NCBI RefSeq assembly: GCF_000317285.1
Contig: NZ_AJLN01000060.1
Span: forward strand, 1-32,597
DNA from: Chlorogloeopsis fritschii PCC 6912
GTDB lineage: Bacteria > Cyanobacteriota > Cyanobacteriia > Cyanobacteriales > Nostocaceae
Direction of reading: 5' to 3'
Length of the DNA stretch: 32,597 nt
Shown: positions 1 through 32,597 of the stretch, piece by piece
How the letters are laid out: each line of letters opens with the position of its first letter
Numbering within the stretch: position 1 is the first letter of the stretch
Position numbers and translations under genes: made by a program
The notes under the pieces: model-generated
Database searches by the model: none
What the model saw: the letters and a program-made list of their open reading frames with translations, nothing else
Told to the model about the DNA's origin: nothing

Positions 1-239
1 GCTGACAACCAAGCCTCAAAACTTCTCCAGGTCTCTTCATCGCAATCCATACCAAGACTTCTACCAGAACTCACAAACTCCAAGACATCTCTGCGAATAT
101 TCTGTTTGGCCCCATCAGAGAAACAGTGCCAGTGCTTTTGCACCCAATCAATAGTTAAAGATGGCTCATAAGTCATCCTACCCATACAATATCTCAAAGC
201 AAAAAGTGCGATCGCACCTGTGTCAACATCTTGTTCCAT
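1..239 (-). CDS. Hypothetical protein, truncated by left window edge
   Basis: Reading leftward from the ATG at 239-237, the frame stays open for 79 codons to the window edge, so only the N-terminal part is visible. The protein starts MEQDVDTGAIALFALRY and is rich in Trp, Cys and charged residues. I see no signal peptide and no motif I can name. A HIP1 site lies near its start and is read as codons for G-A-I-A. It is divergent from the gene at 334, so the 94-base spacer should hold both promoters. The family is not recognised. The open frame and natural composition support a real gene. Confidence 0.6.
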   Translation of the reverse strand, partial: MEQDVDTGAIALFALRYCMGRMTYEPSLTIDWVQKHWHCFSDGAKQNIRRDVLEFVSSGRSLGMDCDEETWRSFEAWLS

Positions 240-333
240 ATTGTTTTTGTTTTGATTTTAGCGTTGCCGCGATCGCTGCTTTTGAAAATTTAGGTAATTT
301 TACGGTATACATAATATGTTGACCTAGAATATT

Positions 334-741
334 ATGGAAGTATCAAAAAACAAAAAACAAGGTTGCCAGAAGATGCTTAGAGCAATATTAGGAGTAGTAG
401 CGATCGTAGGCGTAGCAGGGACATTATTACCTAGCACGTTAGCAGAAAGATCTAGGTTAGAAGCTGAATATATAGGTACTGAGAATGGATTAGAGTTTCG
501 ATTAGACTCTAGGTCTGTACAACTTGATGACAATCATTTAGTAAACTTCACCTATTATTCTAATCGGAACAAAATAGAGGCTAAAACTACTTGGTGTACC
601 ACTAATCCGACCCCACTACTGGCGTTAGTGCATAACGGCAAACCATACCTAGCCAAAGTAGAGCCTGGAGCAGGGGTATCCATGCTTAATAGAGTGTGTC
701 AAATAGTACAAGATAACCCCGCTGCATCTGAACCCAACTAA
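334..741 (+). CDS. Small probable exported protein of unknown function
   Basis: 135 residues. Residues 14-38 form a signal-peptide-like stretch: a basic start, a hydrophobic core (AILGVVAIVGVAGTLL), then S-T-L-A before E38. Cleavage after Ala37 would leave a secreted or periplasmic domain of about 98 residues with two Cys (near 88 and 122) that could form a disulfide. ATG 373 (Met14) is an alternative start that would put the basic residue and hydrophobic core in the usual place; neither start has a strong ribosome binding site. The family is not recognised. Exported phage proteins sometimes block superinfection, but nothing here demonstrates that. Confidence 0.6.
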   Translation: MEVSKNKKQGCQKMLRAILGVVAIVGVAGTLLPSTLAERSRLEAEYIGTENGLEFRLDSRSVQLDDNHLVNFTYYSNRNKIEAKTTWCTTNPTPLLALVHNGKPYLAKVEPGAGVSMLNRVCQIVQDNPAASEPN

Positions 742-802
742 AATATCAACAACTTTACGCGATTTTAAAGATTCGATTCAGTTTTATAAACGGAGATGTT
801 AG

Positions 803-1237
803 ATGCTAGTTCTCAATATTTTGCCGCCAGAGCATAAAAAGAAAGAAGTGGAAGTGGTGTACCTAGAAACTTTGAGTAAAACCAATCTTCTAAAAAGATG
901 GCAAGAGGCGATCGCGTATCCCGATCGGTACATTGTGGCTGAAGCGGAATCGATGAGGGAGTTAATGGGAGATATCCCTGCCAGGGAACTAGTCACCTTA
1001 AATGAGTACCTAGAGGAGAAGAACATTGAATTAGACAAAGGCGAGTATCACCGACTCGCTACCCGTGTAACAGAACGTTACTTGAAAGAGTTTAAGGTAA
1101 AGCCCCGTGTGGTGGCTAGAGCTGACTCTAGGGGGCGGTTTATGAGGAAGTCTTCCGGGTACGAACAGGAGAATCTCTGGATTATCGATGAAGCGTTAAA
1201 ATCAACAACACATAAGGTTTTACCACATAAACCTTAA
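803..1237 (+). CDS. Hypothetical charged cytoplasmic protein
   Basis: 144 residues from ATG 803, with GGAG about 10 bases upstream (cggagatgttag). The protein is rich in Lys, Glu and Arg and predicted mostly helical, with no membrane segment. A basic patch near residues 95-120 (K-V-K-P-R, R-G-R-F-M-R-K) could bind nucleic acid, but no named domain is seen. It lies on the same strand as its neighbours, 61 bases after the exported protein. Function unknown. Confidence 0.6.
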   Translation: MLVLNILPPEHKKKEVEVVYLETLSKTNLLKRWQEAIAYPDRYIVAEAESMRELMGDIPARELVTLNEYLEEKNIELDKGEYHRLATRVTERYLKEFKVKPRVVARADSRGRFMRKSSGYEQENLWIIDEALKSTTHKVLPHKP

Positions 1238-1328
1238 AAGAATAATATTCATTTACAAATAAGTAAACAAAACCAAGTAAATACATAAAAATTCCCTAAT
1301 TGAAATGAACTCATATTCAATAGGAATT

Positions 1329-1454
1329 ATGTGGTACACGCAATCTGTAGTTGATTTTTTGTACAAACCTGATACAATTGTACTTAAAGGCAAACCCCGC
1401 CACCAGTTACAAGCTAGCGACGGGATATTAAATCTAGTACATATGTTATGTTGA
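1329..1454 (+). CDS. Small ORF (41 aa), overlaps the start of the next gene
   Basis: ATG at 1329 preceded by AGGA, stop TGA at 1452-1454. The stop overlaps the ATG (1448) of the next gene by seven bases, which suggests translational coupling. The peptide starts MWYTQSVVDFLYKP and ends L-V-H-M-L-C, with balanced composition and no membrane segment. It lies in what would otherwise be a 210-base gap. The DNA also contains GTACAA (1361-1366) and TTGTAC (1378-1383) as an inverted repeat, which could be an operator if the ORF is not real. Existence is uncertain. Confidence 0.4.
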   Translation: MWYTQSVVDFLYKPDTIVLKGKPRHQLQASDGILNLVHMLC

Positions 1455-2380
1455 TACTAGCACAGTGGAACGAAAAAAATCAAGAGTGGGAAGATTATCA
1501 AGAACCAGAAGAAAATACATCTTCCTTGCCCAAAAGCGATCGCTCTGTCTTCACTCCATCCTCCCCAATTCTTACAGCAGAGCACGTCAAAGCAGCGCGA
1601 GCAGAGCTTCGAGAGCAAATTAAGGTGCAAAACTTTACAAACAGCCGTCTTCTACAAATACTTGGTAGCATCAATTTCCACACGTATCATATTGCAACCG
1701 CTTGGGGTGCTCTAATTAAAGAAGTAGAGCACGAGGAAGACTCAAAAAATAAAGTAGTTACATATTATATCAACCGCGATCGCCTCCAAGAAATGCTCTA
1801 CACATCCGACCAAGGGGAGTTAGAAGGACAATTTGCATCTACCGAGGCATCAAAATACTTCAAACGATATTGGCCTCAAGCTTGTCACTCCCGAAGAATC
1901 TTTCGCTTGTGTCGTGATTTCTTCCGTTGCTTGGGAATAATGGATTGTGAACCTGGTATAGCTAGAACTCGCGAAATACCTGTAACCCGCCAAATCAACC
2001 TCAAACGTATGTTGATACTGTATGAGGTGGTAGAGGATGAGTTACGCGCCAGAGGCAAAGAAGACTTGTTGCCAAAACACAATGGTGCCAACGTCATTCG
2101 CATTTTTGATGCTGTGTTTGATGGTGTTGCCAAGTTCCGCCGCCCTGACTGGAAGTTTGACTTAGGGGCATACATCCACCAAGAGCAGCTAGACCACACA
2201 CCAAAGCGGGAAATCATCAAACCCCAAGTCTTCGTCCCCCCAACTCCCTGGAGAGAAATTGCTAGGCGCGCTGGCGTTGCTTTCTGCAAAGAAGTTGGAA
2301 GGTTTGTTCGCGCATTCCCCAATAGGTACGACTTGGAAAAATATTTGCAGCGAAGGCGAAGGGAGCTTGCGATCGCATAA
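1448..2380 (+). CDS. Hypothetical protein, 310 aa, basic C-terminus
   Basis: 310 residues starting MLILAQWNEKNQEW. The first 40 residues look disordered (Pro, Glu, Ser rich). Residues 45-220 look helical, with an Arg/Cys-rich patch near 148-160 (C-H-S-R-R-I-F-R-L-C-R). The C-terminus ends in a cluster of Arg (L-Q-R-R-R-R-E-L). Size and basic patches fit a DNA- or RNA-binding role such as replication, but no helicase, primase or nuclease motif is visible and I do not assign one. The TTGTCA palindrome at 2395 lies 15 bases past its stop. Confidence 0.6.
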   Translation: MLILAQWNEKNQEWEDYQEPEENTSSLPKSDRSVFTPSSPILTAEHVKAARAELREQIKVQNFTNSRLLQILGSINFHTYHIATAWGALIKEVEHEEDSKNKVVTYYINRDRLQEMLYTSDQGELEGQFASTEASKYFKRYWPQACHSRRIFRLCRDFFRCLGIMDCEPGIARTREIPVTRQINLKRMLILYEVVEDELRARGKEDLLPKHNGANVIRIFDAVFDGVAKFRRPDWKFDLGAYIHQEQLDHTPKREIIKPQVFVPPTPWREIARRAGVAFCKEVGRFVRAFPNRYDLEKYLQRRRRELAIA

Positions 2381-2394
2381 TGCTGGTACAGTAG

Positions 2395-2410
2395 TTGTCA
2401 ATATTGACAA
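2395..2410. promoter_or_regulatory. Palindromic operator, TTGTCA-ATAT-TGACAA
   Basis: A perfect 16-base palindrome just after the stop of the 310-aa gene and 20 bases before the -35 box of the next promoter. It matches the repeated TTGTCA-N4-TGACAA site found elsewhere in this window, so it is read as a regulator binding site and not as chance. Confidence 0.7.
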
Positions 2411-2429
2411 ATATTTCTTACCTAGTCTC

Positions 2430-2459
2430 TTGACAATAATTTGAATGGGCACTTAAAAT
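2430..2459 (+). promoter_or_regulatory. Sigma-70-type promoter for the 2511 gene
   Basis: TTGACA at 2430-2435 and TAAAAT at 2454-2459 are separated by 18 bases, close to consensus. Expected transcription start is near 2466, giving a leader of about 45 bases. The operator at 2395-2410 lies just upstream. Confidence 0.6.
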
Positions 2460-2510
2460 AATGATATGAAAACAAACGGGTCGCCGCCGATACGGGTGTA
2501 AAAGGTCAAA

Positions 2511-2966
2511 ATGGGAATCAAAGAATTAATCGCTGCTCACCTCAATACTTCCGCTTCACAAATCACCAAAGTTACCGAGTTATATAAGGTTTGGTGTGTA
2601 GTAGTTGCAGGTCGTCGCTCAAGATTTGTTTCCAAACTACAAGTATTAGGAGAAGAAATTAAATCTCTTTCTCCTATAACATGGACGCTCACGGCTCAAA
2701 TGCGCCGCCAAGAGGGTAAAAAGTGGGTGGCAAGAATTGATGGATTGTGCAAAGAATACGGTTTCAAGCGTACTTTTCTCTCTGCTCAATTCATTGAGTG
2801 GGGTAAATACGGCATGAAAAAGGCAGTATTTGAAATCCAAGAGCCGGGCTACTATCAAGATTCGGATGGAGATTACTTCCGCGTGTTCGTGAGTGGTAAT
2901 TCTTTAGATGCTGAATGTTGCTCAAAGTTAGAAGTACAAGCTCGGTTTGGTGTAGTAAAAGTTTAA
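2511..2966 (+). CDS. Hypothetical protein, 151 aa
   Basis: Starts at ATG 2511 behind aaaaggtcaaa, a weak ribosome binding site. The N-terminus reads MGIKELIAAHLNTSASQI and the rest is mixed alpha/beta with no membrane segment. Two Cys close together (D-A-E-C-C-S, near 136-137) are notable. No family is recognised. It has its own strong promoter at 2430-2459 with an operator-like palindrome upstream, so it may begin a transcription unit with the acidic gene at 3033. Confidence 0.6.
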   Translation: MGIKELIAAHLNTSASQITKVTELYKVWCVVVAGRRSRFVSKLQVLGEEIKSLSPITWTLTAQMRRQEGKKWVARIDGLCKEYGFKRTFLSAQFIEWGKYGMKKAVFEIQEPGYYQDSDGDYFRVFVSGNSLDAECCSKLEVQARFGVVKV

Positions 2967-3032
2967 TTCTAGGGGCTGGGTGCGACGCCATAAATCCGCA
3001 CAAACGTGTCTTCTACGAAAAGGATGTCAAAA

Positions 3033-3614
3033 ATGGTTTCTCAGCAAGAATATGATGCTGTTCGTCGTAATTTAGATCGCACTCGCGCACTCAAAAATGA
3101 GTGTCAAAGAGAATTAGCAATTTGGAAGAGATTAGCAGTTTCTGGTATTTCAATTACCGAAGAATATGGCGATCGCCTCATCAAGAAAATCAATCAATAT
3201 GCAGGGTCTACAGATTTTGATGATTTATCCCTACCTGCACAGTTAATGTGCGCGATCGCTTGGAGTAATTACCCCTCAGACGCATTTACAGATTTGGTAG
3301 ATGAAATTGAGAAATTCAGTCCTGATTTAGCCAAAATTATCAGCGATTGCGGAGTTAATTTCCGTGTATTAGGTAAGGGTGATAAGTGTAAAGCTTCAGG
3401 GTGGGAAATTCCTCATGTTTTATACATAGATACAGAGGAATGGTATGAGGACATTCCCAAAAGCGATCGTCTTTGGGATGAAGATGATGACTTGCGTGAG
3501 CAAATCGATGATGCTATTAACCAATATGCCAATGATTTGGTTGATGAAATCAAAGATGCTTTGCAAGAGGATTTTGATTTGAGTTTGCAAGAGTTATATC
3601 AGTTACTCAGGTGA
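3033..3614 (+). CDS. Hypothetical acidic protein, about 193 aa
   Basis: ATG 3033 is preferred because AAAGGA lies about nine bases upstream; GTG 3006 and ATG 3024 are in-frame alternatives. The N-terminal third is basic and helical. The last 55 residues are strongly acidic (S-D-R-L-W-D-E-D-D-D, then many Asp and Glu) and predicted helical. Such tails occur in DNA-mimic and anti-restriction proteins, but also in many unrelated proteins, so no function is assigned. The stop codon lies inside the left arm of the palindrome at 3611-3655. Confidence 0.6.
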   Translation: MVSQQEYDAVRRNLDRTRALKNECQRELAIWKRLAVSGISITEEYGDRLIKKINQYAGSTDFDDLSLPAQLMCAIAWSNYPSDAFTDLVDEIEKFSPDLAKIISDCGVNFRVLGKGDKCKASGWEIPHVLYIDTEEWYEDIPKSDRLWDEDDDLREQIDDAINQYANDLVDEIKDALQEDFDLSLQELYQLLR

Positions 3615-3655
3615 ACTACCTACACTGACCTGACGGTACAGTGTAGGTAGTTCAC
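3611..3655. repeat. Long perfect palindrome with 17-bp arms
   Basis: GTGAACTACCTACACTG at 3611-3627 and its exact reverse complement at 3639-3655 flank an 11-base loop. The left arm includes the stop codon of the upstream gene. The right arm directly abuts a tnpB-element relic. It could act as a terminator, an IS end hairpin or a dispersed palindrome. No T-run follows, so a simple intrinsic terminator is less likely. Confidence 0.75.
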
Positions 3656-3883
3656 TCGCAGTGACATCTTGTATTTATTATCTATAAATGTATTTGCGGT
3701 GCTGAGTTATGTCGTGATGAGAATGCTGCACTGAACATTTTGGCTAAGTCATTAAGAACGGTGGGGCACACCGGGATCTACGCTTGGGGACAGAACGACC
3801 TCTGTTTAGACTTGGAGACAAGTGTAAATAAGTCGGCTGGTTGAACCAAGAATTCCCCGACTTCAAGTCGGGGAGTGTCAAAA
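3656..3883 (+). mobile_element. Internally deleted relic of the tnpB element at 26500-27829
   Basis: Positions 3656-3683 match 26540-26567 (left end), and from 3684 the sequence matches 27630 onward (3' end of tnpB plus right end), with point differences. The 1,062 bases between are missing. The remaining frame still encodes the tail of a TnpB (I-C-G-A-E-L-C-R-D-E-N-A-A). The right end keeps the CCCCGACTTCAAGTCGGGG hairpin. It has no transposase and could only move in trans. The junction shows no obvious microhomology. Confidence 0.8.
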
Positions 3884-3962
3884 AGAACCTCCGGGAGCTT
3901 GGAAACCGCGTCTCTTTAGAGCGGGGCGGAAAAGCGACAATGCGGCTAAAGCCGCCGTATCT

Positions 3963-4397
3963 CTAGTGTCGGGCATGGTGCGGATCATTGATGTACGCCA
4001 TTACATGAGATGTGCTGACTTTTCCCGAAGTGTCGTAGAAATAACTGCGCGTCCAGAGCGAGGGAAGTGTCTTAAGATGCGTAAACTCATCTCTTAACAA
4101 CTTAGAACTGCGCCCCTTGAACGCTCTAGCAACCTCACAGATAGCAGTCTGCTCATCGTACTCTACAAGCAAGTGAACGTGGTCTGGGGCGATTTCTTTA
4201 GCCTTGATAATCCATTCCCGGTCATGAGCAACAGAGTCGAGGATTTCAGACAAGCGAGTTTTCACGTCTCCTACTAAAACAGGTTTTCTACGTTTGGGAA
4301 TCCAGACTAGATGAACCGTTGCCAGTCCTACAGAGTGGTTATTGTGCCGATACCCGATAGAATCTTTTCTCATTTTGTTTGGTTGATGGCTTGACAT
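3963..4397 (-). CDS. tnpA: IS200-type transposase TnpA (Y1 HUH)
   Basis: 144 residues, normal size for the family. The HUH motif is seen in P-D-H-V-H-L-L-V (His-Val-His). The single catalytic Tyr should lie in the C-terminal helix region (T-R-S-Y-F-Y-D-T-S-G-K-V-S, followed by V-M-A-Y-I-N). TnpA of this family cuts and rejoins single-stranded DNA at hairpin-marked ends without target duplication. The ATG at 4397 lies in the loop of a 9-bp inverted repeat; Met9 (MRKDSIGYRHN) is an alternative start closer to family N-termini. No frameshift is visible, so it may be active and could mobilise the nearby tnpB elements. Confidence 0.85.
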   Translation of the reverse strand: MSSHQPNKMRKDSIGYRHNNHSVGLATVHLVWIPKRRKPVLVGDVKTRLSEILDSVAHDREWIIKAKEIAPDHVHLLVEYDEQTAICEVARAFKGRSSKLLRDEFTHLKTLPSLWTRSYFYDTSGKVSTSHVMAYINDPHHARH

Positions 4398-4408
4398 TTA
4401 TCAACCAA
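4379..4408. repeat. Inverted repeat TTGGTTGAT / ATCAACCAA
   Basis: Perfect 9-bp arms (4379-4387 and 4400-4408) around a 12-base loop that contains the tnpA start codon. Probably a subterminal hairpin of the IS or a control on tnpA translation. Confidence 0.6.
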
Positions 4409-4467
4409 TATCTTATCGTTAGAAATGTAGACACTCAATCACTTATCAACCAAAAGGAGATCATACA

Positions 4468-4650
4468 ATGCGTTATTTCATTTGGCAGGTTCCTGGTCAA
4501 CTCAAATCGGAATGTCTCGCGACTGATAAAAGTTTTGAAGAACTTCGTGACTCCTTTTTTCATGAGGAGTACGGCTTAAGAGAGGTCGATGAAAAAGAGT
4601 ATAGAGAAGAGGTCGATTACAACAGTTCTTCTAGAAATCCCTGGAATTAA
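4468..4650 (+). CDS. Small hypothetical protein between the two IS genes
   Basis: 60 residues, starting MRYFIWQVPGQLKSEC and acidic in its second half. A strong ribosome binding site (AAGGAG, 4455-4460) precedes the ATG by seven bases, which supports translation. It lies between the divergent tnpA and tnpB, so it is either a passenger of a composite IS or a remnant of the interrupted phage region. No family is recognised and no membrane segment is seen. Confidence 0.5.
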   Translation: MRYFIWQVPGQLKSECLATDKSFEELRDSFFHEEYGLREVDEKEYREEVDYNSSSRNPWN

Positions 4651-4689
4651 CAATGCAATACGGATGCCAACAAAATCTGTTGCATCAGA

Positions 4690-5985
4690 AACCTCCGGGA
4701 GTTTGGCGACCCCGCGACTTTAGTCCGGGGTGGAAAAACGACACGGGTACTTCAGTGCCCGTGCTATAATAACTATGGATGCAATTATTCAGTCCTAAAT
4801 GCAAACTATATCCGTAAAATGTAAGCTTCAAGTCCCTGTAGAGTTGCGGTATGAAATTGACCGTACTTTGCAGGGATTTGCCGATGCTTGCAATCAGATA
4901 TTGAATACTGCAAAGGAGCATAAACAGTGGAACACAACCAAGCTTCATCACCTGTCTTATAAAACAGTGAGAGAGGATACTGGGTTGAGTTCCAACCACA
5001 TTTGCATGGCTATCCGGCGCGTAGTCGGTAATGTCAAAGCTGTAAAACAGATTCATAAATTTAGACCAACCTCGATTAGCCTGAATCAAAGAACATTTAG
5101 ATACTGGGAGGAAAAGCAAGAAGTAGGCATTACCTTGTCGAAGCGTCACAACTTTAAGTTGTCTATTGGTAATTATCAATTGGCTTTGCTGAAAGGACAA
5201 AACCCCACTGCGGCGACGCTTTGTAAATCCAAGAAAGGTGACTACTACATCAATATCTGTGTTGATTTGCCCACCGACCCCATGGGTAAAACACCAAAAG
5301 TAATTGGGGTTGATTTGGGTAGACGCGATATTGCTACCACTTCTACGGGTCAATCCTGGAGTGGTAAGCAGATTCAATCGGTTCGTGACCACTACAGCAA
5401 GGTCAGGGCGAACGTTCAAAGCAAACGCACTAGGAACTCTAGAAGACTTCTTAGAAGGCTCTCCGGCAGAGAACGCCGCTTTCAGGAATGGTTGAATCAC
5501 AACATTTCTAAGCAACTTGTTCAAGATGCAAAGCGCAGTAATTCCACTTTGGCTTTTGAAGATTTGACTAATATCAGAGAATCTCTCAATCAAAAGCCCA
5601 GAAGTAAGACTGAACGCCGCAGAACTAATAATTGGGCGTTCTACCAACTGCGTTTGTTTGTTGGATACAAGGCGAATATCGCTGGTGTCCCCGTTGTTTT
5701 TGTACCACCCGCCTATACATCTCAAAGCTGTTCCCGATGCGGAGGTATTCACCCAATCAAGGGTAAATCCTATCGCAACGGTAAAGTTTTTAAGTGTGGT
5801 CGTTGTGGCTTTGAACATGATGCTGATATAAATGCGGCTCTTAATATTGCTGCTTTGGGGAAGTCTGTAAGCCTTCCTGAAAGTCCGGGGGTGAGTTGTC
5901 AATTGCAGGGGCAAATGCCTCTGTTTCCGATATCTCAAATCTGAGGCTAAAGCCCCGTCTCTTTAGAGCGGGTAAGCTTACATAC
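4690..5985 (+). mobile_element. IS605-type element with tnpB only
   Basis: The left end (about 4690-4765) holds the hairpin-forming string CACGGGTACT/AGTGCCCGTG (one G-T pair) and a TATAAT -10 box just before tnpB. The right end (about 5945-5985) has a CCCGTCTCTTTAGAGCGGG hairpin. No tnpA inside these limits, so movement would rely on a TnpA in trans, for example the adjacent one. It lies directly downstream of the packaging operon, at the point where a portal gene would be expected. Ends approximate. Confidence 0.6.
4799..5944 (+). CDS. tnpB: TnpB RNA-guided nuclease (IS605 family)
   Basis: 381 residues. The RuvC-like triad is intact: Asp in V-I-G-V-D-L-G-R-R-D, Glu in L-A-F-E-D-L-T-N, and Asp in F-E-H-D-A-D-I-N-A-A. 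The zinc ribbon has C-S-R-C-G and C-G-R-C-G. N-terminal residues 1-120 fit the usual helical/beta region. TnpB proteins cut DNA using an omegaRNA made from the element's right end, which here would run through about 5985 with the guide just beyond. A 417-codon antisense frame overlaps it completely but has no family features. The two TnpBs in the window are clearly different in sequence, so they represent separate IS groups. Confidence 0.88.
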   Translation: MQTISVKCKLQVPVELRYEIDRTLQGFADACNQILNTAKEHKQWNTTKLHHLSYKTVREDTGLSSNHICMAIRRVVGNVKAVKQIHKFRPTSISLNQRTFRYWEEKQEVGITLSKRHNFKLSIGNYQLALLKGQNPTAATLCKSKKGDYYINICVDLPTDPMGKTPKVIGVDLGRRDIATTSTGQSWSGKQIQSVRDHYSKVRANVQSKRTRNSRRLLRRLSGRERRFQEWLNHNISKQLVQDAKRSNSTLAFEDLTNIRESLNQKPRSKTERRRTNNWAFYQLRLFVGYKANIAGVPVVFVPPAYTSQSCSRCGGIHPIKGKSYRNGKVFKCGRCGFEHDADINAALNIAALGKSVSLPESPGVSCQLQGQMPLFPISQI

Positions 5986-6081
5986 TCCCTCCCAGCACCT
6001 AGTCGGGGGTTTGTTGCTTTTGCCCTCGGCAAAGTCCCTAGAAGGGGGAGGCGCTGCCCCCATTAATCTTTGGTAGTCCAT
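5947..6081 (-). pseudogene. Possible truncated start of the gene after terL
   Basis: The ATG at 6081-6079 overlaps the terL stop codon (TGATG), the usual sign of coupling, and begins MDYQRLMGAAPPPSRDF. The frame runs 44 codons and ends inside the right end of the tnpB element. The IS may therefore have cut off the next late gene, where a portal protein is commonly found. Against this, the DNA at 6040-6065 is a GC-rich hairpin (GGGGGCAGCGCCTCCCCC on the minus strand) that might simply be a terminator or dispersed repeat. Weak call. Confidence 0.3.
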
Positions 6082-9000
6082 CAATAGCTCCCTTTGGTCA
6101 TTGGTAAATTGCTTCTTAAGCCTGTCATACACAATTCAAAAGCGTCACAAAGATCATCATGACTGGTAGAACCAAACTCAGTAATTTGTTGTACCAATCT
6201 GCCCATAGGACGCCTGCTATCTTTCATTGTACGACCATACATATTGAACCAGACTAAACCATTGGTAAACAGTCCTGTGTGCTTCCTTAGTCTGTACAGC
6301 TTATCCCCCCGCCCTGACGCCGGAACTGGGTGAACACGCCAAGTCACTATTTTTTTCTGCCCAATAATGTAATCCTCATAATCACCTTGCAGAGATAGTC
6401 CATAAGCTGAAGAGTCAAAGAATAGATTTAATCCTGATTCCGGAACCTCTAGCCACTCACCTTTTTCTGGGTCAAACAGTTTAACAGTAGGCAGTAAGTG
6501 TTGCCACATATCCCAAATTTCAATCATGGCATCAAGCTTTTCGATATTGCCCATGATCCTGTCTTCCCAACTGTCAATTATCCAATACTGGTCGGGGTCA
6601 TTCTTGGCTCCTTTCACCAAGCCACCCAATACCATCGCCGTGTAGTCATTTGATTCCTTCTTGCCAGCTGACAAGTCGCAACCCAGCACAAGGGTGTCAA
6701 ACCTGGTCGGGATAATAGCGCGTTGAATTAACTCAGGATTAATCGACTGCTCTTTAACACGAACAACTTTGTTTTGGCGCTGAAATGCGAATTCAATCGG
6801 CATTTCTTCGCGCTCTTTTTGTAGTCTTACTAGAGGTGTACCGGGTGATTTGTCATCTTCAGGTTCCCAATAGCTGTACTCTGTGCCGTCTTCCCGCTCT
6901 AGTAATGCAGACTGCCTAATGACTCGCCAACGATTCTCCTCTGTAAACTCAGTACAGTAAATATCATTTGCAGCCATCTGCGTACCTAAGCACAAGGCCC
7001 GGCTTCCATCGTAGCGACAGAATTGAACCACAGAACGCCATGTGGAAACCATCGCGTCACGTATTGATTGCGCTCTGATTGCTTCTGGGGATTTAATTAG
7101 GTCGTCCAAAAATGCTAGGTGACAATTATGTGCAAGAATTTTATTAGCAAAGAAATTATGATTACCTTCTACCTCGATATCATATACTTCTTCTTGAGAT
7201 TCTATTTCACTAATATTAGTAATCACATCGACAGACCAATCACCGTCTTTATAGGTGACAAGCCAGTCTCCTACCTCCAGATTTTTAGCTTGCACGTAAC
7301 CATATGTGGCGACATACAAAGGGTGTTCTGGTGTTAATTTGACTTGTAATCCTTCATGTGTTGTTATTTCGATTATTTTGTGGGAGATGCGGGATGCGAT
7401 CGCATTAAGTTTCCCCCACTCCAAATCCTCTGTTGTCTCATTGAAAGTAATGATGTAAATACCAATATAATTTCCTAATTCTGCAATTGGTATTTCACCT
7501 TTCTCAGTCAGTACCCTGGTTTCACCAACAACACACCGGCGGGAGTTTAAACCACCATTTAAACCACCGCAAACATAGGTATACTGCTCCTCGGTAGATG
7601 GTAAGCCCGCCCAATCGAGATCAATCATCCATTCTTTTTCACCCCACTTTTGTTTAGAAGGACGTACCCAAGGGAATATCTCTTGGTATTTTGGTGATTG
7701 CAAGATGGCTTGGATTTGGCGAGAGCGAGGTAGTGCAGTCTCTATGTTGTAGCTGATGCCTAATACTTTAAAAGCTAATCTGATCCAAGGAGATGTATGA
7801 ATACCAATTTCATAAGAGATAAATTGGGCTAAAAACGTAGAATTATGGGTTACGACATAATCGCGAGTAATGTATCTTTGATTGGGATGTTCAACGGTAA
7901 TACATTGCATTTCTACATCCCCAATATATTCAATATTTACAATACCTCTAGTTGGTTTATATGTCGTACAAGGTGAATACAAACAAGACTTTCTTGGCAA
8001 CCTAAAAGGCTGTATATCCTCTGGTAACTTAATTTCCACGTTATAGCTAAGTTTGCCCTGCCGACGTTCTCCTTTATGCTTATACCAAGGTTTCTGCGGT
8101 TTTTGGTGTGTAGCAATTCCTCCAAGCGATCGCACCAAATCAATAACATCATCAGCTAGTTGCTTGGATGTTGTAGAGTAACTAAGCCCCCCTCCACCTT
8201 TATGCTTTTTGGATACAGTGCCGTCAGTATCCATTAACCCTTGTAGTAAGAAAATCCTATCTTCTACAGAGGAAAATAAATAACTTTTTGGTATGAACTT
8301 TTCAGAAGATCCATGCCCAGTTAATCCTAGCTTGCGGATCTCTTCTAAAAAAATGCTTTTGCTAGCTTTACCTTTTTTAATTGTTTTTGAAATTATAAAT
8401 TGATTTTCTCTTTTCCCTATTTGTTTGACTGAATACCCTTTAGGTAATGTTTTCCTTACGAATTCAACAACATCTAAATCACTCTTACTAAACCTAACTG
8501 AATCTGGGTAAAAAGTTCCATCACCAAGCAATACACCCATAGTGTAAGGATTTATCACCAAATTTAGCTTGGGAAACTCAATTGGTTTAGTAATAGGAAT
8601 GAAGAATTTAGGATAACCTCTATAGTCTAACCAAGGCTTCTCTTCTGGTAGAGCATCTCGGTAAATAGTCTCTTGCTCGATGCGGTCACCCCTTTTAACT
8701 CTACGACTTAATACAAACACCTTTGATCTAATTTGATTTAGTGGTAAAGTCTTAAATTCTTTTGGGTTGCTTCCATAAAGACTCCTTACCGTCCAAAGGT
8801 GGTCATCAGAACACTCTACGGTTGCCCCGTCAGTAAAAGTTATCTTGTAACAAGATTTTCTACCTTGAGGGTGGACGTGAGTGACTGTTGTTGGAGTACC
8901 ATCATCCGCTATAACTAAATCACCTTGTTTTATATCCCCCATACATTTCCATCCAGATGGGGTTAAAACAAACTCTGTTAAAGGTTGTGCTTTTGCACTT

Positions 9001-9305
9001 TCTCGCGGAGCCAAAACCAAAGTATCATTCCCCGCAATACCTTGTAAGTATCTCGAATCTTGCCCTGTAAATAGAGCTTCTAACCACACTTTCATATGAT
9101 CATAAGTTTTGTGATTGGCAATAGCCAGTCTAAAAAACTCAAACGACTGCCATGACTGCGCTTGCACTGGTGTGGCATTGGCTAGTGCCATCTCAAAAGT
9201 TATCCACTCCCGCCACTGTTGCTCTGCCGTAGCGCGATACTTTGCAGCGTTCTTTTTTGCTTTGGTTTTGAGGCGGGGGGATAACTGGGATGGAAGGACA
9301 AGCAT
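6081..9305 (-). CDS. terL: Terminase large subunit containing two inteins
   Basis: 1,074 codons; removing the two inteins (residues 106-488 and 591-727) leaves 554 residues, a normal TerL size. The joined N-terminal ATPase has a Walker A loop (A-P-R-E-S-A-K|S-T) split by intein 1. Its Walker B strand (C-H-L-A-F-L-D-D) begins right after intein 2. The C-terminal RNase H-like nuclease shows Asp in G-C-D-L-S-A-G, Asp in L-F-F-D-S-S-A and a late D-D-L-C-D. TerL powers DNA packaging and cuts the concatemer, so splicing must happen before either ATP-site half can work. The start ATG overlaps the upstream stop by one base. Confidence is high for terminase and for both inteins. Confidence 0.92.
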   Translation of the reverse strand: MLVLPSQLSPRLKTKAKKNAAKYRATAEQQWREWITFEMALANATPVQAQSWQSFEFFRLAIANHKTYDHMKVWLEALFTGQDSRYLQGIAGNDTLVLAPRESAKAQPLTEFVLTPSGWKCMGDIKQGDLVIADDGTPTTVTHVHPQGRKSCYKITFTDGATVECSDDHLWTVRSLYGSNPKEFKTLPLNQIRSKVFVLSRRVKRGDRIEQETIYRDALPEEKPWLDYRGYPKFFIPITKPIEFPKLNLVINPYTMGVLLGDGTFYPDSVRFSKSDLDVVEFVRKTLPKGYSVKQIGKRENQFIISKTIKKGKASKSIFLEEIRKLGLTGHGSSEKFIPKSYLFSSVEDRIFLLQGLMDTDGTVSKKHKGGGGLSYSTTSKQLADDVIDLVRSLGGIATHQKPQKPWYKHKGERRQGKLSYNVEIKLPEDIQPFRLPRKSCLYSPCTTYKPTRGIVNIEYIGDVEMQCITVEHPNQRYITRDYVVTHNSTFLAQFISYEIGIHTSPWIRLAFKVLGISYNIETALPRSRQIQAILQSPKYQEIFPWVRPSKQKWGEKEWMIDLDWAGLPSTEEQYTYVCGGLNGGLNSRRCVVGETRVLTEKGEIPIAELGNYIGIYIITFNETTEDLEWGKLNAIASRISHKIIEITTHEGLQVKLTPEHPLYVATYGYVQAKNLEVGDWLVTYKDGDWSVDVITNISEIESQEEVYDIEVEGNHNFFANKILAHNCHLAFLDDLIKSPEAIRAQSIRDAMVSTWRSVVQFCRYDGSRALCLGTQMAANDIYCTEFTEENRWRVIRQSALLEREDGTEYSYWEPEDDKSPGTPLVRLQKEREEMPIEFAFQRQNKVVRVKEQSINPELIQRAIIPTRFDTLVLGCDLSAGKKESNDYTAMVLGGLVKGAKNDPDQYWIIDSWEDRIMGNIEKLDAMIEIWDMWQHLLPTVKLFDPEKGEWLEVPESGLNLFFDSSAYGLSLQGDYEDYIIGQKKIVTWRVHPVPASGRGDKLYRLRKHTGLFTNGLVWFNMYGRTMKDSRRPMGRLVQQITEFGSTSHDDLCDAFELCMTGLRSNLPMTKGSY
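7125..7535 (-). other. Intein 2 at terL Walker B, mini-intein without endonuclease
   Basis: Residues C591-N727 (137 aa). Block A starts C-V-V-G-E-T-R-V-L, block B is L-T-P-E-H-P-L-Y, block F is V-Y-D-I-E-V-E-G-N-H-N-F-F-A, and block G ends L-A-H-N followed by Cys728. All standard class 1 splicing residues are present. The length leaves no room for a homing endonuclease, so it is a mini-intein fixed at this site. It interrupts the chain just before the Walker B strand. Confidence 0.88.
7842..8990 (-). other. Intein 1 in terL P-loop, class-3-type, with LAGLIDADG endonuclease
   Basis: Residues A106-N488 (383 aa) of the precursor, inserted between Lys105 and Ser489 of the P-loop. It starts A-Q-P-L, so it lacks a Cys/Ser at position 1. 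It has the Trp-Cys-Thr set of class 3 inteins: W171 in D-D-H-L-W-T-V, C468 in E-M-Q-C-I-T-V and T486 in V-V-T-H-N. The C-terminal splice junction is H-N|S. The homing endonuclease has two LAGLIDADG-type motifs, M-G-V-L-L-G-D-G-T (about 256-264) and L-Q-G-L-M-D-T-D-G (about 354-362), both with their acidic residue, so it may be active. Confidence 0.88.
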
Positions 9306-9793
9306 TACAGTTTAGATTTGATAGATGCGATCGCCTGCTTTATTGATTCGATATCAGATTTGTGCTTGGATGCGATCGCTTTCTCATCTACTTCCTCAAC
9401 ACGGGAAATTAGTATAGAGACTTCATCTAACCAATCACTTAAGCAATCTGAAATATCTTGTTTAGTGTATCTTCCATAATTAATAAAAAGCGGGTTTCTT
9501 AACCATCGATGTGGTTTTTCATGGATTGTGTCATGTTCTTCAATTAATTTTTTGATATTGGGTACTCTGTCTTTCACCCCCAAAGAGAAAGTAACAGGGT
9601 ATAACTTGCTATCTTCTTCTTGCTTTATAAAAAATTCTGGTAATTCGTTGTAAGTACTGGCTATTACTCCAGGAGAATAACAATTATTGTTAAGCTTTAG
9701 CACTATACCGTTGAGGTGTAACCAGTAGATCAACCGTGGATCTACGTGCTCAGGGTTCATGTCAAATGCGTACCAGGTTTCTGTTTTATTCAT
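9305..9793 (-). CDS. Hypothetical protein in packaging operon
   Basis: 162 residues starting MNKTETWYAFDMNPEHVDPR. Its stop overlaps the terL start by one base (TAATG), so the two are probably translationally coupled. The first half is mixed with several Tyr, Trp and Asn. The last 60 residues are predicted helical and charged, with coiled-coil character (E-E-V-D-E-K-A-I-A-S-K-H-K). No named domain. Its position between the ParB-like gene and terL suggests a late or packaging-related role; that is inference from context. Confidence 0.65.
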   Translation of the reverse strand: MNKTETWYAFDMNPEHVDPRLIYWLHLNGIVLKLNNNCYSPGVIASTYNELPEFFIKQEEDSKLYPVTFSLGVKDRVPNIKKLIEEHDTIHEKPHRWLRNPLFINYGRYTKQDISDCLSDWLDEVSILISRVEEVDEKAIASKHKSDIESIKQAIASIKSKL

Positions 9794-9841
9794 TTTTTTG
9801 AAGAATGTTTTCTTTGATATGTAATGCGATCGCTTGTTTTA

Positions 9842-10423
9842 TCAACGACTTCTAACTTTACACTTTAATCCTTGTGCAACAAGGTTATTAAATACTTCAC
9901 CTTGTTCAATTTCATCTGAACACTCGACTACTACTGTATATTTCTTTTCTTTTTCAGATTTATCTTTAACTTCATCTATAAGTTGATTGTCTTGATTATC
10001 TGCTATAAATTGAAGTTCACCATCAGAGAAAAATCCTGATAAATCAACTTCTTTCTCTAGTTCCAAGAGAACATCAATACTCCAGTTGAGGGAAACTTGA
10101 CTCGTGCGATTGTCCGCTATAGCTAATTTTTTCGCTTTCTCATCAGTATCTAAATTCAAGTCGGTGCGACGAACAACAACGATTTCAGAACCATCAGTCT
10201 CAATGACAATCGCATTTTCAAAACCACTTTCTACAGCTGTCTCAAGAGTTTTATTTCCTGCAATGGTAACGTTTCTAGAGTCAACCAAAATTGACCTGCC
10301 AGCACCTAACTCTTGTAATGACTTCTCCAACATATAACGCCCGCGCTCCGTACCTTTGTTGGCGTTATTTGGGTCTGGGATTAAATCAGATAGTTTTATT
10401 TTTTTGACTTTTGATTCCGACAT
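9842..10423 (-). CDS. ParB/Sulfiredoxin-like nuclease-domain phage protein
   Basis: 193 residues. Residues 8-110 match the ParB N-terminal domain pattern seen in phage packaging regions: K-L-S-D-L-I-P-D-P-N-N-A-N-K-G, then G-A-G-R-S-I-L-V-D-S, I-A-G-N-K-T, and L-A-I-A-D-N-R-T-S. The C-terminal 60 residues are acidic and lysine-rich and include K-K-Y-T-V-V-V-E-C-S. Related phage proteins are often encoded beside terminases and may act as nucleases or DNA-binding adapters; the activity here is unproven. It is 48 bases upstream of the next operon gene. Confidence 0.75.
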   Translation of the reverse strand: MSESKVKKIKLSDLIPDPNNANKGTERGRYMLEKSLQELGAGRSILVDSRNVTIAGNKTLETAVESGFENAIVIETDGSEIVVVRRTDLNLDTDEKAKKLAIADNRTSQVSLNWSIDVLLELEKEVDLSGFFSDGELQFIADNQDNQLIDEVKDKSEKEKKYTVVVECSDEIEQGEVFNNLVAQGLKCKVRSR

Positions 10424-10601
10424 AATAACTTTTAACTTTTGAGGGGTTCGGGGAGCTATAAGTCCCGCGCTGTATGCGAAGCATCAGCGTCGGGATACAT
10501 GGACTCCCGCGCTTGTCGATTCCCCTCGACGGGGATGAGACAAGCATTTACCAGTAGCTATAGCTTGTGGTAGTACCCGTAGGGTCAGCGTCGGGAGGAT
10601 G
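10424..10601 (-). repeat. Structured, GC-rich intergenic segment in the packaging operon
   Basis: 178 bases between TerS-like and ParB-like genes with no ORF. It contains a stem-loop at 10511-10545 (GCTTGTC/GACAAGC plus an inner CCCC/GGGG), a second small stem around GCATCAGC at 10470-10490, and a 12-base direct repeat TCAGCGTCGGGA at 10484-10495 and 10585-10596. It looks like a dispersed repeat inserted between late genes, or an RNA processing site. Its base composition differs clearly from the AT-rich genes around it. Confidence 0.5.
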
Positions 10602-11162
10602 TCACTCATCAATAACAACAGCACTAGTTTGAATAACGTTTTCATTTGGATCTACAACAATATAACCTTCTTTTTCTATCCTCCTCATAGATGTATTCAC
10701 GTTTATCCAATAATCAAGTCCTGTTGCTGCACTGATTTCTTGTGTGGAGCGTGTTAATACCTGACTCCAATAATTTATTTCGCTAGGGCTAAGTTTCTTG
10801 AGTTCTATTATTTGTTCTTCATGACTGAGAAATTGTATTCTCTTTAGATCCTTTGCTCTCATCTGAAAAATAGCGTGAACATAATCCCTCACTAGTCTAT
10901 GCGCTTTGTAATTAGCACTAGCAATTTCTGAGAGTTCCTCACTCAATTTTTCAGATGTTTTTTCTAAAGTCTTTTGCTGAACAATTTTGCGCATCTCTGC
11001 TTGGAATTGTTCGCGCTGCCCAACCCAATCCTCATCTGAGCACCACTTACCAAGCAAACCTAGCGATCGCTTCGACAATTTTGCTAATTCTCTTAAACCT
11101 ATTTGCTCCCCTTCAACATAGCGGTGTCTGCAAGCCTCTCTACTCCATTCGTGCTTAGGCAA
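10602..11162 (-). CDS. Terminase small subunit-like DNA-binding protein
   Basis: About 186 residues from a TTG at 11162 with GGAG upstream; a TTG at 11177 is an alternative. The N-terminal part (C-R-H-R-Y-V-E-G-E-Q-I-G-L-R-E-L-A) continues into S-K-R-S-L-G-L-L-G-K-W, an HTH of the type found in small terminase and phage packaging proteins, followed by W-V-G-Q-R-E-Q-F. The middle is a long charged helix. TerS recognises the phage DNA and loads TerL. The call rests on the HTH pattern, size and the operon with terL; sequence conservation of TerS is low, so another DNA-binding protein remains possible. Confidence 0.6.
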   Translation of the reverse strand: MPKHEWSREACRHRYVEGEQIGLRELAKLSKRSLGLLGKWCSDEDWVGQREQFQAEMRKIVQQKTLEKTSEKLSEELSEIASANYKAHRLVRDYVHAIFQMRAKDLKRIQFLSHEEQIIELKKLSPSEINYWSQVLTRSTQEISAATGLDYWINVNTSMRRIEKEGYIVVDPNENVIQTSAVVIDE

Positions 11163-11565
11163 CTTCTTCTCCTTCAATCAACTTCAAAACTTCCAATATT
11201 GAAAACACAGGGTATTCAGCAAGACCACTCGCAAAGTCACCATAGCGAGTAGAAACAGCAGTAGGTTTTCCAACCTTAAAAAGTCTGCAATCTTCTATTG
11301 TTGCAACTATCAAATCAGGAAAACTCTCAAGTGCTCTACATCTATCCTTAGGTTCAAGACTACAAAATAAATTTACTAATTCAGTTTTCCTATACTGCGC
11401 AGTGATTGTGCTGATGAAAGCTTTCAATCTTAGCAATTCGTTTACTCGCGATCGCTTGGCAATAAATCTCTTCACTGATTCAATATCACCACACTCATCT
11501 GTATTACCAGCAATGAAGTTGAAATATTCTAAAAGCCGCGATCGCTCCTGTTCTTGCTTACTCAA
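11155..11565 (-). CDS. Hypothetical protein upstream of TerS-like gene
   Basis: 136 residues, start TTG 11565 overlapping the stop of the exonuclease gene by four bases, and its own stop overlapping the TerS-like start by eight. Helical and charged, starting MSKQEQERSRLLEYFNF. No domain recognised. Tight overlaps on both sides make it a real operon member. Confidence 0.6.
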   Translation of the reverse strand: MSKQEQERSRLLEYFNFIAGNTDECGDIESVKRFIAKRSRVNELLRLKAFISTITAQYRKTELVNLFCSLEPKDRCRALESFPDLIVATIEDCRLFKVGKPTAVSTRYGDFASGLAEYPVFSILEVLKLIEGEEVA

Positions 11566-12128
11566 GGTGCTACTCCTGTTCCGAACAAACTAGGTTGATT
11601 TTTAGTAGACATCAGATATTGCCAAACCCGAAGGTTGTACCGAGCGTCATTTAGTGCGTCGTGTTTGGTGTCTTCTTGGTTTGGTATGGGGGGACGCCCT
11701 AACTCCTCTTTTAACTGTCGAATATCGTTGCAATGGTGAGGCATCCCTTCAGGCAGGGCAACCATCGGCCCGTACAATTGACACAAAGACACCCAATCAT
11801 ATGCAGAATTATTTGCCCATAATTCAGGAGCTATTCCTTGATTAACCCCAAAGAAATCTACTAACTCAGATGCGATCGCACTTCTTGGTTTCCACAATGG
11901 TGTAGTGTAAATCGCACCAGATGGGTTGTACCAGGTAAAGTTATAGTCAGTAGGTGGAAGCAGGGGCAATACGTTTTGTTGAACCCAAGGGTTGCAATTG
12001 TTGGGGTTAAAGTCTCGCGATACTGCGTAGTACTCGCGCCCGTCTTCGCAAACTGCACCAATGGAAATTAAATCAATTAAAGTTCCCGTATCATTAAATT
12101 CGGTATCGAAGAAATATCTTTTTAGCAC
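11562..12128 (-). CDS. DEDDh 3'-5' exonuclease (Rv2179c-like exoribonuclease type)
   Basis: 188 residues. The first acidic pair is in Y-F-F-D-T-E-F (Asp8, Glu10), followed by I-S-I-G-A-V-C-E-D-G-R-E-Y-Y-A-V-S, a hallmark of the Rv2179c-like group. The third Asp is in S-A-Y-D-W-V-S-L, and the DEDDh His/Asp pair is in K-H-D-A-L-N-D-A-R. These two-metal enzymes trim RNA or DNA from the 3' end. In phages they may recycle nucleotides or process ends. It is the first gene of the minus-strand packaging operon, and its promoter must lie in the 34-base gap to the divergent gene at 12163 or overlap that gene. Confidence 0.8.
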   Translation of the reverse strand: MLKRYFFDTEFNDTGTLIDLISIGAVCEDGREYYAVSRDFNPNNCNPWVQQNVLPLLPPTDYNFTWYNPSGAIYTTPLWKPRSAIASELVDFFGVNQGIAPELWANNSAYDWVSLCQLYGPMVALPEGMPHHCNDIRQLKEELGRPPIPNQEDTKHDALNDARYNLRVWQYLMSTKNQPSLFGTGVAP

Positions 12129-12162
12129 TTAAAATAGCAATAACAGACAAGTGTTCACTATT

Positions 12163-12495
12163 ATGATAGAACCAAATGAAAATTATTGGGATAACTACAA
12201 TCCAGATACCGATTTTCAATCCTTAACACCAGTAGACAGGCGTTCACAATCTGTTGTCGGAAGTGGCAACATCAAAGTTCAAAATGCTGGATATGACCCT
12301 ATGTGGGTGTTCACTGAATTTGGCGATCGCTTGCGACTGCTCCCTGCGGATTTGTACGACTCGGTTTTCGAGGCAATCAAAGGTGGAACGACAAACCCAA
12401 TGCTTGCGATGTACATCAATACCTACAGTGGTGGAGCCACTTTGAATAGTTTGTGGGAACAAGAAGCTAAACGTTACTTACCAGATTTAAAATAG
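12163..12495 (+). CDS. Hypothetical protein divergent from the packaging operon
   Basis: 110 residues from ATG 12163 (MIEPNENYWDNYNPD); a GTG at 12151 adds four residues. Central segment G-Y-D-P-M-W-V-F-T-E-F-G-D-R, with Gly- and Thr-rich loops later. No membrane segment or named motif. It stands alone on the plus strand, followed by a 270-base low-information stretch. Confidence 0.55.
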   Translation: MIEPNENYWDNYNPDTDFQSLTPVDRRSQSVVGSGNIKVQNAGYDPMWVFTEFGDRLRLLPADLYDSVFEAIKGGTTNPMLAMYINTYSGGATLNSLWEQEAKRYLPDLK

Positions 12496-12698
12496 TTGTA
12501 CCGATTTTCCTCTTCTTGCGATCGCACTTCACCAGGAGAACGCGATCGCTTCTTTTTTGGAAGTGGACTTTTTGAGATAAATTTTTCTACGCAATTAGGA
12601 GGGGCACATCTAGTGAACCTCACGACATCTGTCAAAAACAAAAAAAGGTTTTCCGGGAGGGTTGCGGTGGTATGCGATCGCACTCCTTAAATTATTAG
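12496..12698. other. Noncoding stretch with three HIP1 sites
   Basis: Between the 12163 gene and the operator at 12699. It holds three GCGATCGC octamers and a purine-rich run, and no convincing ORF. A GTG at about 12615 behind AGGAGG could start a 25-residue peptide, but its composition (HIP1-derived C-D-R-T-P end) argues against it. I see no clear terminator. Confidence 0.4.
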
Positions 12699-12736
12699 TT
12701 GTCATTATTGACAACTAAGTTATTAGGATCTATATT
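12699..12736 (+). promoter_or_regulatory. Operator-promoter for the 12765-14027 operon
   Basis: The palindrome TTGTCATTATTGACAA (12699-12714) supplies the -35 box TTGACA (12708-12713). TATATT at 12731-12736 follows after 17 bases, so operator and promoter overlap and a bound regulator would exclude RNA polymerase. This is the clearest case in the window of the repeated operator embedded in a promoter. Confidence 0.75.
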
Positions 12737-12764
12737 AGATTTACAACCAGAAATTAAAATCAAA

Positions 12765-12956
12765 ATGAAAACCGAACTAGGATATTTTCAAAGACAGGCA
12801 CTGATTGAAAAACTAGTACAGCGCTTTGCTGCAATAAATGGCTACAACATTGAGCCTGTGCAGATTTTGGATGCTAATCATCCACAAATCAAAATTTGGA
12901 TAGCAATGGCAGAAGCGGCTGTTGAAGAAATGGAAAATGCAATCAACGAAAAGTAA
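12765..12956 (+). CDS. Small hypothetical protein, 63 aa
   Basis: ATG 12765 is chosen because the upstream in-frame TTG at 12699 lies inside the operator. The protein starts MKTELGYFQRQALIEKL and is mostly helical and amphipathic, ending in E-E-M-E-N-A-I-N-E-K. First gene after the strong promoter at 12708-12736. No family recognised. It could be a small regulator, but the sequence does not show that. Confidence 0.55.
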   Translation: MKTELGYFQRQALIEKLVQRFAAINGYNIEPVQILDANHPQIKIWIAMAEAAVEEMENAINEK

Positions 12957-12965
12957 TCAAATTTT

Positions 12966-13412
12966 ATGCTATTGAAAAACCGAATTAAAGCGATCGCGGG
13001 TTTGATATCAACAATAAGCTTTTTATCTTTAGCTCAACCAGCTAAGGGTGATATCAAATCAATGTGCTTATCTAGCGAACTAGTAAAAGTTATAGACAGA
13101 TATACAGTTGTTTGCAGAGATGAATCAAAAGAAATTGATGGTGTTCTTGTTTCTTTAAGGAGATTTAATTCTAATCTTAAAACAATGACATGGGTGTCTG
13201 TAGTATTCACTAACAAATATCCAAAGTCAAGACTTGTAACAATTGATGCTTCATGGGGTCAAAGCATCAATTCTCAAATAATTCAATTTTGGTTAACAGG
13301 TAGAACCTTTGAAAAATGGGAAAGCACACCTAATAGAAAACTAATAAATCAATACAAAAACGAAGTCTCGATGTTGCTTGACATCGTCGAAGAACCACCA
13401 ATGAAATTTTGA
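12966..13412 (+). CDS. Probable secreted protein of unknown function
   Basis: 148 residues with a clear signal peptide: basic start (M-L-L-K-N-R-I-K), hydrophobic core (A-G-L-I-S-T-I-S-F-L-S-L), then A-Q-P-A-K-G, with likely cleavage near residue 28. The mature part has two Cys (near 34 and 50) that may pair, then a beta-rich region. Only nine bases separate it from the previous stop and its own stop overlaps the next start, so it is in one operon. Like the 334 gene it could act at the cell envelope. Confidence 0.6.
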   Translation: MLLKNRIKAIAGLISTISFLSLAQPAKGDIKSMCLSSELVKVIDRYTVVCRDESKEIDGVLVSLRRFNSNLKTMTWVSVVFTNKYPKSRLVTIDASWGQSINSQIIQFWLTGRTFEKWESTPNRKLINQYKNEVSMLLDIVEEPPMKF

Positions 13413-13690
13413 AAATTAGTAGAGATACTGTGGAAAATATATCAAAGAACATTAACATCATCCCGATGTTGTTATTGGTTTGTTTAGCAACTAGTGTGTT
13501 TGTTATACCGCGATCGCAAACATCAAAAAGAGATAGAATTATCTATTCTGGGTATTCAAACAAAACTCATTTGGAAATACTAGAAGATGTCTTTAATCAA
13601 AAAGAGTGTGAAGAGCTAGAAAAACAAGGTAAGAAAACTCACTGGGATAAAATAAACGGTATTTGTTGGGAGAGCGTAAAAGATGACTAA
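13409..13690 (+). CDS. Small single-span membrane protein
   Basis: 93 residues from a TTG that overlaps the preceding stop by four bases (TTGA). Residues 17-35 (I-I-P-M-L-L-L-V-C-L-A-T-S-V-F-V-I-P) form one membrane segment. The remaining 55 residues are charged with two Cys. Overlaps on both sides (the stop overlaps the next start by eight bases) mark an operon. No family recognised. Confidence 0.55.
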   Translation: MKISRDTVENISKNINIIPMLLLVCLATSVFVIPRSQTSKRDRIIYSGYSNKTHLEILEDVFNQKECEELEKQGKKTHWDKINGICWESVKDD

Positions 13691-14027
13691 TAGAAGAATG
13701 TTAAAGAAAGTATTCTATTGCTACTCAGTTGAAAGTTACGATTTTGAACCTGTATATCTAATAGGCGAAACAGGTTCTTGGGGGTCAATAGATATAGATG
13801 ATGTAGAAAAATCAATTGCAGAATGTAAAGATATTTTATTAAACCATCCTTCATTTTCAATTAGGTACTCAATCGGAGATGACAAAGAATCAAACACATG
13901 GAAAACAGACTCAATAGAGTTTTTCAAAAACACTAATGAAGACTCTGAAAATTATGGTGTGTTTTACGCTACTTGCGTCCCCGCCAATGAAGCAACCAAG
14001 AATCGATATCAATCTGTCAATGATTAG
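13683..14027 (+). CDS. Hypothetical protein, 114 aa
   Basis: Starts at ATG 13683 inside the end of the membrane-protein gene. Rich in Asp, Glu, Ser and Tyr, predicted alpha/beta, starting MTNRRMLKKVFYCYSVES. No membrane segment. Last gene of the operon; a TATAAT at 14041 and the next operator lie just beyond its stop. Confidence 0.55.
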   Translation: MTNRRMLKKVFYCYSVESYDFEPVYLIGETGSWGSIDIDDVEKSIAECKDILLNHPSFSIRYSIGDDKESNTWKTDSIEFFKNTNEDSENYGVFYATCVPANEATKNRYQSVND

Positions 14028-14045
14028 CTTCAATTGACAATATAA

Positions 14046-14061
14046 TTGGCAGAATTGACAA
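14046..14061. promoter_or_regulatory. Operator variant TTGGCA-GAAT-TGACAA upstream of dinD-like gene 1
   Basis: Differs from the TTGTCA-N4-TGACAA consensus at one position, and the same TTGGCA variant occurs before the second dinD-like gene at 28028. A TATAAT at 14041-14046 overlaps its first base, so binding would cover a promoter. Confidence 0.6.
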
Positions 14062-14073
14062 ATAAGATGGCAA

Positions 14074-14105
14074 AATAAAAGAGCAGCGTCTACTGCTCTT
14101 TTATT
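14074..14105 (+). terminator. Leader hairpin (attenuator-like) before dinD-like gene 1
   Basis: AATAAAAGAGCAG (14074-14086) and its exact complement (14093-14105) enclose a 6-base loop, with a T-rich right arm as in intrinsic terminators. It lies 19 bases before the ATG. It can end transcription from upstream or act as an attenuator. A near copy precedes dinD-like gene 2. Confidence 0.65.
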
Positions 14106-14123
14106 GTTTTGCGGAGAAAACTG

Positions 14124-14972
14124 ATGAATATCCTATCTAGCTCTAATAATAGCACTTTTGAATCAATTCGCCGTGTTGATGACTCAGGATTAGAGTATTG
14201 GTTGGCTACAGAACTTTTAACTTTACTAGGATACAAAGCTTGGAAGCGAATTAAAGAGACTGTTGAAAGAGCAAAAATAAGTGCTCGCATATCTGGGCAA
14301 GACGAACTCCGCCATTTTGTCGATGTTGTCCAAATGGCGCAAATTGGAGGATCTCAAGCATTTCGACAAGTGCTGAAAGATTTTAAGCTATCAAGATATG
14401 GATGCTACTTGGTAGCCATGAATGGAGACCCTCGAAAACCAGAAATAGCAGCGGCACAAGCTTACTTTGTCGTCAAAACCCGCGAAGCAGAGGTTGTAAT
14501 ACCCCAACAATCCGAAACAATCAAAGAACTAGAACTTCAGCTAGCTTTACAAAGAGAAATTAACAGAGGACTAGAAATTCAGCAGCGCGGTCAAGAGCTT
14601 GACAACTCAATGATCGCTCTACATGGTGTAGAAGTTGTATTAGCCCTCCGTGGGAAGCAAGATCAACTTGTCCGAGTAGAGACGATCGCAACAGAAATAG
14701 TTGAACCACAAACAGGAAGTACTGCGAAAATATTGACAGCGGATCAACTCAAAGCGGAAATCAAAAAGCGTACGGGTCAAAAAGTACCCTCCCAAAAGTG
14801 GATAACCGACAAACTTCGCAAGCTAGGTAGAGACGATTTGTTGCTCGCAGTAACGCGCCACTATACGAACGAGTACGTGAAACCAGAAGCTTTAGAAGAA
14901 GCGATCACACTCCTTTTTGGCACCAACCGCCAAATGCTACTTGGGGAAACCCCTTCTAAAGGCTTCTGCTAG
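14124..14972 (+). CDS. DinD-like protein, paralogue 1
   Basis: 282 residues from ATG 14124, with GCGGAG seven bases upstream (a TTG at 14109 is less likely). N-terminal DinD/BRO-like pattern: F-E-S-I-R-R-V-D-D-S-G-L-E-Y-W-L-A, then L-G-Y-K-A-W, K-L-S-R-Y-G-C-Y-L-V-A-M-N-G-D and Y-F-V-V-K-T-R-E-A-E-V. The middle is a coiled-coil-like charged helix. The last 90 residues include a K-K-R-T-G-Q-K-V-P-S-Q-K-W segment that may bind DNA. E. coli DinD is SOS-induced and inhibits RecA. A role in SOS escape from lysogeny is inference. Confidence 0.8.
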   Translation: MNILSSSNNSTFESIRRVDDSGLEYWLATELLTLLGYKAWKRIKETVERAKISARISGQDELRHFVDVVQMAQIGGSQAFRQVLKDFKLSRYGCYLVAMNGDPRKPEIAAAQAYFVVKTREAEVVIPQQSETIKELELQLALQREINRGLEIQQRGQELDNSMIALHGVEVVLALRGKQDQLVRVETIATEIVEPQTGSTAKILTADQLKAEIKKRTGQKVPSQKWITDKLRKLGRDDLLLAVTRHYTNEYVKPEALEEAITLLFGTNRQMLLGETPSKGFC

Positions 14973-15173
14973 GAGATCGCTCTTAATCGCGATCGCACTC
15001 TCTTTCCACTCATGGATTATTGCTGGAATATCTTCCTCAGAAGCTTCTTGGATTTCTTGTACAAATTCGAGAAGCTCTTCAGTATCAAAAGTAGTTAACC
15101 AGTCGCATTTGTTTTCTATTATTGATTTTAAAATGTAATTGAAAAGATATATTTCTATCTTTTTAGTTGTCAT
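14937..15173 (-). CDS. Small protein convergent with dinD-like gene 1
   Basis: 78 residues from ATG 15173 (MTTKKIEIYLFNYILKS). Acidic centre (D-T-E-E-L-L-E-F-V-Q-E-I-Q-E-A-S-E-E-D), then H-E-W-K-E-S-A-I-A-I-K-S and F-R-R-G-F-P-K. The 3' end overlaps the dinD-like gene by 36 bases. The start codon sits inside the TTGTCA-N4-TGACAA palindrome at 15167-15182, so a bound regulator would cover it. The size and H-E-W-K-E-S-A-I-A-I-K-S pattern recall small cyanobacterial antitoxin-like proteins, but no partner toxin is recognised. Confidence 0.5.
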   Translation of the reverse strand: MTTKKIEIYLFNYILKSIIENKCDWLTTFDTEELLEFVQEIQEASEEDIPAIIHEWKESAIAIKSDLLAEAFRRGFPK

Positions 15174-15205
15174 AAATGACAATAAATGTGTCATAATAGT
15201 ATTAT
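15167..15205 (+). promoter_or_regulatory. Operator-promoter for the RDF transcription unit
   Basis: TTGTCATAAATGACAA at 15167-15182. Its right arm gives a -35 (ATGACA, 15176-15181), with TATTAT at 15200-15205 after 18 bases. It sits between the divergent genes at 15173 (minus) and 15214 (plus). Confidence 0.65.
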
Positions 15206-15213
15206 CCCAAACG

Positions 15214-15387
15214 ATGTTGTACTTAAACAATCTAAACTTTGAAGGATACTCCAAAAAGCCAAAGCAAGAGTACCGTAAAGACATTAAAAATTTCAATGTC
15301 TTTGTTCAGGAAACAACATTTGAGCGACATTTAGAACTAATAAACATCAAACAATTCGAGGAAATTATATGCCTATTAGAGGTTTGA
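15214..15387 (+). CDS. Small hypothetical protein, 57 aa
   Basis: ATG 15214 is taken because earlier in-frame starts lie upstream of the promoter. The peptide starts MLYLNNLNFEGYSKKPK and is basic then acidic. Its stop overlaps the RDF-like start by 19 bases, so the two are probably co-translated. No family recognised. Confidence 0.5.
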   Translation: MLYLNNLNFEGYSKKPKQEYRKDIKNFNVFVQETTFERHLELINIKQFEEIICLLEV

Positions 15388-16457
15388 CGGATGGGTCTAG
15401 GAACTCCCTTGGGAGGATAGAAATCTCTGTCTTTAAGGGTGCGAGAAAGACGGAAAAAATGGCTGGTAAGGATTTGGGGAGTAGATTGAGAATCACCACC
15501 CCAAATCAAGCCATAAAAACAATTCTCTCCCGGCATTACGGGCAACCGGATGCCAATAGTGACTTTTTGGCGGAGAAGATCAACATCTATCTAGCTTACG
15601 ACGAGGTTGACAGAACCTTCCCAACCGCAATGAAGGCACATGAACACTCAGGATTTCTCTTGGAGTGCGATCGCCACACAATTTATCGTAAATGCGTACC
15701 CACAAAAGATGAGCACGGTAACGTGTGGCGTCCAATCAGGGAGGTAAACGAACCATGCCCCATGAGAGATAAAGATTTTATGGGTCAGTGCCCCAATGGA
15801 TGTCAGAAACAAGGAGAACTCCTTTTTTACCTCAAAGAGGTGCTTGACGCTGACATGATGGTACCGGCGCGACTGACAACTCATAGCTACGAAGATTTGA
15901 CATATGTAACTAGTAAATTAGAAGAAATATCAAACCTAACTGGTGGCAAGCTAACATCCTCCCCTTTCCCTTGTTACCAATATCACCACCACATTCCAAT
16001 GATCCTTACTCGCACAGAGGTAAAAACCAAGCGCCCACAACTTGAAAACGGTATGCGAACTGGCAAAAAAGCAGATCATAAAGTTTGGGCGCTCTCACTA
16101 GATTTTGATCCTAATTGGGTGGCTTTGTACCGACAATGGCAGATGTTACAGGAAATGACCCTTAGAGGGTTAAAGCCACCCCAAAGTGCGATCGCGGGGT
16201 TGCTTAGAGGTGAGGTAGGGACAATCATTGACGTAGAATCTAACACAGTAGAACCCCTGTCTCTACCCTCCTCTGAAGACAAAAGTGAACAAGTATGGAA
16301 AAGCTTCTTAGACGCTCTTTCAAGATGCGATACAAAAGATAAAATCCATCAGTTACATTCTTGGGCTCAAAAACCCAAACAGTGGCAATACCTCAAACAC
16401 CACGAAGAAGAAATTAAAACTTGCATTGAAAGCGCGATCGCAGAACTAGAATTCTAA
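15369..16457 (+). CDS. Recombination directionality factor-like protein (Gp3-like)
   Basis: 362 residues. The start MPIRGLTD plus L-G-R-I recalls the Gp3-like RDF family used by large serine integrases, whose members commonly begin MPIRGL-. A Cys-rich middle (E-P-C-P-M-R-D, Q-C-P-N-G-C-Q-K-Q-G-E-L-L-F-Y-L) followed by T-T-H-S-Y-E-D-L and L-E-E-I-S-N-L-T-G-G-K-L fits the family layout (Cys cluster, then L-F-L, then T-S, then L-G-L). RDFs bind the integrase and switch it from integration to excision. The window holds exactly such an integrase at 31006-32547. Family assignment is from memory of the pattern. Confidence 0.6.
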   Translation: MPIRGLTDGSRNSLGRIEISVFKGARKTEKMAGKDLGSRLRITTPNQAIKTILSRHYGQPDANSDFLAEKINIYLAYDEVDRTFPTAMKAHEHSGFLLECDRHTIYRKCVPTKDEHGNVWRPIREVNEPCPMRDKDFMGQCPNGCQKQGELLFYLKEVLDADMMVPARLTTHSYEDLTYVTSKLEEISNLTGGKLTSSPFPCYQYHHHIPMILTRTEVKTKRPQLENGMRTGKKADHKVWALSLDFDPNWVALYRQWQMLQEMTLRGLKPPQSAIAGLLRGEVGTIIDVESNTVEPLSLPSSEDKSEQVWKSFLDALSRCDTKDKIHQLHSWAQKPKQWQYLKHHEEEIKTCIESAIAELEF

Positions 16458-16817
16458 TCAAGCTGGAGAGATGATTCTAAAGATTTCCTCCAATCTCTCC
16501 GCCAGAGCACGCTGTACTTGAACTATCTCATGAGGGTGTAGCCTTAAAATTTGGTCTATAAGCCTGTCTATTTCAGTGATTTGCGGGCGTTTACCTGTAG
16601 CTAGGTACCGCTTAATTTCTTCAAGAGACCATCCTTTAGCATCAGCCAACTTGAGCAAGCTACCATCATTAGGGAAAGATGTTGAAGTTGGGTTTTCCCA
16701 ATTTTGAATAGCTGTCCAACTTACGTCTAGTTGAGATGCTAACGCCCTTTGAGACTTATCACCTCGAATTTCTTGGACTATATCGCTCAATCTTTTTTTC
16801 TCTTTAAAGGTAGCCAT
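16458..16817 (-). CDS. XRE-type HTH repressor
   Basis: 119 residues from ATG 16817 with GGGGGT upstream (an earlier ATG at 16850 is less likely). HTH at about residues 10-45: L-S-D-I-V-Q-E-I, then R-A-L-A-S-Q-L-D-V-S-W-T-A-I-Q-N-W-E-N. The C-terminal part is helical (I-D-Q-I-L-R-L-H-P-H-E-I-V-Q-V-Q-R) and could dimerise. There is no LexA-like protease domain. It is divergent from the 16968 gene across a 150-base spacer full of TTGTCA half-sites, the normal place for a CI-type switch, and it is the best candidate to read the repeated operator. Confidence 0.8.
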   Translation of the reverse strand: MATFKEKKRLSDIVQEIRGDKSQRALASQLDVSWTAIQNWENPTSTSFPNDGSLLKLADAKGWSLEEIKRYLATGKRPQITEIDRLIDQILRLHPHEIVQVQRALAERLEEIFRIISPA

Positions 16818-16852
16818 ATTACCCCCACAGTAGAAACTACACCTCAACAATA

Positions 16853-16930
16853 CTGTAATAATGACAAATAAGGATTGTCAAATTGACAATTTTTGACTAC
16901 AAATGTGTCAATGTTATGTCAATTTGACAA
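16853..16930. promoter_or_regulatory. Repressor switch region with N3-spaced operators
   Basis: Between the repressor and its divergent operon. Two clear sites, TTGTCA-AAT-TGACAA (16875-16889) and ATGTCA-ATT-TGACAA (16916-16930), have three-base spacers, unlike the N4 sites elsewhere. A weaker CTGTAA-TAA-TGACAA lies at 16853-16867 and an extra TGTCA at 16906-16910. Three clustered sites between divergent genes resemble a lysogeny switch. Confidence 0.7.
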
Positions 16931-16967
16931 AATATGTAGTAAGGTATAGCAACAAGTATTTTTTGTA

Positions 16968-17426
16968 ATGGTCAAGAAAGTTAAAAGAAATAGTGAACCA
17001 CCTAGAAGTTATTACACACTCGATCTAGGTGTCCCCTTAGCATCTTGCCTTTCTCATGCTTCAGTAGCCTTGAGCAAGCACAAAAGGGAAATTGTAGTTG
17101 ATGCCTTAAAGTTTTATATCCCGCTAGCTTTACCCAAAAACAAGCTAAGGGTTTTTGTACCTAAAAACTGGTTAGAGACAAATCTAGATTCTAGAAGGAG
17201 TTTTGTATCGGGGAGGAAGTATAAGAAATCCCCGTCTGGATTCTCAATAGAGCTAGACAACGAGACCAACAAGGTATTGTGTCACGCGAGCATTGAAATT
17301 GGCATACCAGAAAGAGAAATCATAATTTTGGCTCTGAAGCAATATTTGCCAAATGTTTACCCACCAGCAAAAGAAATATTGGAGGTAGCAGAAATTGATA
17401 GAGAACTTGTTAAAACAAATAGTTGA
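16968..17426 (+). CDS. Tandem ribbon-helix-helix-like protein
   Basis: 152 residues. Residues 15-56 and 91-132 align without gaps at an offset of 76. Shared positions include L-x-H-A-S (L28/L104, H30/H106), R-E-I (R40-I42 and R116-I118), A-L-K-x-Y (46-50/122-126) and P near the end. Each unit looks like strand-helix-helix, as in ribbon-helix-helix DNA-binding proteins, so one chain may carry both halves of a DNA-binding dimer. It is the first gene opposite the repressor, where a Cro-like regulator would stand. Role inferred from position. Confidence 0.55.
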   Translation: MVKKVKRNSEPPRSYYTLDLGVPLASCLSHASVALSKHKREIVVDALKFYIPLALPKNKLRVFVPKNWLETNLDSRRSFVSGRKYKKSPSGFSIELDNETNKVLCHASIEIGIPEREIIILALKQYLPNVYPPAKEILEVAEIDRELVKTNS

Positions 17427-17841
17427 ACTTGAGGAAAAGCACGAGGTTCCTGTAGACGATCGCACCTGTATCAAAGCAGGGGATAGTTGGGCTTTGTATG
17501 TCCGCGATCGCAAGTACCAAGCCTTGTTTGGACATAATCGTACCTACTTTATTAACTCACAATTGCTGTCTTTGTGGCATAAAGGTGTTTTGTTGGCAGT
17601 ACTGGAAACATGGCTTCAGGATAGAGGGTGGGATTTCTCCTCAAGTTCTGGAGATGGTACTTTTTTAGTTCAAATTTTTAGAAAGGATTCTATTCTCCCA
17701 TTGGGATCATCGACTCATGAAAGCTATCCTTGTGCTTTTTTAGGTGCTTACGTGGAAGCTTTAGATTTTAGTTCTGAGGATATGTTTCGCTGGCAAGAGG
17801 TAGAGGGTAGAGGGCAGAAGGAGACAAAATTCTATGTCTAA
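17395..17841 (+). CDS. Hypothetical protein, 148 aa
   Basis: Start TTG 17395 (MIENLLKQIVELEEKHE) overlaps the previous gene by 32 bases; it has a Trp- and Phe-rich middle. The last residues (E-V-E-G-R-G-Q-K-E-T-K) are coded by a purine-rich repeat of a type common in Nostoc-like genomes, so the gene tail may have been extended by it. No family recognised. Confidence 0.5.
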   Translation: MIENLLKQIVELEEKHEVPVDDRTCIKAGDSWALYVRDRKYQALFGHNRTYFINSQLLSLWHKGVLLAVLETWLQDRGWDFSSSSGDGTFLVQIFRKDSILPLGSSTHESYPCAFLGAYVEALDFSSEDMFRWQEVEGRGQKETKFYV

Positions 17842-18223
17842 TTCTTCAAACTTCAAGGTAGATCCGATTACAAAAATAATGTGCGATGGGTGCGGGAAGG
17901 ATATGGGGTATGCTATTGCTCCCATACCCCCAATTTGCTTTTGCTCCCAAGATTGTTTTTTAGATTCCAAGAGAGTTTGTGTTTCTAGTAAAGAATGGCA
18001 AGTTGCGTATCTGGTTGCTAGAGGTTTAAGCAACGATGAGATTGCAGAAACTATGGGAATTGGAGTCAAGACAGTCCATACACATGTTTCTAGTATGTTG
18101 GCTAAGAACAACCTCAAAAACAGAGTTCAGCTAGCGCTTCTGTTTTGGTCTGGGAATGTCATAACCACTAAACAACAAAACCAAGTACAAAGAGAAATTG
18201 CCCTTCAGGAGAAAGTTAGGTGA
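17834..18223 (+). CDS. Zinc-finger protein with LuxR-type HTH
   Basis: 129 residues. The N-terminus has two Cys pairs (C-D-G-C-G-K and C-F-C-S-Q-D-C, residues 17-41) that probably bind zinc. Residues 53-105 form a GerE/LuxR HTH: E-W-Q-V-A-Y-L-V-A-R-G-L-S-N-D-E-I-A-E-T-M-G-I, then V-K-T-V-H-T-H-V-S-S-M-L-A-K. No receiver domain, so it is a small regulator not controlled by phosphorylation. It overlaps the genes on both sides, in the operon with the methyltransferase. Likely a phage transcription regulator; target unknown. Confidence 0.75.
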   Translation: MSNSSNFKVDPITKIMCDGCGKDMGYAIAPIPPICFCSQDCFLDSKRVCVSSKEWQVAYLVARGLSNDEIAETMGIGVKTVHTHVSSMLAKNNLKNRVQLALLFWSGNVITTKQQNQVQREIALQEKVR

Positions 18224-19248
18224 AAAAATATGCTTTGGTTTATTTTTCAGGGGCAGGGGGGACTAGTTTAGGTGCGATCGCGGCAGGATATAAAACCATT
18301 GGCATAGAGATAGATGCGGCGATCGCATCCCTCTACAAAACCAACTGCGGGGAAGTTGTGGTAGGTGACGTAACCACGATTGACCCTGCTTCCCTTGCCC
18401 CCAGTCCAGAGGAGAGGAGAAGAGAAGGAAGCTATCTTGTTTGGCAGATTTCTCCTCCTTGCCAAGAATTCTCACGCGCTAATAATAATCAGGACAAAAC
18501 TTCTGTTCGAGCTACTATTTTAGAGAACATTACCAAGCACCTAAAAATTCTGCTACCTGATTTTGTATGGTTAGAGAATGTGCCTGAATATTGCTACTCG
18601 CCAGCTTATATTAATTTCTGCAATAGTCTGCGATCGCTTAATTACTCTCTGTCGCATCAAATCGTAAATGCTGCTGATTTTGGCGTTCCCCAATCACGTA
18701 AAAGGTTGATTATGATTGCGGCAAAGCAAGGATGGGGTGTACCTCTGTTAACTCCAACTCATACTCAGTTTCCACTACCACAGCTTTTTGGTGACAATTT
18801 CCTACCTTGGGTAGGTTGGTATGAAGCTATTAAGGATTTAATTCTTGAGTTACCAAAGTCAGAGTTAACAGAGAAACAAAAAGCAGCGATCGCGGACTAC
18901 CCACATCAAAACTTGCTTGTAGAGCGTATTGGATATTATGAAAAGCCAAAGGTTGCTTTATCCTCTCTTCCCTGTTGGACACTAAGAGCTTCTCTTGGAG
19001 ATGATGGTAAGGGTGGCGATCGCACAAAAGTGATTGACGTTGTTTTATCTGATGGAGATGTGCGTAGTCTCAACAATAGATCTCTTGCCAGATTACAATC
19101 TTTCCCAGATTGGTATCAATGGTCTGGAAAAGCATCGGTCGACATTCGCGGAATAGGAAACAGTGTACCCCCACTGCTTAGTCAAAAAATTTTTGAGGTT
19201 ATCAATTTATCTGTCAGTATTGACAAGGAGGTTTTAGTTGGAGCTTGA
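18220..19248 (+). CDS. DNA (cytosine-5) methyltransferase
   Basis: 342 residues from GTG 18220 with AGGAGAAA upstream. Motif I is F-S-G-A-G-G-T-S-L-G, motif IV is I-S-P-P-C-Q-E-F-S with the catalytic Cys, motif VI is L-E-N-V, motif VIII is A-D-F-G-V-P-Q-S-R-K-R, and motif X is G-I-G-N-S-V-P-P. No restriction partner is nearby, so it is an orphan phage enzyme, probably protecting phage DNA from host restriction. Residues 61-74 (A-P-S-P-E-E-R-R-R-E-G-S) are a purine-rich coded stretch and may be a small insertion. Specificity cannot be read here. Confidence 0.9.
   Translation: MKKYALVYFSGAGGTSLGAIAAGYKTIGIEIDAAIASLYKTNCGEVVVGDVTTIDPASLAPSPEERRREGSYLVWQISPPCQEFSRANNNQDKTSVRATILENITKHLKILLPDFVWLENVPEYCYSPAYINFCNSLRSLNYSLSHQIVNAADFGVPQSRKRLIMIAAKQGWGVPLLTPTHTQFPLPQLFGDNFLPWVGWYEAIKDLILELPKSELTEKQKAAIADYPHQNLLVERIGYYEKPKVALSSLPCWTLRASLGDDGKGGDRTKVIDVVLSDGDVRSLNNRSLARLQSFPDWYQWSGKASVDIRGIGNSVPPLLSQKIFEVINLSVSIDKEVLVGA
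19211..19226. promoter_or_regulatory. Operator variant CTGTCA-GTAT-TGACAA inside the methyltransferase 3' end
   Basis: Matches the repeated operator with one mismatch. It lies just before the ribosome binding site (AAGGAGG) of the 30-residue membrane peptide, still within the methyltransferase reading frame, so it is probably an internal control site. Confidence 0.55.
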
Positions 19249-19330
19249 AAAAGTAGCACTATTAGCATTAATTTCTTTTGTGATTGGTATCGGACTGGGC
19301 ATCCTCTTAGAGGACTCTAGTTTGCCTTAA
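19238..19330 (+). CDS. Single-span membrane micropeptide, 30 aa
   Basis: TTG 19238 follows a strong AAGGAGG at 19225-19231 by six bases. The peptide is E-L-E-K-V-A then a 16-residue hydrophobic run (L-L-A-L-I-S-F-V-I-G-I-G-L-G-I-L) and a short acidic end. The strong ribosome binding site and clean membrane segment support it. Too small for routine gene calls. Could be a holin-like, superinfection or membrane regulator peptide; function unknown. Confidence 0.5.
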   Translation: MELEKVALLALISFVIGIGLGILLEDSSLP

Positions 19331-19369
19331 TAATTTATTAAGATTTCAACAATTACAAAAGTTAATGGT

Positions 19370-19389
19370 ATAGTTTATAGTTAAACTAT
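19370..19389. repeat. Palindrome ATAGTTTA-TAGT-TAAACTAT
   Basis: A 20-base palindrome with 8-bp arms upstream of nrdA. A TATAGT sequence at 19369-19374 overlaps its left arm and could be a -10 box. A different operator from the TTGTCA type. Confidence 0.55.
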
Positions 19390-19417
19390 CGCACTCCCCA
19401 CAATAATTGCGATCGCC

Positions 19418-19444
19418 AAAACCCGCTTGTTGTCTGCGGGTTTT
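19418..19444 (+). terminator. Intrinsic terminator after the methyltransferase operon
   Basis: AAAACCCGC (19418-19426) pairs with GCGGGTTTT (19436-19444) around a 9-base loop; the right arm ends in four T. It ends the repressor-side operon and insulates nrdA. Confidence 0.7.
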
Positions 19445-19535
19445 GATGTATCAAAAATCTTCCCTTCTGCTTTGCCAGAATTGCAGATAAATTCAGAATT
19501 ATTTTAGATTCAAATTTTATAAAATCTTCTACAAT

Positions 19536-19551
19536 ATGTCGTTATTGACAA
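19536..19551. promoter_or_regulatory. Operator variant ATGTCG-TTAT-TGACAA before nrdA
   Basis: Agrees with the repeated operator at 10 of its 12 arm positions and lies 18 bases upstream of the nrdA start. Its TTGACA (19545-19550) could also serve as a -35, though the -10 would then fall on the start codon. Confidence 0.5.
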
Positions 19552-19569
19552 AAGTTATGTCAGAAAATT

Positions 19570-21816
19570 ATGTCTGTAGTGTCAGAGAGATGGGTTATTA
19601 ATCGGCGTGGTGAAAAAGTTGATTTAGATATATCTAGAATCAAGGAAGTAATTAAATGGGCAGCAGAGGGTCTGGACGTAAATCAAGTCCAACTAGAGTC
19701 TGAAATCAAAGTTCGTCTCCACTGTGGAATATCAACAAAAGAAATTCAGAACAATTTAATAGAAGCAGCACTAAGACTAACCTCTTTGCAAAATCCTGAT
19801 TGGCGGTTTGTGGCAGGGAGGTTATTTTTATGGGGAATGCTAAAAGATATTTCTATTAACCGTGGGTATGGGTACGAAAATAAGGAAGAAGGAAGGAGTA
19901 AGAAGGAAGAAGGACGAAATAACTCTCATCCTTCTTCCTTTGTTACTCACGTTCAAAATCAGGTTACAAAAGGATATTACGATCGCAAAATATTAGATTA
20001 TTCAGTTGAAGACTTGATTGAAGCTGGTTCGTGGTTAGATCCCGCGCGGGATTTAGATTATGACTATGCTGGAATATACCTTTTACAGAAGAGATATTTG
20101 ACAACAGACGAATTACCACAAGAAGCTTACTTAGTAATTGCTCTTTTGTTGGCTCAACAAGAAGGGGAAAAGTGCTTAGAATGGGCGAAAAAATTCTATG
20201 ATGCTATCTCACTAAGAAAGATTTCTCTTGCCACTCCCATACTTGCTTATCTGCGACGCCCTAATGCTAATTTGGCAAGTTGCTTTATCGTGGCAATGGA
20301 AGATTCTCTTGAGAGTATTTTTAAAACAGTACAAGACGTAGCACGTATAAGCAAACACGGGGGTGGCGTTGGTGTTGACGCAACTCGGATACGTGCTGCT
20401 GGTAGTTGGGTTAATGGTGTCAAGAATGCATCAAAGGGTGTGATTCCTTGGTGTTCGGTTCTTAATGCTACATCTGTCGCAGTGGATCAAGGGGGAAAGA
20501 GGGCGGGGGCTGTAACAGTCGCACTGAACTCTTGGCACTTGGATATCGAAGCTTTTTTAGAAATGCAAACCGAGAACGGAGACCCTCGTAGAAAAGCAAG
20601 AGATATTTTCCCTCAAGTCGTAATCCACGACGAATTCATGCGGAGAGTAGAGGGAGACGAGCTTTGGTCTCTAGTTGACCCTTATGAAATCAGAACAAAA
20701 TTAGGAATTGAACTTGCCGAGCTTTGGGGAGAAGAATTTGAAGAAGCTTACGAGAAAATTGAAGATGCGATCGCACGGGAGGAATTAACTCTTTGGCGCG
20801 AGGTCAGAGCTAAAGAACTGCTCAAGCAAATAATGAAGGTGCGGTTGGAGACCGGTTTACCGTATATCTTATTCAAGGATGAGGTTAACCGCCGCAACCC
20901 TAACAATCATATAGGGCAAATACCTTGTGGAAACCTCTGTCAAGAGAGTTATAGCAACGTAGCTCCTAATATGTTTGCTCATACTTGTAATTTAGTCTCT
21001 CTCAACTTGGCAAACATAAACCGTGAAGAACTCGATTACTTCTGTGAGTTATCTGTCCGGTTGCTTGACAATTCAATAGATATCACAACAGCACCAATCA
21101 AAGAATCTACAAATCACAATACGATGTACCGCACCATTGGCATTGGTATTATTGGTCTTGCTGACTGGTGCGCTAAGAACAATCTTAAATACTCGCACTC
21201 TATTTACGAAATCGAAGGTCTCCACGAAGACATAGCTTTTTACAGCATTAGGGCATCTCACCATCTTGCGAAAGAAAGAGGTGCGTATCCGTGCTTTAGT
21301 GGTAGTCAATGGTCACAAGGACGATTGCTAGGTAGATCTCTCCAAGAAATAGCTGTTTACTCTCAAAATTTCCCTCGTTGGTCAACACTCGCAAAAGCAA
21401 TTGAGGAGGAAGGGATTAGAAATAGTCAGATACTTGCGATCGCACCTAACACTGGTAGCGCGCTAATACAAGGTTGTACACCTTCAATCCTCCCAACATT
21501 CTCACGCTTACACTACGAAGCTCGTGCTAAAGGTAGCATTCCCGTGTGTCCTCAATTTATTAAAAATAAGTTTTGGTTCTACGAGGAGAATAAAGAATTA
21601 GACCAGCAGGTAATTGTAGACACTGTGGCAGCAATCCAGAGGTGGGTAGACACAGGTATTTCGATGGAATGGGTTGTGAACCCGAATATTGGAGTCTCCC
21701 CTAAACAGATTTATGAATGGATGCTATCTGCTTGGAAGCAAGGAGTAAAAGCTCTTTACTATCTCAGAAGTTTGCAGAAAGAAACTAAGGAGAATTGTGA
21801 TGCGTGCGCTAACTAA
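19570..21816 (+). CDS. nrdA: Class I ribonucleotide reductase, large subunit
   Basis: 748 residues. An ATP-cone-like start (V-I-N-R-R-G-E-K-V-D-L-D) regulates activity. Catalytic residues: C238 in A-S-C-F-I-V, the N455-C457-E459 set in G-N-L-C-Q-E, C473 in H-T-C-N-L-V-S-L, the Y730-Y731 radical relay in A-L-Y-Y-L-R, and the C-terminal C743/C746 pair in N-C-D-A-C-A-N. All needed residues are present, so the enzyme should be active. It makes deoxyribonucleotides with NrdB. Residues about 103-126 are coded by an inserted purine-rich hairpin repeat between ATP cone and core. The gene opens an operon with nrdB, nblA, dcd and thyX. Confidence 0.93.
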   Translation: MSVVSERWVINRRGEKVDLDISRIKEVIKWAAEGLDVNQVQLESEIKVRLHCGISTKEIQNNLIEAALRLTSLQNPDWRFVAGRLFLWGMLKDISINRGYGYENKEEGRSKKEEGRNNSHPSSFVTHVQNQVTKGYYDRKILDYSVEDLIEAGSWLDPARDLDYDYAGIYLLQKRYLTTDELPQEAYLVIALLLAQQEGEKCLEWAKKFYDAISLRKISLATPILAYLRRPNANLASCFIVAMEDSLESIFKTVQDVARISKHGGGVGVDATRIRAAGSWVNGVKNASKGVIPWCSVLNATSVAVDQGGKRAGAVTVALNSWHLDIEAFLEMQTENGDPRRKARDIFPQVVIHDEFMRRVEGDELWSLVDPYEIRTKLGIELAELWGEEFEEAYEKIEDAIAREELTLWREVRAKELLKQIMKVRLETGLPYILFKDEVNRRNPNNHIGQIPCGNLCQESYSNVAPNMFAHTCNLVSLNLANINREELDYFCELSVRLLDNSIDITTAPIKESTNHNTMYRTIGIGIIGLADWCAKNNLKYSHSIYEIEGLHEDIAFYSIRASHHLAKERGAYPCFSGSQWSQGRLLGRSLQEIAVYSQNFPRWSTLAKAIEEEGIRNSQILAIAPNTGSALIQGCTPSILPTFSRLHYEARAKGSIPVCPQFIKNKFWFYEENKELDQQVIVDTVAAIQRWVDTGISMEWVVNPNIGVSPKQIYEWMLSAWKQGVKALYYLRSLQKETKENCDACAN
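19882..19940. repeat. Purine-rich hairpin repeat, copy 1, in frame inside nrdA
   Basis: Arms AAGGAAGAAGGA (19903-19914) and TCCTTCTTCCTT (19929-19940) are perfect with a 14-base loop (CGAAATAACTCTCA). It adds K-E-E-G-R-S-K-K-E-E-G-R-N-N-S to NrdA. Very similar to the copies at 21821 and 22914. Confidence 0.8.
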
Positions 21817-22912
21817 CAACAAGGAAGAGGGAAGAGGGAAGAAGGAAGAAGGACGAAATAAGTCTTATCCTTCATCCTCCTTTCTTCTTACCCCTCCCTT
21901 GTTTAATCCTGAAGGTGACGATTCGATTGAGCATCGAGAAATTTGGGGTGGGAATTCGACAGGATTGATGAACTTGAATAATTGCAAGTTTCAGTGGGCG
22001 ATCGCACTGTATCGGCAGATGCTAGAAAACTTTTGGATACCAGAGAAAGTTGATCTCTCCCAAGATGCTAATGATTACAAGGTTCTTACTGATGATGAGA
22101 AACAAGCCTACAAAGGCATATTAAGCTATTTGACATTTCTCGACTCTATTCAAGCTAGAAATTTGCCAAACCTCTCGAAGCAAATCACAGCGCCAGAAAT
22201 AACTTTGTGCTTCGCTGTGCAGGAGTTCCAAGAAGTATTGCACAATCACAGCTACCAATACATTCTAGAATCAGTAATCCCAGCAAACGAGCGGCAAGGT
22301 GTGTACGACTTTTGGAGGAGTGATGAAATCTTGCGTAAGCGCTGTGAGTTTATAGCATCAATTTATCAAGATTATATTGACGATCCCACTACAACTAAAT
22401 ATATGCGATCGCTTCTTGCAGACTACCTACTTGAAGGATTGTACTTCTACAACGGTTTTATTTTCTTCTATGTTCTAGCGTCTCGTCACTTGTGTCAAGG
22501 TACTTCTGATGTTATCAGGTACATTAACCGCGATGAGATGACGCACGTTAACTTGATTCAAAAGTTGTTAACTAATGCTGGTATTTCATCTGAGATGCTT
22601 TCGGTTGATGAAATTCAAGCAATGTTTGCAGCAGCTGTTGAATACGAAATCAAATGGACTAACCACATTATTGGGAATCGGGTTCTTGGTATCACAGAAG
22701 CCTCAACTGAAGAGTATACAAAGTATTTAGCAAACTTGAGGTTAAAAGCAATAGGGGTTCCCGCTTTGTTTGAAGATGTTAGAAACCCTTATCAGCACCT
22801 GGAAAGACTTGCTGATACAGGAGCAGAAGGGAATGTAAGAGCGGACTTTTTTGAAGTGACAGTTACCAGTTACAACCAATCAACTTCGCTTGATGGTGAT
22901 TGGAATTTTTAA
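21800..22912 (+). CDS. nrdB: Class I ribonucleotide reductase, small subunit
   Basis: 370 residues from ATG 21800, with AAGGAG seven bases upstream (GTG 21797 is possible). The di-iron ligands are all seen: D115, E145, H148, E212, E246 and H249. Radical Tyr152 is in H-N-H-S-Y-Q-Y, so it is a tyrosyl-radical enzyme. The C-terminal tail (S-L-D-G-D-W-N-F) should dock on NrdA. Residues 7-30 are coded by the second copy of the purine-rich repeat, which has become the N-terminus. Start overlaps the nrdA end by 17 bases. Many filamentous cyanobacteria rely on a class II enzyme, so a phage class I pair would add capacity. Confidence 0.92.
   Translation: MRALTNNKEEGRGKKEEGRNKSYPSSSFLLTPPLFNPEGDDSIEHREIWGGNSTGLMNLNNCKFQWAIALYRQMLENFWIPEKVDLSQDANDYKVLTDDEKQAYKGILSYLTFLDSIQARNLPNLSKQITAPEITLCFAVQEFQEVLHNHSYQYILESVIPANERQGVYDFWRSDEILRKRCEFIASIYQDYIDDPTTTKYMRSLLADYLLEGLYFYNGFIFFYVLASRHLCQGTSDVIRYINRDEMTHVNLIQKLLTNAGISSEMLSVDEIQAMFAAAVEYEIKWTNHIIGNRVLGITEASTEEYTKYLANLRLKAIGVPALFEDVRNPYQHLERLADTGAEGNVRADFFEVTVTSYNQSTSLDGDWNF
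21821..21900. repeat. Purine-rich hairpin repeat, copy 2, at the nrdB N-terminus
   Basis: AAGGAAGAAGGA at 21842-21853 with the same conserved loop (CGAAATAAGTCTTA) and a degenerate right arm. It encodes K-E-E-G-R-G-K-K-E-E-G-R-N-K-S, in the same reading frame as copy 1 in nrdA, so the peptide is nearly repeated in two proteins. Confidence 0.8.
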
Positions 22913-22913
22913 A

Positions 22914-22990
22914 AAAGGAAGAAGTAAGGAGGAAGAAGGATGAAGGATGAAAATATACCTCGTCCTTCTTCCCTCTTCCCTCTTCCTTCT
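22914..22990. repeat. Purine-rich hairpin repeat, copy 3, between nrdB and nblA
   Basis: GGAAGAAGGA (22931-22940) and TCCTTCTTCC (22963-22972) form 10-bp arms around a 22-base loop. Noncoding here. It ends just before the nblA ribosome binding site. Confidence 0.75.
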
Positions 22991-23010
22991 CATTAAAAAG
23001 GAGACGGTAT

Positions 23011-23202
23011 ATGACAGAGGGTGAAAAACCAATAAAGTTAAGTCTTGAGCAACAATTTACAATTCGTTCTTTTGATTCAAAAGTTGATTTGATGAGTGGT
23101 GAGCAAGCAAAAAGTTTTCTCAAAATGCTCCATGAGCAAATGGTTATCAGGGATACCTACTACAAAGAAATACTAAAACATCAGTGGGGGGTGGGAGAGT
23201 GA
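23011..23202 (+). CDS. nblA: NblA-like phycobilisome degradation protein
   Basis: 63 residues from ATG 23011 behind AAAAGGAGA. The pattern L-S-L-E-Q-Q-F-T-I-R-S-F, then M-S-G-E-Q-A-K-S-F-L, then L-K-H-Q-W-G near the end matches NblA along its whole length. NblA marks phycobilisomes for proteolysis, releasing amino acids and reducing light harvest. Some freshwater cyanophages carry nblA. Here it lies between nrdB and dcd; its stop overlaps the dcd start (GTGA). No truncation. Confidence 0.9.
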   Translation: MTEGEKPIKLSLEQQFTIRSFDSKVDLMSGEQAKSFLKMLHEQMVIRDTYYKEILKHQWGVGE

Positions 23203-23642
23203 TAAATGGAATATTAGGGAGAACCCAATTAGAAGCTTGGGCGAAAGATGGTGGGGTAGTCCCTTTTCATCCTGAGGCGATCGCATCTCGAAATAATGAA
23301 ATTTGTATTGATTTGTCACTTGGTTGTATAGCTTTCAATAAAACCTGGTTGCCTGATAAACCTTCTGAAATAACTTTTACTCTAGAGGTTCCTCCTGTAA
23401 CTATGATGCTTGCTAGGACAAAAGAGTATATTGCTCTACCAAATAATCTTGCAGGATTATTGACTATCCGATCCGAGTGGGCGCAAAAGGGACTGAACCA
23501 GTTAACTTCAATTTTAGTTAAGCCAAATTGGAGTGGTTATTTAATTCTTGAATTGTACTTTGTACCTTCCTCTGATGAAGACTTTTTAGTGTTATCAAGC
23601 GGCGATCGCATTGCACAGTTAGCTTTGTTTGGGGTGGGGTGA
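23199..23642 (+). CDS. dcd: dCTP deaminase-like protein
   Basis: 147 residues from GTG 23199, overlapping the nblA stop; GTG 23184 is the alternative. The Dcd/dUTPase fold is seen in A-R-T-K-E-Y-I-A-L-P-N, I-R-S-E-W-A-Q-K-G-L-N, K-P-N-W-S-G-Y-L-I-L-E-L-Y and D-R-I-A-Q-L. It should make dUTP (or dUMP) from dCTP for dTMP synthesis by ThyX. Slightly short and somewhat diverged from bacterial Dcd, so a dUTPase-like activity is possible. Confidence 0.8.
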   Translation: MINGILGRTQLEAWAKDGGVVPFHPEAIASRNNEICIDLSLGCIAFNKTWLPDKPSEITFTLEVPPVTMMLARTKEYIALPNNLAGLLTIRSEWAQKGLNQLTSILVKPNWSGYLILELYFVPSSDEDFLVLSSGDRIAQLALFGVG

Positions 23643-23643
23643 G

Positions 23644-24432
23644 ATGGACAATTTTTTTAGAGTAGAAGTCATTAGTCAAACACCAAATCCACAGCAAGTT
23701 ATCTATGCTGCACTGCACCAAGATTATTCAGATACATTTGTTTATGATGAGCGTGATCATTTTCCATCAGAAGAGGAATGCGGAGAAATAATTATTAAAA
23801 GACTGCTTGCTGGTGGAAGAGGTCATTATGGGCCGATGGAACACCCACAGATAGTATTTAACTGTGGTTATTTCCCTCACAGCGTTATGCAGCAGGCTAG
23901 AACGCATCGCGTTGGGGTGTCGTTTGATTGTCAGTCTTTCCGATATACGGGGAAGGGGATTGCAAGACTAGGGCTAGAGCTAAAATTGGCTCTTAGCAAA
24001 TATCAAAATCTTACCGATTGTTTGCAAAACTCACCAGAATTGAAGGATCATCTGGAACGCACAATTTATTTAAGACCAGTAGGTAAGTACCGTGATCGTC
24101 AAGGTAAATCTTACAAATACGCAGAAGACGACCTCCTTGATGATCTAGTGGAGTGCGCAAGGTTGGTTATAAATTATTCAAATAAGCTAGAGTCTGGGTT
24201 GTCAGAAGAACACGCACGGGGGCTATTGCCTTTTGATTATCGTCAACATTTTGTTGTGTCCTTCAATGTGCGATCGCTTATGCACTTCTTGGATATGAGA
24301 GCACCAGCTAATGCGCAACTAGAGATCCAGCAAATGTGTAAATTAATACTACCACACTTTCTTAGATGGACTCCCGCGATCGCTAGCTGGTACTTAAGTC
24401 ATAGATATACGAGAGCTAAACTTGCGCCTTGA
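23644..24432 (+). CDS. thyX: FAD-dependent thymidylate synthase
   Basis: 262 residues from ATG 23644, one base after the dcd stop (a GTG at 23629 is less likely). The ThyX motif appears as A-R-T-H-R-V-G-V-S-F-D-C-Q-S-F-R-Y, a variant of the RHRx7S signature. F-D-Y-R-Q-H-F and A-Q-L-E-I-Q-Q fit the C-terminal part. It makes dTMP from dUMP using FAD, NADPH and methylene-THF. The normal C-terminal end (A-K-L-A-P) is kept, but the TGA stop is made by the first bases of an IS-like end at 24429. Confidence 0.9.
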   Translation: MDNFFRVEVISQTPNPQQVIYAALHQDYSDTFVYDERDHFPSEEECGEIIIKRLLAGGRGHYGPMEHPQIVFNCGYFPHSVMQQARTHRVGVSFDCQSFRYTGKGIARLGLELKLALSKYQNLTDCLQNSPELKDHLERTIYLRPVGKYRDRQGKSYKYAEDDLLDDLVECARLVINYSNKLESGLSEEHARGLLPFDYRQHFVVSFNVRSLMHFLDMRAPANAQLEIQQMCKLILPHFLRWTPAIASWYLSHRYTRAKLAP

Positions 24433-24480
24433 CATCCTCCCGCCGCTAACCCTTGCGGGTGTAGCGGGGGATTCCACAGA
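24429..24480 (-). mobile_element. Solo IS200/605-type end
   Basis: TTGACATCCTCCCGCC followed by a stem (CCGCTA/TAGCGG at 24443-24448 and 24462-24467, inner ACCC/GGGT) and GGGGGATTCC resembles the terminal hairpins of cyanobacterial tnpB elements. No transposase is attached, so it is a relic or solo end. About 90 bases of unassigned sequence follow before the 24575 gene. Confidence 0.5.
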
Positions 24481-24574
24481 AGTTCTTGAAAGTCGAGAAT
24501 AGAAAGTCTTACTGGCTATTATGTCAGAACGCACATACACACGTTGGACTAAAGCAAAACTATCTATTTGATAT

Positions 24575-25201
24575 ATGAAAGACATTTGGAAAGTTGTTAT
24601 TTCGGATATGGAAGCTCGCCGCTTACACGGTTTGCAAGAGTACGGTAAGCAGGTTTCCCCTCACAGTGGCGAAGACTTTTTACAGCACGCATATGAAGAG
24701 GTTTTAGATCAAGCAGTTTACCTTAGAGCACTTATTGAGGAGCGGATGAACCCAGAACTTAAATTCACCAAAATCGACCCCCGTGCGATCGCACCATCTT
24801 ACGCCACAGAAGGTGACTCAGGACTTGATTTGTACCCGGTGGAGGATTTTATTATTCCCCCAGGAGAGCACGCTGTAATACCAACAGGAATTTCTATCGA
24901 GTTACCGACTGGGTATGAGGCCCAGGTGCGATCGCGCTCTGGATTAGCAGCTAAATACAAAGTTCACGTCCTCAACTCTCCTGGCACCATCGATAATGGT
25001 TACCGTGGCGAAATTAAGGTAATTCTAATTAATCACGGAAGTGTAACCTTTGTATCCCCACACAAGCCTGATGGAAGACTAGCCGCGATCGCACAACTTG
25101 TTATCGCACCTGTCACAACTGTGATTCCCGTAGAAGTATCTGATTTGTCAGATAGCCAAAGAGGTACTGATGGTTTTGGCTCCAGCGATTTAAAAGTTTG
25201 A
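24575..25201 (+). CDS. MazG-like / dUTPase fusion protein
   Basis: 208 residues. Residues 8-58 resemble phage MazG-like pyrophosphohydrolase helices (R-L-H-G-L-Q-E-Y-G-K, G-E-D-F-L-Q-H-A-Y-E-E-V-L-D-Q-A-V-Y-L-R). Residues 64-208 are a trimeric dUTPase with all five motifs: E-G-D-S-G-L-D-L, R-S-R-S-G-L-A, G-T-I-D-N-G-Y-R-G, A-I-A-Q-L-V-I and R-G-T-D-G-F-G-S-S. It would remove dUTP and possibly other NTPs, feeding dUMP to ThyX. No frameshift. A fusion of the two is less common than separate proteins. Activity of the first half is inferred. Confidence 0.85.
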   Translation: MKDIWKVVISDMEARRLHGLQEYGKQVSPHSGEDFLQHAYEEVLDQAVYLRALIEERMNPELKFTKIDPRAIAPSYATEGDSGLDLYPVEDFIIPPGEHAVIPTGISIELPTGYEAQVRSRSGLAAKYKVHVLNSPGTIDNGYRGEIKVILINHGSVTFVSPHKPDGRLAAIAQLVIAPVTTVIPVEVSDLSDSQRGTDGFGSSDLKV

Positions 25202-25209
25202 TTGTTTAG

Positions 25210-25236
25210 TTGTCACTTTTGACATAAAATTTGTCA
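25210..25236. promoter_or_regulatory. Operator TTGTCA-CTTT-TGACAT with an extra half-site
   Basis: 25210-25225 matches the repeated operator. A further TTGTCA at 25231-25236 makes a second inverted pair (TTTTGACA / TGTCAAAA). TTGACA at 25219-25224 may be the -35 of the methyltransferase gene, with a weak CATATC at 25243. Confidence 0.65.
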
Positions 25237-25267
25237 AAAGTGCATATCAAAATCAGGTTGAACCGTC

Positions 25268-25897
25268 ATGCATACAGTAGCAATTTCTAGTAGGAAGACT
25301 CGAAACAATAACGATTTCTACCCTACTCCTGCCCAGTTAACACATAAGCTTCTAGAGGTTGTAGACATTGATCCGGGAGTAACAATCCTAGAACCTTGTG
25401 CTGGAGAAGGTGATATTTTAAATGTTCTCCAATATTACAACGTTGGAGTAGTTGCTTCTGATATATCTTGGCAACCACACCCAGGACAGACAACAACAGA
25501 TGCCACAGAGCGTTTATTTTGGCATTATTGGAAAAACCGACTCAGATTTGAGTGGGTAATTACCAATCCTCCTTTTAACGAAGCTAGTGCAATACTCCCT
25601 TTGGCTTACAAACACGCTTCTGTTGGGGTGTGTTTTCTGTTGCGATTATCTTACCTTGAACCAACAAAAGCTAGAGGTGATTGGTTCCTAGAGCATATGG
25701 ACAACATGAGCAACCTAATTATCTTTGGTCAGCCTAGACCATCGTTTACAGGCGATCGCAGAGTTGACTCAGTAACTACTGCTTGGATGGTTTGGCGCAA
25801 AGATTGGTCTTGGAAAGCTAAGGGGTGTCACTGCCCGTTTGAGTTTGTTTTTAATTGGAGAGACAGTTATGCCGCAGATGTGCTGGAAGCTGGATAG
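25268..25897 (+). CDS. DNA methyltransferase, adenine-N6 type
   Basis: 209 residues. A SAM-binding loop is seen in L-E-P-C-A-G-E-G-D-I, and the catalytic motif in V-I-T-N-P-P-F-N-E, where N-P-P-F indicates an amino-methyltransferase. The N-terminus (D-F-Y-P-T-P-A-Q-L-T) is typical of phage enzymes. No recognition domain, so specificity is unknown. It may protect phage DNA. It has its own operator-promoter at 25210, and its end overlaps the next start by 29 bases. Confidence 0.82.
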   Translation: MHTVAISSRKTRNNNDFYPTPAQLTHKLLEVVDIDPGVTILEPCAGEGDILNVLQYYNVGVVASDISWQPHPGQTTTDATERLFWHYWKNRLRFEWVITNPPFNEASAILPLAYKHASVGVCFLLRLSYLEPTKARGDWFLEHMDNMSNLIIFGQPRPSFTGDRRVDSVTTAWMVWRKDWSWKAKGCHCPFEFVFNWRDSYAADVLEAG

Positions 25898-26099
25898 GAA
25901 CGGACAGATGGCGCTCCATCTAGAAATTGATGGTAGATTTGTACACTTTGCAAATACACCACACAGATTGCCTGAGTACCACAGTACACACAGCGCTGGT
26001 TGGTCAACCTATCAAAAACTTAGAGGGGAGGGGTGGGTGTTAGTACCAGCGCCTAAGAAAGAAGAAGCACCAACAAATCCTTATTTGCAAGGTTTGTAG
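25869..26099 (+). CDS. Hypothetical protein, 76 aa
   Basis: ATG 25869 preceded by GGAGAG, inside the end of the methyltransferase gene. The protein starts MPQMCWKLDRNGQMALHLE, with several His and Trp, and ends K-K-E-E-A-P-T-N-P-Y. No family recognised. Translational coupling to the methyltransferase is likely. Confidence 0.55.
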   Translation: MPQMCWKLDRNGQMALHLEIDGRFVHFANTPHRLPEYHSTHSAGWSTYQKLRGEGWVLVPAPKKEEAPTNPYLQGL

Positions 26100-26118
26100 C
26101 TTTTAGGTATTTATTTAG

Positions 26119-26155
26119 TTGTCACTAGTGACAATTGATATGCTGTGATGATAAT
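26119..26155 (+). promoter_or_regulatory. Operator-promoter: TTGTCA-CTAG-TGACAA and GATAAT
   Basis: 26119-26134 is a perfect 16-base palindrome. Its right arm gives GTGACA (26128-26133) as -35, with GATAAT at 26150-26155 after 16 bases. It drives the small membrane protein at 26229. Confidence 0.7.
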
Positions 26156-26165
26156 ATATTGGTAT

Positions 26166-26195
26166 GCCTCCAGATAGCTGCGAACTTCTGGAGGC
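26166..26195 (+). terminator. Leader stem-loop, GCCTCCAGA / TCTGGAGGC
   Basis: 9-bp perfect stem with a 12-base loop just after the promoter and before the 26229 start. No T-run, so an attenuator or processing hairpin is more likely than a terminator. Confidence 0.55.
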
Positions 26196-26228
26196 TTCGT
26201 TAACCCCTAATTGTGGTCGGAGCCAACA

Positions 26229-26462
26229 TTGGATAGTTTATCAGAAAATAAGTTTTTTAACCTAAGTGCAACATTAGTCACGTTAGGTGTGGTTGGTGCT
26301 TTTGCATTGATTATACCATCTTTTAGCGTCACCAGTGACGGTTCTAGCTCGGAAGATGTTTCCCGGCATGGTGTAACAGATCGTAACCTATGCAAGCAGA
26401 TAGCTAAAAAATATGGTTGGAAGTTACAAGAAATAGTGGGAAGTTTGAAAGCCCACCAGTAA
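26229..26462 (+). CDS. Small single-span membrane protein
   Basis: 77 residues from TTG 26229 with GGAG six bases upstream (TTG 26211 is possible). Residues 11-30 (L-S-A-T-L-V-T-L-G-V-V-G-A-F-A-L-I-I-P) form one membrane segment. The rest is polar, with one Cys and a short basic helix (C-K-Q-I-A-K-K-Y-G-W-K). No family recognised. Its stop overlaps the terminator-like hairpin at 26461. Confidence 0.5.
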   Translation: MDSLSENKFFNLSATLVTLGVVGAFALIIPSFSVTSDGSSSEDVSRHGVTDRNLCKQIAKKYGWKLQEIVGSLKAHQ

Positions 26463-26495
26463 CACCCTGAAAATTTTTTGGATTTTCAGGGTGTT
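26461..26495. terminator. Strong stem-loop AACACCCTGAAAAT / ATTTTCAGGGTGTT
   Basis: 14-bp perfect stem with a 7-base loop, directly at the stop of the membrane-protein gene. Probably ends that transcript, though a T-run after it is short. Confidence 0.65.
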
Positions 26496-26499
26496 ATGT

Positions 26500-27829
26500 C
26501 CTTCAGGGGTGGGATGAAAAACGACCCAAGCGACTTTAGTCGCAGTGACATCTTGTATTTATTATCTGTTTACGCTATAATTGCAGCGTAACTTAATAGT
26601 TGTCTATGTTAGTATACGAGTTCAAGTTGAAAGGCAAGCAGCAGCAGTTTAATCTGATTGATGAAGCAATCAGGACTGCTTTGTTTATCCGTAATTCTTG
26701 TGTCCGTTACTGGCTAGATAACAAACAAGTTGGTAAGTATGACTTAAGCTCCTACTGTAAAATTCTGGCTAAAAACTTTGAGTGGGCAAGTAAGCTCAAT
26801 TCAATGGCTAGACAGGCATCAGCAGACAGAGCTTGGTCGGCAATTTCTAGGTTCTACAGTAATTACAAGAAAAAAGTTCCAGGTAAGAAGGGTTTTCCAA
26901 AATTCAAAAAACGTGGACATTCTGTTGAGTACAAAACAACAGGATGGAAACTTTCTGAAGATAGAAAATATCTAACCCTGACTGATGATTTTGAAATAGG
27001 AAAACTTAAGCTAATTGGGACTTATGATCTGCATTTCTACCAAATTAAGGATATTAAACGTATTAGGCTGGTTAAGAGAGCAGACGGGTATTACGCTCAA
27101 TTCTGCATTGCTGTAGACCGAAAGATCAAAGAAAAGCCAACTAAAAAAGCCGTAGGATTAGATGTGGGGTTGACCCACTTCTACACTGACTCAGATGGAA
27201 ATAAAGTAGACAACCCTAAATTTTTGTGTAAGTCAGAGAAGTCACTCAAGAAACTGCAAAAACGGGTGTCTAAAAAATTCAAGAAAGGTCAACCGCAGTC
27301 TAATAACTACAAAAAAGCTAAGGATAAATTAGCTAGAAAACACTTGAAGGTCAGTAGGCAGCGTAAAGATTTTGCTGTGAAGTTGGCAAGATGCGTTATT
27401 CAGTCGGCAGACTTGATTGCTTATGAAGACTTGCAAGTGAGAAACATGGTTAGAAATCATAAATTAGCTAAAAGTATTAGTGATGCAGCGTGGTATCAGT
27501 TTCGATGTTGGCTTGAATATTTTGGAAATATCTACGGCAAGATAACTATTGCTGTAGCTCCTCAATATACAAGTATTCATTGCTCATCTTGTGGTAGACA
27601 AGTTAAGAAAAGCTTGTCAACTCGTACTCATAAATGTATTTGCGGTGCCCAGTTATGTCGTGATGAGAATGCTGCACTGAACATTTTGGCTAAAGGACTA
27701 AGTACGGTAGGTCATATCGGAACTAACGCTTGGGGACAGAACGACCTCTGTTTAGACTTGGAAACAAGTGTAAATAAGTCGGCTGGTTGAACCAAGAATC
27801 CCCCGACTTCAAGTCGGGGGAGTGTCAAA
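26500..27829 (+). mobile_element. IS605-type element with intact tnpB only
   Basis: The left end has the GCGACTTTAGTCGC hairpin (26530-26543) and the right end the CCCCCGACTTCAAGTCGGGGG hairpin (about 27800-27820), then TGTCAAA. Same IS type as the relic at 3656-3883. The exact left boundary is uncertain. No tnpA, so it needs TnpA in trans. It lies directly before a gene fragment. Confidence 0.75.
26606..27790 (+). CDS. tnpB: TnpB RNA-guided nuclease (IS605 family), second type
   Basis: 394 residues from ATG 26606. The RuvC triad is intact: Asp in G-L-D-V-G-L-T-H, Glu in I-A-Y-E-D-L-Q-V, and Asp in C-R-D-E-N-A-A-L-N. The zinc ribbon has C-S-S-C-G and C-I-C-G. Highly basic throughout. The omegaRNA should run from the tnpB end to about 27829, with the guide being the first bases after it. 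Its tail is nearly identical to the relic at 3684-3850. Sequence is clearly distinct from the TnpB at 4799. Confidence 0.9.
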   Translation: MLVYEFKLKGKQQQFNLIDEAIRTALFIRNSCVRYWLDNKQVGKYDLSSYCKILAKNFEWASKLNSMARQASADRAWSAISRFYSNYKKKVPGKKGFPKFKKRGHSVEYKTTGWKLSEDRKYLTLTDDFEIGKLKLIGTYDLHFYQIKDIKRIRLVKRADGYYAQFCIAVDRKIKEKPTKKAVGLDVGLTHFYTDSDGNKVDNPKFLCKSEKSLKKLQKRVSKKFKKGQPQSNNYKKAKDKLARKHLKVSRQRKDFAVKLARCVIQSADLIAYEDLQVRNMVRNHKLAKSISDAAWYQFRCWLEYFGNIYGKITIAVAPQYTSIHCSSCGRQVKKSLSTRTHKCICGAQLCRDENAALNILAKGLSTVGHIGTNAWGQNDLCLDLETSVNKSAG

Positions 27830-27834
27830 GAACA

Positions 27835-27993
27835 GGAGACTGGGAGGTTTCAAAAGTTGATGTGTATGAAACGAAAACAGAAGGTGCTGAGTTTGATGTT
27901 ATTGCTATTTGTTGGTGTAAATATTCACCAATCAATAGTCCCTTGAAGCAACTACCAGAAATTCAAATTCACCAAGATTTGCAAGAGGTTTAG
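27835..27993 (+). pseudogene. 5'-truncated gene fragment next to the IS right end
   Basis: An open frame of 52 codons reads G-D-W-E-V-S-K-V-D-V-Y-E-T-K-T-E and ends H-Q-D-L-Q-E-V. It looks like natural protein but has no good start: GTG 27862 is the only option and its ribosome binding site is poorly spaced. The IS probably removed the 5' part. An alternative ATG at 27860 in another frame gives a 28-residue hydrophobic peptide and is less convincing. Confidence 0.4.
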
Positions 27994-28027
27994 ATATTTG
28001 TCTCTACGTAGTTCATCGACAACCTGA

Positions 28028-28056
28028 TTGGCACAATTGACAACTAAATATAAAAT
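28028..28056 (+). promoter_or_regulatory. Operator-promoter for dinD-like gene 2
   Basis: TTGGCA-CAAT-TGACAA (28028-28043) is the same variant as at 14046. TTGGCA is also the -35, and TAAAAT at 28051-28056 follows with a 17-base spacer. Confidence 0.65.
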
Positions 28057-28085
28057 AAAAGAGCGGGTACCACTCGCTCTTTTAT
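28055..28085 (+). terminator. Leader hairpin before dinD-like gene 2
   Basis: ATAAAAGAGCG (28055-28065) and CGCTCTTTTAT (28075-28085) are perfect complements around a 9-base loop. Nearly the same stem as at 14074-14105. It ends 17 bases before the ATG. Confidence 0.65.
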
Positions 28086-28102
28086 CGTTTAGTAGGTAAA
28101 TC

Positions 28103-28765
28103 ATGCCTAACATTACTAATTCTAACCCATTTGATAGTATCCGTCACGTTGACGAAGAAGGCTTTGAATTTTGGTTAGCTCGCGAGTTAATGGTTGTCAT
28201 GGGGTATCCCAAATGGCAGCATTTTGAACAACCTATTAATCAAGCCATTGAGAACCTAGAACTTAATGGTGATAACATTTCAGATCATTTTTTACGGTCA
28301 AGCGTCAAAAAAGATGGCGAGACCAGGGGACGAGTTGGGAAAGATTATAAACTTTCTCGATACGCTTGCTATATGGTTGCTTTATGTTGTGATGGAAGAA
28401 AAACAGAAGTCGCTACAGCCAAAAAATACTTTGCCATCAAAACTCGCGAAGCTGAAGTTGCAATTCCTCAACTCAATGATCGCTTGCGGGAGCTAGAACT
28501 CCAATTAGAATTAGCCAAAACTCAAGAAAGGTTATCTATCAATCAGCACAAGCTATTAGCAACAGTTCATCTTTTAGAAACTATTTCCCCAGGACTAGCA
28601 CCACTAGCATTAGGTAATCCTTCTGCCGTCGTAGAGCGCACCGAATACATTGAGCGCGTAATCACACCTGATGGCGAGGCACATGAAGGTGTTGGCATAA
28701 CTCATATACAACGCAGACTTGGTTTCAAAACTACTAAGCAGGCCTGGGCATGGTTAGGAGAATAA
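28103..28765 (+). CDS. DinD-like protein, paralogue 2
   Basis: 220 residues. DinD pattern: F-D-S-I-R-H-V-D-E-E-G-F-E-F-W-L-A-R-E-L, then M-G-Y-P-K-W-Q-H-F, D-Y-K-L-S-R-Y-A-C-Y-M-V-A and Y-F-A-I-K-T-R-E-A-E-V. Shares the same N-terminal half and upstream operator-hairpin leader as the gene at 14124, but has a shorter and different C-terminal third (G-V-G-I-T-H-I-Q-R-R-L-G). The C-terminal part may give it a different partner or DNA target. Function inferred from DinD. Confidence 0.82.
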   Translation: MPNITNSNPFDSIRHVDEEGFEFWLARELMVVMGYPKWQHFEQPINQAIENLELNGDNISDHFLRSSVKKDGETRGRVGKDYKLSRYACYMVALCCDGRKTEVATAKKYFAIKTREAEVAIPQLNDRLRELELQLELAKTQERLSINQHKLLATVHLLETISPGLAPLALGNPSAVVERTEYIERVITPDGEAHEGVGITHIQRRLGFKTTKQAWAWLGE

Positions 28766-28767
28766 AT

Positions 28768-29193
28768 ATGGGTACAACATTGGATTATGTACTACAACTT
28801 AAAGAGGTTTACCAGAAAGTAGCTGATTTGGAAAAGTCATTACCTAATAACTTAGGCTATATACTAAATTCTGTCCTTGGAAGTTATGAGAACCTTTTTA
28901 ATAGGTTTTGTCCTTTTAAAGTAGGAGAGAGAGTTGTTCTTACAAAAACACCAGAGATAGACAAAGAATCTGGTTGGTATCGTGGCAAGCATTTTCTTGT
29001 AGAAGGGGCGATCGCTACCATCAAAAATAGGGATTATTACCAAAATAAATTTGTTTTTTACTTAGAATTTGAAAACGAGTCTTGGATTGATAGTAACGGT
29101 GAAATTCATTTATACGATCCAGAAAGACGTCACCACTTTGCCTTTAGCGAGGATTTTGTTGGTAATTGCTTAAATGTCAATAATGACATATGA
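28768..29193 (+). CDS. Hypothetical protein, 141 aa
   Basis: ATG 28768 with AGGAG upstream; starts MGTTLDYVLQLKEVYQK. The first 50 residues are helical. The rest is beta-rich with a G-E-R-V-V-L-T-K patch that resembles small SH3-like folds, but no family is recognised. Its 3' end carries an operator palindrome at 29174-29189. Confidence 0.55.
   Translation: MGTTLDYVLQLKEVYQKVADLEKSLPNNLGYILNSVLGSYENLFNRFCPFKVGERVVLTKTPEIDKESGWYRGKHFLVEGAIATIKNRDYYQNKFVFYLEFENESWIDSNGEIHLYDPERRHHFAFSEDFVGNCLNVNNDI
29174..29189. promoter_or_regulatory. Operator variant ATGTCA-ATAA-TGACAT
   Basis: A self-complementary-armed match to the repeated operator, inside the last codons of the 28768 gene and upstream of the small gene at 29221. 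A further TGTCA lies at 29197. Confidence 0.6.
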
Positions 29194-29220
29194 TATGTCA
29201 TAAGTTAAAAAATAGAAATT

Positions 29221-29370
29221 ATGAATTATCAACAAAAAATTTTAACTAGGGCGAAAATAGCGAGTCGGTTATGGTACGAGCGATACGGCGATCGCAAAGA
29301 TTTAAAGAGTGATGAAATACTTCAATTGTGGCGAGAGGCGGGGGGACTGATTGAAAAAGAAGCAGCTTAA
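29221..29370 (+). CDS. Small hypothetical protein, 49 aa
   Basis: Begins MNYQQKILTRAKIASRLWYERYGD and is basic and helical, ending G-L-I-E-K-E-A-A. A HIP1 site is read in frame as Y-G-D-R-K. Natural composition and position after an operator support it; no ribosome binding site stands out. No family recognised. Confidence 0.5.
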   Translation: MNYQQKILTRAKIASRLWYERYGDRKDLKSDEILQLWREAGGLIEKEAA

Positions 29371-29390
29371 GTCAGCAACCCCGCACTAAA

Positions 29391-29594
29391 GTGAAAGAAT
29401 TAGTTGGTGCAAATACTGTAAAATATAGAGTTTATCACTGGTGGCAAGGTGATGACTGGTCTGATCCGCAGTGGGTACATAGCGGTGATTTTTCGGAGTT
29501 AAAAGCAAAAGAAAAAGTTGTCCAACTAAAATCCACTGGGTTTAAGCTAGTCAAAGTAGTCAGGATTGATTCTGAGGAAGTAGCGATCGCATGA
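29391..29594 (+). CDS. Small hypothetical protein, 67 aa
   Basis: GTG 29391 start. Beta-rich with Trp residues (Y-H-W-W-Q-G-D-D-W), ending F-K-L-V-K-V-V-R-I-D-S-E. Overlaps the next start by four bases (ATGA). Function unknown. Confidence 0.55.
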   Translation: MKELVGANTVKYRVYHWWQGDDWSDPQWVHSGDFSELKAKEKVVQLKSTGFKLVKVVRIDSEEVAIA

Positions 29595-29841
29595 ATCTAA
29601 TACATAGCGAGGACAGGATACCACTGAAAGATTTACCACCAGGTAGTCTATTCCAATTTGGCAAGACTATTGCACTTAAATCTGAATACGTTTCCGACAA
29701 TGGAAGGATAGAAGCTTTTATTGTGGGGACTGGGAATACTTTTTTGGTGGCGTTACACTACCAGAAGAAGTAAATAATCTATTAGTAACACCTTTAGAAA
29801 TCACACCTTCAGAAGTTTTTTATGGTATTGACAAAGAGTGA
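29591..29841 (+). CDS. Hypothetical protein with a -1 frameshift (83 aa if shifted)
   Basis: Frame 0 from ATG 29591 ends at 29773 after 60 residues. From about 29740 the -1 frame continues G-G-V-T-L-P-E-E-V-N-N-L-L-V-T-P and stops at 29841. The text at the switch is ACT TTT TTG, a U-UUU-UUG slippery heptamer, followed by GGT in the new frame. Either a programmed -1 shift or a lost T (T7 to T6) in the homopolymer explains it. The joined product looks natural over its whole length. Function unknown. Confidence 0.5.
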
Positions 29842-30043
29842 TGATTCAAAATTAGTTTGTTTCGTCATGGGGGCGAAAATCATCAGGCGCTATGAACCAC
29901 AGGCAGAGATGTCTGTAAACAATGGATTTATATACGTCGGCAACTATGAATTGTCTTATAGCAGAATGACTCAACTTGAAAAAGAAATGATGGAGTCACT
30001 AGGCTGGATAGAAGGAGATGAAAGCTGGGCTTTCTATGCTTAA
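29822..30043 (+). CDS. Small hypothetical protein, 73 aa
   Basis: ATG 29822 lies inside the end of the frameshifted gene, so overlap is expected. Starts MVLTKSDDSKLVCFVMGAK; acidic and Tyr-rich end. No family recognised. Confidence 0.5.
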   Translation: MVLTKSDDSKLVCFVMGAKIIRRYEPQAEMSVNNGFIYVGNYELSYSRMTQLEKEMMESLGWIEGDESWAFYA

Positions 30044-30046
30044 CTT

Positions 30047-30310
30047 ATGGATGAACTCACTAGAGACATAATTATAACTTTTGATAACCCAGAGAACGCT
30101 GCTAGGTGCTTTGAGTACCTTTCACTCAAATTTGGTTTTCAAACAAAAATAGAGGATCACGTTGTAATTGTTCGTTGTATTTTGATATATTTTGCTGAAG
30201 TCTGGGAATTGATCACTTGTGACTATATAGAGTCCCGCGATCCGTTGTCACTTCATTTAGAACAAATTAACTTCAAACCTATTAACGGGGAACAAGGAAC
30301 AGGGAATTAA
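30047..30310 (+). CDS. Small hypothetical protein, 87 aa
   Basis: ATG 30047, three bases after the previous stop. Alpha/beta pattern, starting MDELTRDIIITFDNPENA. The last seven residues (G-E-Q-G-T-G-N) are coded by the start of a heptameric repeat, so the natural end may have been displaced by it. Confidence 0.55.
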   Translation: MDELTRDIIITFDNPENAARCFEYLSLKFGFQTKIEDHVVIVRCILIYFAEVWELITCDYIESRDPLSLHLEQINFKPINGEQGTGN

Positions 30311-30316
30311 ATAAAC

Positions 30317-30344
30317 TGTTGCCTGTTGCCTGTTGCCTGTTGCC
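30317..30344. repeat. Tandem heptamer TGTTGCC, four copies
   Basis: Four perfect copies in a row, with no spacers. Heptameric tandem repeats of this style are a known trait of filamentous cyanobacterial genomes. Not a CRISPR array. Confidence 0.85.
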
Positions 30345-30358
30345 TCTCCCTAAGGGGG

Positions 30359-30418
30359 TTGACACTTCAGAGGAGATGATACGATAATAGTTATATAACA
30401 AACCGAGATAACTATTAT
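30359..30418 (+). promoter_or_regulatory. Promoter with inverted repeat over the start codon
   Basis: TTGACA (30359-30364) and GATAAT (30383-30388), spacer 18. ATAATAGTTAT (30384-30394) and ATAACTATTAT (30408-30418) are perfect 11-bp inverted arms; the right arm includes the first two bases of the ATG at 30417. A regulator bound here would cover both the -10 and the start. Confidence 0.65.
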
Positions 30419-30821
30419 GTCCTTAACAACGGCAGTTACTACTAAAAAATACGATTCTCTAATAGAATGCCCTCGCTGCTGCGGACAAGGTTACATCCAA
30501 GCTTACAGCCACATTAAAGGAGGTGTTTGCTTCTTATGTGCAGGCGCTAAAGTAATTGAATTAAGAAAAAAATACATCAAGAAAGATAAAATTGTTTGTA
30601 GATTCATCAAAGGACATTGCCACCAATATGATGCAAACTGGAAGTTACAGTGGGTTTATAAAGAAACAATTTCAGTTTCCTTTGACGGTGGTGAAACCTT
30701 TGAATTTGTTCGCACTATTGAAGACAACAACAGAGAACAAATGCGATCACTCTGGTTGTGGTGCAAACAAAATGGGGCAGAAATGCTGCAAAAGAACAAA
30801 GACTTAGAAACTGAAGAATGA
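30417..30821 (+). CDS. Zinc-binding (DnaJ-like cysteine motif) protein
   Basis: 134 residues. C-P-R-C-C-G-Q-G-Y and C-F-L-C-A-G-A give two CxxC pairs, as in one zinc module of DnaJ-type proteins, within residues 18-44. A charged C-terminal half follows. Could bind nucleic acid or act as a chaperone adapter. Its start codon is under the inverted repeat described above. Confidence 0.55.
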   Translation: MSLTTAVTTKKYDSLIECPRCCGQGYIQAYSHIKGGVCFLCAGAKVIELRKKYIKKDKIVCRFIKGHCHQYDANWKLQWVYKETISVSFDGGETFEFVRTIEDNNREQMRSLWLWCKQNGAEMLQKNKDLETEE

Positions 30822-31009
30822 ATTGCCCTCATTGCCAATCATCAAATATTGTCGCCTGTGGCTCCCAATCTAATGGGAGTAAAAAACATAAGTGCAAAGA
30901 ATGTCTTAAAACTTTCACTGAAGGCGGTAAGGCTAAAGGCCGCCCAAAGCAGTACTCTACTGATTATGATAGGGTCAAAGCCTGGAGAAAGCGCAGAAAG
31001 CAAAACTAA
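30818..31009 (+). CDS. Small zinc-ribbon protein, IS1-InsA-like N-terminus
   Basis: 63 residues, overlapping the previous stop by four bases (ATGA). C-P-H-C and C-K-E-C-L-K-T-F give a zinc ribbon like the N-terminus of IS1 InsA. The C-terminal part is very basic (W-R-K-R-R-K-Q-N). Probable DNA-binding phage regulator. Convergent with the integrase, overlapping by four bases. Confidence 0.6.
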   Translation: MNCPHCQSSNIVACGSQSNGSKKHKCKECLKTFTEGGKAKGRPKQYSTDYDRVKAWRKRRKQN

Positions 31010-32547
31010 AATCTCAACTTAACCTCTATGACAACGGGAATCATACGCTCCCGTTGTTTACCATTTTTGTAGAATTCCAAAACTTTTTCTTGCCCTACTA
31101 AAACATAATCAACAAAAGTTATATACCCCTGTCGTTTGTCATTTTCCGACTGCCGCAACCAATCTTCTTTTGACGAGAAAAAAGCCAACAACATCATTCT
31201 TAGATGCTCATCCACATCATCTTTGATGACTCGTGATTGTTCTAATTTGGCAATTTGCGATCGTAGTCTAATTTTAAGAGACTCAATTTCTGGATCGTCA
31301 CCCCAAGACTCAGCCCGCTTCAATTTTTCTCGTGCTTCGATTAACTCTGGGGAATCGGGTTCTTGCTGCTGTATTGCAATGGTATTATCAGCTAACTTAT
31401 CAGCCGACAAAACCAAAGCGTCTACTATGGCATTCTCCAAAATATCCTCCCGAATCATCCCTCTAGCTTCACACGATCGCTGCTGGGAGTAACCACGACA
31501 TTGATAATAACGAAGTTTGCGATCGCCAATTTGCTTCATAGCCTGCGCTTTAAGTGGGTACCCGCACAAAGCGCACTTGGCTATTCCAGTCAATAGATTT
31601 TCTTGTCGCCGACCATAAGATCCAATCTCATAGTTTTTAGCTAGTATCAATCTAATTTGTTCCTGCTCGCTGCGCTTCATTATTGCATGGTCTGGGTGGG
31701 TATCTCTGATAATTTGATTTGAGCTTTTGTAATGTGTATCTCCAACCAAGACAGCACTTAATAGAAGCTTCCTTACCCCAGAAGGACAAGGACGGAAAAC
31801 CCCAGAGCGAACACCTCTAGATTTCTTGACTACTCCAATAGCCTTTTCAATGGAATCTCCATCCTCTAAAACAAAAGAAATTTCTTTCTGGTTTGGTGTC
31901 CCCGAAGGATATCCTATCTTCTGAATGCCATATCGAGCAAAGGCCCTCTTTGTAGTGGCTCGAAGCGATCGCGTCTCGAAGAACCAATCTTTCAACTCTA
32001 TGAGTAAATCAGAGCGAGACATTTCTTGCTTGTTCTCAATCAAACATAGAAAAGGCCTGGTATCTAACGCATATTTACCATCACGGCGGATGTATCCAAA
32101 TGGGACTTGAGAGGTTGCGATACCCTGCGATCGCCGATATTCATTACCTTTCTTGAGGCGCATCCTGGTAGTCTTTAACTCCCTTCTGGCGAAGACTACA
32201 CCAAGCATTGCTGCGAATTCACCATCGACACTGGATAAATCGATATTTTCGTCGATGGCAACTAGTTTTACATCATACTTATTAAAAATCTCACTTAAAA
32301 ACTCAAGTAATCCCGGAGAGGAAGTTACTCTGTCCATGCGAGTGATTAGCACCTTGCCGATTTCACCGCGCTTAATATCTTTTACCAGCTGGTTTAGTCC
32401 CTTGCGATCGCGCTTGTCCCGACTACCAACATCAACATAAATTCTACTAGCACCAGCACTTTTAAGGCGACCGTACTGCTGAGAAAGTCCAGTTTCAATT
32501 TGTTCGTCTGTGGAAACTCTTACAAGCCCGACAGTTAATCTAAGCAT
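31006..32547 (-). CDS. Large serine recombinase (integrase), XisF-like
   Basis: 513 residues from ATG 32547 (the ATG at 32589 adds 14 unlikely residues). The N-terminal catalytic domain has G-L-V-R-V-S-T-D-E-Q with the nucleophile Ser12, and I-T-R-M-D-R-V-T-S-S. A recombinase domain follows, then a zinc ribbon (C-A-L-C-G-Y-P-L and Y-Y-Q-C-R-G, R-S-C-E-A-R-G), and a coiled-coil C-terminal part. Such enzymes integrate phage DNA at a short att site. XisF of Nostoc is related. Its promoter and probably attP lie at or beyond 32550-32597. Confidence 0.9.
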   Translation of the reverse strand: MLRLTVGLVRVSTDEQIETGLSQQYGRLKSAGASRIYVDVGSRDKRDRKGLNQLVKDIKRGEIGKVLITRMDRVTSSPGLLEFLSEIFNKYDVKLVAIDENIDLSSVDGEFAAMLGVVFARRELKTTRMRLKKGNEYRRSQGIATSQVPFGYIRRDGKYALDTRPFLCLIENKQEMSRSDLLIELKDWFFETRSLRATTKRAFARYGIQKIGYPSGTPNQKEISFVLEDGDSIEKAIGVVKKSRGVRSGVFRPCPSGVRKLLLSAVLVGDTHYKSSNQIIRDTHPDHAIMKRSEQEQIRLILAKNYEIGSYGRRQENLLTGIAKCALCGYPLKAQAMKQIGDRKLRYYQCRGYSQQRSCEARGMIREDILENAIVDALVLSADKLADNTIAIQQQEPDSPELIEAREKLKRAESWGDDPEIESLKIRLRSQIAKLEQSRVIKDDVDEHLRMMLLAFFSSKEDWLRQSENDKRQGYITFVDYVLVGQEKVLEFYKNGKQRERMIPVVIEVKLRF

Positions 32548-32597
32548 GGAGTGTAGAAAATTTGGACATAAGCTATTTTGCCATAACACATACTTTA

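Follow-up and report, generated by a model that had tools for sequence, protein, structure and literature searches.

In the parts of PMC8546580 that concern the P1 C1 repressor, one repressor is described as acting at many operators (22) over a single plasmid-prophage, with antirepressors in the circuit, and its site is an asymmetric 17-bp sequence. The stoperators of L5-type mycobacteriophages, as presented in part of PMC9283540, number more than 20 and serve one immunity repressor at promoters and in short intergenic spaces, and they are 13-base asymmetric sites, oriented with transcription and bound by a two-domain monomer. In SPbeta, according to the relevant sections of PMC10516654, the master repressor MrpR recognizes SPBRE, a 15-bp element in about 10 promoter regions of one prophage that was first found in silico. 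The operator family that we analyzed here is like these systems in its many sites and single proposed repressor, but its site is of another kind, namely a palindrome, TTGTCA-N4-TGACAA, with a phased third half-site. The palindromic core differs in sequence from the P1 consensus as given in PMC8546580, and its symmetric arms, with a third arm on either side, set it apart from the oriented L5-type sites. Our candidate repressor is of the XRE type, whereas MrpR has a tyrosine-recombinase fold and a different motif.

The window, the whole stretch of 32,597 nucleotides that we analyzed, is the entire contig C59 of the 7.75-Mb genome of Chlorogloeopsis fritschii PCC 6912. The original prediction had listed ten occurrences of the palindrome, all of which we recovered. 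Four are exact (2395, 12699, 15167 and 26119), four have one mismatch (14046, 19211, 25210 and 28028) and two have two mismatches (19536 and 29174). The window holds six two-mismatch sites altogether; at a limit of three mismatches, 19536 and 29174 also have a third half-site, while none was found at 12254, 21303, 22483 and 29432, which look like background.

With up to three mismatches allowed, the window contains 44 matches, compared with 22.2 (SD 4.6) in shuffled sequence, and none of 100 shuffles reached 44, so shuffled DNA does not equal the real count. Host DNA does not equal it either. We found 70 sites with at most one mismatch in the whole genome, 13 of which fall in C59 (8 sites) and in a second contig, C57, which bears replication genes (5 sites). 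These two contigs amount to 61 kb, or 0.8% of the genome, for which the density of the other 57 would predict 0.45 sites (Poisson p = 4e-15). The pattern read backwards, as a control, gave 29 matches in the genome; the 57 sites in the rest of the genome are about twice that number, an excess whose cause we leave unexplained. The enrichment in C57/C59 is specific to the N4 spacing, which at one mismatch or fewer accounts for 8 sites in the window and 5 in C57, compared with 0 to 2 each for ten other spacings between N0 and N10. Among 5-base palindromes, TGTCA-N4 is also the most frequent in the window after a HIP1-type word, and in C57 once the HIP1-type word and A/T runs are set aside. A chance palindrome or an effect of composition is ruled out by the shuffles, the host background and the spacing control.

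The operator is mostly three-armed. At 8 of the 13 sites, a further TTGTCA-like half-site lies exactly N5 past the palindrome, and it is found on either side of the core. Third arms occupy 8 of the 26 site-sides, compared with 0.14 in shuffled flanks (maximum of 3 in 2000 shuffles). The full 27-bp form, at two mismatches or fewer, occurs 10 times in the genome, with all 10 in C57/C59, and its reversed control occurs once; in both its two-armed and three-armed forms, the motif is thus repeated in the prophage-like contigs and rare in the host. Three-armed operators in the window lie at 14035..14061 on the minus strand (core 14046-14061, one mismatch), 15167..15193 on the plus strand (exact core), 25210..25236 on the plus strand (one mismatch overall, upstream of gene 25268) and 28017..28043 on the minus strand (core 28028-28043). 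The exact site at 12699..12725 (plus strand) has a weak third arm with two mismatches, and the two weak, two-mismatch palindromes at 19536..19562 and 29174..29200 (both plus strand) each have ATGTCA as the third arm, the former a short way upstream of gene 19570, which reads as ribonucleotide-reductase-like.

The sites had been described as lying nearly all in spacers or at gene ends. By a mechanical gene map, in which non-coding DNA makes up 9.9% of C59 and 15.2% of C57, 9 of the 13 site centers are outside ORFs, as at 2395..2410, between genes 1448-2380 and 2511-2966. By our own reading, three of the four centers inside ORFs are start-codon or antisense-ORF artifacts, and the fourth, at 19211..19226, is at a true gene end, overlapping the 3' end of gene 18220-19248, which reads as DNA methyltransferase-like, so the description stands. 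The exact operator at 15167 lies where a small minus-strand gene begins (start codon by our own reading).

We counted promoters at 10 or more matches of 12 and a spacer of 16-18, and found an arm serving as the -35 box of a sigma-70-like promoter at 7 of the 13 sites, whereas shuffled flanks would give 2.85 (p = 0.012). Four of these are in the window, within the three to five originally claimed. The arm-based promoters at C57:470, C57:28596 and 12699 in the window match at 11-12 of 12 positions with a 17-base spacer, the last with its right arm as the -35 of TTGACA-17-TATATT (11/12); others are ATGACA-18-TATTAT at 15167, GTGACA-16-GATAAT at 26119..26134 and, on the plus strand, TTGGCA-17-TAAAAT at 28028. 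LuxR-type proteins are often activators, and at 6 of the 13 sites no arm forms part of a promoter of at least 10/12, so that an activator switching on early or middle promoters could be imagined. At the three near-perfect sigma-70 promoters, however, an arm doubles as the -35 box, so an activator should be unneeded and polymerase would be kept out by any protein bound there, and we regard this reading as very improbable. A function as an RNA hairpin or terminator was rejected as well. Three of the 13 core 16-mers were put through folding and reached only -3.8 to -4.9 kcal/mol, beating most shuffles as any palindrome is expected to, and at 14046 and 28028 the G variant has no compensating change in the other arm, which makes DNA sites likelier than RNA.

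Because the sites are concentrated in the element, tied to gene starts and alike in architecture, the proposal of one regulator controlling many units is their best explanation. The regulon extends past the window into C57, but its further description as phage-wide is too broad, since positions 2411 to 12698, across the packaging block at 2.4-12.7 kb with the terminase and neighboring genes, lack any site at one mismatch or fewer.

Mainly because the operator is common to both, our best reading is that C57 and C59 are probably parts of one phage-like element split over two contigs, and a common operator may offer a means to tie together the scattered contigs of one prophage. The ends of the two contigs have no 18-mer in common within their last 150 bases. 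One G327 contig has three replication-region proteins in common with C57 and a 38-residue match to the C59 ORF at 12699, which is a weak link between the two; no operator was found on that contig. Both C57 and C59 carry ParB-type genes, and 16-bp palindromes scattered over the element might accordingly be parS-type partition sites, centromere-like or other maintenance signals of a plasmid-like prophage. We find this barely credible, given that many of the sites are at gene starts and -35 boxes, that they have a third arm and form an array beside a regulator gene, and that parS sites differ from them in sequence and layout.

That array, at 16862..16930, packs half-sites more densely than any other part of the two contigs. 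It has arms at 16862, 16875, 16884, 16894, 16905, 16916 and 16925 and lies in the spacer between the gene for an XRE-type HTH protein (16458..16850, minus strand; likely ATG start about 16817, by our own reading) and a divergent small gene (16968..17426, plus strand). Its palindromes, TTGTCA-N3-TGACAA and ATGTCA-N3-TGACAA, are spaced by N3, not N4, and six of its arms, chosen by us among 14 partly overlapping words, follow at steps of 9, 10, 11, 11 and 9. A promoter-like pair that could serve the XRE gene overlaps one arm, and we propose the spacer as a probable place for autoregulation. In the lambda-type repressor/Cro region, the repressor gene and a divergent gene share an operator array, as the XRE gene and its neighbor do here, although here operators are also dispersed over the element and the array palindromes are N3-spaced. 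A different and rather unlikely possibility is that the repressor reads single half-sites chained on one helix face, 9-11 bp apart, in either orientation and at N3, N4 or N5, forming short filaments with three arms at its targets and six beside its own gene; a cyanobacterial prophage would then have a graded, length-coded operator system.

Because the densest half-site cluster adjoins its gene, the XRE protein, named as the natural candidate from the outset, is the most likely binder of the sites, and it would be the single protein that binds them and maintains lysogeny. The protein matches PHROG transcriptional regulator/repressor families (E 2e-6 and 1e-5); its HTH matches in Pfam are weak and below curated cut-offs, and its single-sequence structure model has low confidence (mean pLDDT 46). 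A search of PDB by sequence gave only Aca2 repressors at E 0.7, which is not meaningful, and tblastn against a phage collection gave no match at E 0.01. The same operators and repressor logic could, less plausibly, belong to another protein. The product of 16968 shares the half-site array and by eye has two ribbon-helix-helix-like repeats, but it has no Pfam match, and its structure model is too poor to use (mean pLDDT 34). The protein at 17834 has a LuxR HTH (E 1e-14), but the top-ranked half-site windows are not at its gene. A C57 HTH_3 protein, of XRE type, has a stronger family match (E 1e-10) than the XRE protein at 16458, but the surroundings of its gene (16671-16731) have 3 half-sites per 100 bases, compared with 6 at the array.

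Operators also lie upstream of an RDF-like gene and of two Bro-N genes. The former (15369..16457, plus strand) encodes a Gp3-like, recombination directionality factor-like protein (PF18897, E 8e-7) and lies downstream of the operator at 15167. The first Bro-N gene (14109..14972, plus strand; likely ATG about 14124, by our own reading) has a PF02498 match above cut-off (E 1e-8) and matches the PHROG "anti-repressor Ant" family (E 6e-6), and the second (28103..28765, plus strand) falls just under the PF02498 cut-off (E 5e-5); both belong to PHROG 8036 (E 8e-30 for the second). Each of these paralogs has, besides its operator (14035 and 28017, respectively), a strong hairpin between operator and gene, at 14074..14105 and 28055..28085. 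By family name, both proteins are candidate antirepressors.

Enrichment, spacing, phasing, position and overlap with -35 boxes are properties of the DNA itself. We infer, with a probability of about 0.72, that a temperate phage-like element split over C59 and C57 uses these sites as operators for its master repressor, most likely the XRE protein, which an antirepressor would switch. The repressor would bind TTGTCA half-sites that follow each other at one helical turn, all on the same face of the DNA, its unit being the palindrome plus, at 8 of the 13 sites, the third half-site N5 further on. Since the arm is itself the -35 box at several units, bound repressor would exclude RNA polymerase, and element-wide binding would shut the early promoters of the RDF-like, ribonucleotide-reductase-like, C57 replication and both Bro-N genes, while the array would let the repressor regulate its own production. 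The protein is too short for a protease domain, so induction would come from an antirepressor, the Bro-N proteins being candidates, that removes the repressor; derepression would then be self-reinforcing because the Bro-N genes themselves carry operators. From sequence alone comes a full predicted circuit, made up of a candidate repressor, its operator code, an array for autoregulation, genes of the antirepressor family and the target units.

Among the loci, phages and genomes that we scanned, we found no relative of the element that shares its operator. Sixteen stretches around Bro-N relatives (259 kb) had three two-armed sites at one mismatch or fewer, about background, and no three-armed site at two or fewer. 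Three isolated cyanophages (95, 113 and 68 kb) had 1, 0 and 3 two-armed sites at that limit, and three related elements had 0, 1 and 0. Relatives of the RDF protein occurred in 2 of 387 other genomes; the contigs that carry them have 0 and 1 two-armed sites and lack three-armed ones, and a search of genome contigs with this protein gave no match. Across 16 other genomes, counts of the exact palindrome did not exceed those of its reversed control (16 and 17). Exact 14-mer cores in two further contigs (C68 and C130), within a gene read as pstB-like, were dismissed as chance. Against IMG/VR, the RDF and XRE proteins found related loci on the same contig only, and the C57 polymerase had no match. 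Scans of IMG/VR returned 11 stretches for the exact three-armed pattern and at least 120 for the flanked core. The best loci by site count from the two scans were L127, with 7 sites in 5 kb, and L125, with 3; L127 was rejected, as most of its sites fall within a repeated-codon ORF.

In line with the view that no such operator has been described in cyanophages, none was named in titles or abstract openings of open-licence PMC papers among the matches listed, and the half-site words returned no cyanophage paper by title among the matches listed. Lysogeny maintenance in cyanobacteria seems little described in the open-licence PMC papers listed; cyanophage CL131 is reported, in part of PMC6293099, to have antirepressor homologs without repressor and integrase genes. 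Upstream of the own genes of distant XRE relatives, which are related to each other in sequence, TGACAA was enriched 4.7-fold. Among 18 further such upstream regions, TTGTCA itself was present in only 2, and TAGTCA-N4-TGACTG was present in 2 and, with one change, in a third.

All ten TTGTCA-N4-TGACAA sites named in the original prediction were found in the window (4 exact, 4 with one mismatch and 2 with two), which is the entire contig C59 of a 7.75 Mb draft genome in 160 contigs and is listed in IMG/VR as a viral contig, IMGVR_UViG_2509601037_000001. HIP1-type words, together with cyanophages among the nearest phage matches, point to a cyanobacterial genome. We scanned the whole genome for this two-armed palindrome, allowing ≤1 mismatch, and found 70 sites, 8 of them in C59 and 5 (at 470, 4154, 9120, 9384 and 28596) in C57, a second contig, which carries replication genes. 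The other 57 sites predict 0.45 for the two contigs, versus the 13 observed. All five exact copies in the genome fell within C57 and C59, and so did 12 of the 29 exact copies of the inner core, TGTCA-N4-TGACA. Read backwards, the pattern occurred 29 times in the genome (≤1 mismatch), so the loose palindrome is about twofold above this control outside C57 and C59 too (57 versus 29). Ten other spacings in N0-N10 each gave 0 to 2 sites (≤1 mismatch) per contig. When palindromes were searched without a preset word, TGTCA-N4 (7 copies) ranked second in the window, after the HIP1-type TGCGA-N0 (9); in C57 it reached 5 copies, with HIP1 at 15, one A-run at 6 and another A-run level at 5.

The flanks of these sites hold a third half-site. 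We aligned the 13 sites that have ≤1 mismatch together with three selected two-mismatch sites (19536 and 29174 in the window and 1828 in C57), 16 in all. Of the resulting 32 sides, 11 carried a TTGTCA-like word at exactly +21 or its mirror image at -11, with 0.24 expected. For the 13 core sites alone the count was 8 of 26 sides, while 2000 flank shuffles averaged 0.14 and peaked at 3. The 27-bp pattern TTGTCA-N4-TGACAA-N5-TTGTCA (≤2 mismatches) has 10 copies in the genome, split evenly between the two contigs and absent elsewhere, versus one for its reversed control. Given that the arms follow one another in steps of 10 and 11 bp, they share one helix face. The operator flanks TTTAG/CTAAA are partially conserved. 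In a viral contig from IMG/VR (L125, 12122-12158), a minus-strand ORF begins at two exact TTGTCA-N4-TGACAA copies separated by 21 bp; this pair is a full four-armed version, in the same register as the three-armed operator.

On a mechanical gene map with a non-coding share of 9.9% in C59 and 15.2% in C57, 9 of the 13 core sites lie in non-coding DNA, and the 19211 site spans the final codons of a gene read as methyltransferase-like, in keeping with the placement in spacers and at gene ends given in the original prediction. By our own reading, 12699 and 15167 were scored as coding solely through upstream TTG starts, and C57 position 9120 sits in a doubtful antisense ORF. The proposal that operator arms double as -35 boxes also held, with such promoter-like pairs at 7 of 13 sites (shuffle mean 2.85, p 0.012) and pairs scoring 11 or 12 of 12 at 3 sites (mean 0.61, p 0.016). 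Across 12.4-30.5 kb, promoter-like pairs of all kinds barely exceeded chance (47 versus 40.5, sd 7.1), and we therefore place weight on the operator-linked pairs only. The regulon had been called phage-wide; no two-armed site with ≤1 mismatch occurs in 2411-12698 of the window, which narrows that extent.

The richest 100-base TGTCA/TGACA stretch of both contigs is the spacer between the XRE-like gene (16458-16850, minus strand) and its divergent neighbor at 16968 (plus strand), with 6 half-sites; the best such stretch in C57 has 4. Arms with ≤1 mismatch, overlapping readings dropped, start at 16862, 16875, 16884, 16894, 16905, 16916 and 16925, and a promoter-like pair that would drive the XRE gene (16881-16852) overlaps one of them. 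Autoregulated repressor genes have this layout, and the XRE protein is likely the binder. Two arm pairs form N3 palindromes, one exact, a spacing that departs from the N4 of the other sites; the N3 palindrome has 2 exact copies in the genome and 42 with ≤1 mismatch, versus 29 for its reversed control. The product of the gene at 16968, which borders the same array, could be the binder instead. We found relatives of the XRE protein, our preferred candidate, in 129 of 217 genomes from the family, own genome counted (E ≤ 0.001; mostly near 30% identity). Upstream of 40 such genes (29 loci), TGTCA/TGACA and TGACAA stand at 2.6 and 4.7 times their frequency over the same loci, an enrichment that is only suggestive because these upstreams are related. 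Among 18 further upstreams (three from genes of the first set), TTGTCA itself appeared in 2; TAGTCA-N4-TGACTG appeared in two and a one-change version in a third, all from one genus. Several members of this family stand in tandem, with TTGTCA/TTGTAA-like words upstream.

The two Bro-N genes, at 14109 and 28103, have a common operator form, TTGGCAnAATTGACAA, and in both cases a strong hairpin separates the operator from the gene. These hairpins (14074-14105 and 28055-28085; -16.5 and -17.6 kcal/mol) are nearly identical, with A-rich and T-rich feet, and may keep transcription from upstream out of the gene. The hairpin at 28075 is terminator-like on the minus strand. An operator also lies upstream of the RDF-like gene. 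We infer a repressor that would silence the early genes and excision as well as its own antirepressors.

P1 (22 asymmetric 17-bp operators; PMC8546580), L5-type phages (PMC9283540) and SPbeta (PMC10516654) each have dispersed operators for one repressor, and the C57 and C59 sites are of the same kind. The operator here, however, is symmetric, phased and mostly three-armed, and the candidate binder is small and XRE-like.

The predicted enrichment over the host genome was borne out in C57 and C59, but it did not extend to stretches around Bro-N relatives, which are found in 39 of 388 genomes from the order, own genome counted. Sixteen such stretches (259 kb) held 3 two-armed sites with ≤1 mismatch versus 1.9 expected at own-host background, no three-armed site with ≤2 mismatches, and one with 3. 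The isolated phages PaV-LD, CL131 and Nostoc A1 had two-armed sites (≤1 mismatch) numbering 1 in 95 kb, 0 in 113 kb and 3 in 68 kb. Across 16 other genomes, the exact two-armed palindrome was not enriched (16 versus 17 for the control). A related element, contig C174 of genome G348 (L122/L123), shares RDF, methyltransferase and recombinase relatives and has a dispersed palindrome of its own, TGATA-N8-TATCA, with 7 of the 19 genome copies on that contig (4449, 10877, 15737, 18110, 28079, 28232 and 28467, three within about 400 bp) and 9 for the reversed control in the genome. These copies may form a second operator set with a different code.

Pfam and PHROG searches of C59 products identified RDF-like, XRE-like and two Bro-N proteins and a terminase-like protein, the large subunit (6081-9305), with two intein-splicing stretches and with matches to LAGLIDADG/homing endonucleases. 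By ORF reading, C59 also appears to encode ribonucleotide reductase, ThyX, dUTPase and a large serine recombinase. In C57 (24241-27528; L006 9241-12528), consecutive genes read as QueE, QueD, FolE, QueC and Tgt/DpdA-like, hinting at 7-deazaguanine DNA modification; the single protein of the run searched in Pfam (L006 11452-12528) gave no match. Among the phage polymerases listed, the best matches, with 26% identity, came from Nodularia phages. IS200/IS605-type genes (TnpA/TnpB-like by reading) lie at 3963-5944 and 26600-27790 in the window, at 5120-6292 in stretch L005 and at 1-1194 in L006, and the one starting at 26600 shares 34-40% identity with two ORFs of C57.
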